The notes under the pieces were generated by a model. The model made no database searches. It had not been told where the DNA came from and worked only from the letters and a program-made list of their open reading frames with translations. This document shows, one piece after another, positions 1-42,158 of a DNA stretch of 42,158 bases; position 1 is the stretch's first letter, and each line of letters begins with the position of its first letter. The position numbers and the translations under genes were made by a program. This DNA is from a virus: IMG/VR virus record IMGVR_UViG_3300032562_000064, positions 1 through 42,158 of that record, one strand, 5' to 3'.

Positions 1-123
1 TAGGGCGCTGTTGGGGTTAGGCGATGCGAGCCTCGCGTTTCTCGGCGTCTCGCATCGCGTAGTAATGGTAGCGGATGGTGAGCAGCAAAGCGACGCCATC
101 ATCGGCGCTCAGCGTATTGCCGC
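1..123. repeat. Direct repeat copy 1 of 1421-1543
   Basis: Bases 1-123 are identical to 1421-1543 and diverge at base 124/1544. The segment lies immediately upstream (in leftward gene sense) of where the Ala-rich repeat gene starts in the other copy, and it covers the 3' end of the 88-residue gene found at 1437-1703. Its position at the contig edge suggests that the assembly broke at a duplicated locus. Confidence 0.95.
17..123 (-). pseudogene. 3' remnant of the 88-aa small gene
   Basis: Read on the minus strand, this stretch encodes the same C-terminal tail (…NTLSADDGVALLLTIRYHY…, ending AEKREARIA) as the intact gene at 1437-1703. Here it has no N-terminal half: the frame upstream of base 123 runs into the antisense of the neighbouring gene and loses all similarity. 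It looks like a truncated copy left by recombination between the two duplicated units. An alternative is that it is still translated as part of a chimeric ORF, but I see no start signal for that. Confidence 0.7.
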
Positions 124-128
124 TTGAG

Positions 129-539
129 TTAGGCGGCAATCTTTGCGGCCAGGCGGTCCATTTCCTGAGCGTAGGAGTTGCGCTGCGCTTCGATTGCGGC
201 CATCGTGACTGCATGCGCATCAATCGCATCGAGGGATTTCCAGAGCGCCTTTTCAGCGGCCTTGCGCGTCTTGTGCGCCTGCTCGATGCTCGGGCGGGAC
301 AGAACAGTTCCGAACACGTCGAACACGACACCGCGGAAGATGCGACTCTGATGCCCTGAGTCCGCGCTTGCGCTTTCCAGGATGGCGAACAACAGCCCGT
401 TGTCGGTTTCGCGCGTCATCAGGATGCGAGCGCGGAAGTAGCGCAGCGTGTCGTCGTCGACGTAATGGGTCCGGCCCTTGAGGTTCATCTGCGCATTGCG
501 CTTCGTATCGGACGAGAGGCGGCTGTAGAGTTCAGTCAT
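129..539 (-). CDS. Hypothetical early protein, 136 aa
   Basis: Function not recognised. The start is ATG at 539, preceded by AGGAGC seven bases away and by the strong promoter at 572-600, so this is the first gene of a leftward transcript. The upstream 127 bases, including promoter and ribosome binding site, are identical to those in front of the unrelated gene at 1437-1703, so two different proteins share one expression cassette. The protein is charged and probably helical towards its C-terminus (residues about 85-136 rich in Ala, Glu, Lys and Arg), with no membrane segment or cysteine motif. A longer reading frame extends upstream through the promoter and is not credible. Confidence 0.75.
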   Translation of the reverse strand: MTELYSRLSSDTKRNAQMNLKGRTHYVDDDTLRYFRARILMTRETDNGLLFAILESASADSGHQSRIFRGVVFDVFGTVLSRPSIEQAHKTRKAAEKALWKSLDAIDAHAVTMAAIEAQRNSYAQEMDRLAAKIAA

Positions 540-571
540 GTTCGTTGCTCCTATTCGCTGTTGACGGTCTG

Positions 572-600
572 AATATTGCGCAGTTCGCAACATCTGTCAA
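572..600 (-). promoter_or_regulatory. Leftward sigma-70 type promoter, copy 1
   Basis: On the minus strand there is TTGACA (595-600), a 17-base spacer and AATATT (572-577), followed by the ribosome binding site and ATG of the 136-aa gene at 539. The -35 box is consensus and the spacing ideal; the -10 box is moderate. The spacer contains the inverted repeat TTGCG-N5-CGCAA (576-590), and a second perfect inverted repeat lies just upstream of the -35 box. Confidence 0.75.
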
Positions 601-610
601 GCGAAATACG

Positions 611-626
611 ATCACGAAAGCGTGAT
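611..626. promoter_or_regulatory. Operator-like palindrome ATCACG-AAAG-CGTGAT, copy 1
   Basis: This is a perfect 6-base inverted repeat with a 4-base centre, 10 bases upstream of the -35 box. It is repeated exactly at 1775-1790. Its position beside a strong early promoter fits a repressor or activator site; no protein can be assigned to it from sequence alone. Confidence 0.55.
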
Positions 627-765
627 TTATCGTTTTCGCCCGGAATCGTGGGCTTTGCAGGTTGCGAGGGTCGATCCCGCAGGGGTGGCAGGCGCGGATG
701 CTGTTGAGCGTGGTCGTGTACATCGTCATGGTGGTTCCTCTGTGTGGGCGTAGGGCGCTGTTGGG

Positions 766-1398
766 TTATCCGAATATTTCGATGAATTTTGCGAGTTGGG
801 CGTCCCTGGCGGCGGCCCCGGCGGCGGCCCTGGCGGCGGCCCTGGCGGCGGCCCCGGCGGCGTCCCAGGCGGCGTCCCTGGCGGCGTCCCAGGCGGCGTC
901 CCAGGCGGCGTCCCAGGCGGCGTCCCTGGCGGCGGCCCTGGCGGCGGCCCAGGCGGCGGCCCAGGCGGCGTCCCTGGCGGCGGCCCTGGCGGCGGCCCCG
1001 GCGGCGCCCCAGGTGGCGGCCCAGGTGGCGTCCCCGGCGGCGGCCCTGGCGGCGGCCAATTCCTCTCGACGGGCCTCGCCATTGGCAAAATTCTCCGCCG
1101 CGTCGAGAGCATCACGCGACCGCTGATCGGTCATCAAGCGCTCGACCTGACGCGCGCACCACACGGCGTAGAGCCGCCACTCCTTGTCAAACTGCGGCTC
1201 GGCCCGACAGCACCACAGCGCGTCGTCGATCCCGTTGCTTTCGGCGATGACGACGTAGGGGATGGGCGTATCGTCGCCGTAATCCGGGCCGAGAAATGCT
1301 TTCAGCTTCTGGTAGCCCTCCAGCGGCTTTTTGCGAGGGTCGATCCCGCAAGGCGAATGCGCGCGGATTCGGTTGAGCGTGGTTGTGTACTTCGTCAT
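766..1398 (-). CDS. Phage protein with (DAAW/RDAA)n Ala-rich repeat tail, 210 aa
   Basis: The start is ATG at 1398, preceded by AGAGGAG. Residues 1-110 form a conserved globular part with YTTTLNRIRA, PCGIDPR, an ESNGIDDALWC motif, YAVWCARQVERLM and a DALDAAENFANGEA segment. Residues about 115-200 are a tetrapeptide repeat of the type xAAx (DAAW, RDAA, ARAA), and the protein ends AQLAKFIEIFG. Proteins with this head and a variable Ala/Asp/Trp/Arg tail are widespread in phages and prophages of GC-rich bacteria, but their role is unknown to me. The repeat DNA has a 12-base period and is likely to change length by slippage. The gene follows the 88-aa gene in the same leftward transcript, and a second copy probably bridges the contig ends. 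Confidence 0.85.
   Translation of the reverse strand: MTKYTTTLNRIRAHSPCGIDPRKKPLEGYQKLKAFLGPDYGDDTPIPYVVIAESNGIDDALWCCRAEPQFDKEWRLYAVWCARQVERLMTDQRSRDALDAAENFANGEARREELAAARAAAGDATWAATWGAAGAAARAAARDAAWAAAWAAARAAARDAAWDAAWDAAWDAARDAAWDAAGAAARAAARAAAGAAARDAQLAKFIEIFG
802..1057. repeat. 12-bp period tandem repeat inside the Ala-rich gene
   Basis: About 250 bases are built of degenerate 12-base units of the form GGCGGCSNCCYN (plus strand), that is four codons per unit on the coding minus strand. The units differ mostly at first and second codon positions, giving Asp-Ala-Ala-Trp, Arg-Asp-Ala-Ala and Ala-Arg-Ala-Ala variants. The array stays in frame throughout. Confidence 0.9.
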
Positions 1399-1437
1399 GA
1401 TGGGCTCCTCTGTGTGGGGGTAGGGCGCTGTTGGGGT
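1331..1437. repeat. Diverged repeat of 662-768 (gene 5' end and leader)
   Basis: Bases 1331-1437 and 662-768 align along their length with scattered differences. They encode the same N-terminal motif and share the upstream leader with its purine-rich ribosome binding site. Together with the two exact repeats this shows that 1-661 and 1331-1825 are two versions of one mosaic module. Confidence 0.8.
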
Positions 1438-1543
1438 TAGGCGATGCGAGCCTCGCGTTTCTCGGCGTCTCGCATCGCGTAGTAATGGTAGCGGATGGTG
1501 AGCAGCAAAGCGACGCCATCATCGGCGCTCAGCGTATTGCCGC
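1421..1543. repeat. Direct repeat copy 2 of 1-123
   Basis: Identical to bases 1-123. It covers the gap between the Ala-rich gene and the 88-aa gene, plus the last 107 bases of the latter. Confidence 0.95.
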
Positions 1544-1703
1544 GGCAGTCGAGCCCGACGCATACTTGCTGGGTTCCCTCGCGAACATAGCCCCCGCACC
1601 TGGGAATCCAGAATTCGCGGGTTACGCGCTCACCGCTGAATTTGTCGTCGTAGCTGAGTGCTACAGTGAAATCTGAGATTTTGCGGATCATGGTCTTGGT
1701 CAT
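1437..1703 (-). CDS. Hypothetical early protein, 88 aa
   Basis: Function not recognised. The ATG at 1703 has AGGAGC seven bases upstream and the second copy of the duplicated promoter in front, making it the first gene of a leftward transcript that continues into the Ala-rich repeat gene. The sequence begins MTKTMIRKISDF and has a mixed alpha/beta look, with two cysteines (GGYVREGTQQVCVGLDC). The C-terminal 35 residues are duplicated as a remnant at 17-123. There is no signal peptide or membrane segment. Confidence 0.75.
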   Translation of the reverse strand: MTKTMIRKISDFTVALSYDDKFSGERVTREFWIPRCGGYVREGTQQVCVGLDCRGNTLSADDGVALLLTIRYHYYAMRDAEKREARIA

Positions 1704-1825
1704 GTTCGTTGCTCCTATTCGCTGTTGACGGTCTGAATATTGCGCAGTTCGCAACATCTGTCAAGCGAAATACGATCACGAAAGCGTGATTTATCGTTTT
1801 CGCCCGGAATCGTGGGCTTTGCAGG
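1699..1825. repeat. Duplicated promoter/operator cassette, copy 2
   Basis: Identical to 535-661. It contains the promoter at 1736-1764 and the palindrome at 1775-1790, and abuts the end of the zinc-ribbon ORF at 1791. Confidence 0.95.
1736..1764 (-). promoter_or_regulatory. Leftward sigma-70 type promoter, copy 2
   Basis: The boxes are the same as in copy 1: TTGACA at 1759-1764, a 17-base spacer carrying TTGCG-N5-CGCAA (1740-1754), and AATATT at 1736-1741. The ATCACG-AAAG-CGTGAT palindrome lies at 1775-1790. It should drive the 88-aa gene and the Ala-rich repeat gene. Confidence 0.75.
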
Positions 1826-2036
1826 GCTCGCATGTTCCTGGAACGCGATACTCGGATTCATGCACAAGTCGGCGGAATTTCTGTTCGTCGACAAACCGTT
1901 TGCCGCAGCGGCCACATCTGCATGGCAATCGCACTATGTCGTCAAGGTGAGGCGTGCCCGGCGTCCGATTCGTCTGAAATCGGTGCAGAATCGCGTCCAA
2001 GCGATGCAGTTCCGCGCTTTCGTCGTACCCCACCAT
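1791..2036 (-). CDS. Zinc-ribbon-like protein, 81 aa (possible 3' half of a split HTH gene)
   Basis: Read from ATG at 2036 (MVGYDESAELHRLDA…), the protein has a CRCGRCGKRF cluster near residues 40-49 and a CEPC pair near residues 71-74, suggesting a small zinc-binding fold. The first residues are natural-looking protein although they overlap the 3' end of the HTH frame by about 95 bases. Removing one G from the GGGG run at about 2028-2031 would join the HTH frame to this one without a break, so it may be the second half of a single DNA-binding protein. A weak GGAA upstream of 2036 allows independent initiation. Confidence 0.6.
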   Translation of the reverse strand: MVGYDESAELHRLDAILHRFQTNRTPGTPHLDDIVRLPCRCGRCGKRFVDEQKFRRLVHESEYRVPGTCEPCKAHDSGRKR

Positions 2037-2271
2037 TGTCGGTCCGTTCCATCGCGTGCGCCAGCCATGCCGCGCGCGCCTCATGCCAATCGAAGTTTTT
2101 GGGCGGCGAGCGATTTACATTAGACTTGTGAACGCCTATCAGCCGCGCCGTCTCTGTCATGGTCGCCGCGCCAGCACGATACAACGCCATCGCCGTCACT
2201 CGCCGCGCGTCACGTTCGAGCCTCTGAGCCAATGTCGGCCGCGCCAACCCAACCTCGCCATAATGCAACAT
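1942..2271 (-). CDS. Small HTH DNA-binding protein, 109 aa (probable regulator)
   Basis: The frame contains a helix-turn-helix of the recombinase/sigma-4 style: AMALYRAGAATMTETARLIG followed by VHKSNVNR, about residues 27-54 from ATG at 2271. The stretch DWHEARAAWLAHAMERTDNG follows and looks genuine. After that the frame turns into low-quality Arg/Ser-rich sequence while the +1 frame becomes a zinc-ribbon protein. The predicted promoter places transcription start only a few bases before the ATG, so the message may be leaderless. Three copies of TAATGCAA flank the promoter, which suggests autoregulation. A GTG at 2280 is an alternative start, but it would lie upstream of the expected transcript start. 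Confidence 0.6.
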   Translation of the reverse strand: MLHYGEVGLARPTLAQRLERDARRVTAMALYRAGAATMTETARLIGVHKSNVNRSPPKNFDWHEARAAWLAHAMERTDNGGVRRKRGTASLGRDSAPISDESDAGHASP

Positions 2272-2310
2272 TCGTCGCACGATAATGCAATGGGCGTTGA
2301 ATTAATGCAA
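2261..2310 (-). promoter_or_regulatory. Promoter with three direct repeats TAATGCAA
   Basis: TAATGCAA occurs at 2261-2268, 2283-2290 and 2303-2310, spaced 22 and 20 bases, about two helical turns. On the minus strand TTGCAT (2305-2310), a 17-base spacer and CATTAT (2282-2287) form a promoter whose two boxes lie inside the second and third repeats. Occupancy of the repeats would block RNA polymerase, the expected layout for an autorepressor site. Confidence 0.6.
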
Positions 2311-2438
2311 CTCGGTTGCACAAATTCCCGTCAGTTCCATAATATCGATACACAACACAACGAAATCAACAACTTAAACAATTGTCTAACATTTTCCCTC
2401 GCGTGCGCGCGCGCAGTAGTACGTCGAAACGTTCGTGA

Positions 2439-2448
2439 AGGGCATTGC
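2439..2448 (+). promoter_or_regulatory. AGGGCATTGC motif, instance 1
   Basis: The ten-base core lies 41 bases before the ATG at 2480 and is followed by GTAACG. It is one of five plus-strand instances. Confidence 0.6.
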
Positions 2449-2479
2449 GTAACGCGCAACTCCCGCTCTCATTTCCCCC

Positions 2480-2974
2480 ATGAAGAAATCCCGCCCTCGA
2501 TCCGAAATCCTCGCCCAAGACCCGCCAATCCCCTGCATCGGCGTCCCGGCCAAAATCCAGCGCGCAATCTGCGTCATGGTCGACGAAGGGCTGCCAATCC
2601 ACGTCGCAGCCGAACGCGCCGGAATCACAACTCACAAGCTCCGGGTTGCGTTCGCAGACCCGAATGTGCTGGCGTTCACACGGAAGAGGAGGCAGATGCT
2701 CAGAGAGAGCCTGTGCAGCGCAAACGATCATCGGCTGGCAGAGATACGCGACGCGGCGAACAACATGCCTGCCGTCAACGCCATCCTCGCGCTGGAGCGC
2801 ATGACCAATCCCGAGGCGGATGGGCGATCAGCGCCCACGCACGCGATTGGCGTGACGATTCAGATCGTATCGGCGCGGCCAGACGACGGTCAGGGTGTGC
2901 TAATCGACGCAAGTGCGGCCGCTCCCATCGATCGGGACGCGGTCGACGTCGATCTGGAGGAACCCGAGGCGTGA
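2480..2974 (+). CDS. Candidate terminase small subunit (HTH protein), 164 aa
   Basis: A helix-turn-helix is visible at about residues 37-55 (IHVAAERAGITTHKLRVAF), followed by an Arg-rich helix and the segment MPAVNAILALERM, and an acidic C-terminus (DAVDVDLEEPEA). This order (N-terminal HTH, central helices, acidic tail) is typical of small terminase subunits that bind the packaging site. Position upstream of the large subunit, separated only by small genes and an inserted leftward operon, supports the idea. The ATG at 2480 is preceded by a pyrimidine run (ATTTCCCCC) with no ribosome binding site, which is odd for this genome. It could also be a transcriptional regulator. Confidence 0.55.
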   Translation: MKKSRPRSEILAQDPPIPCIGVPAKIQRAICVMVDEGLPIHVAAERAGITTHKLRVAFADPNVLAFTRKRRQMLRESLCSANDHRLAEIRDAANNMPAVNAILALERMTNPEADGRSAPTHAIGVTIQIVSARPDDGQGVLIDASAAAPIDRDAVDVDLEEPEA

Positions 2975-3150
2975 GGGGCGCCGGGGAAAACTGGGCGCTC
3001 CAGTTGAGCTCCTCCCCCCCCTCTGCATTTTTCGGCCTGGGATTTATTGGGGTGTGCTGGAAATTATTGGGGCTTTGGAATTTTGGGTGGCCTGGGATTT
3101 TGAGGCTGAGTACGGCGACTGCGCGAGGAGGGTTTGGTGATGGGTTCTGA
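2971..3150 (+). CDS. Uncertain small ORF, 59 aa, hydrophobic
   Basis: A GTG at 2971 overlaps the preceding stop codon and opens a frame rich in Phe, Gly, Leu and Trp (FGLGFIGVCWKLLGLWNF), possibly one membrane segment. It overlaps the next gene by 11 bases. The neighbouring frame over the same DNA also reads as a Trp-rich peptide that stops exactly at the next start codon. I cannot decide between the two, and the 165 bases before 3140 may simply be non-coding. Confidence 0.25.
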   Translation: MRGAGENWALQLSSSPPSAFFGLGFIGVCWKLLGLWNFGWPGILRLSTATARGGFGDGF

Positions 3151-3283
3151 TCTCGGAGACGGGTTTGGCAAGGCGATGGTCGCTGGAGCGATCGCGGTCG
3201 GGCTTATCGCGTTTGGCTTGGGTGGGTTGTTTGCGTTGTCCATCGAGTGGGTTCAACAGCATGTGTGGCTTGTGCTGCATTGA
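3140..3283 (+). CDS. Small membrane protein, 47 aa
   Basis: ATG at 3140 follows a strong GAGGAGG eight bases upstream. The protein starts MGSDLGDGFGKAM and then has one membrane segment, about residues 13-34 (AVGLIAFGLGGLFAL within it), and a short polar C-terminus ending VQQHVWLVLH. The length, strong ribosome binding site and tight packing with the next gene indicate a real gene. The function is unknown; small single-span proteins like this are common in phage early and accessory regions. Confidence 0.7.
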   Translation: MGSDLGDGFGKAMVAGAIAVGLIAFGLGGLFALSIEWVQQHVWLVLH

Positions 3284-3294
3284 GGGGGTTGGCG

Positions 3295-3531
3295 ATGGCT
3301 TTTCACTGGCGAAGGTTCGACGCTCAGCCGCGGGCGGTGAAGGAGGTCGTTTGGGATTGGAATGTGGACGTGGGGTTTGCGGTTGATCCTGGGGCGGCTA
3401 TCGAGGTTGCGGCGGCGCTTCGTCGCGATGTCGAGCGCCGTTTGCGTGGGGCGCGCGCGGAGGATCGCCGGCGAGGGCGGCGGGTGCGTCCTGGGGGGTT
3501 TGAGCGGTTTATGCCAGGGGCGTCCCGATGA
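3295..3531 (+). CDS. Hypothetical phage protein, 78 aa
   Basis: I place the start at ATG 3295 (MAFHWRRFDAQPRAV…) because a GAGGGGG run lies eight bases upstream and the sequence before it is unlike protein. The frame contains VVWDWNVDVGF and an Arg-rich C-terminal half (LRRDVERRLRGARAEDRRRG). It ends at a TGA that overlaps the next ATG (ATGA), so the two genes are translationally coupled. No known domain recognised. Confidence 0.65.
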   Translation: MAFHWRRFDAQPRAVKEVVWDWNVDVGFAVDPGAAIEVAAALRRDVERRLRGARAEDRRRGRRVRPGGFERFMPGASR

Positions 3532-3719
3532 AGGTTTTGAAGGGCTGGGGTGTGTATTTGCTGCCGGCGGGTGAGAAGCATGTGATGCCGGTCTGCGATT
3601 CTACGGAGCACGCGTGTTCGTCGACGTGCTGGTGCCTACCGCGGCTTGACGGCGATGTATGGGTTCACTCGGCGGCGGACGGGCGCGAGAAGGCCGAGCG
3701 GCTGGAGACGCGGCATTAG
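3528..3719 (+). CDS. Cys-rich small phage protein, 63 aa
   Basis: ATG at 3528 overlaps the upstream stop. The protein has a compact cysteine cluster (VCDSTEHACSSTCWCLPRL) and then VWVHSAADGREKAE. Small phage proteins with a CWC-P motif and a VHxAADGRE ending are common in GC-rich phages, but no function is known to me. The cysteines could bind zinc. Confidence 0.7.
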   Translation: MKVLKGWGVYLLPAGEKHVMPVCDSTEHACSSTCWCLPRLDGDVWVHSAADGREKAERLETRH

Positions 3720-3731
3720 CGAGGCGCGCGG

Positions 3732-3908
3732 GTGAAACTGATCGAGATCAAATCCGAGGCTCAGCGGGTGATGCTGGAGCGCGTTGTGGCTGATCCCGCT
3801 GAGGCTGATCGTCGTGGGATGACGGCGGAGTTGGCGCGCGCGTCGTTAGCGGCGTTTCACGGCCGGCGTGTTTTGCCTACTCGGTTGCACCCTTCGCGGC
3901 GTGGCTGA
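3732..3908 (+). CDS. Small hypothetical protein, 58 aa, GTG start
   Basis: A GTG at 3732 with GAGGCG nine bases upstream opens a frame beginning KLIEIKSEAQRVMLERVVAD, with continuous protein-like composition to TGA at 3906. It lies 12 bases after the preceding gene in the same direction. It overlaps the 3' end of the convergent leftward gene at 3877 by 32 bases. No domain recognised. Confidence 0.5.
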   Translation: MKLIEIKSEAQRVMLERVVADPAEADRRGMTAELARASLAAFHGRRVLPTRLHPSRRG

Positions 3909-4122
3909 GGGCGAGTTCTGAGCGCGCAAAAATACGCAGCCGCTTTGCAGCGCGTGCGGCCCGCGTAGCGGCTAACTCGTCCGCTGCATTTTCCATCGCC
4001 GCCGCGCGCTCGCGATGGGCGAACGCGACGAGCAGACTTACGTGGCCCTCGCGCTTATATGGTAGCGCGCACTCGCAGATTTCCTCGGCTAGCTCTCGCG
4101 CCCGTTCCTCGATCGTGCTCAT
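3877..4122 (-). CDS. Hypothetical protein, 81 aa, coupled to the recombinase
   Basis: The start is ATG at 4122 ([18 protein letters not shown]…), overlapping the recombinase stop codon as ATGA. The protein is predicted mostly helical and charged ([28 protein letters not shown]). It is the last gene of a three-gene leftward operon (5029, 4799, 4122) with stop/start overlaps throughout, so it probably works with, or is co-expressed with, the recombinase. No known family assigned. Confidence 0.7.
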
Positions 4123-4799
4123 TCTTTCGTTTCCCTCTTTCCGTGCGACAGCCCGAGGCGTTTCCTGACGCGCTCGACGGTTTCCGGGTGCCACGGCTTG
4201 CCTGTAACTGTGGCGACGCCGATCCTGTTGAGATGGGTCGCGGCGGCATATTTCCCGAGGTCTTTGATGCTGGTGAATAGGTCGCGCAGGGACTCGGCGC
4301 GGACCATCGCTTTTCCGGCGTCGCGCGCGTTGTGCTCGGGGTTGCCGAGCGGCCGGCCGGATTTTGTACCGACGATCTTGACACGCGCGAGGGCGGCTTT
4401 GGTGCGTTGCGAGATCAGGGCGCGCTCCTTTTCGGCAATGGCGGCGAACAGGTGGAGGATGAACGGATCGACGTCGGGCCCGAGCTCGGCGACGATGAAC
4501 GGAACGCGGTGCGCCATGAGGCCGCTGATGAAGTGGACGTCGCGGGAGAGCCTGTCGAGCTTGGCGACGACGACCGGCGCATTGAGGCGCTTGCCTTCGT
4601 CGATAGCCGCTTTGAGGACGGGGCGCGTGTCGAGCGCGTCTGCGCCCTTGCCAGTCTCGATCTCGACGTATTCCCCGGCGATCGTCATGCCGTTGGCTTC
4701 GCAGAAGATCGCGATGGCGTCGCGCTGGGCGTCGAGCCCGAGGCCGGACCTGCCTTGGCGCTGGGTAGAAACACGTAGGTAGGAGACGACCGGCGTCAT
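4119..4799 (-). CDS. Small serine recombinase (resolvase/invertase family), 226 aa
   Basis: Starting at ATG 4799, the protein opens with [12 protein letters not shown], where Ser11 in the YxRVS motif is the expected nucleophile. It continues with [11 protein letters not shown], the [10 protein letters not shown] motif (catalytic arginine region), [20 protein letters not shown] (the E helix) and a C-terminal region with a probable HTH ([16 protein letters not shown], then [17 protein letters not shown]). The length fits the small serine recombinases (resolvases, invertases, short transposon recombinases), not the large phage integrases. It is the only site-specific recombinase visible, so it may integrate the phage, resolve multimers, or invert a segment. 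It sits in a leftward operon inserted between the packaging genes. Confidence 0.88.
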
Positions 4800-5029
4800 T
4801 TCAGCGCCACATCGATCATCGCGCGCCAGACCGCGGCCATGTCGTCGACGGGCAACTGATCCGCAACACGAACCATCGCCTCCGTCGGCTCTCGCATCTC
4901 TGCAATTGCCCTGCGCGCGTATTTCCGGTAACCTTCCTGATACCCCTCGGGCATTTTGTCCCACGGCAGAAGCCCGTCCCATACGCTGGCCGCGATGATT
5001 TTTGCAACGCGTTCTACGGTCTCGCTCAT
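4796..5029 (-). CDS. Hypothetical phage protein, 77 aa
   Basis: I choose ATG 5029 ([19 protein letters not shown]…). The residues before it are poor and an AAGG lies upstream of this ATG. The protein ends DVALK with its stop overlapping the recombinase start (ATGA). It is of a type often seen in GC-rich phages: [13 protein letters not shown], a [20 protein letters not shown] core and a [12 protein letters not shown] end. Function unknown. It is the first gene of the recombinase operon. Confidence 0.7.
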
Positions 5030-5037
5030 TTTCGGCC

Positions 5038-5101
5038 TTGCGCCCCTGTGCTGTATGTGTGAGGTATGTGCTGGTTTTGGCAAGGCGTCAAGGGGGAAGT
5101 G
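5038..5101. promoter_or_regulatory. Divergent promoter gap between recombinase operon and late block
   Basis: The gap of about 70 bases separates leftward and rightward operons. On the minus strand TTGACG, a 17-base spacer and CATACC resemble a weak promoter for the recombinase operon. No clear sigma-70 boxes were found for the rightward block. Confidence 0.35.
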
Positions 5102-5875
5102 ATGAAGGTCGAACTTTCGAAGCCGACGAACGACAACCAGGGGCTGAGCGCCGAGTTTGCTCAGGTGCCGAGCGTATTCCTCCAGACCTATTCGTCCGAA
5201 CTGCTTGATTGGGCGGCAAATTTGACCGACCGCGGCGAGTTCTTAGACCTCACGCTTTGGAACCCTCCGGGCGCGACAATTCTCAGCGTCGGCTATCAGG
5301 GCAAGGTCAGGCTACGCTGCGCGGTCGCTGTCGGTCAAACGACGAAGGCTGTCCTGCTGCGGATCACGCCGGCCGACGAAGAAGACGTCGCCAAGGTGAG
5401 GAAGCATTGCGAAGACCTCCCGTCGATCATGCGCGCGCATCAGGTGGCGGCTGAGGCGTCCCGCGGCAAAGCCCGCGGCGCGGTCAAGGCGGTGTTCGAC
5501 CTGCCGGATTACTTCGTCGAGCGCTACGGCTTCGAACTGCGCGAGTGGGGCCGCAACATGAAGTCGATCGGGATGGTGAAGACGATCGTGCTGCGCGAAG
5601 GAACGCTTTCAGACCTGTCGCCGGACCCGGAGATCGGCGCCGTGCTCAAAGGTGTGAAGCTGCAAGCGAAGCCCGATCGACACGCGGGCGACGAGCTCTC
5701 GTTGCTGATTTCGCCGGCAACCGAAATGGACAAGCAGACGATTCTCAAGCACGTCGAGAAGATGCAGCGCATCGGCATTCCTGCGCGCGCCCAACTCGTC
5801 GAGCCGCCACGGCCGGGCATCCCGACCATACCCAACATCATCGGCGCCGCCGCGCCTGCGGATGGCGATGTCTGA
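5102..5875 (+). CDS. Hypothetical protein with internal duplication, 257 aa
   Basis: The start at ATG 5102 is favoured by AAGGGGGAAGTG directly upstream; an ATG at 5066 has no such signal. Function not recognised. The protein is built of two similar halves. Residues about 22-105 (VPSVFLQTYSSELLDWA … LLRITPADEEDVAKVRKHCED) and about 134-220 (LPDYFVERYGFELREWG … LLISPATEMDKQTILKHVEK) share hydrophobic spacing, the L.W pair, the (L/I)xIxPAxExD motif and the final KH.E. It ends in a Pro-rich tail. Its stop overlaps the terminase start by one base, so it may assist packaging. Confidence 0.75.
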   Translation: MKVELSKPTNDNQGLSAEFAQVPSVFLQTYSSELLDWAANLTDRGEFLDLTLWNPPGATILSVGYQGKVRLRCAVAVGQTTKAVLLRITPADEEDVAKVRKHCEDLPSIMRAHQVAAEASRGKARGAVKAVFDLPDYFVERYGFELREWGRNMKSIGMVKTIVLREGTLSDLSPDPEIGAVLKGVKLQAKPDRHAGDELSLLISPATEMDKQTILKHVEKMQRIGIPARAQLVEPPRPGIPTIPNIIGAAAPADGDV

Positions 5876-7398
5876 TGGGCGTCTTCAAGATCGCGGCCGG
5901 GACGCAACTGGCGAAGTTCCTCGTCTCGAATAACCCCGTCGACATGATCTTCGGCCCGCTTGGCTCAGCCAAGACGCGGACGATGTGTTTGCGCGTCGGC
6001 CGGCACGCCCAAGAGCAAGACCCGTCGCCGATCGACGGCAAGCGCTACACACGCTTTGCGATGGTCAGAAATTCCATGCCGATGCTCAAGCGCTCGACGC
6101 TGCGCACTTGGCGCGAGACGTATCCAGAAGACCAATATGGTCGCGTCACCGAGGGCGCGACCATGAATCACAAGCTCGCCTATTCGTGGCCCGGCGGCGA
6201 TGTGCGGTGCGAAGTCGACTTCATTTCGCTCGACAAAGACGATGATGTGAAGAAGCTGCGCTCGACCGAATACACGGGCGTCTGCTTCAACGAATTGCCC
6301 TATGTCGAAAAGCTCCTGTTCGATGAGGCCGACTCGCGCTTGCGCTACCCGCCGAAAGAGCATTGTGCGGTGCAGCCAAATGGGCAAAAAGACCCGAAGT
6401 GGCGCGGGCTTCTCGCTGACGGCAACGCTCCCGATGAAGACCACTGGCTCGCCACGATGGCCTATGGGCTCGACCCTCCGGGCGGCCTAACCCAAGCCGA
6501 CCTCGACCTTTTGAAGTGGCCGAAGGAGTGGGGGCTGTTCATGCAGCCGGCAGCGCTGATCGAAGTGCTCGACCAACGCGGCAATGTGATCGATTACACG
6601 GTCAACCCGCGCGCCGAGAACTTGGAGAACCTGCCGAGCGACTATTACGACCGGCAGTTGCGTGGCAAGTCGCGCGCCTGGATCGACTCGCGCCTCATGA
6701 ACCGCGTCGCGCTTGTCGTCGAGGGCCAGCCGGTGTGGCCGATGTTCAATCGCGAGTTCCACGTCTCGAGGGAGCCATTGAAGCCCGTTCCCGGTCACGA
6801 AGTGCTCGTCGCGCTCGACTTCGGGCGCGTCTATCCCGCCGCGCTGTTCGGCCAAGAGGTCAACGGCCGGCTGTTCGTCCAGTTTGAAATCCTGGGCTTC
6901 AACGAGCCGGCGAGCGCCTTCGCCCCGCGCGTGCAGCGCTTCCTCACGCAGAACTATCCGGGCTACAGCGTCCGCTTCGTCGGCGACCCCAAGGGGCGCG
7001 ACAAGGGCCAGCAGACCGAGCAGTCGAGCTACGATATCTTCGCCGCCCACGGCATGCCGGTGCGGCCGGCGCCGGTGAAGATGAACGACATCGCAACGCG
7101 CACCGAAGCCGTCGCCTTCGCACTCAACGACAACCCGGCTGGCGTGCCGCGCATGCAGATTTCGCCGGCCTGCCGAACGCTTGTCGTCGGCTGCGTCGGC
7201 CGCTACCACCTTGAGCGCGAGGAAACGGGCGAGCTAAAGCCTAAGAAGGACAAATACTCCAACCTGTGCGACTCGCTGCAATATTTTGTCCTCGACCGCG
7301 GCGACGGCCGCCGGATGATCGGACTCACGCCGACCGGGATCATCATGCCCATCAAGGTCGCAAAAGGACGGCGGACGATGCGCCGCATTGTCGGCTGA
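5875..7398 (+). CDS. terL: Terminase large subunit, 507 aa
   Basis: The ATPase half has a Walker A motif GPLGSAKT at residues 27-34 and a Walker B region EYTGVCFNE ending in Glu140. The nuclease half has LVALDFGR with Asp315, VGDPKGRD with Asp371 and SNLCDSLQY with Asp466, the expected three acidic residues of the RNase H-like nuclease. The protein packages DNA into the procapsid and cuts concatemers. The length is normal for podovirus terminases. The start overlaps the preceding stop (TGATG), giving translational coupling. Confidence 0.95.
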   Translation: MGVFKIAAGTQLAKFLVSNNPVDMIFGPLGSAKTRTMCLRVGRHAQEQDPSPIDGKRYTRFAMVRNSMPMLKRSTLRTWRETYPEDQYGRVTEGATMNHKLAYSWPGGDVRCEVDFISLDKDDDVKKLRSTEYTGVCFNELPYVEKLLFDEADSRLRYPPKEHCAVQPNGQKDPKWRGLLADGNAPDEDHWLATMAYGLDPPGGLTQADLDLLKWPKEWGLFMQPAALIEVLDQRGNVIDYTVNPRAENLENLPSDYYDRQLRGKSRAWIDSRLMNRVALVVEGQPVWPMFNREFHVSREPLKPVPGHEVLVALDFGRVYPAALFGQEVNGRLFVQFEILGFNEPASAFAPRVQRFLTQNYPGYSVRFVGDPKGRDKGQQTEQSSYDIFAAHGMPVRPAPVKMNDIATRTEAVAFALNDNPAGVPRMQISPACRTLVVGCVGRYHLEREETGELKPKKDKYSNLCDSLQYFVLDRGDGRRMIGLTPTGIIMPIKVAKGRRTMRRIVG

Positions 7399-7868
7399 CC
7401 CCGCGCGTCATCATCCCCGCCGTCGAGCCGAAGGATTGGTTCGTCGTCTTCCACCGATCGGCCTCGACACGATGGCTCGACGCGCTGGCGATGGGCCACT
7501 TCAAGCACGTCAGCGCCTTCGTCTACGTCCCTGAATTTGATGTCTGGCAGTTTTTCGACGCCGAATACAGCGGCTTCCGCAATATCATCGCGACCCACGA
7601 GGCGGCTCGAAAACAGATCGGGCACTATGTCGAATGCGGTTGCGAGATCGTGAAATTCAGCCGCACCGGCGCGAAAATGGGGGCTTCGTCGCGCGCCGGG
7701 TTCTATTGCGTGACCGCCGTCAAGCACCTGCTAGGCGTGCGCGGAAGGGCATTGCGACCCGATGGGCTTTACCGTTTGCTCCTCGCCAACGGAGGCCAAC
7801 TCGTTAATGACGCCGCAAGCTCCAGTCGATCCGATGTTGGCGCAGGAACAGGCGCAGGCGCAGAATAG
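7395..7868 (+). CDS. Conserved phage protein downstream of terminase, about 157 aa, start unclear
   Basis: The clear protein starts near DWFVVFHRSASTRWLD and continues through AMGHFKHVSAF, a Cys-rich middle and VTAVKHLLGVRG, then LRPDGLYRLLLANGG. Small proteins of this look commonly follow terminases in podoviruses; the role is unknown. There is no ATG, GTG or TTG between the terminase stop and this segment. The options are CTG at 7395, overlapping the terminase stop, or GTG at 7266, which would overlap the terminase by 133 bases. I give the CTG coordinate as a placeholder. The 3' end overlaps the next gene by 62 bases. Confidence 0.7.
   Translation: MTPRVIIPAVEPKDWFVVFHRSASTRWLDALAMGHFKHVSAFVYVPEFDVWQFFDAEYSGFRNIIATHEAARKQIGHYVECGCEIVKFSRTGAKMGASSRAGFYCVTAVKHLLGVRGRALRPDGLYRLLLANGGQLVNDAASSSRSDVGAGTGAGAE
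7746..7755 (+). promoter_or_regulatory. AGGGCATTGC motif, instance 2 (within a gene)
   Basis: It lies 61 bases before the ATG at 7807 and is read there as codons AGG GCA TTG (Arg-Ala-Leu), uncommon choices in this GC-rich genome. Confidence 0.55.
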
Positions 7869-8013
7869 CCTCGCCAATGCGATGCAGACGCAGACCCAGG
7901 GCGATATGTCGTCGCTGATGGCGCGTTATGGCACGCAACTGTCGATGGCCGGCGCGAAGACGGGCCCGCTTGTCTCCAGCGCTACGGGCGCAATTCTTCC
8001 CGGCAAGGTCTGA
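7807..8013 (+). CDS. Hypothetical virion-region protein, 68 aa
   Basis: ATG at 7807 follows GGAGGC with good spacing, and the upstream in-frame residues do not look like protein. The sequence is Gln/Ala/Met-rich (PMLAQEQAQAQNSLANAMQ…), then GDMSSLMARYGTQLSMAGAKTG. It is probably helical. It lies three bases before the portal gene. The function is unknown, but the position suggests a head or packaging accessory protein. Confidence 0.65.
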   Translation: MTPQAPVDPMLAQEQAQAQNSLANAMQTQTQGDMSSLMARYGTQLSMAGAKTGPLVSSATGAILPGKV

Positions 8014-8016
8014 GCG

Positions 8017-9630
8017 ATGGCAAAGAAGCCCACACCCAGCCGGAAGCGTGAGCCGACAGATCTGGAAAAGGACGCCGTTGCGCGCCTCGCCGCGGCGCGG
8101 ACCTGGAAGTCGTACATCGAGCTTGACGTGAAGGAGTGCTATTTCCTCGCCACGCCCAATCGCCAGCGCCAGATCAGTTCGATGACGTCGCCAAGCCAAG
8201 CCCGGATGCTCGACGCGCCCGAATTGAACACGGACGAAGCATTCATCATCGTCGAGGACTTCGTCACGGCAGTCATCACGGCGTTCATGCCCGAGGCGGA
8301 AATCTGGTGCGAGCGCGGGCCCGGCATGTTCCTGCCCGGCGGCCGTGATGGCCCGATCTGGAATCAGATTAAGGACCAGATCAAGGAAGACGACAACAAA
8401 ATCTTCGAGGCGATCAAAGGCTCGAATTTCTATGCCGAGTTGCCAAAAGCCTACAACCCGGACTTGGCGATAGGGACCGCCGCGGTTTGGATTGAGCCGC
8501 CGCACCCAGGCGGGGCCATCGTGACGACGGCGATCCCGCTCCGCGAGCTTGAGATCGACCTCGGGCCTGATGGCAAGATCGACTATCGCGCTGCGGTGCG
8601 CTTCACGCGCAACCATTATATCCAGCATCTTGTCGGCGAGGCCGTGTGGGCCAAGGTTCCGCAGGAGATCAAAGACGCCTGCAAGGACAAGGCAAGCGAC
8701 CGAACGCAGATCATTTGGGCGTTCTGGCGGGATTGGGAAGATCATTCCGATACCGTCTGGCAGCACGTCATTATGATCGACAACCAGATCATCCACGAGG
8801 AGAAGCTGACAGGTGAAGGTTCCTGCCCGCTGATCCCCCATCGCTTTGGCGCCACGGCTGACTGGCCGCACGGCGTCGGGCCGCTCATCAAGAGTCTGCC
8901 CAGCTTTCGGCAGATCGACGAACTCGAATACATGCGGACCAATCACGCCGCGCTGTCGATCAACCCGCCAATCACCTATCCCGACGACTCGTTTGCCGCC
9001 GTCGAGCAGGGCGTCGAAGAAGGCATGGCCTATCCGATCCGGCCGGGCAGCGAGGGCGCCGTGAAGGCGATTTATACCGTCCCGCCGCCCGAGGTCGCAA
9101 ACTATCAGTACACGGAGAAGTTGAAGAAACTGCGCAAGCTGTCGTTTGTCGACTATCCCGAGCAGACTGGCGACACCCCGCCGACGCTCGGGCAATGGCT
9201 TGACGAAATGGCGCGCGCGCAGCGACGTCTCGGCACGCCCGGCTTGCCCTATTGGAATGAGGGTCCGGCCGAAATCTTCCTCCGGTTCAAGTGGCTCCTT
9301 GAGCGCAAGGGCGTCATTCGACCCGTGCAGGTCGACGGGCGCGCGATCTCGACCATGCCGCGCAACCCTGCGCAGGCCGCGGCCGAGCAGCAAGAAGTCG
9401 GCATGGCGATCAAGGCCGCGCAGTTCCTGTCGACGATGTTTCCCGAGGAATGGAAAATGTACATCGACGGCCAGAAGTCGATGCAGGACATCCTCGCCAA
9501 GATGCGCGTTACACTGTTCAAGTTCCGCAGCCAGGATCAGATCAAGGCGGCGGTCGCATCGATCTCGCAACTCGTAGGCGCTCGTCATGCCGGCGGCGTT
9601 CCAGATCAGACGCCTGGTCCGAGCGCATGA
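8017..9630 (+). CDS. Portal (head-tail connector) protein, 537 aa
   Basis: The size, position two genes after the terminase and overall pattern match podovirus head-to-tail connectors. There is a basic N-terminus (KKPTPSRKREP), EAFIIVEDFVTAVITAFMP early, a central region with LGPDGKIDYRAAVRFTRNHY, LIPHRFGATADWPHGVGP and LPSFRQIDELEYMRTNHAALS, and a long C-terminal helical part. The portal forms the dodecameric ring at one vertex through which DNA enters and leaves. Its stop overlaps the next start (ATGA). Confidence 0.9.
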   Translation: MAKKPTPSRKREPTDLEKDAVARLAAARTWKSYIELDVKECYFLATPNRQRQISSMTSPSQARMLDAPELNTDEAFIIVEDFVTAVITAFMPEAEIWCERGPGMFLPGGRDGPIWNQIKDQIKEDDNKIFEAIKGSNFYAELPKAYNPDLAIGTAAVWIEPPHPGGAIVTTAIPLRELEIDLGPDGKIDYRAAVRFTRNHYIQHLVGEAVWAKVPQEIKDACKDKASDRTQIIWAFWRDWEDHSDTVWQHVIMIDNQIIHEEKLTGEGSCPLIPHRFGATADWPHGVGPLIKSLPSFRQIDELEYMRTNHAALSINPPITYPDDSFAAVEQGVEEGMAYPIRPGSEGAVKAIYTVPPPEVANYQYTEKLKKLRKLSFVDYPEQTGDTPPTLGQWLDEMARAQRRLGTPGLPYWNEGPAEIFLRFKWLLERKGVIRPVQVDGRAISTMPRNPAQAAAEQQEVGMAIKAAQFLSTMFPEEWKMYIDGQKSMQDILAKMRVTLFKFRSQDQIKAAVASISQLVGARHAGGVPDQTPGPSA

Positions 9631-9974
9631 GCCAGGAAGTTTCAGATCAGGATCTGCGGGAAGCGATCGACCGCATCGCTCGAACAGCGGACGGCGGAAT
9701 TCTCTATCTCTATTTGCAAAAGACGCTGTGTGGAGTCGCCTCGGACGACAGCGAGAGGGCATTGCAAGCCGACCACGGTCGCCGCAGGTTCGCTCAGCAA
9801 CTCATGGGACTTATGTCCGAGGGCGTCTCTGTAAATGGTCGATCAGGTTCCGTCACCTTCACCGTCGCCTCCCGCGATCCCCGCCCCGACCGTAAGCCCG
9901 GCGCTCGTCTTGTCGGCCCCGGATCCTTTGTCCCCGGATTCTCAGACCCCGCCCGCGAGCCCCCCGGCAAGTAA
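9627..9974 (+). CDS. Bbp19-like phage protein, 115 aa
   Basis: Starting at ATG 9627, the frame reads SQEVSDQDLREAIDRIARTA, then ILYLYLQKTLCG and FAQQLMGLMSEG, the hallmarks of the small Bbp19-type proteins that sit between portal and scaffold in BPP-1-like podoviruses. Their role is not established to my knowledge. The last 45 or so residues overlap the beginning of the scaffold gene by 140 bases, and the end (Pro/Arg/Gly-rich) looks less conserved, so the useful domain is probably residues 1-70. Confidence 0.75.
   Translation: MSQEVSDQDLREAIDRIARTADGGILYLYLQKTLCGVASDDSERALQADHGRRRFAQQLMGLMSEGVSVNGRSGSVTFTVASRDPRPDRKPGARLVGPGSFVPGFSDPAREPPGK
9756..9768 (+). promoter_or_regulatory. AGGGCATTGCAAG motif, instance 3 (within a gene)
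   Basis: The full 13-base form lies 79 bases before the scaffold ATG at 9835. In the Bbp19-like frame it encodes Arg-Ala-Leu-Gln with codons AGG GCA TTG CAA. Confidence 0.6.
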
Positions 9975-10623
9975 ACGCCCGGCCTACGTCCCCGAGTCGT
10001 TTTGGGACGCGACCAACGGCAAGGTCAAAGATACCGAGTTCGCCGCTCACTACAACGAGTTGCAGACGCGCGTCGCCGCGGATGACTCGCGACGGCTGAC
10101 GATCCCCGCCAAGCCCGAGGATTACGTCGTCGCGCTCCCCAAGGACTTCGCCCTTCCCGACGGCGTCAAGTTCGATCTCGACGCGTCGAATCCGCTTTGG
10201 TCGCAGGGCCAGCAATGGGCAACCAAACACGGTCTGAGCCAGGACGCCTTCGCCGAAGCCATCGCGCTCGTCGCCGGCGACCGCGTCGGCACGCAAGCGC
10301 AGATCACTCAGGCGCGCAACGCAGAAATCGCCAAGCTCGGCGTCAACGGCACGGCGCGCGTCACGGCGATCGAGACCTGGGCCACGGGCGTTCTCGGCAG
10401 CGAGTCCGCGGGCAAGCAGTTTACGTCGCGCTTGTTCACCGCGTCCGACGTCCAGATGGCCGAAGCCCTGATTTCGCGCTTCACCGGCAGCGGCAACTTC
10501 CGCTCTGGCGGACGCGAGCCGCCCGAGGCCGCCGGCAAGATCACCGAGGCGCAATATCAGGCGATGTCGCTTCCGCAGCGCCTCGCCTATGCGCGCGAGC
10601 AGTCCGCCAAGAGGGCGTCATGA
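9835..10623 (+). CDS. Scaffold / capsid assembly protein, 262 aa
   Basis: The N-terminal 50 residues are Pro/Ser/Ala-rich and disordered. A segment with YVPESFWDATNGKVKDTEF and PEDYVVALPKDFALPDG follows, then a helical C-terminal half rich in Ala, Gln and Arg that ends with a basic tail (YAREQSAKRAS). This layout and the position directly upstream of the major capsid gene match phage scaffolding proteins, which guide procapsid assembly and then leave. The unusually long overlap with the previous gene falls in the disordered part. The stop overlaps the next start. Confidence 0.8.
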   Translation: MVDQVPSPSPSPPAIPAPTVSPALVLSAPDPLSPDSQTPPASPPASKRPAYVPESFWDATNGKVKDTEFAAHYNELQTRVAADDSRRLTIPAKPEDYVVALPKDFALPDGVKFDLDASNPLWSQGQQWATKHGLSQDAFAEAIALVAGDRVGTQAQITQARNAEIAKLGVNGTARVTAIETWATGVLGSESAGKQFTSRLFTASDVQMAEALISRFTGSGNFRSGGREPPEAAGKITEAQYQAMSLPQRLAYAREQSAKRAS

Positions 10624-10835
10624 GCGTCTTCACCATTTCGTTCAACGACCCGGCCTTCGACAAGAAGTCGTCGGAAGTCGCCTACATCGCCAAGACTCTC
10701 GACCTCGTCAAGAACGAACTGGTCCGCGCCGGCGGCGCTGTCACGTCGGGGACCATCCTTGGCGTGAACCATCTTGGCGTCGCCAACACGAGTCTCGGCT
10801 CGTGGACCTACACGCCCAGCGCATCCAAGCCCTAA
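10620..10835 (+). CDS. Small head-region protein, 71 aa
   Basis: ATG at 10620 overlaps the scaffold stop (ATGA). The sequence starts MSVFTISFNDPAFDKKSSEV, with a beta-rich C-terminal half (GTILGVNHLGVANTSLGSWT). It lies between scaffold and capsid in the same transcript. The function is not recognised; a minor capsid or decoration role is possible from position only. Confidence 0.7.
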   Translation: MSVFTISFNDPAFDKKSSEVAYIAKTLDLVKNELVRAGGAVTSGTILGVNHLGVANTSLGSWTYTPSASKP

Positions 10836-10853
10836 AGGGGAGAATCCTAAGTC

Positions 10854-11807
10854 ATGGCCGTCTCGAATCTCCTCACGCTGACCGAATACGCCAAGGGCAT
10901 GGCTCCCGAGGACGTCCGCCGTCCCGTAATCGAAATGTTCACGCAATATTCGGACGTCTTCGAGGTCATGCCCTTCGAGGGCTTGAAGGGCTCGAAGTAT
11001 GTCGGCTATCGCGAGGCCGCGCTGCCGCAGCCTGTGTTCCGCGCGATCAACGAAGCGTCCTCGTCCGGCCACGGCACGATTTCGCCGTTCGACGAAGCGA
11101 CCTACATCATCGACCACGACATTGACGTCGATCGCGCGATCCAGGATCGTTTCGGCCCCGAGCGCCGCAACTATGAGGAGCGCATGGGCATCACCGCCTT
11201 CGCGCGTCTCTGGATCGACACGTTCGTCAAGGGCGACCAGTCGGTCAATCCGCGCGTCTTCAACGGCATTCAGGTCCGCGCGCAGCGGTTCGGCCGCCTC
11301 TACAACAACTCGACCGCCAACGGCGGCGCCGCGCTCTCGCTCGCCAACCTCGACCAGATGCTCAACAACCTGTCGCATAAGAGCGGCACGAGCTTTCTGT
11401 TCGTCCCCTTCGTCTCGCTGCCGCTGTGGATTCAGGCCGCTCGCACCACGACCCTGACCGGCTTCGTCATGCAGACCTGGGACGAAACCGGCATGCCGAA
11501 ACTATCCTATGCCGGCCACCGCCTGTTGTTCGGCTATCCGAAGGACGACCAACAGCCGGTGCTCCAGTTCAACGAAGTCCCCAACGGGACCGGAACCGCG
11601 GCGAGCGCGTCGCTCTACGGGCTGACGCTCGGCGAGGGCATGCTGCGCGGCATCTACGTGCGCAACCTGACCCCGGAAGACGTCGGGCTTCTCCAGGACC
11701 GCAAGACCTACCGGACCCATATCTCCTGGGACGTCGGCTTGGTCGACGAGTTCAAATACTGCCTGACGCGCCTGACGTCGTGGACCAACGCGCCGATCGT
11801 CGCCTAA
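10854..11807 (+). CDS. Major capsid protein, 317 aa
   Basis: AAGGGGAG lies upstream of ATG 10854, a strong ribosome binding site suited to high expression. The protein begins SNLLTLTEYAKGMAPEDVRR, has the SDVFEVMPFEGLKGSKYVGYR segment in which conserved phage capsid proteins contact neighbours, then long helical and beta regions, ending SWTNAPIVA. The length and order after scaffold match HK97-fold capsids of BPP-1-like podoviruses (Bbp17 type). It forms the icosahedral shell. Confidence 0.92.
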   Translation: MAVSNLLTLTEYAKGMAPEDVRRPVIEMFTQYSDVFEVMPFEGLKGSKYVGYREAALPQPVFRAINEASSSGHGTISPFDEATYIIDHDIDVDRAIQDRFGPERRNYEERMGITAFARLWIDTFVKGDQSVNPRVFNGIQVRAQRFGRLYNNSTANGGAALSLANLDQMLNNLSHKSGTSFLFVPFVSLPLWIQAARTTTLTGFVMQTWDETGMPKLSYAGHRLLFGYPKDDQQPVLQFNEVPNGTGTAASASLYGLTLGEGMLRGIYVRNLTPEDVGLLQDRKTYRTHISWDVGLVDEFKYCLTRLTSWTNAPIVA

Positions 11808-11831
11808 TCGACTGACCCAAAGGAGGCCCTG

Positions 11832-12383
11832 ATGGGCGACCGGACTTATGTATATGACGCCAGCAATGGCTTGAGCGACGGCGCTGCGGCCATCACGGCG
11901 TCCGGCTACGCGCAGTTCGCTGGCGCAGACGGCGTCATCGATCTTGGCGGCAACCAGAGCGCGACGGTCACGCTCCCGTCGATCGCCAATACGGCCACGC
12001 TTTATCCGCAGCGCGCCCGCATCGACGCCGTGATCCCGATCTGGCTCACGGCGATCAAGACCTCGTCTTCGAATGAGGTCTACAAAATCATGGCGGTGCT
12101 CTCCAACGATCCGAACTTCGCCGCCTACAATATCTCGACGAATCCGTTGGGCGGTGTCGAGATCGGCGGTATGCTCGAGTTCGGCTACGGCGGCTCGAAC
12201 GACGTCCCGAACGGGCTCACCACACCGGCCCCCGCGACGATCGGCGGCGACATGTACGAGTTGCTTCTCTGCACGCAGCAGAACAACATCCACTACCAGT
12301 ACCTGAAACTGTACCTCGTGCTGAGTGGGACGACGCCCTCCATCACCTTCAAGGCGTTCCTCGCCCAACTGATGCAGATATAA
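11832..12383 (+). CDS. Capsid cement/decoration protein, Bbp16-like, 183 aa
   Basis: AAAGGAGG eight bases before ATG 11832 marks strong translation. The protein is beta-rich: GVIDLGGNQSATVTLPSIAN, a long strand-rich core and HYQYLKLYLVLSGTTPSITFKAFL at the end. In BPP-1-like phages the gene just after the major capsid protein encodes a jelly-roll cement protein (Bbp16), and the position, size and strand-rich look agree. It has no signal peptide, unlike the related-looking proteins later in the window. Confidence 0.75.
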   Translation: MGDRTYVYDASNGLSDGAAAITASGYAQFAGADGVIDLGGNQSATVTLPSIANTATLYPQRARIDAVIPIWLTAIKTSSSNEVYKIMAVLSNDPNFAAYNISTNPLGGVEIGGMLEFGYGGSNDVPNGLTTPAPATIGGDMYELLLCTQQNNIHYQYLKLYLVLSGTTPSITFKAFLAQLMQI

Positions 12384-12387
12384 TCCA

Positions 12388-12951
12388 ATGGCCGACATTC
12401 GCGTTTCCGAATACACCAAGATCAGCGGCGTCGAGCGTGGATCGCTCGTCGACGGCATGGCCGACCGCGAAGCGTCGATGGTCTATCTGTGGGACGCCGG
12501 CCCCACGGCCCCGACTCAGCCCAAGCGGCCGATCCCGCCGCGCGGCAAGGAAGGCGAGCCCGAGTACGATCTCGCCGTCATCGACTTCCGAGAGGCGCTG
12601 TCCGTCTATGAAGCCGAACTCAAGGCGTTCTCTGCGCGCAAAGCTGAGTACGCCCGCTGGGAAGCTCAAGTCGGCGGCGCCGAAGAAATCAAGATGTGGT
12701 CGGTCGACGCGCGCGACGCGCTTGACCGCGACAGCCTCGCCGTCAAGGAAAAGCGCCAGTCGAGCCGTCGTTACTTCATTTCGGCGCGCACTCGTGGCTT
12801 TGGCTCGCTCCCGAATGGCGGCCTTCCCGACAACATGAAGCCCGGCGCGCGGCACTTCGCCAACCTGGAACGTGAGCGCGATGGGGATTCCGATCTCGCC
12901 GCGGCCCGCCGCGCCGATCCCGTCTTTGGCGCTCAGGAGACCCGAGCATGA
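12388..12951 (+). CDS. Hypothetical head-tail region protein, 187 aa
   Basis: It begins MADIRVSEYTKISGVERGS, with a Pro-rich stretch (GPTAPTQPKRPIPPRG), then a helical charged core (REALSVYEAELKAFSARKAEYARWEAQ) that may be a coiled coil, and DARDALDRDSLAVKEKRQSSR. The stop codon overlaps the next gene's ATG. Conserved position after the cement gene suggests a structural or assembly role, but I recognise no family. Confidence 0.7.
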   Translation: MADIRVSEYTKISGVERGSLVDGMADREASMVYLWDAGPTAPTQPKRPIPPRGKEGEPEYDLAVIDFREALSVYEAELKAFSARKAEYARWEAQVGGAEEIKMWSVDARDALDRDSLAVKEKRQSSRRYFISARTRGFGSLPNGGLPDNMKPGARHFANLERERDGDSDLAAARRADPVFGAQETRA

Positions 12952-13541
12952 GACTCAAGCATCGAATTCTTGCCGCCCTCGCCGGGCTCGCGCTCATCGT
13001 CGGCCTTGCCGCGCCTGCCGCCGCCGGTCAGATGCTTTGCCGTCCGCAGGCCGCCGGCGTCGGCCCGCTTGCCGCCACGATCGGCGGAACGAGCTCTTCG
13101 GTCCCGTCCGGCACACTCTATGTCTTGAACGGCGACGGCTGCGCGATGATCGCGGGCGCCGACACCGGCTACTTCAAGTCCCAGGGCTGGTATCTCGGCG
13201 CGAACCTGTTCTCGGTCCCGTTCGGCCCGTTCACGGCGCAGTCGACCGCGACGAACTCGCCGCTGTTGCCGGCAGGTGCGTCCATCATCAGTATCCAAGT
13301 GACGGAGACGGCCGGTCAGATCGTTACCGGCGGCCTTGACGTCGGTGTCGCCGGATCGTCGGACGCCACGATCGCCTCGGCAGTCGCGGTCGGCGCCAGC
13401 GCCACGGTCGGCATTACGCCGCTGAGCGGCTACGTCATCGCGTCCACCGGCGTCCGCGTCTACTTCAACGCGCACACCAACTGGTCGGATGCGGCGTCGG
13501 TCAAAGGCACAATCTTCTACTCGCTGACCTCGCCCTACTGA
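12948..13541 (+). CDS. Secreted-type virion-region protein with Sec signal peptide, 197 aa
   Basis: Residues 1-27 are a textbook signal peptide: a basic start (MRLKHR), a hydrophobic core (ILAALAGLALIVGLA) and an APAAAG cleavage region. The mature part is beta-rich with many Gly, Ala, Thr and Val residues (ASIISIQVTETAGQIVTGGL; CRPQ and DGCAMI could form a disulfide). It sits inside the capsid/tail assembly transcript, where exported proteins are not expected. It may be a surface-exposed fiber or decoration protein, or act in the envelope of the lysing host. A hairpin follows the stop. Confidence 0.75.
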   Translation: MRLKHRILAALAGLALIVGLAAPAAAGQMLCRPQAAGVGPLAATIGGTSSSVPSGTLYVLNGDGCAMIAGADTGYFKSQGWYLGANLFSVPFGPFTAQSTATNSPLLPAGASIISIQVTETAGQIVTGGLDVGVAGSSDATIASAVAVGASATVGITPLSGYVIASTGVRVYFNAHTNWSDAASVKGTIFYSLTSPY

Positions 13542-13564
13542 TTTTCTGACGACCAAGAAAGCGT

Positions 13565-13603
13565 GCGGCGCAAAGGGTTCCTCACCGGGGCCTTTTGCGC
13601 CGC
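13565..13603 (+). terminator. Strong hairpin after the capsid block
   Basis: GCGGCGCAAAGG pairs with CCTTTTGCGCCGC (one bulged base) around a 14-base loop. There is no T-run after it, so it may be an attenuator or RNA-processing/stability element instead of a full intrinsic terminator. It divides head genes from tail genes and precedes an AGGGCATTGCAAG motif. Confidence 0.6.
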
Positions 13604-13618
13604 TCTTGCGTCTGCGGT

Positions 13619-13631
13619 AGGGCATTGCAAG
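13619..13631 (+). promoter_or_regulatory. AGGGCATTGCAAG motif, instance 4
   Basis: It lies in the gap between the hairpin and the adaptor gene, 40 bases before ATG 13659. This placement suggests that it restarts or regulates expression of the tail block. Confidence 0.65.
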
Positions 13632-13658
13632 GCGCCTACGCTCGGATGACGCTATCTC

Positions 13659-14384
13659 ATGCCCTACCAATGGCCGCTCGACGACGTCGGAATCATCAAC
13701 AGCGCGCTCGCATTGACGGGCGACAATACCGTCTCGGAAGCCGATGACGGCTCCGACGAATGGAACGTCTGCTCGCCCGCCTATCAGCGCGGGCTTTCCT
13801 ATGCGATGGAAAGCCATAGCTGGGGCTTCGCTACGCAGGTTGTGACACTCCAGCCGAGCCCGACACCGCCGCAAGACACGCAATGGGACACAGCCTATCC
13901 GATCCCGAGCGACTGCGTCCATATCATCTGGCTCAAGATCAATCAGGACAACTCGTCGGCCAATGGCGCGACGCTGACGCTTTACGACATCGCTGGGTCG
14001 CCGACAGGCCCCATGATCGTCGTCAATGCCCAGGGTGGCCCGCCCCCGCCCGCGCCGCCGCGTGTTCCGTCCGCGATCACGATCAAATACGTCTCGAACT
14101 CGGGCCCGCTGACCAACGCGGCCAACGGCACGCCGACGCTGATCCTCGCGCTTCAATCGTTCGTCATGTCGGGCATCTACCGCGGCCTGCATGAAGACAC
14201 GGCCGAAGGCGACAAGATGTGGATGGCCGGCGAGCACATGTTGCAAATGGCGCGGACGCGCTACGACCAACAGAAGCCCAAGCGGCAGTTCTTCAATTCG
14301 CGCATGGCGGCAGCGCGCCGCGTGCGTCGTCCCTGGCCGCCGACCGGCAACGACAATTGGGGCGGCTCGAACACGCCGGGGTAA
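13659..14384 (+). CDS. Tail tubular protein A-like adaptor, 241 aa
   Basis: The frame opens PYQWPLDDVGIINSALALTG, with an early segment about the many-helix adaptor fold (RGLSYAMESHSWGFAT), then YPIPSDCVHIIWLKIN, a Gly/Pro loop (GGPPPPAPPR), and a helix-rich C-terminus (GIYRGLHEDTAEGDKMW). This pattern, with W-F and YPIPSDC-like signature, matches podovirus adaptor proteins (T7 gp11 type) that join portal and nozzle. It is followed directly by the nozzle gene. Confidence 0.8.
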   Translation: MPYQWPLDDVGIINSALALTGDNTVSEADDGSDEWNVCSPAYQRGLSYAMESHSWGFATQVVTLQPSPTPPQDTQWDTAYPIPSDCVHIIWLKINQDNSSANGATLTLYDIAGSPTGPMIVVNAQGGPPPPAPPRVPSAITIKYVSNSGPLTNAANGTPTLILALQSFVMSGIYRGLHEDTAEGDKMWMAGEHMLQMARTRYDQQKPKRQFFNSRMAAARRVRRPWPPTGNDNWGGSNTPG

Positions 14385-14387
14385 GGC

Positions 14388-16931
14388 ATGGCAATCCCGA
14401 AGATTATCGGCGCCCAGCGGGATTTCTCGGCCGGCGAAATCGATGTAGCGCTGAAACGCTCCGACGAAAACCCGATCATGAAGACCGGCGCGCGACAGCT
14501 TTCGAACTTCCGCATTCTCAGCGGCGGCCAAGCGCAGAATCGGCCGGGCCGCCGCGCCCTATTCCTCGAGGCCGATCGCGTCGAAGAAATCCTCATGTCG
14601 CCGGGGAACGTCTTTTTTCTCGTATTCAGAAGCGGCTATCTCCGGGTTTACAACGCCGCCGGGACCAACGTCTTTTCCTCGGCGACGAAGGGCGACGGTA
14701 CGACGGCGATCCCCTGGACGTCGGCCACGGTCAAGAACATCACCTTCGCCGTCGCCGCTGGCTCGCAACTCGCGATCTATATCGCCTACGGCGACGATGC
14801 GCCGCTCAACGTGCCTCAGATTCTGACGTGGGACGGGGTTTCGCAGACGTCGACGTGGACGCTGGCGACCTATGCCGAGACGATCACGCCGAGCGGCCAG
14901 AAGCGCACGGTCTTCAACCGACTGTCGCCGCAGAACGTCACCCTCTTACCGAGCGCAGTTTCCGGGGTCATCAATATCACGTTCTCCTCGAACGTCCTCG
15001 TCGCGGGGATGGTTGGGATACGGCTGACCTATTGCGGCCGGCAGATTGTCATCGCCAGTGTCACCGATGGGATGCACGGAACGGCGACAGTCATCGAACT
15101 GCTTCCCCCATCACAGGCGCTTTCATTTTCATCGAGCGCGGGCGGCTTCAACTTTGGGGACGTGGTAAAAGGGTCCGTGACGGGCGCGTCGGGGATTGTG
15201 ACGTCGACGCCGGCGACGCAGCTCCTGACGGTCGGTTCCGTTACCGGAGGGTTTTACGTCGGCGACGCCGTTGTGGGCGCCACTTCGGGCGCGACAGGCA
15301 TCGTCACGTCTGCGCATGCCGGCGTCATCGGCGTCCACCTTTCGACCGGCACGCAATTTGTTGCGGCAGAAAACATTTCAGGGCCATCGGGACATGGATA
15401 TATTGCCGCCGTGTCTGGCATCGGTCTCGTTGTGCAAATCGTCCCCACGGCCGCGGGAATCGTCACAGTATTCGCCGGGACCGAAACTGTGGTGGGGCCA
15501 TCAGGGTCTGGCGTTTTGACGTCAGCCACAATCGGGACTCCTCAGGCTATCTCGGTTTGGGACGACGAAGTGATGAACCTCTACCGGGGTTATCCGACGT
15601 CGGTTTTCTACGACCAGAATCGGCTTGGCTTCTGCAACTTCCCCGCCCAACCGTCCGCGATCGGTTGGGGCGCGATCGGACTCCCCAGCGACTTCTACGT
15701 CAGCGCTGTCGGCGCGACGGTGACAGCGAGCAGCGCGATCTATGAGTTGGCTCCGGGCAAGAGCCAGGTGCTGTTCGTGCAGGCAGGCATGGAGTCGAGC
15801 GAGTTTATCTTCTGCGACAACGCGATCTATTACCTCCCGATCACGCCGCAAAATCCGCTGACGCCGGGCTCGGTTTCGTTCACGCTGCTCAACGCGCAAG
15901 GCAGCGAACCCATCCGCCCCCAGGCGGTCCAACAGTCGATCATTTACGTGAAGCGCGGCGGGACAGAGATCGGCGCTGTGCAGGCTCCAGGCGCCTACTA
16001 TCGCCCCTATGTGGTCGACGAGGTTTCTGAGTTTCACTCGCATCTGTTCATCGCCTCGCCGCCGATCGCGATCGCCGTGCCGACCGCGACGGGACAGTTC
16101 GAGGAGGACTACGCCTACATCCTGTTGCAGAACGGGACGCTCGTCATTGCGAAGTTTGGGATCAAAAGCGGCCTGCTCGACTCCGGGCAAGACGGCAAGC
16201 CGAAAATGGGATGGCTCCCTTGGAGCGGCTCGGGGTCCGTGAACTGGATTTCCGCCCAAGGCCAAGACCTGATTTTCACGACGACCTATGCGGTTGCCGG
16301 GGCGGCACCCGTAAGCGTCGCCGAAGTGCTGGACAGCCAGCAATTTCTCGACTGCCAGATCTCTGTGGCCGCCCCGCCGACGCCGTTCGTGACGGCCGGC
16401 AAGGGGCCGCTCTACTTCCTTGCCGGCGGGAGCGTGACCTTGTTCGACGGCGCGCTGCCGATGGGGACGTACAAGATCGACGCCAACGGCAACATCATCC
16501 CGCAGTTCAACGGCGGCGAGAACCTTTCGAGCGCCGCGCTCGTCGCCGGCCAGCCGTGGACGGCCGTGCTCGAGCCTTTCATCCCCGACGCTCCGCCCGG
16601 TCAGAGCGTGCATCAACGCATGTGGAAGCGGCGCGTCTCGCGCATGGCGGTCTACGTCAGCAACTCGTCGGGCTTTCTGCTCGCCCGGTTGTTCTCTGGC
16701 CCGATCACGCCGGCCACGGCGGCCGCTGGGCAGGCGCTGGGGGCGATCATGAACACGCTGCGCATTCCCACATGGAACATCGGCGACAACGTCGAGATCG
16801 CGCCGCCGTTGCGCGAGGAAGCCTATCGCTGGCGCCCGCTCGGTCGCTCGTTTGACCCGCGCGTTGCGTTGGTGAAAGACACGCCGGGCCCGCTCACGGT
16901 TCACGAAATCGGCTTGGAGGCCAGCATATGA
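14388..16931 (+). CDS. Tail tubular protein B-like nozzle, 847 aa
   Basis: The N-terminus is typical of phage nozzle proteins: IIGAQRDFSAGEIDVALKR, then ARQLSNFRILSGGQAQNRPG and VFFLVFRSGYLRVYN. The C-terminal half has SEFIFCDNAIYYLPI, FEEDYAYILLQNGTLVIAKF and MWKRRVSRMAVYV. It forms the tail tube end that binds spikes. Residues about 250-380 hold an insert of short, similar units (GDVVKGSVTGASGIVTS; GDAVVGATSGATGIVTS) that looks like a repeated beta motif grafted into the nozzle and may be surface-exposed. Confidence 0.85.
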   Translation: MAIPKIIGAQRDFSAGEIDVALKRSDENPIMKTGARQLSNFRILSGGQAQNRPGRRALFLEADRVEEILMSPGNVFFLVFRSGYLRVYNAAGTNVFSSATKGDGTTAIPWTSATVKNITFAVAAGSQLAIYIAYGDDAPLNVPQILTWDGVSQTSTWTLATYAETITPSGQKRTVFNRLSPQNVTLLPSAVSGVINITFSSNVLVAGMVGIRLTYCGRQIVIASVTDGMHGTATVIELLPPSQALSFSSSAGGFNFGDVVKGSVTGASGIVTSTPATQLLTVGSVTGGFYVGDAVVGATSGATGIVTSAHAGVIGVHLSTGTQFVAAENISGPSGHGYIAAVSGIGLVVQIVPTAAGIVTVFAGTETVVGPSGSGVLTSATIGTPQAISVWDDEVMNLYRGYPTSVFYDQNRLGFCNFPAQPSAIGWGAIGLPSDFYVSAVGATVTASSAIYELAPGKSQVLFVQAGMESSEFIFCDNAIYYLPITPQNPLTPGSVSFTLLNAQGSEPIRPQAVQQSIIYVKRGGTEIGAVQAPGAYYRPYVVDEVSEFHSHLFIASPPIAIAVPTATGQFEEDYAYILLQNGTLVIAKFGIKSGLLDSGQDGKPKMGWLPWSGSGSVNWISAQGQDLIFTTTYAVAGAAPVSVAEVLDSQQFLDCQISVAAPPTPFVTAGKGPLYFLAGGSVTLFDGALPMGTYKIDANGNIIPQFNGGENLSSAALVAGQPWTAVLEPFIPDAPPGQSVHQRMWKRRVSRMAVYVSNSSGFLLARLFSGPITPATAAAGQALGAIMNTLRIPTWNIGDNVEIAPPLREEAYRWRPLGRSFDPRVALVKDTPGPLTVHEIGLEASI

Positions 16932-17383
16932 CCGACCCGGTGACAGCGGTTGCGCTCGGCTCGATGGCGCTGAAAGCCGGCGGCTCCGTGTTGGGCGGCG
17001 TAGGGACGGCAAACGCCGACACCTATAAGGCGCAGGAACTCGACCTCGCCTCGCAGGAAGGAACGCTCAAGGCCACGCAGACCAACGCGGGCCTGACGCG
17101 CAACCTGTCGAACACGCTGGCGAACATCGACGCTGTGCGCGCGTCCGCCCACACCGACATCACGTCGCCGACCGGCGCGGCGGTGCGCGGCCAGACCGAA
17201 GCGACGGCGAGCGACAATAAAGGCATTCAGGTCGGTTCGATCATGGCGCAGGCCAGTGAGGACGCTGCGGGCGCGGCCTATATGAGGTCCGCATCGAGCA
17301 CGGCGCTCCTCGGCGGCCTTGCGGGCGGGTTGGCCGCCGGTATCCAGGGCGTCGCGGGCCTGCCTGCGCTCAGTGGGGGCTGA
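16928..17383 (+). CDS. Internal virion protein (gp14-like), 151 aa
   Basis: ATG 16928 overlaps the nozzle stop. The sequence starts DPVTAVALGSMALKAGGSVLG and ends SSTALLGGLAGGLAAGIQGVAG, so hydrophobic Gly/Ala-rich ends flank a polar helical middle. This is the composition and position of the small ejection protein of podoviruses, which leaves the capsid first and makes a pore in the outer membrane. Similarity to T7 gp14 is of layout, not of sequence. Confidence 0.7.
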   Translation: MTDPVTAVALGSMALKAGGSVLGGVGTANADTYKAQELDLASQEGTLKATQTNAGLTRNLSNTLANIDAVRASAHTDITSPTGAAVRGQTEATASDNKGIQVGSIMAQASEDAAGAAYMRSASSTALLGGLAGGLAAGIQGVAGLPALSGG

Positions 17384-17385
17384 TA

Positions 17386-20300
17386 ATGGTGGACATCCTC
17401 GATACGCTCCCGAAAGAAGTCGCCACGACCGCGATCCCGCGCGCGCCGCTCAGCGCCGGCGACGTCGCGCAGCCCTGGCAGGAAATGAGCCGTGCGGCCG
17501 ATCAACTCGGGACCGCGCTCGGCGACGTCGCCATTCCGCTCGCCAAGCGGCAGGCCGCGCAAGACATCAATTCTGGCGCAGCGTCGAAGGTAACGCGGGC
17601 GCCAGACGGCTCAGTCCAGATCGCGACGCCCGAGAATGCGCCGCTGATCTTCGGCGAGGCCGGCAAGGCATATGAAGCCGCCGTCGTCCAGGGGACTGCG
17701 GCCAAAGCCTCGAATATGATCTCGCAGGACTTCACGGAAGGACACGCCAAGTTCCCGCTCGACCCGGCTGGGTATAAGGCATGGGCGACTGCGCACCTTC
17801 AGGAAATCGCGAAGCAGCAAGGCAACACGCCGCTCGGCCAGGAAATCCTTCGCCAGGGCGGCGATCTGCTGACGCAACATCTGAACGGGATCACGAACGC
17901 CACGGCGTCGAACGACATCGAGAATTCGAAGAAGTCGATCCTCGCCAACATCGATGACAAGAAGAATGCGTTGCAGGCGTTTGCCGCGACGCCGGGCGGG
18001 ACCGAGTCGCCGAAATACGCGCAGACGCTTGCTGAATATGATGCGTTGCACAACGGGCTCGCCAACAACCCGCTGTTCAAAATGCCGGCCGACCAGATTG
18101 CCTTGGAGCGCAAGGAGTTTGTTGGAACGCTGCGCGGCGAGGCGCTTGTCGGGCATATCGACGACACGGTCCAAAAGACCAACAAGGCCGAAGCGCAGAA
18201 GCAACTCGGCCAGCTTCTCCAAGACCCCGACATCCCGCGCGAGGAGGCGATGCGCCTCTACCGCCAAGGCATGTCGCATTTGGAGCTGGCGACCAACGAG
18301 CAGCGCGCGGACTACAAGGCGGCGAAGGAAGGGCTCGACCAAGTCATCAAAGGATTTGCCGAAGGCAAGCTCGATCCATCAGACCCGAAAATTGCTCAAC
18401 TCGCTAAACAGGCATTCGCCGCCGGCAACCCTGATGTTGCCTATCAGCTTCAATCCGTAGTCGCGGCGCACAACGGCCACTTGACCCTCGACGGTCTGCC
18501 GGCGGCGGCGCGCGCGCAAGCGACGGACGGTCTCTCCCCGGTCTCTGGCTTCGACGCGTCGGTCAGCCAAGTTATGAGGATGGAGGGCGGCTATACCGTC
18601 GACAATGGCGGCCCTACCCGCTTCGGCGTGAGCCAGCGCGGAAACCCCGACGTCAATGCGGCCACGCTGACACCGGGCGACGCGAAGGAAATCTATCGGT
18701 CGCGCTATTGGAACGCGATCGGCGGCGATCAACTGCCGTCGAACATGCAGTTCGTTGCGCTCTACGGAGCCGCCGCGTCTGGACCCGGCAAGGCGAAGGA
18801 ATGGATTGCGCAAGCTGGTGGCGACCCGAACAAGTTTCTCGATATTCAGGACGCGTTTCAGCGCCGGCTCATCGCCAACGATCCTACGAGCTATGCGCGC
18901 TATGCGCAGTCGTGGCAGAACCGGATTGCCGAGGAGCGGCGCATGGTCAACGGCGGCGCCGTCCCGCCGGGACCGCAAGGCGGCAGCAACCCTCACGACC
19001 TCCCCGAGTATTTTCGCGCGCTGGCCGAATCGAAAGACACGCGCGCCAATGCTTTTGGCGCGGCGAGCGATGCCGCCTTGCAGGCGCTGAAACTCGGCAA
19101 CCCGATCACGCCCGACGCGATGACGCTGATCGCGCAGACTGCGGCAACCGGCACACCCGAGCAAAAGGCAAAGGCGGCCGAAATCTACGGGCAACAGCAA
19201 GCGCAGATGGCGCTCGCCACCGGCGGGAAAGATCGCGTCATCCCGTCCGGCGGCGATCGCGCGCCGTCTCCCATGTCGGACGCGCAGCGCGACGTCGCGG
19301 CGCAGCAATGGATGGCCGGCGCGGCCAAGGCGACGGACCTGCTGACGCAGCGCATGCTCCAGTCGGCCGCCGAATATGCGAAGACGCAGGACAAGCGATT
19401 CCAGGAAGCGCCGATGGCTGAGGGCGCGCGCCGGTTCAGCCTCGCGCCGCCGAACCCGATCGACCCTGCGCAGCCGAGCGACGTCGCGGGCAACGTCGCC
19501 TATCGCGGCGTGCTGGCGCAGCACATCGGCGAGTTGAACGGCACGGCCAAGCCCGGCCTGCTCGACAAGGACGAAGGATCGTCGCTGCGCGCGGTGCTGA
19601 CGGGGCAGGCCGGCGCGCAAGTTCTCGGGCAAATCGCGACGGCGGTGCGCCCGCAAGACATGGACGCTCTGGCGCGCGAGCCAGCCTTCAAAGAAAGCGT
19701 CGTCGGCATGTCGAAGTCGGACGACCCAGCGAAGCGCCGCTCGGCGTTCGGCTTCATGAACACGCTCGCCAACCGCGACGTGCAGACGTTCAAGGCCGCC
19801 TTTGGCGAGGAGGGAATCAAAGACCTGAGTGCGTGGCAGGGCCTCACGTCGATGATGACGGATGACGCTGCGACCAAGCGCATGATGCAATACAACGACC
19901 CCTCGACCGTTGGCGCGCGCGACGCGCTCGAAAAGGTTGCGACGAAGGCGCTGGAGAGCGTGACGGCGGCGCAAGTCGTCTCGAAGTTCTCGACCGGCCT
20001 CTGGCCTTTCGGGACAACCGCGCAGGCGCCAGTGAACACGGCCGACGCCGTGAACGCGTCCGCGGTGCTCCATTCCGAATACAACCGCGTCTACCGCGAC
20101 GTGTTCGCGCAGACGGCCGACACGGCGTCGGCCGACACCGCGGCGATGAACGTCCTCAAGACCAAGTTCGCCGTGTCGCCGTCGAACGGCAACCGCGTCA
20201 TGGCGAACGCGCCCGAGACGCATTATCCCGAGGTCGCTGGCTCGCATGATTGGATCAGCCACCAGCTTGACGACATCGTGGCCGCTCATGTCGGCAAGTC

Positions 20301-20640
20301 GCCATCTGAACTTCCCGCCGCGCTTGGCCTGGCTGGCGCAGGCGGCCCGATGGGTGAAACTGCGCTCGGCTCGACAGACGCCGACGACCGCTACAAGACG
20401 CCGCGCTCGCTGCTTTCCGACAAAACGACGGAGGCCGACCTAGCCGCCGGCAAGCCTCCATCATATCAGGTCGCGCTTCAAGACCCGAACGGCCGATGGT
20501 CCGCGCTGACGGAACCGAGCGGGGCAGCGACGCGCGTTCGCTTCGACCCGGCGCAATATCAGACTGACCTCGCCGCGAAGATGGAGCGCATCGCGCCATT
20601 CGCCCGCGCGCTGGCCGCAACGCATCCCCAGGGTTTCTGA
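17386..20640 (+). CDS. Internal virion protein with GH108-type muramidase domain, 1084 aa
   Basis: This is a large, mostly helical protein (Ala, Gln, Lys and Asp-rich) between the small and the very large ejection proteins. At about residues 390-505 it contains MRMEGGYTVDNGGPTRFGVS with Glu400, followed by DAKEIYRSRYWNAI and QFVALYGAAASGPGKAKEWI. This matches the GH108 lysozyme fold (EGGY…GGxTxFGIxx, then a D-x-A-like substrate helix). The domain would open the peptidoglycan during DNA ejection. A peptidoglycan hydrolase in an ejection protein is known for podoviruses (T7 uses gp16), but here it sits in the middle-sized protein. Confidence 0.85.
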   Translation: MVDILDTLPKEVATTAIPRAPLSAGDVAQPWQEMSRAADQLGTALGDVAIPLAKRQAAQDINSGAASKVTRAPDGSVQIATPENAPLIFGEAGKAYEAAVVQGTAAKASNMISQDFTEGHAKFPLDPAGYKAWATAHLQEIAKQQGNTPLGQEILRQGGDLLTQHLNGITNATASNDIENSKKSILANIDDKKNALQAFAATPGGTESPKYAQTLAEYDALHNGLANNPLFKMPADQIALERKEFVGTLRGEALVGHIDDTVQKTNKAEAQKQLGQLLQDPDIPREEAMRLYRQGMSHLELATNEQRADYKAAKEGLDQVIKGFAEGKLDPSDPKIAQLAKQAFAAGNPDVAYQLQSVVAAHNGHLTLDGLPAAARAQATDGLSPVSGFDASVSQVMRMEGGYTVDNGGPTRFGVSQRGNPDVNAATLTPGDAKEIYRSRYWNAIGGDQLPSNMQFVALYGAAASGPGKAKEWIAQAGGDPNKFLDIQDAFQRRLIANDPTSYARYAQSWQNRIAEERRMVNGGAVPPGPQGGSNPHDLPEYFRALAESKDTRANAFGAASDAALQALKLGNPITPDAMTLIAQTAATGTPEQKAKAAEIYGQQQAQMALATGGKDRVIPSGGDRAPSPMSDAQRDVAAQQWMAGAAKATDLLTQRMLQSAAEYAKTQDKRFQEAPMAEGARRFSLAPPNPIDPAQPSDVAGNVAYRGVLAQHIGELNGTAKPGLLDKDEGSSLRAVLTGQAGAQVLGQIATAVRPQDMDALAREPAFKESVVGMSKSDDPAKRRSAFGFMNTLANRDVQTFKAAFGEEGIKDLSAWQGLTSMMTDDAATKRMMQYNDPSTVGARDALEKVATKALESVTAAQVVSKFSTGLWPFGTTAQAPVNTADAVNASAVLHSEYNRVYRDVFAQTADTASADTAAMNVLKTKFAVSPSNGNRVMANAPETHYPEVAGSHDWISHQLDDIVAAHVGKSPSELPAALGLAGAGGPMGETALGSTDADDRYKTPRSLLSDKTTEADLAAGKPPSYQVALQDPNGRWSALTEPSGAATRVRFDPAQYQTDLAAKMERIAPFARALAATHPQGF

Positions 20641-20643
20641 CTA

Positions 20644-23600
20644 ATGCCGACGTTCCCGGAAGGCCAAGACCCGCTCGACCAGGGCCGCGCGCCCGTCTAC
20701 GGGACAGTTCCCTTTGCCCAGCCAAGCGCCGCGCCGGCGCCGACGACTGGCGAAACGATCAGCGCAGCCTTCCGCCTCAACAACCCGGTCGTGTCTGTCC
20801 TCGACGCGCTCAGCCGCAACAGCGGCTATCACGAACCCGTCGCCGGCTACGATGCGATCCCGCGCCTTGTCGGCACGAAATACGAGCCGCTGCTCGAGCA
20901 GTCGTTGGTCGACCAAAGCCCAGGCGAGACGGACGCGCGGATGGCGAAGTTCGACTCTGAGCAGAAGGACATCGCGACGAACGCCGCCTCGGGTTGGGTC
21001 GGCGTGGCCGCGAACATCGTTGCCGGCGCAACTGACCCGTCATGGTTCATCCCGGTATTCGGCGAGGCGCATGCGGCCGGTGAGGGCTTGTCGATCGCAG
21101 CGCGCGCGGCGCGCGGCGCTTTCGAAGGCGCGCTGAAATCGACCGTGAGCGAAGCCGCGCTCATGTCGTCGCAAGTCACGCGCACCCCGCGCGAGGCCGT
21201 GGCGGACATCGCGACGAACACGCTGCTGATGGGACTGATCGGTGGCGGCGCTGGCTGGCTGAGCCGCGGCGAGCACACGAACGCCGTCGACGGACTGGAG
21301 GCGGTGCGCCGCGACCTATCGCCGACGCCAGAAACTCAGGCCGTAGCGGCCGTCGACGGCGGCGCCCAAGCCGGCGGCCCGCTGACGTTGCGCGATCTGA
21401 TCCCCGCCTATGAGAAGGCGCGCGCCGACCAGGGCGGTTTCTCGTCCGTCAAAATATCTGACGTTCTGCGCGAGAGCGGCGTTCCGAAAGAGGACGTGCA
21501 ACGTGTGCTGCTCGAGGAAGCCAAGGCCGGCAACGTCACGATCCATCCGACGACGTCTGAACACGCGCTCGCCGACCAAGCGATGCAGGATGCAGCGATT
21601 CGTATCCCAGGGCGCGAGGAGCCGCTGACGCACGTCGACATGAGCGATGCAGCCCAGCGCGCCGAGCCAGACCGCGTGCCCGTCGAAGTCGCGCCGTCGC
21701 CGCGCGGGCTGGCGAACGATCTCAGCGCCGCGTCGTCCGATCAGCGCGACATGCAGCTTTCGCGCATTGGCTTGCCACCGTCCTATCAGGAGGCGATCCG
21801 CCAAGTTGGCGCCGGGAAAGCGCTCGACGTCTTCACCGCGGCGACGATGCACATGTCGCCGAACCTGCGCGTCTATTCGTCGCTGTCGCTGGCGGCAAAG
21901 CGCACGATGGGCGACCTTGTCGACACGGCGCTGAAATTCACCCAGGCGGCTCGCGGCGTGACGGCGGCGCGCGGCGGCGTGACGGTCGAACGCATCGGGA
22001 AAATCCTTGAGCCGAAGTTCAACCGCGAAGCGCGCGACGCGATGCGGGACGGCTTCATTGCCTACCGCAAGATGCAGGGCCAAAAATTCGCCATGCTGCG
22101 CACCGCGGTCTCGGATTTCCGCGCCGCCGATCACCCGCAGATGACATGGGAGGACTTCAATAAGGCGGTCTATGTGGCCGGCACGCAGGCCGACGCGCAT
22201 GAGGTTCCCGAAGTCGCCGCGACCGCCGCGCGCATACGCGCCAAGATCATCGACCCGATTGCGCAGAAAGCCGAAAGCGTGATTGGGCCTGACGGCAAGC
22301 CCATGCTTTCCGCCGAGCGCGAGCCGCCGAAGGGCGACAAGTCATTCATGCCGCGCATGTGGGACAAGACGAAGATCGCCGCCGGCTACAACAAAATCCA
22401 TCGCGTCATTTCCGATTGGCTCGAAGGCGAGCAAGCCCGGAAACTCGACTTGCGCGACAAGCTGGAAATGTTGCAGCGCAAGCACGAAAACCTTGGCCGC
22501 GACATCGAAGAACTCGACCCTGCGCAGAACAAGTGGCGTGAAGATCAACGTGCGCAACTTCGTTCGCGCATGGAAGAACTGCTGACCGATTGGCGCGGCA
22601 ACACGACGGACGAAGCCATTGCGGCGCTCAAAGCGCGCGAGCGCGGGGAAGCGACGAGTCCCGAGCGCGTAAGCCCGTCGAAATCGGCAGACAAGGCCGT
22701 TGACGCCGCGATCAAGAAAATTCTCGAAAGCGACAAACTCGACCTCACGCGCTCAGAAATAGAGGGCCGCGCCCACGAAATCCTGGCGCGCATCAACACG
22801 GCGCCCGATGGCCGGCTACCCTACGACATGGGCAGCGGCGGCCCGCAGATGGGTGCCCCAGGCTCGCCGCAGAACGCTGTGCGCGGATCGCTCAACGCGC
22901 GCGACTTCGCCATCCCGTCGCACCTTGTTCAAGACTTCGTCCATACGGACATGCAGCACGTCATGTCGTCGTTTGTGCGAACGACCGTTCCCGATATTCA
23001 CCTGACCGAACGCTTCGGCGACGTCGACATGATCGAGGCGTTCCGCAAGATCGATGAAGATTACGCCGCGGCGAAGACGGCGGCCGGCGACGACGCGAAG
23101 AAGCTGCTGGCGATCGACGCCGAGCACAAGGCGATCGTGCGCGACGTCGCCGCGATGCGCGACCGCGTCCGGCATGTCTATGGCTGGGAAATGGCGAAGT
23201 CGCAGCCCAACATGGCGCGGCTCGCCAACGATGCGAAGAACTTCAACTTGCTCACGGATCTCGGAACGTCCGTGTTCAACCGCCTCAACGACGCCACGAA
23301 TGCGGTCTGGCGCCACGGGCTCATGAACGTGTTCGCCGATGGCTACATGCCGTTCTTCAAGTCGCTGACGGGCATGGAAAAGGACTTCATGCCGGCGGCG
23401 CGGCAGTCGATGAAGGATATGCAAGTCGGCGTCGACACGGTCGGCGGCCACCTGTCGCATCAGTTCGGCGATGTGCTCGACAACATGCGGCCCGGCAATC
23501 CGTTTCAGCGCGCGCTGTCATGGGCCGGCGAGAAGTCGATGATGGTCAACCTGCATGCCCAATGGACGGACGGCATCAAGACGATCACCGGAACCGCCGC

Positions 23601-24480
23601 CGCGGCGAACTTCCTGCGCACGGCGGAGAAGGTGACGCTCGGGACAGCGAGTGAAGCCGACATCGCCAAGCTCGCCCAGGCCGGAATTGAGCCGTTCATG
23701 GCGCGGCGCATATGGGAGTCGTTCAAAGCCCCCGGCGGCGGCGAGACGTTCAATGGGCGCACGCACGTCGCCAACTCGGCGGCATGGGCCGACAAAGGCG
23801 CGGCAGACACCTTCGCGGCCACGATCGGCCAGGACGCCGATAAGTCCGTCCTGATGCCCGGAATGGGCGAGAAGGCGCTGTGGACAGATCAGCCAGTTCT
23901 CTCGCTCATCGGGCAATATCACTCGTTCATCATGGCCGCGCACGAGAAGCTGCTGATCTCGAACCTCCAGCAAATGGACATCCACACGCTCGAAGGGCTT
24001 ATCGCTTCGATCGGCATGGGCATGATCTCGTATCGCGCCTACACGCTCTGGAGTGGCGCTCCGGCGAGCGACAGGCCGCAGGATTGGATCAAGGAGGCGA
24101 TCTCGCGCTCGGCGATGACGGGTTGGCTGAGCGAGGCCAACGCCGTGCAATCCAAATTCACCGGCGGCAAGAGCGACATGTTCCGCCTCATCGGCGCCGA
24201 CAATCCGCTGTCGCGTCGGCAGACATCGAGCGCAACGGCCGACCTGCTCGGCTCGACCTACGCCAAGATCGAAGGCATCGCCGGCGGCGTCAACGACCTC
24301 TCGCACGGGTCTTGGAACGCTATGGACACGCATAAGTTGCGGCAGCTCATGTGGTTTCAGAACCTGTTCGCAATCCGCAAGCTGCTCGACAATGCCGAAG
24401 ACGGGTTCAACGAGCGCCTGGGGGTCAAGCCGATGAACCGCGATCCGTCGCTTTGGGGGCCGAAACAACAAGCGCCCTAG
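20644..24480 (+). CDS. Very large internal/ejection protein (gp16-like), 1278 aa
   Basis: The protein is long, helical and soluble, with Pro-rich start (PTFPEGQDPLDQGRAPVYG), hydrophobic Gly/Ala helices near residues 115-140 and 180-205, long charged coiled-coil parts (about residues 590-720) and a C-terminal half with a hydrophobic LIASIGMGMISYRAYTLW. The position after two internal proteins and the size match the largest ejection protein of T7-like phages, which spans the periplasm. I see no lytic transglycosylase motif at its N-terminus, consistent with the muramidase lying in the previous gene. Confidence 0.8.
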   Translation: MPTFPEGQDPLDQGRAPVYGTVPFAQPSAAPAPTTGETISAAFRLNNPVVSVLDALSRNSGYHEPVAGYDAIPRLVGTKYEPLLEQSLVDQSPGETDARMAKFDSEQKDIATNAASGWVGVAANIVAGATDPSWFIPVFGEAHAAGEGLSIAARAARGAFEGALKSTVSEAALMSSQVTRTPREAVADIATNTLLMGLIGGGAGWLSRGEHTNAVDGLEAVRRDLSPTPETQAVAAVDGGAQAGGPLTLRDLIPAYEKARADQGGFSSVKISDVLRESGVPKEDVQRVLLEEAKAGNVTIHPTTSEHALADQAMQDAAIRIPGREEPLTHVDMSDAAQRAEPDRVPVEVAPSPRGLANDLSAASSDQRDMQLSRIGLPPSYQEAIRQVGAGKALDVFTAATMHMSPNLRVYSSLSLAAKRTMGDLVDTALKFTQAARGVTAARGGVTVERIGKILEPKFNREARDAMRDGFIAYRKMQGQKFAMLRTAVSDFRAADHPQMTWEDFNKAVYVAGTQADAHEVPEVAATAARIRAKIIDPIAQKAESVIGPDGKPMLSAEREPPKGDKSFMPRMWDKTKIAAGYNKIHRVISDWLEGEQARKLDLRDKLEMLQRKHENLGRDIEELDPAQNKWREDQRAQLRSRMEELLTDWRGNTTDEAIAALKARERGEATSPERVSPSKSADKAVDAAIKKILESDKLDLTRSEIEGRAHEILARINTAPDGRLPYDMGSGGPQMGAPGSPQNAVRGSLNARDFAIPSHLVQDFVHTDMQHVMSSFVRTTVPDIHLTERFGDVDMIEAFRKIDEDYAAAKTAAGDDAKKLLAIDAEHKAIVRDVAAMRDRVRHVYGWEMAKSQPNMARLANDAKNFNLLTDLGTSVFNRLNDATNAVWRHGLMNVFADGYMPFFKSLTGMEKDFMPAARQSMKDMQVGVDTVGGHLSHQFGDVLDNMRPGNPFQRALSWAGEKSMMVNLHAQWTDGIKTITGTAAAANFLRTAEKVTLGTASEADIAKLAQAGIEPFMARRIWESFKAPGGGETFNGRTHVANSAAWADKGAADTFAATIGQDADKSVLMPGMGEKALWTDQPVLSLIGQYHSFIMAAHEKLLISNLQQMDIHTLEGLIASIGMGMISYRAYTLWSGAPASDRPQDWIKEAISRSAMTGWLSEANAVQSKFTGGKSDMFRLIGADNPLSRRQTSSATADLLGSTYAKIEGIAGGVNDLSHGSWNAMDTHKLRQLMWFQNLFAIRKLLDNAEDGFNERLGVKPMNRDPSLWGPKQQAP

Positions 24481-24481
24481 C

Positions 24482-24494
24482 AGGGCATTGCAAG
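24482..24494 (+). promoter_or_regulatory. AGGGCATTGCAAG motif, instance 5
   Basis: It begins two bases after the ejection-protein stop and 42 bases before the tailspike ATG, in a gap that otherwise holds only a ribosome binding site. Confidence 0.65.
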
Positions 24495-24523
24495 CCCGCT
24501 CCCGGCCGCGCGAGGCTCCCGGC

Positions 24524-26710
24524 ATGGTGAACCTGCGCCGCTTCCTCCTCGCCGCGCTTCTGGCGCTTGGTCTCACGCCCGCCATCGCGCAGGCTCCTTC
24601 GCCTGTGCCGGCGCTCCCCGACGCCGCGCGCCTCACCACCTACAGCATCAGCGCTTCGACCTGCGCCTGCGCGGTCAATTTTGCGCTCTACGGCAACGCC
24701 AGCGTTGGCGATTATTACGACTGGGTCCAGGTCTATCTCAACGGCAACCCGGTCGCCTACAATGACGCGACCTATGGCTGGACGATCACGAGTCCGAGCG
24801 GCCCGCTGGCGTCAATCGCGCGCCCAATCACCGACGCGGTTCTGACCTTCACCAACGCGCAGACCGGGACGGTGCAGATCATCGGCGCCTATCGACCCGC
24901 GCGGCTTTCGCAGTGGCAGGAAAACCAGGGTGTCCCGGCGCGCAACCTCAACGTCGCCATGTCGTCGCTCGTCGCGACACAGCGCGAGACGTGGGACAGG
25001 TTGAACGACGTCGGCGGCATTGTGTCTGGCCTTACGAAAGACTCGCAAGGCAACATCATAGGCCACGCGACGCTCGACGTCCCGCTCCCGACGCCGTTGA
25101 CGAATGTCTCAGGGTCGAGCCTAACCACAGCGGCAAATGTTTCATGCACGTCGGGGTCTCCGAACGTCACGCTGAATAGCGCGGGGGACTTCGCTAACGG
25201 GCAGGGCATCCGAATCGATAGGTGCGGCGCGACGTTCGGGCTAGGCGCCCCGACAGGGCTCACAATCACGCCGACAGGGACGACGGGTTCGACAACGTAC
25301 ACTTACACGGTTGCCCCGATTGATACGGCTGGCGGCGTCGGACCTGCCATCGCGGCGGTTTCGACCACAACGGGCAATGCGACGCTGAGCGCGACGAACT
25401 ACAACGCGCTGGCATGGACGGCTCCGGGGGGAACCGCACCAAGTGCATACGCGGTTTACGAAACGGCTCCGGTTGCGCAACTTGTCGGCGTCACCAATTT
25501 CGTCACGAGCTTCAAGGACTTCGGCCTCGGGGGTGTGTATGTTCCTGATTGGCTTTCTCCGACGCCTCCTGCGAGTGCTACGAACGATTGGTTGCTGACA
25601 ACAATCTCGGCCGGGGGAGGAACTACTTCGCTTACGGTTGCCGCAAATGCGAGCCAGACGACATCGACCGCTGTTGCTGCTCATGATGACACGATTGCGT
25701 TGCAGGCCGCGCTGACGGCTTCGGCTTCTAGTGTACTCTCGCTGCCATGCGGGAAGTACATGCTGACTGGCACGTTGCAGGAGACTGATCTAGGGACGTA
25801 TTACATCCGAGGCCAAGGCAACTGCACGCAATTTTGGTTTGTCGATTCACAAGGGCTGACGGGGATCAAGTTTCTCCCGGCGATACCAAACGGGAACGTC
25901 GATCCGACCGCTGCGATTGAGCAAGTCTGGCTCCGCAAACTCGGGGCGGCGGGCGGAATAGCTGCAAGGTTCGGCAATGAGAGCGTGCTGTTTCGCAACA
26001 ACACCGTCCAGGGGCGGTGGGCAAACGGTGTTTATCTGACGACTTCGTATGCTCCGACAATTGACTTCAATGAGTTCATTGGCGGGATTTCCGGAAACGT
26101 CATCGACTGCACCGCGGATAGCAGTTGCAACAATGCACGTATTTGGCGGAATGGAATTTTCGGCAATGGGTGGGCCGGGGGCGGATCGGCTGTTGCGTTT
26201 GGCAACGGCCAAGGGTGGTCGCTCATCGGGGATGATTTTGAGGGCAACTACAACGAACTTTCGTTCAACAATACTTATGCCGGGACGATTGAATCGACCG
26301 ACTTTGAGAGTTCTACTAACGCATTGTTCGTGTTTGTAGGCGTCAATGGGAATCTGAACTTCACGGGGAATACCTTTGCGGGAAATCCGACGCTGACGCT
26401 ATCGGGAACAACGATCGTAAACAGCAAGTTCGACGGCAACGCGACATACAACACCGAGATCGACCAAGGAACAGCGTTGACCGTGACGGGAACAAACAAT
26501 GTGTCGAGCGGGACCGGCGGGATTATGCTTCCGGGGTTCAAACAGTACACGATCGCGAACTTGCCAACTTGCAGCGCGGCGACAAACCTCGCCAAGGCTT
26601 ACGTGACAAATGGCGTCGCAAGTCCGGCGTTCCTCGGGGCAGTTTCGACAACCGGCGCGGCGTTACAGCCGGTCGGCTGCAATGGCACAGCTTGGGTTTA
26701 CGGAGGCTGA
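24524..26710 (+). CDS. Tailspike/fiber with signal peptide, T7-like anchor and beta-helix, 728 aa
   Basis: The start at ATG 24524 (VNLRRFLLAALLALGLTPAIAQAP) gives a clean Sec signal peptide of about 24 residues with GAGG upstream. Residues about 40-165 resemble podovirus fiber anchor domains (YDWVQVYLNGNPVAYNDAT, TDAVLTFTNAQTGTVQIIGA, RETWDRLNDVG). A Thr/Gly-rich linker follows, then a parallel beta-helix (NNTVQGRWANGVYLTTSY; IWRNGIFGNGWAG) and a C-terminal tip ending PVGCNGTAWVYGG, a terminal domain seen in other spikes. It should bind and perhaps degrade a surface polysaccharide. The beta-helix DNA is visibly richer in A and T than the rest. Confidence 0.85.
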   Translation: MVNLRRFLLAALLALGLTPAIAQAPSPVPALPDAARLTTYSISASTCACAVNFALYGNASVGDYYDWVQVYLNGNPVAYNDATYGWTITSPSGPLASIARPITDAVLTFTNAQTGTVQIIGAYRPARLSQWQENQGVPARNLNVAMSSLVATQRETWDRLNDVGGIVSGLTKDSQGNIIGHATLDVPLPTPLTNVSGSSLTTAANVSCTSGSPNVTLNSAGDFANGQGIRIDRCGATFGLGAPTGLTITPTGTTGSTTYTYTVAPIDTAGGVGPAIAAVSTTTGNATLSATNYNALAWTAPGGTAPSAYAVYETAPVAQLVGVTNFVTSFKDFGLGGVYVPDWLSPTPPASATNDWLLTTISAGGGTTSLTVAANASQTTSTAVAAHDDTIALQAALTASASSVLSLPCGKYMLTGTLQETDLGTYYIRGQGNCTQFWFVDSQGLTGIKFLPAIPNGNVDPTAAIEQVWLRKLGAAGGIAARFGNESVLFRNNTVQGRWANGVYLTTSYAPTIDFNEFIGGISGNVIDCTADSSCNNARIWRNGIFGNGWAGGGSAVAFGNGQGWSLIGDDFEGNYNELSFNNTYAGTIESTDFESSTNALFVFVGVNGNLNFTGNTFAGNPTLTLSGTTIVNSKFDGNATYNTEIDQGTALTVTGTNNVSSGTGGIMLPGFKQYTIANLPTCSAATNLAKAYVTNGVASPAFLGAVSTTGAALQPVGCNGTAWVYGG

Positions 26711-26712
26711 AC

Positions 26713-27381
26713 ATGGTTGGTTTCGCGGGTTTCGACAGGAGCGACTATCCCGGCAAGGCCGCGATGGATTGGCTCAAGGCCAACACGAATTTTCGCTGGT
26801 GCGGATTCTATCTCGCGCCGGCGCCGAGCCACCAAAATACGAGTTGGATGGACGCCGACGACGCCGACTTCGATGGTTGGGGATTTGCCCCGATCTACGT
26901 CGGTCAGGAGACGACAGGACCGGGAAGCCATTCTGTCACGGCGGCGCAGGGCACCATCGACGGTGCTGCCGCGTGCGCGCTGATGCTCAAGGCCAACTTC
27001 GACCACGGCAGCTTCGTCTATCTCGACCTGGAGAACGGGCCGCCCTTGCTGACGGCAGAGCGTGAGTACGTCGGCGCGTGGTGCGATGCTGTCGTGGCGC
27101 AGGGCTTCGGCGCCGGCGTCTATTGCTCATTTCTGTTCGCCGCGCAGATCAAAGCGCTTCGCCCGAACGCGCGCATTTGGGCTTTCCACGTCCGCACGGT
27201 GAGCCAGCACACGGTTTCCGGCGCGGCCTTCCCGACGCCCGATCCGTCGACGAGCGGCTTCTTCGGCGCGGATCTCTGGCAACTCGACGACGAGGCGATC
27301 ATCCCGTGCGCTGCGGCGCCGAGCGGTCATCTCATCGTCGACTTGAACAGCGCCAACAGCGCCGACCCGAGCACGCCATGA
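26713..27381 (+). CDS. DUF1906-type glycoside hydrolase-like endolysin, 222 aa
   Basis: ATG 26713 follows GGAGG directly after the spike stop. The chain shows GFDRSDYPG at the start, RWCGFYLAPAPSH, VYLDLENGPP near residue 104 and FGAGVYCSFLFAAQ, then IWAFHVRT and DLWQLDD, the signature strands of the DUF1906 (Rv2525c-like) TIM-barrel. Members are found in phage lysis genes and secreted cell-wall enzymes. Three small membrane genes follow, so this is the likely endolysin. It has no signal peptide. Confidence 0.8.
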   Translation: MVGFAGFDRSDYPGKAAMDWLKANTNFRWCGFYLAPAPSHQNTSWMDADDADFDGWGFAPIYVGQETTGPGSHSVTAAQGTIDGAAACALMLKANFDHGSFVYLDLENGPPLLTAEREYVGAWCDAVVAQGFGAGVYCSFLFAAQIKALRPNARIWAFHVRTVSQHTVSGAAFPTPDPSTSGFFGADLWQLDDEAIIPCAAAPSGHLIVDLNSANSADPSTP

Positions 27382-27569
27382 CGATCCCCGCGCTGGCCGC
27401 AACTGAGATCATCGTCCTGGCGCTCCTCAGCGTCCTGGCGTTGATCGCGTCGCGCCGGCTGGAGGATCGCCGCGCGCCGGAATGGGTGCAGGTTGCGCTT
27501 TTGACCATCTTGTTGGTAGCCGCCGCCGGCGCCGTGCTTTGGTGTCTCGACGGCTCGGTAGTGGACTGA
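27378..27569 (+). CDS. Two-span membrane protein, holin candidate, 63 aa
   Basis: ATG 27378 overlaps the endolysin stop (ATGA). Two membrane segments (about residues 7-24 and 38-57) are joined by a short charged loop (SRRLEDRRAPEW). Class II-like topology and its place directly after the lysin suggest a holin or antiholin. The ORF is short and complete. Confidence 0.7.
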   Translation: MTIPALAATEIIVLALLSVLALIASRRLEDRRAPEWVQVALLTILLVAAAGAVLWCLDGSVVD

Positions 27570-27579
27570 GGAGAACGAT

Positions 27580-28467
27580 ATGGACCCGCAAGTCAAAAGC
27601 TTCCTGACGAGTATTGTCCTCGCAGGCGCCACCGCGCTTGCTGGGCAAGCCGCAACCGCCGGACTGATCCCCGGAGCCGATCAAGCCACCTTCGCGAACG
27701 ATCTCGTGGCGATCTTCTTCGGAGCCATCGCAGCCGGGGCCGCTTGGTACAAGGCCCGCCAGCACACGCCGACTGCGCAGATCGCCGCCGTCAACAACGC
27801 CGACAACGGCGTGAAGGTCGTCCTGATCGCCGGGGACAACCGTGCTGTGGCGACGCCTGTCTATGGTCCTGGGGCTGTCTCTCCGCCGATTGCGACGGTC
27901 GCGAAGGCGATCGCGCTGGCGTTCATCCTCTCGGCCCTCCTGCACGCAGGCTCTGCCTATGCGGGGGAGAAGGTCATCCTCGCCGCGCGCGGCGGCCAGA
28001 GCGCCCCAAGCGACATCATCACGCCGGCCGCCGACGCCGCCGTTGTGCCTCAGGGCGGCCCTCTCGCGGCGCTCTCCGACCTGTTCGCATCCGACTTCGC
28101 CGCGGCTGAGACGCTCGCGACTTCGACCAGCATCAAAGACGGCAACGGCCAAGCGTGCTGGACCGCCTTCGGGCCGTTCGGTGAGGTCTTGAAGGCCCAT
28201 CCCAACGCGTTCACGGGCAAGCTCGCGACCGACCTCGAGGCGCAGCGCCTCGCCGTCATCGCCGCGCGCAGGCTCTGCGACAACGTCGCTTGCAACACGG
28301 TATTCACGGAGCTCGCCGCGGGCGTCCAGAGCGTCGTGAGCAGCCTTCCGATCAGCGTGGGTGTCAACGCGACGCCGATCAATCTGTTCGCCCAGGCGTG
28401 CTCGCATGTGCCGACGGTGCAGGTCGTCGCGCCGGCCGCCGCGCCCGCCCCTATGCCTGGAGGTTGA
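27580..28467 (+). CDS. Membrane protein with exported C-terminal domain, lysis region, 295 aa
   Basis: The N-terminal 60 residues (VKSFLTSIVLAGATALAGQA and DLVAIFFGAIAAGAAWYKAR) look like a two-span holin domain. A third hydrophobic stretch (AIALAFILSALLHAGSAYA, about residues 109-128) ends in an SAYAGE site and could be an internal signal peptide. About 165 residues follow with four cysteines (QACWTAF, RRLCDNVACN, FAQACSH), consistent with a disulfide-bonded periplasmic domain. It is a possible fusion of holin and secreted effector. I know no characterised relative. Confidence 0.7.
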   Translation: MDPQVKSFLTSIVLAGATALAGQAATAGLIPGADQATFANDLVAIFFGAIAAGAAWYKARQHTPTAQIAAVNNADNGVKVVLIAGDNRAVATPVYGPGAVSPPIATVAKAIALAFILSALLHAGSAYAGEKVILAARGGQSAPSDIITPAADAAVVPQGGPLAALSDLFASDFAAAETLATSTSIKDGNGQACWTAFGPFGEVLKAHPNAFTGKLATDLEAQRLAVIAARRLCDNVACNTVFTELAAGVQSVVSSLPISVGVNATPINLFAQACSHVPTVQVVAPAAAPAPMPGG

Positions 28468-28468
28468 T

Positions 28469-28693
28469 ATGGAACTCTTTTGGTCGTTTTGGGTCATCAC
28501 GATAGCCGTCAGCTTCGGTATCTTCGAGTGGTGGGCGCTCCACACTGGCCGCGCGACGCTTTCGCGAACGGTGTGGGAATTCAGCCGCGCATGGCCACCG
28601 CTACCGTTCTTCGCCGGGCTCCTCGCCGGTTTTCTCGCCGCCCATTTCTGGTGGATCGGCATGGCCTGCGACATGGCCAGGAACGGCGGCTGA
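28469..28693 (+). CDS. Two-span membrane protein, lysis region, 74 aa
   Basis: ATG 28469 is preceded by GGAGG. The protein has two membrane segments (about residues 4-22, FWSFWVITIAVSFGIFEWW, and 45-63, PFFAGLLAGFLAAHFWW) with a conserved-looking middle (TGRATLSRTVWEFSRAWPPL). Small proteins of this type recur in phages of GC-rich bacteria next to lysis genes. The function is probably membrane-associated lysis accessory. Confidence 0.7.
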   Translation: MELFWSFWVITIAVSFGIFEWWALHTGRATLSRTVWEFSRAWPPLPFFAGLLAGFLAAHFWWIGMACDMARNGG

Positions 28694-28694
28694 C

Positions 28695-28946
28695 GTGACG
28701 GGGATCGAGGAACGGGTTGCGGTCTTGGAGACCAAGGACGACGCTCGCGACAGAGCGGACATCGACCACGCCGAATTCCGCAAGGAGGTTAGGGAAGCGT
28801 TATCTTTGCTGCTTGCCCGCTCGAACGAGTGGGCGGGCGTGCGCAAGACTCTCGCAGCCATCGCTGCGATCGTGACCTTCACAAGCGGGATCGTCGGCTT
28901 CGCTCTCCACGAGTTCTGGCCGCACATCGCCAACGGAAAGTCCTGA
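28695..28946 (+). CDS. XhlA-like coiled-coil/membrane protein, 83 aa, GTG start
   Basis: Begins at GTG 28695. A charged helical N-terminus (IEERVAVLETKDDARDRAD) is followed by a single C-terminal membrane segment (about residues 52-71). This layout matches the XhlA haemolysin/holin-accessory type and also an inner spanin without its partner. It belongs to the lysis cassette. Confidence 0.65.
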   Translation: MTGIEERVAVLETKDDARDRADIDHAEFRKEVREALSLLLARSNEWAGVRKTLAAIAAIVTFTSGIVGFALHEFWPHIANGKS

Positions 28947-28947
28947 C

Positions 28948-29523
28948 ATGAAACGCCTGATCCTCAGCTTCCTTGCGACAATGTTCTGCGCGTCCGCGGC
29001 GCTGGCGCAGGTCAGCCCCTACGCGACCGCGCCCTCGTCGACGCTGACGAGCGGCACGGCGACGTCGCTCTCTGCCGGCCAACTCATCGCGTCGTCGGCG
29101 ACGGCGGGTTCAATCGTCGTCCCGTCGTTCCCTATCTCGAATGCGAGCGGCGGCGCGCTCATCCCGAAGCTGGTGCTGACCGTTAACGCGACCTCGGGAT
29201 GGTCCGGCGCGCAAGTGCAGGTCGATCTCTGGTATGCGGCGCCGACGTTTACCAATGGCGACGGCGGGACTTACGCCCCGGCGACCGGCGCGGCGGGCTA
29301 CCTGGGGTCGCTGACGTGCACATTCGGCAGTACGGTAGGGTCGGCCACCCTCGGGCAAGCCGGCGACGGCGCCTATGCTGAGTGCTCGCCAAACGCAGGG
29401 ACCGTCATGGCGCCGCATCTGCCGACCGGCACTTCGATCTACTGGACGCTCGTTTCCTTGTCGACCGTCACGAAAGCGTCGGGAGCGAAGTTTACCGCCA
29501 CCCCCTACAGCGCGTTGAATTGA
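28948..29523 (+). CDS. Signal-peptide-bearing beta-rich phage protein, 191 aa
   Basis: The first 21 residues (MKRLILSFLATMFCASAALA) form a signal peptide with an ALA-Q cleavage site. The mature part is strand-rich with Ser/Thr/Gly: SAGQLIASSATAGSIVVPSF, then KLVLTVNATSGWSGAQVQVDLWY. The pattern recalls jelly-roll decoration or cement proteins such as the one encoded at 11832, but with an export signal. It is followed by another exported protein. Confidence 0.7.
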   Translation: MKRLILSFLATMFCASAALAQVSPYATAPSSTLTSGTATSLSAGQLIASSATAGSIVVPSFPISNASGGALIPKLVLTVNATSGWSGAQVQVDLWYAAPTFTNGDGGTYAPATGAAGYLGSLTCTFGSTVGSATLGQAGDGAYAECSPNAGTVMAPHLPTGTSIYWTLVSLSTVTKASGAKFTATPYSALN

Positions 29524-29525
29524 CC

Positions 29526-31148
29526 ATGCGCGGCCTGCTTTCTCGGATCTTCGCCGTAGCGCTCGCGCTGGCGATCGCCGTCCTGGCGCCGCCGGCAATA
29601 GCTGACAGCGGGCAGGGACTTCTATTGTTGCTTGGCGGCGGTGCCCCATCTTGGGTTCTCCCGCCCGCGCGCAACGGCGTCGATCTGTGGTTCGCCAAGG
29701 GCTTGTACTATCTCAAAGGCGCGACGGGGGCGTTGACGAACACCCGCGCCAGCAACGAGACGTGCGTTACTTCGCTAGGGGCCTTGGTTCAGGTCGGGTC
29801 GAATCAGAACTGCGTGACGGACCTCGGGGTTGGCAAGTGGGAAGGACGGACGAACAGCCTCTACAATAGCACGATGGCGGGGGCGGTTGTCGGAACCCCA
29901 GGGACGTTGCCGCTCCATTGGTCGATTCCGATTCCCGCCGGGTTGTCGCAACAAGTCGTGTCTACGGCAACCGACAGCGGGCTCCCCGCAATTCAAATCC
30001 GGCTGTTCGGAACTTCAACCGGCACGGCCTTCGCGATGCAACTAGAGACGACGACGCAGATTGCTGCGCTCTACGGCCAGACGTGGACGGGGTCGGTGTA
30101 TTCAAAGATGATCGCGAATGTCTATCCGGCCAACGTAAGCTCGTTCAACGTGAAAGTCGCCGAGCGGAATTCCGGTGGAACGACGCTAAATATGGCCCAA
30201 GCCAACATATCCCTGGCCTCGGGCGCCGTCGGATTGCAGCGAACAGCGGTCAGCTACACGCTGCCCGACGTAACCGCGGCGTTTGTCGGGCTCCGGGTTG
30301 ACGGGGTTATCACGTCGGGAGTTCCGATTGACATCACTATCGAGCTTGCGGCGCCGCAACTCGAACTCAACAACACCCCCGCCAGCGTGGCGAGTGCGAC
30401 GGTTGCGACGGGCGGGACATGCACGCCAGGATCAAACATCACTTGGACCATTCCGACCGTCAACGGCGGCACGGCCGCGACTGTGACGGGCACAGTGACC
30501 GGGACGACGCTGAGCGGCGCGCTGACAGTCACGGGCGCGGGTTCTTACACCGTTGACGCCACGCATGGGCTTCCGGCGAGCCCTGTGACCGTGACGGGTG
30601 GAACCTGTACGACGCAGCCGACGATCAACCTCGTTCCAGTCGACAACGCCGCAGCGGGCTTCGCTACCCCGCCGATTCTGACGACGAACGGCGCGCAGGC
30701 GAGGACGGCGGACAGCATCTCACTGCCGGTTACGGCGTGCACAAGCCTTGCGTCACTCTACGGCGTTGCGACTCCTGGATCTCCTGTTGCGACTGCCGAT
30801 CAGCCCGTGGCTTCGCTCAACAATGGCAGCACTGTCAATTCGCTTACTATAAAGCGGCTTTTTATGTCTCCGAAATCTGCGGCGGACGAGCTTTCTTCGT
30901 CGAATTTTTATCGCGCTGGACCTTCTCCTGCGTGGCCGCAGGGTGTCTCGGGCAAAATAACAGCAACGTCGATCTCTGGAACACTGAACGCCGCCTTCAA
31001 CACGGCAAACACAGCGACCGCGAGTCCGATCGGGTTTCCTTCGGGAATGAACAAGCTGCAAATCGGAACCGATCAATACGGCAACATATTCAACGGCACA
31101 ATCTCCCGCGTCGCCGAAGTGTGCAACCAGTCGCTCTTGAACCAGTGA
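29526..31148 (+). CDS. Signal-peptide-bearing fiber/adhesin-like protein, 540 aa
   Basis: ATG 29526 gives a signal peptide MRGLLSRIFAVALALAIAVL with an AIAD cleavage site. Then comes WVLPPARNGVDLWFAKGLYY, a carbohydrate-binding-like beta domain (GLPAIQIRLFGTSTGTAFAM; IELAAPQLELNNTPAS), a Thr/Gly-rich region and a C-terminus (MNKLQIGTDQYGNIFNGTIS, then RVAEVCNQSLLN) seen in phage proteins that end with a lectin-like fold. Composition suggests a surface-binding fiber. Sec export is unexpected for a tail component. Confidence 0.75.
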   Translation: MRGLLSRIFAVALALAIAVLAPPAIADSGQGLLLLLGGGAPSWVLPPARNGVDLWFAKGLYYLKGATGALTNTRASNETCVTSLGALVQVGSNQNCVTDLGVGKWEGRTNSLYNSTMAGAVVGTPGTLPLHWSIPIPAGLSQQVVSTATDSGLPAIQIRLFGTSTGTAFAMQLETTTQIAALYGQTWTGSVYSKMIANVYPANVSSFNVKVAERNSGGTTLNMAQANISLASGAVGLQRTAVSYTLPDVTAAFVGLRVDGVITSGVPIDITIELAAPQLELNNTPASVASATVATGGTCTPGSNITWTIPTVNGGTAATVTGTVTGTTLSGALTVTGAGSYTVDATHGLPASPVTVTGGTCTTQPTINLVPVDNAAAGFATPPILTTNGAQARTADSISLPVTACTSLASLYGVATPGSPVATADQPVASLNNGSTVNSLTIKRLFMSPKSAADELSSSNFYRAGPSPAWPQGVSGKITATSISGTLNAAFNTANTATASPIGFPSGMNKLQIGTDQYGNIFNGTISRVAEVCNQSLLNQ

Positions 31149-31154
31149 GGATTT

Positions 31155-31595
31155 ATGGGACCGTTCGATTACATCTTCGCTTTTCCGTCTCAGGATGCTG
31201 CAAAAGCAGACCCGGTTGTCGGCGCGTGGTGGTCCGCCCCTTCGGCTCTGTCGCCCGGCGGGTGGATCGGCAACGTCATCCCCGGACTGTCCGTCACGAT
31301 CAACGGGACGGGCGGCACGATCCAAGTCACGGATGAAGCCGGCAACGTCACGACGCAGCCCGGCCCTGACGCCCCGCTCGATGGCCTCTGGCGCATCGCC
31401 ATCGCCACGCGGGAGCGCGACCCGAAGCTCGACGCGTCGCCCGCGCTTGAGGTTTCCTCGGATCGGGGGCTGGCGCTGTCCGGCGCTGCGCTGGCCGCAT
31501 ATGTGATATTTTCGGCCGTGCCTCTGCCAAACCTCTCGGCGCTAACTGTGAGCCCGAAGTTCGCCGGGTCGCCTTACGGATACGGGACGTCCTGA
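31155..31595 (+). CDS. Hypothetical virion-region protein, 146 aa
   Basis: It begins GPFDYIFAFPSQDAAKADPV, then has strand-rich segments (SVTINGTGGTIQVTDEAGNV) and a Leu/Ala C-terminal half. It follows the fiber-like gene by six bases. It may be a fiber partner or assembly factor from position only. Its 3' end overlaps the convergent gene at 31574 by 22 bases. Confidence 0.65.
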   Translation: MGPFDYIFAFPSQDAAKADPVVGAWWSAPSALSPGGWIGNVIPGLSVTINGTGGTIQVTDEAGNVTTQPGPDAPLDGLWRIAIATRERDPKLDASPALEVSSDRGLALSGAALAAYVIFSAVPLPNLSALTVSPKFAGSPYGYGTS

Positions 31596-31735
31596 ACCAC
31601 GGTCGCCTCAAGCCCCATTCCCCGCCATATCGCAGCTTCGCGCTCGGCTTCGGCAAGTGTCCGTGGCTGGATGATCGTCACGCGCGCGTTGCCGAAGGGA
31701 TGGCGCGCGACTACGTGGTAAGTTGCGTCAGTCAT
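31574..31735 (-). CDS. Small hypothetical protein, 53 aa
   Basis: Start ATG at 31735 overlaps the end of the upstream gene by eight bases. The protein begins MTDATYHVVARHPFGNARVT and continues IIQPRTLAEAEREAAIWRGM, ending VVQDVPYP. The sequence is compact and protein-like, and it closes the leftward early operon. No family recognised. Confidence 0.6.
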   Translation of the reverse strand: MTDATYHVVARHPFGNARVTIIQPRTLAEAEREAAIWRGMGLEATVVQDVPYP

Positions 31736-31937
31736 TGGCGCTCACCACCGCAATCGCCGCCTTCGCATTCTCGCGATCCCTGAGCGCCGTCGCGTCCGCC
31801 CTGGTCATGCCCTTCGCGATCGGTCGAGAATCGTACCCCTTGGCTCGCTCGTGGACCGCGAACGTGTGGTCAGGCCCGTATTGCATTATCGCATACGTGT
31901 GGATCGCGGCGGCGACGCGGTCGATTAGATCAGACAT
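31728..31937 (-). CDS. Small hypothetical protein, 69 aa
   Basis: I choose ATG 31937 (SDLIDRVAAAIHTYAIMQYG). It overlaps the end of the upstream gene by eight bases. The C-terminal part DATALRDRENAKAAIAVVSA is helical. It contains no known domain. Confidence 0.65.
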   Translation of the reverse strand: MSDLIDRVAAAIHTYAIMQYGPDHTFAVHERAKGYDSRPIAKGMTRADATALRDRENAKAAIAVVSAND

Positions 31938-32151
31938 TGTCGTCGTCATCATTCAGCCATTCCGCTTCGGTCGGCCGCTTTTTATACCCAGGAGGCGGGA
32001 ACTTCGCGTCGGCCTCGATGATTTTTCGGACGCGCGGTAGCCATTGGTTGTAGGCCCCGTCCGAAACGCCGTTCCGATAACTAGCATCCATTCCGTAAAT
32101 CGCTACGATGAGCGACAGGATAACCATGAACGCGAATACGATCTCAGCCAT
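31930..32151 (-). CDS. Small single-span membrane protein, 73 aa
   Basis: ATG 32151 follows GAGGAAAGG. Residues 2-20 (AEIVFAFMVILSLIVAIYG) form one membrane segment, followed by a polar C-terminal region (NQWLPRVRKIIEADAKFPPP) ending in Asp residues. Function unknown. The start overlaps the end of the interrupted ORF at 32144. Confidence 0.7.
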   Translation of the reverse strand: MAEIVFAFMVILSLIVAIYGMDASYRNGVSDGAYNQWLPRVRKIIEADAKFPPPGYKKRPTEAEWLNDDDDNV

Positions 32152-32281
32152 TTGTTGCGCACCTTTCCTCTTTGTCGGCGAGAGCGCGGATAATGTCCCG
32201 GTCGTAGCGTGAGACAACGCATATTGCAGCCTATCTCAGCGCCGCCTCGATCTCGTCAAGCAGGGCTGGGGTGATGGTCAT
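32144..32281 (-). pseudogene. Small gene interrupted by an in-frame amber codon
   Basis: From ATG 32281 (overlapping the previous stop as ATGA), the frame reads MTITPALLDEIEAALR, then TAG, then AAICVVSRYDRDIIRALADK and EERCATNG to a TGA that overlaps the next ATG. Both halves look like one small phage protein, and start and stop both couple exactly to the neighbours. A CAG (Gln) to TAG change would explain it. It may be dead, suppressed, or a 16-residue peptide. Confidence 0.6.
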
Positions 32282-32889
32282 GACGTCTCGTCCTTCGCGT
32301 TGGCTTCGATGCGGGCTTTCCATGCGGCAAGCTGCTCGGCGCCGATCACGGCCCTGATCTCGCGCGAGAGGCCATTCCACACGAGCCCAAGCGCGCTCGG
32401 CGTCGACAACTTCGCCGCAGCCTCGCATTGCGCCACGGCGGCGGCGATGGCCTCTGGCGAGGCCGCTGGGGTGGCTGGCTGCGGCGCAACCTCCGGGACC
32501 ATCAGCGGCCGCACCGTGTAAGGCTTCCGGCTGGCGCGTGTCGCCGTCAAAGCCATTGTCACGGGGCCTTCGATGTCCGACATGTGGCTGATGCGAATCC
32601 CGCCAACGGCAAGCCCGCCGAACATCACCTTTTCGTCGCGGTAAAGCGTCATGCTGCGACCGATGTACTTATTGCCGTCGTCGCCCCACACGATGATTAG
32701 CACGCGCCGCATGGACTTGCAGGGCTTATACGGCTTGCCGCCGTCGCCGTCGAAGTTGATAGCGATCGGCTGATCCGCTTCTGCCAGTAGCGACACCTTC
32801 GTCACTCTGACGGTCATCGTCTGCCCGATGAGATCGTCAGAATTAAGCTGGTCGCTTTTCGGGGCAACTGTTGATCTGAGGTCCGTCAT
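32278..32889 (-). CDS. Conserved phage protein paired with YqaJ exonuclease, 203 aa
   Basis: Residues 1-130 carry SDQLNSDDLIGQTMTVRVTK, GDGGKPYKPCKSMRRVLIIVWG, YIGRSMTLYRDEKVMFGG and GGIRISHMSDI; residues 130-203 are a looser, helical tail. Proteins with this core regularly accompany YqaJ-type exonucleases in phages. The function is uncertain to me; a role in recombination or DNA binding is plausible. The gene overlaps the exonuclease stop. Confidence 0.75.
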   Translation of the reverse strand: MTDLRSTVAPKSDQLNSDDLIGQTMTVRVTKVSLLAEADQPIAINFDGDGGKPYKPCKSMRRVLIIVWGDDGNKYIGRSMTLYRDEKVMFGGLAVGGIRISHMSDIEGPVTMALTATRASRKPYTVRPLMVPEVAPQPATPAASPEAIAAAVAQCEAAAKLSTPSALGLVWNGLSREIRAVIGAEQLAAWKARIEANAKDETS

Positions 32890-33578
32890 AGCCTGATCTC
32901 CTGGTACAGTTTGCGCTCTGTCGGTAGCAGCCGGACATTGTCGGCTTTGACGATTGCGTGATATTTGTCGATCTTCTCGGCAATCCTCTTTTCAAAAGCC
33001 GCCGCAGCCGAGACAATACGCTCCTGAATTTCAAGGTCAGGATAGACGCGAACCGTCAACATGTGGGCTCCGCCGCAATACGATACGAAGTCGCACCATT
33101 TGCGCTCTGTCACCAAAAGCCCGGTCTGGACCTGCAACACAAAGTCGGTAGGAATCGTTTGCTGCTCGGCGTTTTCAATAATCGTCTCGAATTGATATTT
33201 CTGGCTGCGAGACTTCACTTCGAGCTGACCATCCTCGCCGATCAGGCCGTCTGGAGAATAGCCGACGACGAACCCGAATTTGTCGTTCGTGACAAAACCA
33301 ACTTCACGAACCGGGGCGTAGGTCTGCGAATATAGAAAGCGCGCCTCTATTTCTTCGTCTTTGCCGCGCAGCATGTCGTCGCTCGAATAGCTCGGCTCGA
33401 CGTACTTTGTGAGGCGCTGGGCGAGCAACTGATAGGTATGCGCCCGCTCCTTGTCGTTTGACGCCAGTTTCAATGTTGGCGTGAGAATCAGTTTCATTTC
33501 GCTGGCGGTCAAAAGTCCGCACCGCAATGACAGCCACTCGTCGCTGCCTTGAACGATTTCTTCGTGATACGTAATCAT
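32886..33578 (-). CDS. YqaJ / lambda-exonuclease family recombinase nuclease, 230 aa
   Basis: The N-terminus has QGSDEWLSLRCGLLTASE, followed by EIEARFLYSQTY, GYSPDGLIGEDG with Asp110, LEVKSRS with Glu120 and Lys122, and FVLQVQTGLLVTERKWCDF. These are the catalytic and conserved positions of the YqaJ exonuclease fold (PD-(D/E)XK). It would digest one strand of double-stranded ends for phage recombination. Start overlap with the upstream small gene and coupling with the 203-aa partner are clear. Confidence 0.92.
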   Translation of the reverse strand: MITYHEEIVQGSDEWLSLRCGLLTASEMKLILTPTLKLASNDKERAHTYQLLAQRLTKYVEPSYSSDDMLRGKDEEIEARFLYSQTYAPVREVGFVTNDKFGFVVGYSPDGLIGEDGQLEVKSRSQKYQFETIIENAEQQTIPTDFVLQVQTGLLVTERKWCDFVSYCGGAHMLTVRVYPDLEIQERIVSAAAAFEKRIAEKIDKYHAIVKADNVRLLPTERKLYQEIRL

Positions 33579-33748
33579 GATTCTCTCCAGCCAATATTCC
33601 GCCTTCCGCTATTCCCGGCTCGCAAGCCAAGCGGTTGAGGAGCCGTCGTAGACCGTATCTCCCGAGAAGCCCGTATCGTGGACCAATCGCCCGGCCCCGC
33701 GCGAGACAGCCTCGCGCGCACGTCGTCCGCCGTCAGGAGGTCGGTCAC
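33575..33748 (-). CDS. Small ORF, 57 aa, possible frameshifted HTH gene
   Basis: GTG 33748 overlaps the previous stop and the frame ends with TGA overlapping the exonuclease start, so coupling on both sides favours it. The start (TDLLTADDVRARL) is protein-like. Beyond about residue 12 a different frame of the same DNA, ending at 33609, looks better (REAVSRGAGRLVHDTGFSGD, then TVYDGSSTAWLASRE), like a small HTH. A lost or gained base near 33715 would join the two. Confidence 0.4.
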   Translation of the reverse strand: MTDLLTADDVRARLSRAGPGDWSTIRASREIRSTTAPQPLGLRAGNSGRRNIGWRES

Positions 33749-33924
33749 AGCTTCTCTCCGTCGTCGAACCGCTTGAGCAGCGCCATCGGCCCAGTGACAA
33801 ACTTGTCTTTCGGCACCGATTGACTGCGTTTCCTTCTTCCATACCGAGAAGCCATCGACGGCTTTGGCTTTGGATTGGCGGGCAAGAACCCCGGCCCGAG
33901 CGGGGGCTTGATCGGCTCAGACAT
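33745..33924 (-). CDS. Small basic Pro-rich protein, 59 aa
   Basis: ATG 33924 follows AAAGGAAG. The sequence is SEPIKPPLGPGFLPANPKPK then MASRYGRRKRSQSVPKDKF, ending LLKRFDDGEKL. It is strongly basic and probably disordered. Its start overlaps the previous gene by eight bases. Function unknown. Confidence 0.6.
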   Translation of the reverse strand: MSEPIKPPLGPGFLPANPKPKPSMASRYGRRKRSQSVPKDKFVTGPMALLKRFDDGEKL

Positions 33925-34408
33925 CGGTGGCTTCCTTTGCTTTTTCGCGAGCGGCGCGCTCGTGCTCGAACGCGGACTCGACGAGCGCATCGGCTTCTTC
34001 GATCGATGTCTCTTCGAGGGAGACATGCGGCCAGACGGTCATGTGCATCGAACCCTTGTACTCGGGCAGATCGGTCTCGCCGCTCAGCTTGGCAACGGCG
34101 ATCGCCGTCAGCGATTCGGCGTGCGCGCATAGGATGGAGCGTTGATCGAACGAGCCGAGCCCATGGTGCTCAGCATAGGCCCACGCGTGGCTTGCGCGGC
34201 AGGCTTTTGCGAGGTCCGGCGCGGCGGCTAGCAGTTTACCGTCTGCATCAGACATAAATCCAGAAAGCAAAAAACCAGTTCCAGACTCGTAATCAAAATA
34301 TTCGCAGCCTGCAACCAGACTCCTGTAATTAGGCATCCTATCCTGTTCCCTAAAGGCGCGCGGCCCGTCAGCTAAATATATCCACGGCCCCTTCGTCCAA
34401 TCACCCAT
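33917..34408 (-). CDS. Conserved phage protein, 163 aa
   Basis: ATG 34408 has a GAGGAGCGGGTG run directly before it. The protein opens GDWTKGPWIYLADGPRAF and contains ADGKLLAAAPDLAKACRA, a combination (W-PW then a D-x-x-L-AAAPDL block) common in phage early genes. The C-terminal half is acidic and helical (EETSIEEADALVESAFEHE). The role is unknown. Confidence 0.7.
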   Translation of the reverse strand: MGDWTKGPWIYLADGPRAFREQDRMPNYRSLVAGCEYFDYESGTGFLLSGFMSDADGKLLAAAPDLAKACRASHAWAYAEHHGLGSFDQRSILCAHAESLTAIAVAKLSGETDLPEYKGSMHMTVWPHVSLEETSIEEADALVESAFEHERAAREKAKEATDV

Positions 34409-34468
34409 CACCCGCTCCTCTGACAACTTCGGACAGCGGCCCATCGCACGGGCTGCTCGCCGCTGTGG

Positions 34469-34912
34469 TCAGGCGTCGGGAGCTTCGGCGGTGGCGAAAT
34501 ACCCCTCGCGCTCCAGCTTCTCGACGCTGACGTCGATGGTGGGATCAAACGTATCAGGACCGTCATTCCACTGAGGACCACTATCCTGGGATTTTGGCGT
34601 CGGCGGCGTGTTGGGATGGGCAGTCACCGGCGCCTCGAACGGCGCTTCCGGTGTCGCGGCGTCGGGCGCGGCCGGCGCAGGCGTCTCGGTCGGCTTGCGG
34701 GTCCGCTTTAACTCGCCGCGGGCGCGACGAACGCGTGCCACGCGCGCGCCAATCTCCTCGATCTTGTCGGCAAAGCCAGCGCTGTTCTTGATGGCCTCCT
34801 CGACCTGCGCGAGGAGGGCAGCGAACGGCAGCATTTCCTCGTGCGCCGCGCAGTCGACCTCGTCATCAAACTCGGTCCCGTCGTCGGCGACAAACTTCTG
34901 AACGATCTTCAT
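34469..34912 (-). CDS. Hypothetical protein, 147 aa
   Basis: ATG 34912 with GAGAGGC upstream. Residues 1-65 form a compact part (KIVQKFVADDGTEFDDEVDC, a helical ALLAQVEEAIKNSAGFADKI), followed by a Pro/Ala-rich linker (PTETPAPAAPDAATPEAPF) and an acidic C-terminus. It resembles early phage proteins with an N-terminal domain tied to a disordered tail. No function recognised. Confidence 0.65.
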   Translation of the reverse strand: MKIVQKFVADDGTEFDDEVDCAAHEEMLPFAALLAQVEEAIKNSAGFADKIEEIGARVARVRRARGELKRTRKPTETPAPAAPDAATPEAPFEAPVTAHPNTPPTPKSQDSGPQWNDGPDTFDPTIDVSVEKLEREGYFATAEAPDA

Positions 34913-34921
34913 TTTAGCCTC

Positions 34922-35107
34922 TCAGTCGAAATTCCAGGGGAAGGGTTTGACCGACGGAGCCTCGGTCGTGATTTTGACGCGCCGGCCTGATCGCCAGACG
35001 CCGATCCCGATGATTACGACAAGCGCCGTCCAGTATACGAACAACATGATTGCGAGCCCGAAGGCGATGATGGTGAAGGTGCTGTGGTCGGGCATAGCGT
35101 CACTCAT
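34922..35107 (-). CDS. Small single-span membrane protein, 61 aa
   Basis: ATG 35107 overlaps the preceding stop codon. The frame has one long hydrophobic segment (about residues 9-34; FTIIAFGLAIMLFVYWTALV and following) and a basic cytoplasmic tail ending KPFPWNFD. The function is unknown. Confidence 0.65.
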   Translation of the reverse strand: MSDAMPDHSTFTIIAFGLAIMLFVYWTALVVIIGIGVWRSGRRVKITTEAPSVKPFPWNFD

Positions 35108-35351
35108 CGGGCGGGTTGAGAATGGCGGCGAGCTTCGCGCGCTCAGCCGGGTCTTCGGACGGGTCGCGCATCGCGGCGTTGATGGCGTCGGCCAGGCGCT
35201 TGGCTTTGCGTTCATGGCCGGGTTTGTCGAAATGGAATTCGACATCGAAGAAACTCGCGTCGCTGATTTTGACGCCAGTCCAGCTCGGGAACAGCCTGCA
35301 ATCGGCGCGCATGTTGTCCGCGTTGAAAACCAAAATGCCGGAAATTTTCAT
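35100..35351 (-). CDS. Hypothetical protein, 83 aa
   Basis: Starts at ATG 35351 (KISGILVFNADNMRADCRLF). It has a mixed alpha/beta look with an FFDVEFHFDKPGHERKAK segment and a helical end. It is three bases from the upstream gene and overlaps the next. No family recognised. Confidence 0.65.
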   Translation of the reverse strand: MKISGILVFNADNMRADCRLFPSWTGVKISDASFFDVEFHFDKPGHERKAKRLADAINAAMRDPSEDPAERAKLAAILNPPDE

Positions 35352-35354
35352 CGC

Positions 35355-35693
35355 TCATTCCTCCACGTCAGACCAGTCGACGGGCAGCGCGTCGACGTCG
35401 ATGCAGTCTTTGATGGCTCCCGCCAACCAAGCCGGCGTTTCGCAGTAGATCCTCTCCTGCGTCTTGAACCCGCTGGCGAGGTCGCGGCGGTCGATGAACA
35501 CGCGCACGCCGAGAATTTCGCGATCGCCAGCCGCGCCGGGGTCGTCGTAAGTCGCCGGCCAGTCCTGCTCGGCGGAAAACTCGACCTCGACATGGATCGA
35601 CGTGCCGTATTGCTCGTGGCCCGTCAACTCGACATCGACGTCGCGATGGAATGTCGCCTTGGTGATTTTCGACCAGCGACGGCTATGCAGCAT
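35355..35693 (-). CDS. Hypothetical protein, 112 aa
   Basis: The start at ATG 35693 is set by AGGAGG six bases upstream; a longer frame continues upstream but lacks such a signal. The protein contains RWSKITKATFHRDVDVELTG, YGTSIHVEVEFSAEQDWPAT and REILGVRVFIDRRDLASGF, so it is strand-rich. It is the first full-length gene of the leftward early operon. Confidence 0.65.
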   Translation of the reverse strand: MLHSRRWSKITKATFHRDVDVELTGHEQYGTSIHVEVEFSAEQDWPATYDDPGAAGDREILGVRVFIDRRDLASGFKTQERIYCETPAWLAGAIKDCIDVDALPVDWSDVEE

Positions 35694-35764
35694 GGCGGCC
35701 TCCTGTTCGTGGTTGTTTGGCTGCCGCCCCGCCATATTTGCGACGAGGCGGCGTTGCCGGATTT

Positions 35765-35782
35765 TCAGGCCGGCGGTTTCAT
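35765..35782 (-). other. Five-codon minigene M-K-P-P-A with strong RBS, or 5' end of a broken gene
   Basis: On the minus strand a GGAGG (35788-35792) sits five bases before ATG AAA CCG CCG GCC TGA. The very short frame contains two consecutive prolines. One base out of frame, the downstream DNA reads as protein (LKIRQRRLVANMAGRQPNNH), so a lost base could have split a longer gene. Confidence 0.4.
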
Positions 35783-35837
35783 GGCGTCCTCCTTTTGTCC
35801 GAGAGGCGATGCTTAAAACCGCTTGCTTGCGTCGGCC

Positions 35838-35866
35838 AGTTAACGCCGGAGTGGTGTGACTGTCAA
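35838..35866 (-). promoter_or_regulatory. Leftward early promoter
   Basis: TTGACA (35861-35866), a 17-base spacer and TTAACT (35838-35843) on the minus strand. It should drive the operon 35693 to 31574. It faces the rightward Cro-like gene, so 35782-35924 is a divergent control region. Confidence 0.7.
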
Positions 35867-35924
35867 TCCAAAAATAACAAAATGAACTCTTGCGCCGCGC
35901 GCCAATCTGGTGCAGCATGTCAAA

Positions 35925-36146
35925 ATGACGCTGACAGATTATCTTCACAAAAAACGAATCAGCTATGCCGAGTATGCGCGCATGATTGGCGTGTCGTCAG
36001 AAACGGTCCGGCGCTACTGCATAGGGGCGCGACTGCCGACGCGGGCGATCATCGAGTACATCTTCAACGAAACCGGCGGCCGCGTGACGCCCAACGATTT
36101 CTTTTCATTGCCGAAGAAAATCCGCGTGAGTGGAGTTGACGAATGA
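35925..36146 (+). CDS. Small XRE/Cro-like HTH regulator, 73 aa
   Basis: From ATG 35925 the protein reads TLTDYLHKKRISYAEYARMI, then GVSSETVRRYCIGARLPTRA. A clear helix-turn-helix lies at about residues 16-36 (AEYARMIGVSSETVRRYCIG), followed by a short dimerisation tail (FNETGGRVTPNDFF). Small size and divergent position next to the early leftward promoter fit a Cro-type repressor. A GTG at 35910 is possible but no better supported. A strong terminator lies downstream. Confidence 0.8.
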   Translation: MTLTDYLHKKRISYAEYARMIGVSSETVRRYCIGARLPTRAIIEYIFNETGGRVTPNDFFSLPKKIRVSGVDE

Positions 36147-36220
36147 ACCCCTTTCCTGAATCCGCGGCCTCCGCTGCGGTGGCGCGACCTTCTATCCCCC
36201 CCGGATCGTCGCGCAGACTG

Positions 36221-36272
36221 GCCCCGCCGCCATCACGAGCACCCCACCCGGCGGCGGGGCTTTTTCTCTTTT
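36221..36272 (+). terminator. Rho-independent terminator
   Basis: GCCCCGCCGCC (36221-36231) pairs perfectly with GGCGGCGGGGC (36250-36260) around an 18-base loop, and TTTTTCTCTTTT follows. It is the clearest intrinsic terminator in the window and separates the regulator from the early rightward genes. An antitermination step could act here, since the next gene has no evident promoter. Confidence 0.9.
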
Positions 36273-36389
36273 CGTGGTACGCGCCGATGTTCGCCGAGTC
36301 GTGGCGAAACACGGTCGTGCGCGCGTGGTTCTGGTTTGTCTGATCCGCAACTCGGCGCGGCCTTGACCGAGAAAAGCAGGAGCGACCTT

Positions 36390-36890
36390 ATGAGCAACGT
36401 TGACCAGCAACCGGGCGAACCCGAGAAAGAGAAGCCGCTTCCTTTCGATATCAGCGGCGTCGGGCCGGCGACCGAGAACAACCCGCTCGAAGCCAAGACC
36501 TTGTCCGGAGACATCCGCGACATGATCCTCACGCACATCCGATCTATGACCGTGCCGTGGCCGCTGCTCAATGAGCAAGAACAAGCCGACAAGATCATGG
36601 CCGCCGAAAACGCTGGCCGCGACCTCGTTCGCCAATGCCTGCAAGTGATCGCGACCAACAAATTCCCGGCGCTTCACGTTTCGGTCGGCGCCTACAAGGT
36701 CGACAAGACCCTCGAAGTGAAGCTCGCCGTCTCGCCCAGCGTCGCCAACATCACGTCGCTTGCCCAGCACGGCAACGGCGCGGCCCTGTTGATCCTCGCC
36801 GAGCCGCAGGACTATTACGGCGAGCGGGCACCGGCGAAGCCGAGCAAAGACCAACCGAAGTTCACGTTCAACGAGACGGACAAAGACTGA
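36390..36890 (+). CDS. Conserved phage protein, 166 aa
   Basis: ATG 36390 has CAGGAG upstream. The core reads NNPLEAKTLSGDIRDMILTH, QEQADKIMAAENAGRDLVRQ, FPALHVSVGAYKVDKTLEVK, then ALLILAEPQDYYGER, ending KFTFNETDKD. Proteins of this form are common in the early region of phages next to RusA genes. The function is unknown. The stop overlaps the next start. Confidence 0.75.
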   Translation: MSNVDQQPGEPEKEKPLPFDISGVGPATENNPLEAKTLSGDIRDMILTHIRSMTVPWPLLNEQEQADKIMAAENAGRDLVRQCLQVIATNKFPALHVSVGAYKVDKTLEVKLAVSPSVANITSLAQHGNGAALLILAEPQDYYGERAPAKPSKDQPKFTFNETDKD

Positions 36891-37330
36891 TGGAGCGCGT
36901 CAGCTTCATCATCCCAGGTGACCCGGTGCCGTTCGCGCGCGCCGGGTCTTTCGGGAAGCGCAGATTTACCCCGCCCAAGCAGCGCGATTACATGCTGGAG
37001 GCGAGGCGCATTGCTCACGACGCGATGGCGGGCGCTGCGCCGTTCGCCGGGCCGGTCAGCGTCGACGTCGACGCCTATTACGAACTGCCGGCGTCGTGGT
37101 CGAAGAAGAAGCGCGCGGCCACTCTGGAAAGCCCGTGGAAGCCCTCGCGCCCCGACTGCGATAACCTCGCCAAGGCGATCATGGACGCCATCGGCGGCAA
37201 CCCGTCGCTCGACCAGACGGACGGGCTTGGCGCCATCGTGTTCGGCGATGACGCGGCGGTTTGTCGACTGATCGTCGAGAAGCGCTTCGGGTTGTCGTCG
37301 TCCGTGCGCGTCACGGTCGCGCGGCTCTGA
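36890..37330 (+). CDS. rusA: RusA-like Holliday junction resolvase, 146 aa
   Basis: It starts MERVSFIIPGDPVPFARAGS, the RusA opening, and has the central KPSRPDCDNLAKAIMDAI motif. Asp89, Asp91, Asp99 and Asp120/Asp121 are candidates for the metal-binding set, and Lys131 lies in EKRFG. The length is close to that of E. coli RusA. It resolves recombination and replication intermediates before packaging. Confidence 0.9.
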   Translation: MERVSFIIPGDPVPFARAGSFGKRRFTPPKQRDYMLEARRIAHDAMAGAAPFAGPVSVDVDAYYELPASWSKKKRAATLESPWKPSRPDCDNLAKAIMDAIGGNPSLDQTDGLGAIVFGDDAAVCRLIVEKRFGLSSSVRVTVARL

Positions 37331-37351
37331 ATTTCGAACGAGGGGGCGAAG

Positions 37352-37567
37352 ATGAAAGACACCCAGCTCTCCCGCGTGCTCGACGCCGTGACGCGCGGCT
37401 ACGACTGCACTGTGCGCATCCGGGCGGAAACCGGGATCGGCACGATGCAGGTCGCGCGGGCGCTGCTCACCCTCCTCGAGGACAAGCTCGTCGAGCGCGG
37501 GCCACTGGAGCGGCGCGGACCGGGGCGGCCCGGCTTCCGCTACCGGCTGCGGGCGGCGCGGTCGTGA
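37352..37567 (+). CDS. Small winged-helix-like protein, 71 aa
   Basis: ATG 37352 with GAGGGGG upstream. The sequence KDTQLSRVLDAVTRGYDCTV, then GIGTMQVARALLTLLEDKLV and ERRGPGRPGFRYRL has the helix, turn, recognition helix and basic wing of winged-helix DNA-binding domains. It probably regulates early expression. The stop overlaps the next GTG start. Confidence 0.65.
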   Translation: MKDTQLSRVLDAVTRGYDCTVRIRAETGIGTMQVARALLTLLEDKLVERGPLERRGPGRPGFRYRLRAARS

Positions 37568-37794
37568 ACGACCTTCCAAATCTCGCGACGCTAAAGTTTC
37601 GTGCTGACGTTTTCGCGCGCGCCGTCGCTTTGTGGATCAAACTTCGAAAGCTGAGCGTGAGAGCCGCGGCTAAAGAAATGGGCGTTTCGCACTCTACGGT
37701 GAGCCGCGTTACGCTTGGGTACGAGCCAGATATTACGAGCTATTTTCGTATGCGCGCGTGGCTTGAAATCCAGCGTCAAAGTTGGCGGCCGTGA
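37564..37794 (+). CDS. Small HTH DNA-binding protein, 76 aa
   Basis: Starts at GTG 37564, overlapping the previous stop (GTGA). A helix-turn-helix is clear: KLRKLSVRAAAKEMGVSHST, then VSRVTLGYEPD. It belongs to the small XRE-like regulators. The stop overlaps the following GTG. Confidence 0.7.
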   Translation: MNDLPNLATLKFRADVFARAVALWIKLRKLSVRAAAKEMGVSHSTVSRVTLGYEPDITSYFRMRAWLEIQRQSWRP

Positions 37795-38009
37795 TCCACA
37801 CATGCGATCTCTGCGGCGCACGCACACGCCCACATTTGGCCCTGCTGCGGACGCCGTGGGGAATCCCCGTCCCGCTCGTCCGCGTGGTCGTGTGCTCGAC
37901 CTGCGCGGTTCGCGCGTGGCGAACTGTCGAAAGTCTGGAGGGGAAAATATGGCCTACAACATCACCGAAGCCGATCGAGATCGCCGGCGACAACTCGCGC
38001 ACTGGCTGA
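37791..38009 (+). CDS. Small zinc-finger-like protein, 72 aa, GTG start
   Basis: GTG 37791 overlaps the previous stop. Cys5, Cys8, Cys35 and Cys38 (CDLC … CSTC) form a likely four-cysteine zinc site around a strand-rich loop (LALLRTPWGIPVPLVRVVV). The C-terminal 20 residues overlap the next gene by 61 bases. It could be a regulator or nucleic-acid-binding protein. Confidence 0.6.
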   Translation: MIHTCDLCGARTRPHLALLRTPWGIPVPLVRVVVCSTCAVRAWRTVESLEGKIWPTTSPKPIEIAGDNSRTG

Positions 38010-38353
38010 ATACAGACCCCGAGATCCAAGCCAAGCTGGCAACGCCAGAGTCGCGTGAACGCCGTCGCGCCGCGCAGAACAGGCGGTGGACGTTGATCGA
38101 AAGCCGCAGGCGGGTCGGCCGGGCAATTTCAGCCTCCTGGGATGATCTGCCGGTTGCTGAACTGCGCGTGGCGGGGATTCGCGCGGCCAAGGGCATGGAC
38201 CTCACGCCGCGGGCGGTAGACGTCCCCGCCTGGGTCGAGGAGAAGCTCGGCGCCGGCGGGGCTGCGATCTACGTCCGCTGGGCGCGCTGCCGCAGCGAGG
38301 ATTACGCGGCGCGATGGGCGCGCGAGGAAGTGGCGAAGCTGCGGGGTGCCTAA
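37949..38353 (+). CDS. Hypothetical protein, 134 aa
   Basis: ATG 37949 has GGAGGGG upstream, which sets the start. The protein reads AYNITEADRDRRRQLAHWLN, ARRRAAQ-like basic stretches, then SRRRVGRAISASWDDLPVAE and WVEEKLGAGGAAIYVRWARC. It is basic and helical in its first half. No family recognised. A hairpin follows the stop. Confidence 0.65.
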   Translation: MAYNITEADRDRRRQLAHWLNTDPEIQAKLATPESRERRRAAQNRRWTLIESRRRVGRAISASWDDLPVAELRVAGIRAAKGMDLTPRAVDVPAWVEEKLGAGGAAIYVRWARCRSEDYAARWAREEVAKLRGA

Positions 38354-38357
38354 GCAA

Positions 38358-38388
38358 AAGCCCGGCGCCATTGCTGGACACCGGGCTT
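38358..38388 (+). terminator. Terminator-like hairpin after early block 1
   Basis: AAGCCCGG pairs with CCGGGCTT over a 15-base loop, but no T-run follows. It comes five bases after the stop codon of the 134-aa gene. Confidence 0.5.
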
Positions 38389-38521
38389 GCGGACGCGCCA
38401 GCGGTGCGCTATCCAATGGGTGCGAAGCAGGAGATTGAGCCCTCCCGAATCGCGAGACTTCAAGCGTAAGGCCACGCAGTGAAATCCGGCTTCCCAAATA
38501 CAGCACCGCCAAGCCCTTCGC

Positions 38522-38546
38522 AAGCCCGTCTTTCGCGGGCTTTTTC
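38522..38546 (+). terminator. Intrinsic terminator-like hairpin
   Basis: AAGCCCG (38522-38528) and CGGGCTT (38536-38542) form a 7-base stem with a 7-base loop, and the T stretch TTTTT ends the element. Between the two hairpins (38389-38521) I see no gene and no tRNA-like fold. Confidence 0.6.
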
Positions 38547-38627
38547 GCGTTTCCCGTCGCTCGCACCAAAGCGCAGACGCGCGGTTGTGCCTAGCCTCGG
38601 AAACTACTCATGGGCGAGGCGTGAGTC

Positions 38628-39275
38628 GTGACGGGCGACCTGCTTCTCCGCTATGAGGAGATCGCCAGACAGCGCGGCGACGAGCGCGCGTTTAAGCCTC
38701 TGGTGGCCGGCGTCCTCGATCTGTTTCGCAGGCACGACCCAGAAGCTGCGATGGAACAGGAAATTGCGAAGGCGACGAACACCGTCTCCAAGGACGACTA
38801 TACGGCAATAATCGAGGACATCGCCAAGGCAAAGCCGCTTCTTGGTAGCCCGATCGAAATGCTGTTGCTGCCGTGGCTATTGGCGCAGAGATATCGCTAT
38901 TTTCCAGGCCAACCGCGCGTTCGGCTCCCAGGGGAAAGCGGCGCGATGGGCGAGCGCAATTTGGCGATTGTGCCTCAGCTACCGATCGGGCGTTACCGGG
39001 CGGATTTTGCCATCGCTTGCAAGCACAAAGGCGTCGTCCGCTTCGTCATCGTCGAGGCTGATGGCGCGGCTTTTCACAACTCGGTAGATCAGGTTAAGCG
39101 CGACCTGAACCGAGATGTTTTCATTCTCAACCAAAAGCGCGTTCTCGACATTGTGCGGATCGACGGCAAGTCCATTGTGAAGTCGCCGAAGAATGCGGCG
39201 GAACTCGTCGAGCAATGCGTGTTCGACGCTCACCGCGGCGACAACCCGGCAACGGCCGAAAAGTTCAAGGTCTGA
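38628..39275 (+). CDS. PD-(D/E)XK nuclease, DUF559-like, 215 aa, GTG start
   Basis: The catalytic core is visible: Glu77 in SPIEMLLLP, then YRADFAIACKHKGVVRFVIV with Asp126 and EADGAAFHN with Glu143 and Asp145, the E-x-D variant of the PD-(D/E)XK site found in Vsr/DUF559-like enzymes. The C-terminal part has VKRDLNRDVFILNQKRVLDI. The N-terminal 75 residues are a separate helical domain. A gene placed alone before the replication gene, after a terminator, may be a homing-type or host-takeover nuclease. Confidence 0.8.
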   Translation: MTGDLLLRYEEIARQRGDERAFKPLVAGVLDLFRRHDPEAAMEQEIAKATNTVSKDDYTAIIEDIAKAKPLLGSPIEMLLLPWLLAQRYRYFPGQPRVRLPGESGAMGERNLAIVPQLPIGRYRADFAIACKHKGVVRFVIVEADGAAFHNSVDQVKRDLNRDVFILNQKRVLDIVRIDGKSIVKSPKNAAELVEQCVFDAHRGDNPATAEKFKV

Positions 39276-39277
39276 CT

Positions 39278-40150
39278 ATGGCCGAATTTCCAGCAATGAA
39301 CCTCTGGACGGACGCTTACATGGCGGACACGTCGCACCTGACGACGACGGAGCACGGGGCCTATCTCCTGATCCTCATGGCGATGTGGCGCGCCGGAGGG
39401 AACCTGCCAAACGATGAAACTCGCCTTGCGCGAACTGCCCGCTTGAGCCTCGACAAGTGGCGGCGAATTGCCCCTACGATCATGAGCTTCTTGACGGTAG
39501 ACGGCGCCTTCGTTTCGCAAAAACGCCTAAAGCTGGAGTTCAAAAACGCTCTGGCCCGATCGCAAAAAGCCAGCGCGGCAGGGAAGATAAGCGCGCAAGT
39601 TAAGTCGTTGAAATCACACAAACAGCCTTCAGCGCGAGTTGAAGCTGAGTTGCCTTCCGAGTGCAACTCCAATCCAACATTACCACTACCACTACCACTA
39701 GAAGATAGAAACCTAACGGTTTCTTGTCCGAAACCAGTTCGGACTCGTGTCGCGTATCCGTCAGAATTTGAAGAATTCTGGAAGGGCTACCCAACCGACG
39801 CACTCATGTCGAAGTCAAAGGCGTTTGACCAGTGGAAGCGCCTGAGCCCGGCTGACAGAGAAAAGGCCGTCAAGAGCGTGCCAGCGTTTTGCTCCTACGT
39901 CGCCTCGCATCCGACCTATCGGGCAGTCCATGCCGAACGATATTTCTCGGAGCGGCGATTCGACGGTTTCGCTGAGATAGCCGTGTTGAATAGCGCGATT
40001 TTCTACGTGAAACCCGACACGCCGCAATGGCGGTCGTGGGTGGAATATTACCGGAAAGAGAAGGGTCGCAGCCCGCCGGCAGACAAGAACGGCGGCTGGG
40101 GATTCCCGAGCGAATGGCCGCCAAACAGCGGCGAACGGAGGATGGCGTGA
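39278..40150 (+). CDS. DUF1376 replication protein, 290 aa
   Basis: ATG 39278 starts AEFPAMNLWTDAYMADTSHL, followed by TTTEHGAYLLILMAMWRAGG and LPNDETRLARTARLS, the DUF1376 signature of phage replication initiators. A low-complexity PLPLPLPLE linker (near residue 138) leads to a C-terminal domain (FEEFWKGYPTDALMSKSKAF and DQWKRLSPADREKA) like DnaT/primosome-type proteins. The phage has no polymerase of its own in view, so this protein probably recruits host replication. The middle of the gene is relatively AT-rich. Confidence 0.8.
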   Translation: MAEFPAMNLWTDAYMADTSHLTTTEHGAYLLILMAMWRAGGNLPNDETRLARTARLSLDKWRRIAPTIMSFLTVDGAFVSQKRLKLEFKNALARSQKASAAGKISAQVKSLKSHKQPSARVEAELPSECNSNPTLPLPLPLEDRNLTVSCPKPVRTRVAYPSEFEEFWKGYPTDALMSKSKAFDQWKRLSPADREKAVKSVPAFCSYVASHPTYRAVHAERYFSERRFDGFAEIAVLNSAIFYVKPDTPQWRSWVEYYRKEKGRSPPADKNGGWGFPSEWPPNSGERRMA

Positions 40151-40374
40151 GCGACGAAACCCCATATCGACCCACGCAGGGACGGCGCGTTTCAGCCGAG
40201 CAATGGGCGCAATTGCGCGCCTCCTTGGGCGATGACGCGGCGGTGGCGCGGCCAGATGAACCCCCCGAACAGCTTCTGGAGCGATTGCTCTCCGAGTATG
40301 CCGCCGCACCGCTGGCCCCGAGCTCCGACCTCGCCGAGCGCTTCGCAGCCCCACGCGAGGAGCCGCAATTTTGA
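40147..40374 (+). CDS. Small hypothetical protein, 75 aa, GTG start
   Basis: GTG 40147 overlaps the previous stop. The sequence reads SDETPYRPTQGRRVSAEQWA and QLLERLLSEYAAAPLAPSSD, with a mostly helical, acidic make-up. It belongs to a chain of overlapping small genes after the replication gene. No family recognised. Confidence 0.6.
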   Translation: MSDETPYRPTQGRRVSAEQWAQLRASLGDDAAVARPDEPPEQLLERLLSEYAAAPLAPSSDLAERFAAPREEPQF

Positions 40375-40538
40375 CCTGGTGCACGTTCTGCTACTCGCCG
40401 CGCCACATGACGGCGGCCTATGTCGCCGCCGGCTGGATCGACCACGGGGCTTGCCCGGCGCATCACGGCGTCTGGAGCGACTGGATCGAGTGGCCGCACA
40501 CCGACAAGCCGCCGGTCTATCCGAGGCGCGAGCAATGA
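40371..40538 (+). CDS. Small Cys/His protein, 55 aa, TTG start
   Basis: TTG 40371 overlaps the previous stop and the frame ends at a TGA overlapping the next ATG. The protein reads TWCTFCYSPRHMTAAYVAAG and then GACPAHHGVWSDWIEWPH. Cys4, Cys7 and a later Cys/His pair suggest zinc binding. Its size and packing match its neighbours. Confidence 0.55.
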   Translation: MTWCTFCYSPRHMTAAYVAAGWIDHGACPAHHGVWSDWIEWPHTDKPPVYPRREQ

Positions 40539-41002
40539 CCGCGCCCTTCGTCGCCGAGGTCGTCGACTATCCCGGCCTGATTGCCGCCATCCGCGCGCGC
40601 ATTGCCGAGCTTGGCGTGGCTGTGGGAGGTGTTGGGCCTGGGAGCGCCGGCGAAGTAGCTGGGCTCGCCGACGGCTATCTGGCGAAGCTCGTGGCTCCGG
40701 GGAAGTGGTCGAAGCGCCTGGGGATGGCGTCTCTTGGGCCGACGCTGGGCGTGCTCGGGCTGAAAATCTATCTCGTCGCGGATGATCGGCAGACGGCGAA
40801 GATGGCGAGGCGCTTGGAAAAGCGGTCAGGCTCGTATGTGCGCAGCAATGTTGTGCATGTCGAGTGGAGCAAACAACATTTGGCTGAGGCCGGGCGCAAA
40901 GGCGCAATTTCAGGCCACGCGAAACGCACGCCAAAGCAGCGGCAGGAACACGCGCGCAAACTGGCCGCGGCGCGCTGGAAACGGGAACCGCACGATGGCT
41001 AG
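40535..41002 (+). CDS. Phage DNA-binding-type protein, 155 aa
   Basis: ATG 40535 overlaps the previous stop. The core AIRARIAELGVAVGGVGPGS, LADGYLAKLVAPGKWSKRLG and SLGPTLGVLGLKIYLVADDR has an HTH-like helix pattern of a type found in small phage regulators. The C-terminal part is very basic (AISGHAKRTPKQRQEHARKL) and may bind nucleic acid. It is followed by a short overlap into the next gene. Confidence 0.65.
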   Translation: MTAPFVAEVVDYPGLIAAIRARIAELGVAVGGVGPGSAGEVAGLADGYLAKLVAPGKWSKRLGMASLGPTLGVLGLKIYLVADDRQTAKMARRLEKRSGSYVRSNVVHVEWSKQHLAEAGRKGAISGHAKRTPKQRQEHARKLAAARWKREPHDG

Positions 41003-41240
41003 CGTCTCGATCTCAAGGCACGCTCGCCAGCGGATTGCCGAACGGCTCAATGCCGACGCGCTGGCGCCTGAAATTGCCGCGATGCTGGCGCGAGCTTGGC
41101 TGATGGGCGCGATCGGCGTAAAATACCGCGGGATGCGCTACGTTGTGAAAAACGGGACGCTTGTTACGGTCTGCCCGATCGCCCCAAAGAGAAAACACGC
41201 ACGCTACGCCCGCAAAAATGCCGTCGACCTGGACGACTAG
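40995..41240 (+). CDS. DUF4258-like small basic protein, 81 aa
   Basis: ATG 40995 overlaps the previous gene by eight bases. It reads SVSISRHARQRIAERLNADA, then KYRGMRYVVKNGTLVTVCPI, a His-x-x-x-R opening and two strands typical of the DUF4258/RelE-like fold. It could be a toxin-like or nuclease-like protein. It shares the last four bases (CTAG) with the convergent gene at 41237. Confidence 0.6.
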   Translation: MASVSISRHARQRIAERLNADALAPEIAAMLARAWLMGAIGVKYRGMRYVVKNGTLVTVCPIAPKRKHARYARKNAVDLDD

Positions 41241-42037
41241 AACGGCGAGGTCAACCCGGCCTCGATTGCGGCGCACGCCATCGCATAGCGCGCCCATGCG
41301 GCATCCGAGATCGCAGCGTCCGAAGCCGACTTGCCGCGCCGACCTCCAGCCTCATAGTCGATGATCTGCGATCGCGAGAAGCCGGACTTCGCGGCAAGCG
41401 CATCGCGAGACAGCTTCATTCGCTTGCGCCACGCCAGAGCTTCAAGATGGGGGAACACGGAACGGACGACGCGCGCAGGGCTCGCCTTTTCGCTCAAGTA
41501 TGTATCTTCGTCGGGTTCAATGTGCGAACTGCGCTCATTTTCAAGTAGGATAGCGGCGCGATCAAGCGCGATCTCCTCATTCACGGTCGGATCCTCGAGC
41601 ATGACTTGGGCGGCCATCGCAAGCCAGGCCTTGTCCGAGGGGTCGCCATAGCCTGTTTCGACCGCGTAGGCTTCGAGCGCTTCCAGGATGGCGCTGAGCG
41701 AGTCGACGAAGGGTTCAGCGACGTGAGCCGCGCCGCCGCGCCATTGCCACAGGCGATCGCCGTCTGTCTCTCGATAGTGCGGATGGTCGTCGAGCGCGCG
41801 TAGGAAGTCGTTGATATCCGTGTCGCCCATGCGCGCGTCAATGTCGGCGCCGCAGTAACCCGACTCGGCGCAAGCGCGGCGCGCGGTATCGAGACTGAGC
41901 CCGCGCTTGTTATTGACCAGACCGGGCCAAGTGAGCCGCGCGTCACGCGCCCGCAACTCTGCGCAGTCGCGCAAGCCGCCAATCGACTTGAGAAAGCCGA
42001 CCATCGTTTGAGGCTGAGAGGCGGGAACGTGGCGCAT
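41237..42037 (-). CDS. Candidate repressor-type protein with C-terminal HTH, 266 aa
   Basis: The N-terminal part (MVGFLKSIGGLRDCAELRAR, then NNKRGLSLDTARRACAESGY) resembles a phage/prophage domain of unknown function. The middle is acidic and helical (PFVDSLSAILEALEAYAVET). The C-terminal 70 residues have an XRE-like helix-turn-helix: EALAWRKRMKLSRDALAAKS and GFSRSQIIDYEAGGRRGKSA. A C-terminal HTH is unusual for phage repressors, which normally have it at the N-terminus. If the genome is circular, it lies in the same leftward direction as the cluster at 1-2271. ATG 42004 is a possible shorter start. Confidence 0.75.
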   Translation of the reverse strand: MRHVPASQPQTMVGFLKSIGGLRDCAELRARDARLTWPGLVNNKRGLSLDTARRACAESGYCGADIDARMGDTDINDFLRALDDHPHYRETDGDRLWQWRGGAAHVAEPFVDSLSAILEALEAYAVETGYGDPSDKAWLAMAAQVMLEDPTVNEEIALDRAAILLENERSSHIEPDEDTYLSEKASPARVVRSVFPHLEALAWRKRMKLSRDALAAKSGFSRSQIIDYEAGGRRGKSASDAAISDAAWARYAMACAAIEAGLTSPF

Positions 42038-42059
42038 GATCGTTCTCAGAAAAGGTCGA

Positions 42060-42158
42060 GTTGGGTTATCCGAATATTTCGATGAATTTTGCGAGTTGGG
42101 CGTCCCTGGCGGCGGCCCCGGCGGCGGCCCTGGCGGCGGCCCTGGCGGCGGCCCCGGC
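42060..42158 (-). repeat. Partial second copy of the Ala-rich repeat gene at the contig end
   Basis: These 99 bases equal 760-858. On the minus strand they encode the C-terminus (…AQLAKFIEIFG) and stop codon (42066-42068) of the 210-aa repeat protein. The copy runs off the end of the sequence, so its N-terminal part is missing. The bases before 42060 do not match those before 760. Confidence 0.9.

Follow-up and report, generated by a model that had tools for sequence, protein, structure and literature searches.

A lineage-specific word ahead of late genes in a podovirus and its relatives: the probable upstream half of a phage-specific late promoter

What a ten-nucleotide word recurring in one orientation ahead of late genes might do was considered for a 42 kb podovirus record, analysed over its whole length of 42,158 nucleotides (the window). 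The virion genes of the window are T7-like: terL, head-tail adaptor (portal position), capsid, tail tubular A and B, internal virion protein and a spike-position gene. The word AGGGCATTGC, pointed out in the initial annotation, is present in five exact copies, all on the plus strand, at 2439, 7746, 9756, 13619 and 24482; the minus strand of the window holds zero exact copies, and a single further match is obtained with one mismatch allowed. The computed expectation is 0.03–0.09 copies per strand (ca. 0.05 in the initial annotation). Outside repeats, AGGGCATTGC is the top over-represented 10-mer (Poisson 1.8e-10); the best 10-mer in 30 order-3 Markov simulations reached 7.5e-8, which leaves AGGGCATTGC over two orders of magnitude ahead. 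The AAG extension (at 9756, 13619 and 24482), the distances to the next ATG (41, 61, 79, 40 and 42 nt for 2439, 7746, 9756, 13619 and 24482, respectively) and the codons AGG GCA TTG used by the in-gene copies at 7746 and 9756 were all confirmed.

With high confidence the word is read as the -35 part of a phage-specific late promoter, recognised by the RNA polymerase of the host together with a factor of the sigma-70 type and starting approximately at the ATG; this reading is adopted because of the fixed spacing, the -10 element, the leaderless start codons and the conservation in relatives. Of the three functions offered earlier, the phage-specific promoter is thus retained, the RNA element is abandoned, and the activator site appears likely. 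In the proposed layout, G-N-K-C-N-TTG(C/A), the TTG would stand at -35 and be followed by a 16–18 bp spacer and a -10 of the form nAnnnT; the transcript would begin at the ATG or within 1–2 nt of it, and the host polymerase carrying the sigma-70-type factor would read the late promoters in this way.

Promoter geometry: The initial annotation held that no sigma-70 boxes fit; this is refuted, as TTGCnn, 16–18 bp and nAnnnT are found at most sites, the TTGC of the word lying at -35 and a minimal -10 following the spacer. An A-n3-T at 19–21 nt after the word was counted at 38 of 49 non-redundant sites (shuffles: mean 2.9, maximum 9). In a held-out set, made up of contigs of other clades that had been left aside when the -10 pattern was defined, it was present at 33 of 40 sites, mostly at exactly 20 nt (shuffles: mean 3.1, maximum 9); sites embedded in genes carry it at 20 nt in 33 of 78 cases. 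Alignment of 16 C sites (the site ahead of the tail tubular A gene, in the window and 15 relatives) gave an invariant G, C, TTGC, A and ATG and a nearly invariant T. TTGCnn, 17 bp and nAnnnT together amount to sigma-70 geometry, which would put the transcript start approximately at the ATG. One exception at -35 was noted: the GGGCAGTGC lineage has AGTG where the others have ATTG, with its TTG. Sigma-54 promoters have GG at -24 and GC at -12, 10 bp apart; no conserved GG was found at the required spacing upstream of TTGC, either at word sites in relatives or in the C-site alignment, and a sigma-54 promoter was ruled out for this misfit of spacing.

The sites in the window, all on the plus strand: Site E (2439–2448, exact match) precedes the first late gene (2480–2974), terS-like by its position and a terminase-small candidate in the initial annotation; the gene belongs to a small family conserved in 14 of 17 contigs, and gave no Pfam or PHROG match. 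A-n3-T is absent at the consensus -10 spacing of site E; homologous E sites in relatives have the word 39–43 nt ahead of the ATG. Site A (7746–7755) lies inside a small gene ending at 7868, upstream of the pre-portal gene (7807–8013), and is likewise devoid of A-n3-T at consensus spacing, so that in the window the -10 is present at sites B, C and D and missing at A and E. Site B (9756–9765) lies inside a small gene (9627–9974), upstream of the scaffold-position gene (9835–10623), for which a weak PHROG 'protease' match was the only one obtained; its putative -10 is CAGGTT (9785–9790), read with the statistics of embedded sites. The tail tubular protein A gene (13659–14384; phrog_394, E 7.9e-22) has its ATG 40 nt after the first base of site C (13619–13628); the putative -10 of this site is GACGCT (13648–13653), the A column of which is invariant and the T column nearly so. 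Site D (24482–24491) begins 42 nt ahead of the start of the spike-position gene (24524–26710; no strong family match, assigned by its position), and its putative -10 is GAGGCT (24512–24517). Directly behind the spike gene, a gene at 26569–27381 contains an Rv2525c-like glycoside hydrolase domain above the Pfam cut-off; it is perhaps a lysis enzyme.

Start codons: Outside the embedding genes the word begins 39–43 nt before the ATG. An ATG frame at 39–42 nt follows 43 of 86 word copies, versus 94 of 3587 other NNNNNTTGC words; the base preceding the ATG is C in 80%. A Shine-Dalgarno sequence was found in 24% of genes preceded by the word at 40 nt, versus 21% at random positions; the corresponding values for interior late genes with enough copies are 56–100%. 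The absence of a Shine-Dalgarno sequence and the ATG at the expected +1 support translation of the genes behind C, D and E from leaderless mRNAs, the tail tubular A and spike-position genes among them, with the start itself placed by the geometry. The late blocks at C, D and E would be made as leaderless mRNAs, late timing being presumed; at A and B, transcripts would begin upstream of genes having a Shine-Dalgarno sequence.

The strand bias and the constant distance to the ATG would also suit an RNA element, i.e., a leader, a processing site or the site of a translational regulator, fixed in place relative to the start codon. Such an element is considered very improbable: RNAalifold gave no pairs and no consensus fold on the 16 C sites, no Rfam match was obtained, no start codon lies 40 nt after the word at sites A and B, an RNA element would have no need of the -10 found at sigma-70 spacing, and the word lies upstream of the presumed transcript start. 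Even less credit is given to a promoter of a phage-encoded single-subunit RNA polymerase of T7 style, for which the T7-like virion genes and the recurrent plus-strand sites could be quoted; the -35/-10 geometry suits sigma-70, and no RNA_pol (PF00940) match was found in 20 contigs, the control genomes being equally silent. A search for a phage sigma factor gave sub-threshold matches to sigma region 4 only.

Conservation and spelling: The late promoter reading is further supported by relatives. The word is kept by position in ca. 100 related contigs as well as in prophages of Rhizobiales and Ruegeria. Sites A and B both lie within small conserved genes, and at site A the codon phase of the word within the homologous gene varies among relatives, all three phases being represented; selection therefore acts on the DNA, as had been suspected from the unusual codons. 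The spelling differs by lineage (GTGCGTTGC, GTGCTTTGC, GATCATTGC, GGGCAGTGC and others) and is nearly always uniform within one genome. Among 68 fetched loci encoding a capsid relative, AGGGCATTGC is missing save for two near-identical contigs and three stray matches; the homologous places have one different word throughout, GTGCGTTGC in most loci and GATCATTGC in one subgroup. GTGCGTTGC was counted 100 times on the late strand versus 4 on the opposite one, and ten relatives of 44–50 kb have five to eight word copies apiece, nearly always on the late strand. GTGCTTTGC is the word of Rhizobiales prophages (one of them in Brucella tritici), GGGCAGTGC of another prophage of the same order, GTGCGTTGA of the deposited isolate Mwe-JY08, GTGCATTGT of a Ruegeria prophage and GTGCGGTG of two contigs; the series reaches relatives with approximately one third capsid identity. 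Sites A and B are spelled alike in 66 of 69 contigs, a count inflated by relatedness. Judged from these sequences, scattered sites have changed spelling together, and they form a natural series for studying the co-change of a transcription factor and its sites. No description of the promoter word, and nothing relevant on Mwe-JY08, was found in the literature searched, from whose scope subscription journals were largely absent.

Microcystis phage Mwe-JY08 (L135, PP395640.1) is recorded with a cyanobacterial host, its relatives are Rhizobiales prophages, and it encodes a DUF2312 protein; its true host may be an associated alphaproteobacterium. In three contigs (L191, L192 and L193) the capsid gene and its neighbour, around 9974–11495, were swapped between two phage clades, and the other late genes stayed.

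Reader of the word: An activator site overlapping the -35 would likely explain the lineage-specific spelling, and the late promoters are probably activator-dependent. The candidate reader is family 15, a small XRE-like protein with basic C-terminal helices encoded just before the late region (40535–41002, plus strand). The widely shared families comprise the virion genes, the terS-like gene, two others and family 15. Family 15 is present wherever the early region could be inspected: of 50,697 phage records only that of Mwe-JY08 gave a match, three multi-Mb host genomes gave a single match each, located in the prophage, and 11 of 14 further records gave a match, the three misses being fragments of 16–31 kb. 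Across the host order (398 genomes), most additional family 15 matches fall where neither these late genes nor the word is present; the GGGCAGTGC prophage was reached through one of them (L161). The AlphaFold model is helical (mean pLDDT 77); the top fold matches belong to XRE-type helix-turn-helix proteins and all fall short of significance (PDB E above 0.1); no Pfam HTH match was found in the family members scanned. Co-occurrence and genomic place link family 15 to the word, and its binding of the word, as candidate activator, is rated slightly better than an even chance; in the proposed mechanism a phage-encoded activator, most likely family 15, would contact the lineage-specific spelling.

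By a partial Mantel test, spelling is linked to both family 15 and capsid, the two being not separable. The capsid-swap contigs were rejected as proof that spelling tracks family 15: nearly the whole backbone tracks spelling there, and only the capsid genes were exchanged. As family 15 is thereby not singled out, and as conservation extends to the terS-like family (14 of 17 contigs), the promoters could be real and read by the terS-like product or by an unrecognised phage protein. This is considered possible and rather unlikely, since the terS-like gene itself stands behind site E, and family 15 looks XRE-like, lies just before the late region and is found wherever that region is available. 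GcrA, a cell-cycle regulator of alphaproteobacteria, was discarded as common activator, being encoded in just 7 of 17 contigs and absent from the window; the seven relatives with the GcrA-like protein (PF07750) are G001, G002, G003, G012, G013, G015 and G016.

Instead, a regulator or an alternative sigma factor of the host might read the same promoters, with spelling varying with the host; the geometry is sigma-70-like, and the lineages may differ in host, relatives sitting in Rhizobiales and Ruegeria genomes. A host reader is nevertheless considered unlikely, to a slightly greater degree than another phage protein. The full GTGCTTTGC pattern gave 2–4 matches in each of three host genomes, approximately half of them on prophage contigs; this rarity argues against a general host promoter and against such a host regulon, and prophages of related hosts differ in spelling. 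A pattern scan of the whole collection gave, among the matches listed, mostly single ones, as chance would give, and was set aside.

Known systems: By analogy the late promoter resembles three systems and is assigned to none. At T4 middle promoters the MotA box is used in sigma appropriation by AsiA/MotA (PMC6755090); as proposed here, a phage word replaces the -35 and the sigma-70 -10 is retained. The MotA box is centred at ca. -30, whereas the word would be centred at ca. -36 with the TTG kept, and late, leaderless transcripts would be made from it. At lambda CII promoters, activator contacts flank the poor -35 of a sigma-70 promoter, the sites being two TTGC repeats. Contacts of an activator flanking a poor -35 would be common to both; the word has one TTGC with a non-repeated 5' extension, in contrast to the CII repeats. 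GafY, a phage-derived protein, activates the Caulobacter gene transfer agent via sigma-70 (RpoD) and binds far upstream together with IHF (PMC11150451). A phage-derived activator (here a candidate) acting with sigma-70 on virion genes in an alphaproteobacterium would be the shared feature; unlike the GafY sites, the word coincides in part with the -35, and at least five places carry it. For Sinorhizobium meliloti, 171 leaderless transcripts beginning at AUG were mapped (PMC3616915); the transcripts presumed here would also start at AUG in alphaproteobacteria, but they would cover late blocks of one phage group and not scattered host genes.

Taken as a whole, a clade-wide late regulon is conceivable, in which a novel XRE-like phage protein steers the host sigma-70 polymerase to a private -35 word, word and protein change together, and late virion genes are leaderless; this complete picture is put at a little less than an even chance. 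The late-promoter code should be readable from sequence, which would make late operons predictable in soil phages and alphaproteobacterial prophages. The phage group is large and almost uncultured, one deposited isolate having been found. The data suggest that a phage could rely on leaderless mRNAs for much of its late programme.

Further features of the window: Exact repeats of 99–127 bp were found (1–123 = 1421–1543; 535–661 = 1699–1825; 42060–42158 = 760–858), adjoined within 1–1825 by a 12-bp tandem repeat at ca. 799–1060; the ends of the contig resemble an assembly tangle or a circular-map overlap. A gene at 38628–39275 resembles the MTES_1575 / DUF559 endonuclease families, below the Pfam cut-off.

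Follow-up and report, generated by a model that had tools for sequence, protein, structure and literature searches.

A small serine recombinase, possibly of resolvase type, in an accessory-gene slot between the packaging genes of a phage

In the soil phage studied here, a small serine recombinase (SerRec) and two coupled genes form an operon that occupies an accessory-gene slot, and in sister phages this slot either holds nothing or has other contents. The window, that is the whole stretch of DNA analysed, is the IMG/VR virus record IMGVR_UViG_3300032562_000064 of 42,158 bases. The reading that we favour, with slightly less than an even chance of being right, is that SerRec is an accessory resolvase-type recombinase, active in multimer resolution or circularisation and carried in a replaceable slot beside the packaging genes. 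For the window such a mechanism would be drawn from homology only, since no site was identified in it.

The recombinase and its operon

A 226-aa serine recombinase in a coupled three-gene leftward operon, placed between a terS candidate and TerL, was described in the original prediction, and the open reading frames, the Pfam and PHROG matches and the ATGA overlaps all agree with it. The features of the locus are as follows.

2480 to 2974, plus strand: terS-like gene, a candidate by position and conservation, with matches of 29-56% identity at the same place in relatives
3732 to 3908, plus strand: s3732, a conserved gene of 58 aa that borders the slot on one side, with 60-69% identity in relatives with SerRec and in some without it
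3877 to 4122, minus strand: d3877, 81 aa, last gene of the operon, ATG at 4122, ATGA overlap with SerRec
4119 to 4799, minus strand: SerRec (P0001), small serine recombinase of 226 aa; Pfam Resolvase PF00239, E 4.3e-21; PHROG 125 "DNA invertase", 1.3e-23
4796 to 5029, minus strand: u4796, 77 aa, first gene of the leftward operon, ATG at 5029, ATGA overlap with SerRec
5030 to 5101, no strand: divergent intergenic region of 72 bp; a TTGAC motif at the operon start is common to relatives
5102 to 5875, plus strand: g5102, a gene conserved among relatives and the other border of the slot
5875 to 7398, plus strand: TerL, terminase large subunit (phrog_2, 5.3e-15)

The terS-like gene gave no family match in Pfam, PHROG or NCBIfam scans, and small genes on the plus strand separate it from s3732. 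SerRec is a member of PF00239, its Ser and Arg motifs showing little or no variation in a 33-row alignment, and its catalytic domain is followed by a short C-terminal part that presumably binds DNA. An AlphaFold model of the protein (mean pLDDT 82, pTM 0.57) shows, besides the catalytic domain, one long helix and a small C-terminal part that is helical. For this model, Foldseek returned 11 matches at E<=0.001, every one a serine recombinase, with the large serine recombinase Bxb1 ranked first and isolated catalytic domains after it; the TM-scores were low (at most 0.48 by query) and the assignment of the C-terminal part is therefore tentative. One protein of the related genome G455, presumably its SerRec, matches PF07508 (E 0.001), the start of which the C-terminal part of SerRec may resemble. 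Large serine integrases are defined by a full Recombinase domain, a zinc ribbon and 400 aa or more; SerRec has 226 aa and no PF07508 match at 1e-3.

The partners of SerRec in the operon are less constant. Matches to u4796 (29-36%) adjoin SerRec at four of the 17 loci, three being near-copies, and are also present in three relatives without SerRec. No match to d3877 was found in the 17 loci with SerRec, which hold other genes there, some of them methyltransferase-like by eye. A TTGAC...ATGACA block conserved upstream of the operon in the clade was considered as a crossover site and rejected, as it is by eye not palindromic; it may be a promoter or an operator.

The window genome and its ends

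The phage is a podovirus whose late genes look T7-like, and its host is probably among the Hyphomicrobiales. PHROG matches of the late genes include the head-tail adaptor (phrog_332), the major head protein (phrog_212), tail proteins (phrog_394 and phrog_376) and an internal virion protein (phrog_342), and the window also encodes a RecE-like exonuclease, RusA and a primosomal protein. HTH_3-type regulators are present as well, together with weak PHROG matches (0.002-0.003) to families labelled as excisionase or repressor. An MCP match of 89% on one contig of a Rhizobiales bacterium MAG indicates the likely host. A 5545-bp contig from another dataset (L002) is 100% identical to the window across the SerRec locus.

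The end of the contig bears on the completeness of the genome.

42060 to 42158, plus strand: 3' end of the contig, exactly equal to 760-858 (99 bases)

By this identity the contig re-enters its own repeat region, so that an integrase need not hide beyond an unseen end. Closing the genome requires no unseen stretch, and the repeats near 760-858 leave the exact layout open. The original prediction had left room for an integrase at the unresolved end; as the contig re-enters its own repeat region, the idea of an integrase hidden at an unread end was rejected.

Near the window start, exact direct repeats of 123 bp (1-123 and 1421-1543) and 127 bp (535-661 and 1699-1825) surround small leftward genes, together with a 12-bp tandem array; the length of the 127-bp repeat may reflect an assembly k-mer effect. 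The gene at 766-1398 (minus strand) holds about 20 copies of the 12-bp tandem repeat and matches phrog_18326 (function unknown) at 3.1e-48. Contig ends fall in tandem repeats of this kind in the window and also in the related records G007 and G015, there at another place in the gene order, and the repeat gene thus seems to be mobile. Upstream of the terS-like gene, three ATAATGCAA/TTAATGCAA copies with a spacing of about 20 bp were seen by eye at 2263-2313; they could be an operator, an iteron or a pac element.

A variable slot in related phages

Relatives were collected from IMG/VR by an MCP search (68 loci) and a TerL search (38 loci). Where SerRec is present, the gene order is terS-like gene, s3732, SerRec on the opposite strand, g5102 and TerL. 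SerRec lies between s3732 and g5102 in 16 of the 17 family loci that carry it, several of these loci being copies of one phage, and the remaining locus ends 1.1 kb past SerRec. The terS-like gene was not found in three of the 17 (L229, L232 and L233). The same two border genes lie near each other in relatives lacking SerRec, since they overlap in L082 and their matches are 193 bp apart in L074 and 570 bp apart in L077; s3732 was not found in five others (L078, L079, L081, L084 and L093).

The clearest comparison comes from the sisters L074 and L076 (support of 100/99 in the TerL tree), which have 81-84% DNA identity beside the slot and 208 versus 961 bp inside it. An accessory slot is defined by such comparisons, in which sister phages have or lack SerRec between one and the same pair of conserved genes. 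The proposed check, namely a survey of related phages for the same insertion, thus gave SerRec between the same genes, present or absent according to the phage. The suggestion that a mobile module had been inserted holds for the variability of the slot among sister phages (L074 and L076, L082, L077), but no target-site or crossover signature was seen at its borders.

The TerL tree requires SerRec to have been gained or lost three times or more, and the recombinases of this phage family form a single clade (99/98) within the wider SerRec family. Because the recombinases are one clade and the tree demands at least three changes, the simplest reading is a single arrival of SerRec with later losses or swaps inside the phage family. 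The number of changes is also in keeping with the idea that SerRec is passenger cargo of an accessory island, kept by its own mobility or by its neighbours and without a role in the phage cycle, as are the different slot contents of the sisters and the variable cargo downstream of SerRec, in which methyltransferase-like genes were recognised by eye. Against this stands the finding that SerRec is the constant part of the island in the 17 loci, always opposite to the late genes and with its catalytic motifs kept, and we consider the passenger explanation improbable. In one locus (L225, 6730-7380), a DNA methyltransferase-like gene split by an intein-like sequence was seen by eye downstream of SerRec, within its operon.

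Tyrosine integrases in the phage family

The original prediction stated that no tyrosine or large serine integrase was visible, and it stands: PF00589 has no match in the window record even at E<=10. Comparison of the integrases of relatives with the window gave nothing significant (best E 0.010 over 42 aa). No other recombinase family was found in Pfam scans of the window, the late genes having been scanned against PHROGs only.

Of 50 relative records from the MCP and TerL searches, 8 contain a PF00239 match and 18 a PF00589 match, 10 of the latter above the cut-off. The sole record with both is G033 (L075), a short partial one, whose tyrosine recombinase is of a different type from the integrases of the relatives. 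Large members of the family were taken as records of at least 43 kb with an MCP at least 67% identical, the 43-kb limit having been chosen after the table was seen; in these, a PF00589 match is present in 10 of 11 and SerRec in none. Three of the PF00589 matches (G001, G003 and G028) are under the Pfam cut-off, yet 38-55% identical to clear integrases. Related integrases (38-55% between records) occur in five of the eleven large members without SerRec and in G032. The exception among the eleven (G013) and the 38.8-kb record G031 have neither a tyrosine integrase nor SerRec.

Conversely, PF00589 was found in none of the three complete or nearly complete genomes with SerRec, which are the window, G455 (46,085 bp, both ends within one 394-bp stretch) and a phage represented by G007 and G015 together (99.97% identical over 9,100 bp, both outer ends lying within tandem repeats of one kind). 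SerRec and the tyrosine integrase are therefore mutually exclusive among the large members of the family, in which the phages share ancestry. The refuting condition of the original prediction, absence of the operon from close relatives of the same lifestyle, thus applies in part only: relatives without the operon exist, but most of them carry a tyrosine integrase.

This exclusion fits an integrase substitute and counts against a resolvase. According to such an explanation, SerRec was recruited as an integrase, replaced the ancestral tyrosine enzyme and joins attP to a chromosomal attB, as phiRSM Int does; it is a serious rival for the window, although we judge it rather unlikely. Besides the complementary distribution (0 of 3 versus 10 of 11 at 43 kb or more), the precedent of phiRSM Int speaks for it (PMC4471427), and the HTH_3-type regulators and the weak excisionase and repressor matches would fit a temperate phage. 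On the other side, SerRec shares one record with a tyrosine recombinase of another type (L075), phage genes surround it in 16 of the 17 family loci and in the window, and its slot differs from the integrase place of relatives, which lies between the late genes and the early operon and to which the following segment roughly corresponds.

31596 to 32277, no strand: presumed integrase place of relatives that have one, placed by inference; the window has two small leftward ORFs only

Relatives on other phages, chromosomes and plasmids

A search of IMG/VR with a 16-sequence alignment gave 474 relatives of SerRec, of which the best 80 of 474 were kept. Of 50 viral records with SerRec homologs that were searched, 13 contain PF00589 as well (10 over the cut-off), and this coexistence with tyrosine integrases argues against a recruited integrase. 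Among genomes of the host order, a sample from a larger group, 34 of 397 had a SerRec match at 1e-20. At one chromosomal locus (L202), the distance between SerRec and a TerL of another type is 0.7 kb, and a separate tyrosine integrase is found 4 kb away.

A scan of genome contigs for the MCP gave 5 loci, and at none of these was SerRec found beside phage genes within the DNA examined. The contig G054:C6, at first taken for the context of the Brucella tritici prophage L139, proved by its length to be a different contig and was left out of account. The MCP search of the 397 sampled genomes of the order gave 2 matches, one of them in the genome of L138. The sole close homolog of P0001 among the PF00239 loci retrieved from the genomes of the 5 MCP loci (L155, 57%) is on a separate contig of the Rhizobiales MAG. 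Thus no prophage with a SerRec of the clade, hence no integrated copy, was found at the MCP loci of host genomes, which also weighs against the recruited integrase.

On plasmids, 104 records had a SerRec match at 1e-20. Complete plasmids with homologs measure as little as 4,328 bp (SerRec, then directly repA), and others 5,812, 4,878 and 7,115 bp. The relatives of P0001 on complete 4.3- and 7.1-kb plasmids are 49-51% identical to it, and those on other small plasmids about 41%. Among the 40 matches listed, the plasmid relatives are mostly annotated as "recombinase family protein" or "resolvase".

Plasmid maintenance genes were also sought in the phages. No ParA, ParB or plasmid Rep family turned up among the window genes and the 32 G455 proteins that were scanned against Pfam and PHROG, and partition or plasmid replication genes are what would mark the window as a phage-plasmid. 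The earlier idea of a plasmid-like phage in need of a resolvase is accordingly supported at the level of the family, by the tiny plasmids and the single palindromic site described below, but not by the window, where neither such a site nor, among the genes scanned, a partition or plasmid-replication family was found.

Two further records deserve mention. G473 (L330, L331) is circular, with 21,982 bp and a terminal overlap of 1,405 bp at 99.7%, and has a ParB-like gene in addition to SerRec and a tyrosine integrase; it is a candidate plasmid-like phage or satellite, and elements of this type are where one would expect a resolvase. The 98-kb record G456 (L299-L303) was considered as tandem prophages and rejected, as two different phages are joined there at a shared identical 394-bp stretch holding one gene. 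Its junction is most likely an assembly join and less probably a real fusion.

A palindromic site upstream of many homologs

Just upstream of many SerRec genes is an imperfect palindrome whose centre is 2 bp long. The site of L277 is GTGTGACAAGCTAACG-CT-CGTTTGCTTGTCACAC, and that of plasmid pMNOD05, a perfect one (16/16), is GTATAAATCCGAAACG-AC-CGTTTCGGATTTATAC. The centre is variable (GT, CT, TT, CC, GA, AA, AC) and the flanking AACG/CGTT is mostly kept, which is the form expected for a serine-recombinase crossover site. The palindrome could also be an operator rather than a crossover site.

Three kinds of scoring were applied. In a motif-free palindrome scoring of 90 loci, 16 exceeded all 60 shuffles, and 12 of these 16 palindromes are sited 0-48 bp before the gene start; the shuffles (60 per locus, 20 per plasmid) preserve base composition only. 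A half-site model built from 18 phage and chromosome sites was tested on 8 plasmids outside the training set, and its best match lay above all 20 shuffles in 7 of them (one marginal), at a distance of 18-71 bp upstream in six plasmids and of 396 bp in one; in the eighth, L324, an inverted repeat was seen by eye. With a motif rule, fitted after the sites were seen, the palindrome was found in 26 of 85 homologs outside the clade versus 4 of 572 control windows. The 26 are made up of 10 of 57 among the other viral homologs, 11 of 20 among chromosomal ones and 5 of 8 among those on plasmids, and the small share in the viral group counts against the resolvase reading. One site subtype searched in 6 genomes had 10 matches in 4 of them, 9 beside the SerRec gene and 1 at a contig end (backward control 0). 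The SerRec copies concerned are therefore not enclosed by a pair of such sites.

In the clade of the window, the upstream palindrome was found in 0 of 13 by the motif rule (controls 0 of 84), and the whole window has no palindrome of 13/16 or better. The best score of the half-site model over the window, 12.1 at 2293, compares with 14.6-31.2 for the training sites and was not accepted. The clade has lost or moved the symmetric site, and its lack of a resolvase-type upstream site is a point in favour of the recruited integrase.

The same data bear on a DNA invertase of the Gin/Hin type that would switch a tail or surface-protein segment. The best PHROG label of SerRec is "DNA invertase" and the closest NCBIfam model is the Mpi invertase, far below its cut-off (58 versus 272 bits). 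Nevertheless, the window has neither a palindromic site pair nor a single strong palindrome, its inverted repeats are short and imperfect (20-37 nt, 73-90%, given with no chance comparison), the SerRec gene does not adjoin tail genes, and homologs have a single site per gene for the one subtype searched. The inversion of a surface-protein segment, one of the options originally raised, finds no support in these features and we regard it as very improbable.

For the family as a whole, a resolvase role is favoured by the combination of one symmetric site per element, the minimal plasmids and the coexistence with true integrases.

Distance between SerRec and TerL

The proximity of SerRec to TerL is recurrent, not general; its recurrence speaks for the resolvase reading, and its lack of generality against it. 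In seven of seven phages outside the window's family where TerL was found (G501, G468/G469, G464, G458, G481, G493/G498/G500 and G460), it lies at most 5.5 kb from SerRec, in a sample that is incomplete and biased to short contigs. A phrog_2 match is present in 13 of 50 viral records with SerRec homologs, and phrog_2 misses some TerL genes, such as that of G455, which went unreported. No terminase was found among the chosen large ORFs scanned in L257, L264, L273, L279, L280 and L296. In G456, TerL is 61 kb from SerRec, on the other phage's part of the joined record. The 30 genomes searched for phrog_2 contain 47 chromosomal SerRec places; a match lies within 2.3 kb of four of these, one of them with a TerL broken by stops, and the other 43 have none nearby. 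A TerL with an intein (Intein_splicing 1.7e-13) is encoded at 3363-5624 of L242, minus strand, 4.4 kb from a SerRec homolog.

Possible role and significance

As a resolvase, the enzyme would recombine two copies of one site that would be present together only in dimeric or terminally redundant phage DNA. The products would be circular monomers, formed after infection or while the DNA replicates as an episome or concatemer, in the manner of P1 Cre-lox. The neighbourhood of terS and TerL, a likely pac region if packaging is of the headful type, would place the site in the terminal redundancy.

A broader proposal, somewhat unlikely in our estimate, is that in a lineage of temperate podoviruses a serine resolvase of plasmid type, placed where packaging starts, took over from the tyrosine integrase, either in a P1-like episome or with a resolvase turned integrase after loss of the symmetric site. 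The wider family of phage and plasmid enzymes, large and little studied and with a predictable gene-adjacent site, could then explain why serine-recombinase prophages of Alphaproteobacteria are often without an att site. In Paracoccus, 16 prophages with serine recombinases were described, and the largest cluster, 11 of 15, was without an identified integration site (PMC6536676); their membership in the SerRec family is putative.

A small serine recombinase that stands alone in a phage genome is easily taken for a lysogeny marker or an invertase. The predicted palindrome beside the gene makes the choice between resolvase and integrase directly testable in a plasmid assay, and the trade-off between SerRec and the integrase inside one phage family offers a natural comparison of lifestyles.

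Comparison with known systems

In the titles and abstract openings of open-licence literature, neither a site of this family nor its link with the terminase was described, which is weak evidence of absence. The closest counterparts are the serine recombinases of the small plasmids pSM103mini and NZ_CP146235, which belong to the same family (49-51%), have 223 and 242 aa by annotated coordinates and are present as one match per record. They have the upstream palindrome common to many phage homologs, which is absent from the clade of the window; the latter differs further by its phage setting between packaging genes, and the function of the plasmid proteins is putative.

In P1, Cre acts on lox near pac. 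SerRec would act alike on phage DNA, beside packaging genes, but Cre is a tyrosine recombinase and the window is without plasmid maintenance genes among those scanned. A role of Cre-lox in making phage DNA monomeric or circular is described in PMC2409434.

The Int of phiRSM, from filamentous phages of Ralstonia, resembles SerRec as a resolvase/invertase-like serine recombinase that serves as the recombinase of a phage (PMC4471427). The attP of phiRSM matches a serine tRNA gene, whereas none was found in the window. The phages phiCD38-2, D6 and pBC52, known or putative plasmid-kept phages, likewise have a small serine recombinase of the resolvase/invertase subfamily (PMC8026635), but they carry partition genes, of which none was found in the window genes scanned.

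With the gamma-delta/Tn3 resolvases and with Gin and Hin, SerRec shares the catalytic domain; it differs from them in that its first Foldseek match, at a low TM-score, is Bxb1 and in that its C-terminal part may resemble the start of PF07508. The enzyme superfamily is already known, the setting is unusual, and the site prediction for the relatives is testable.
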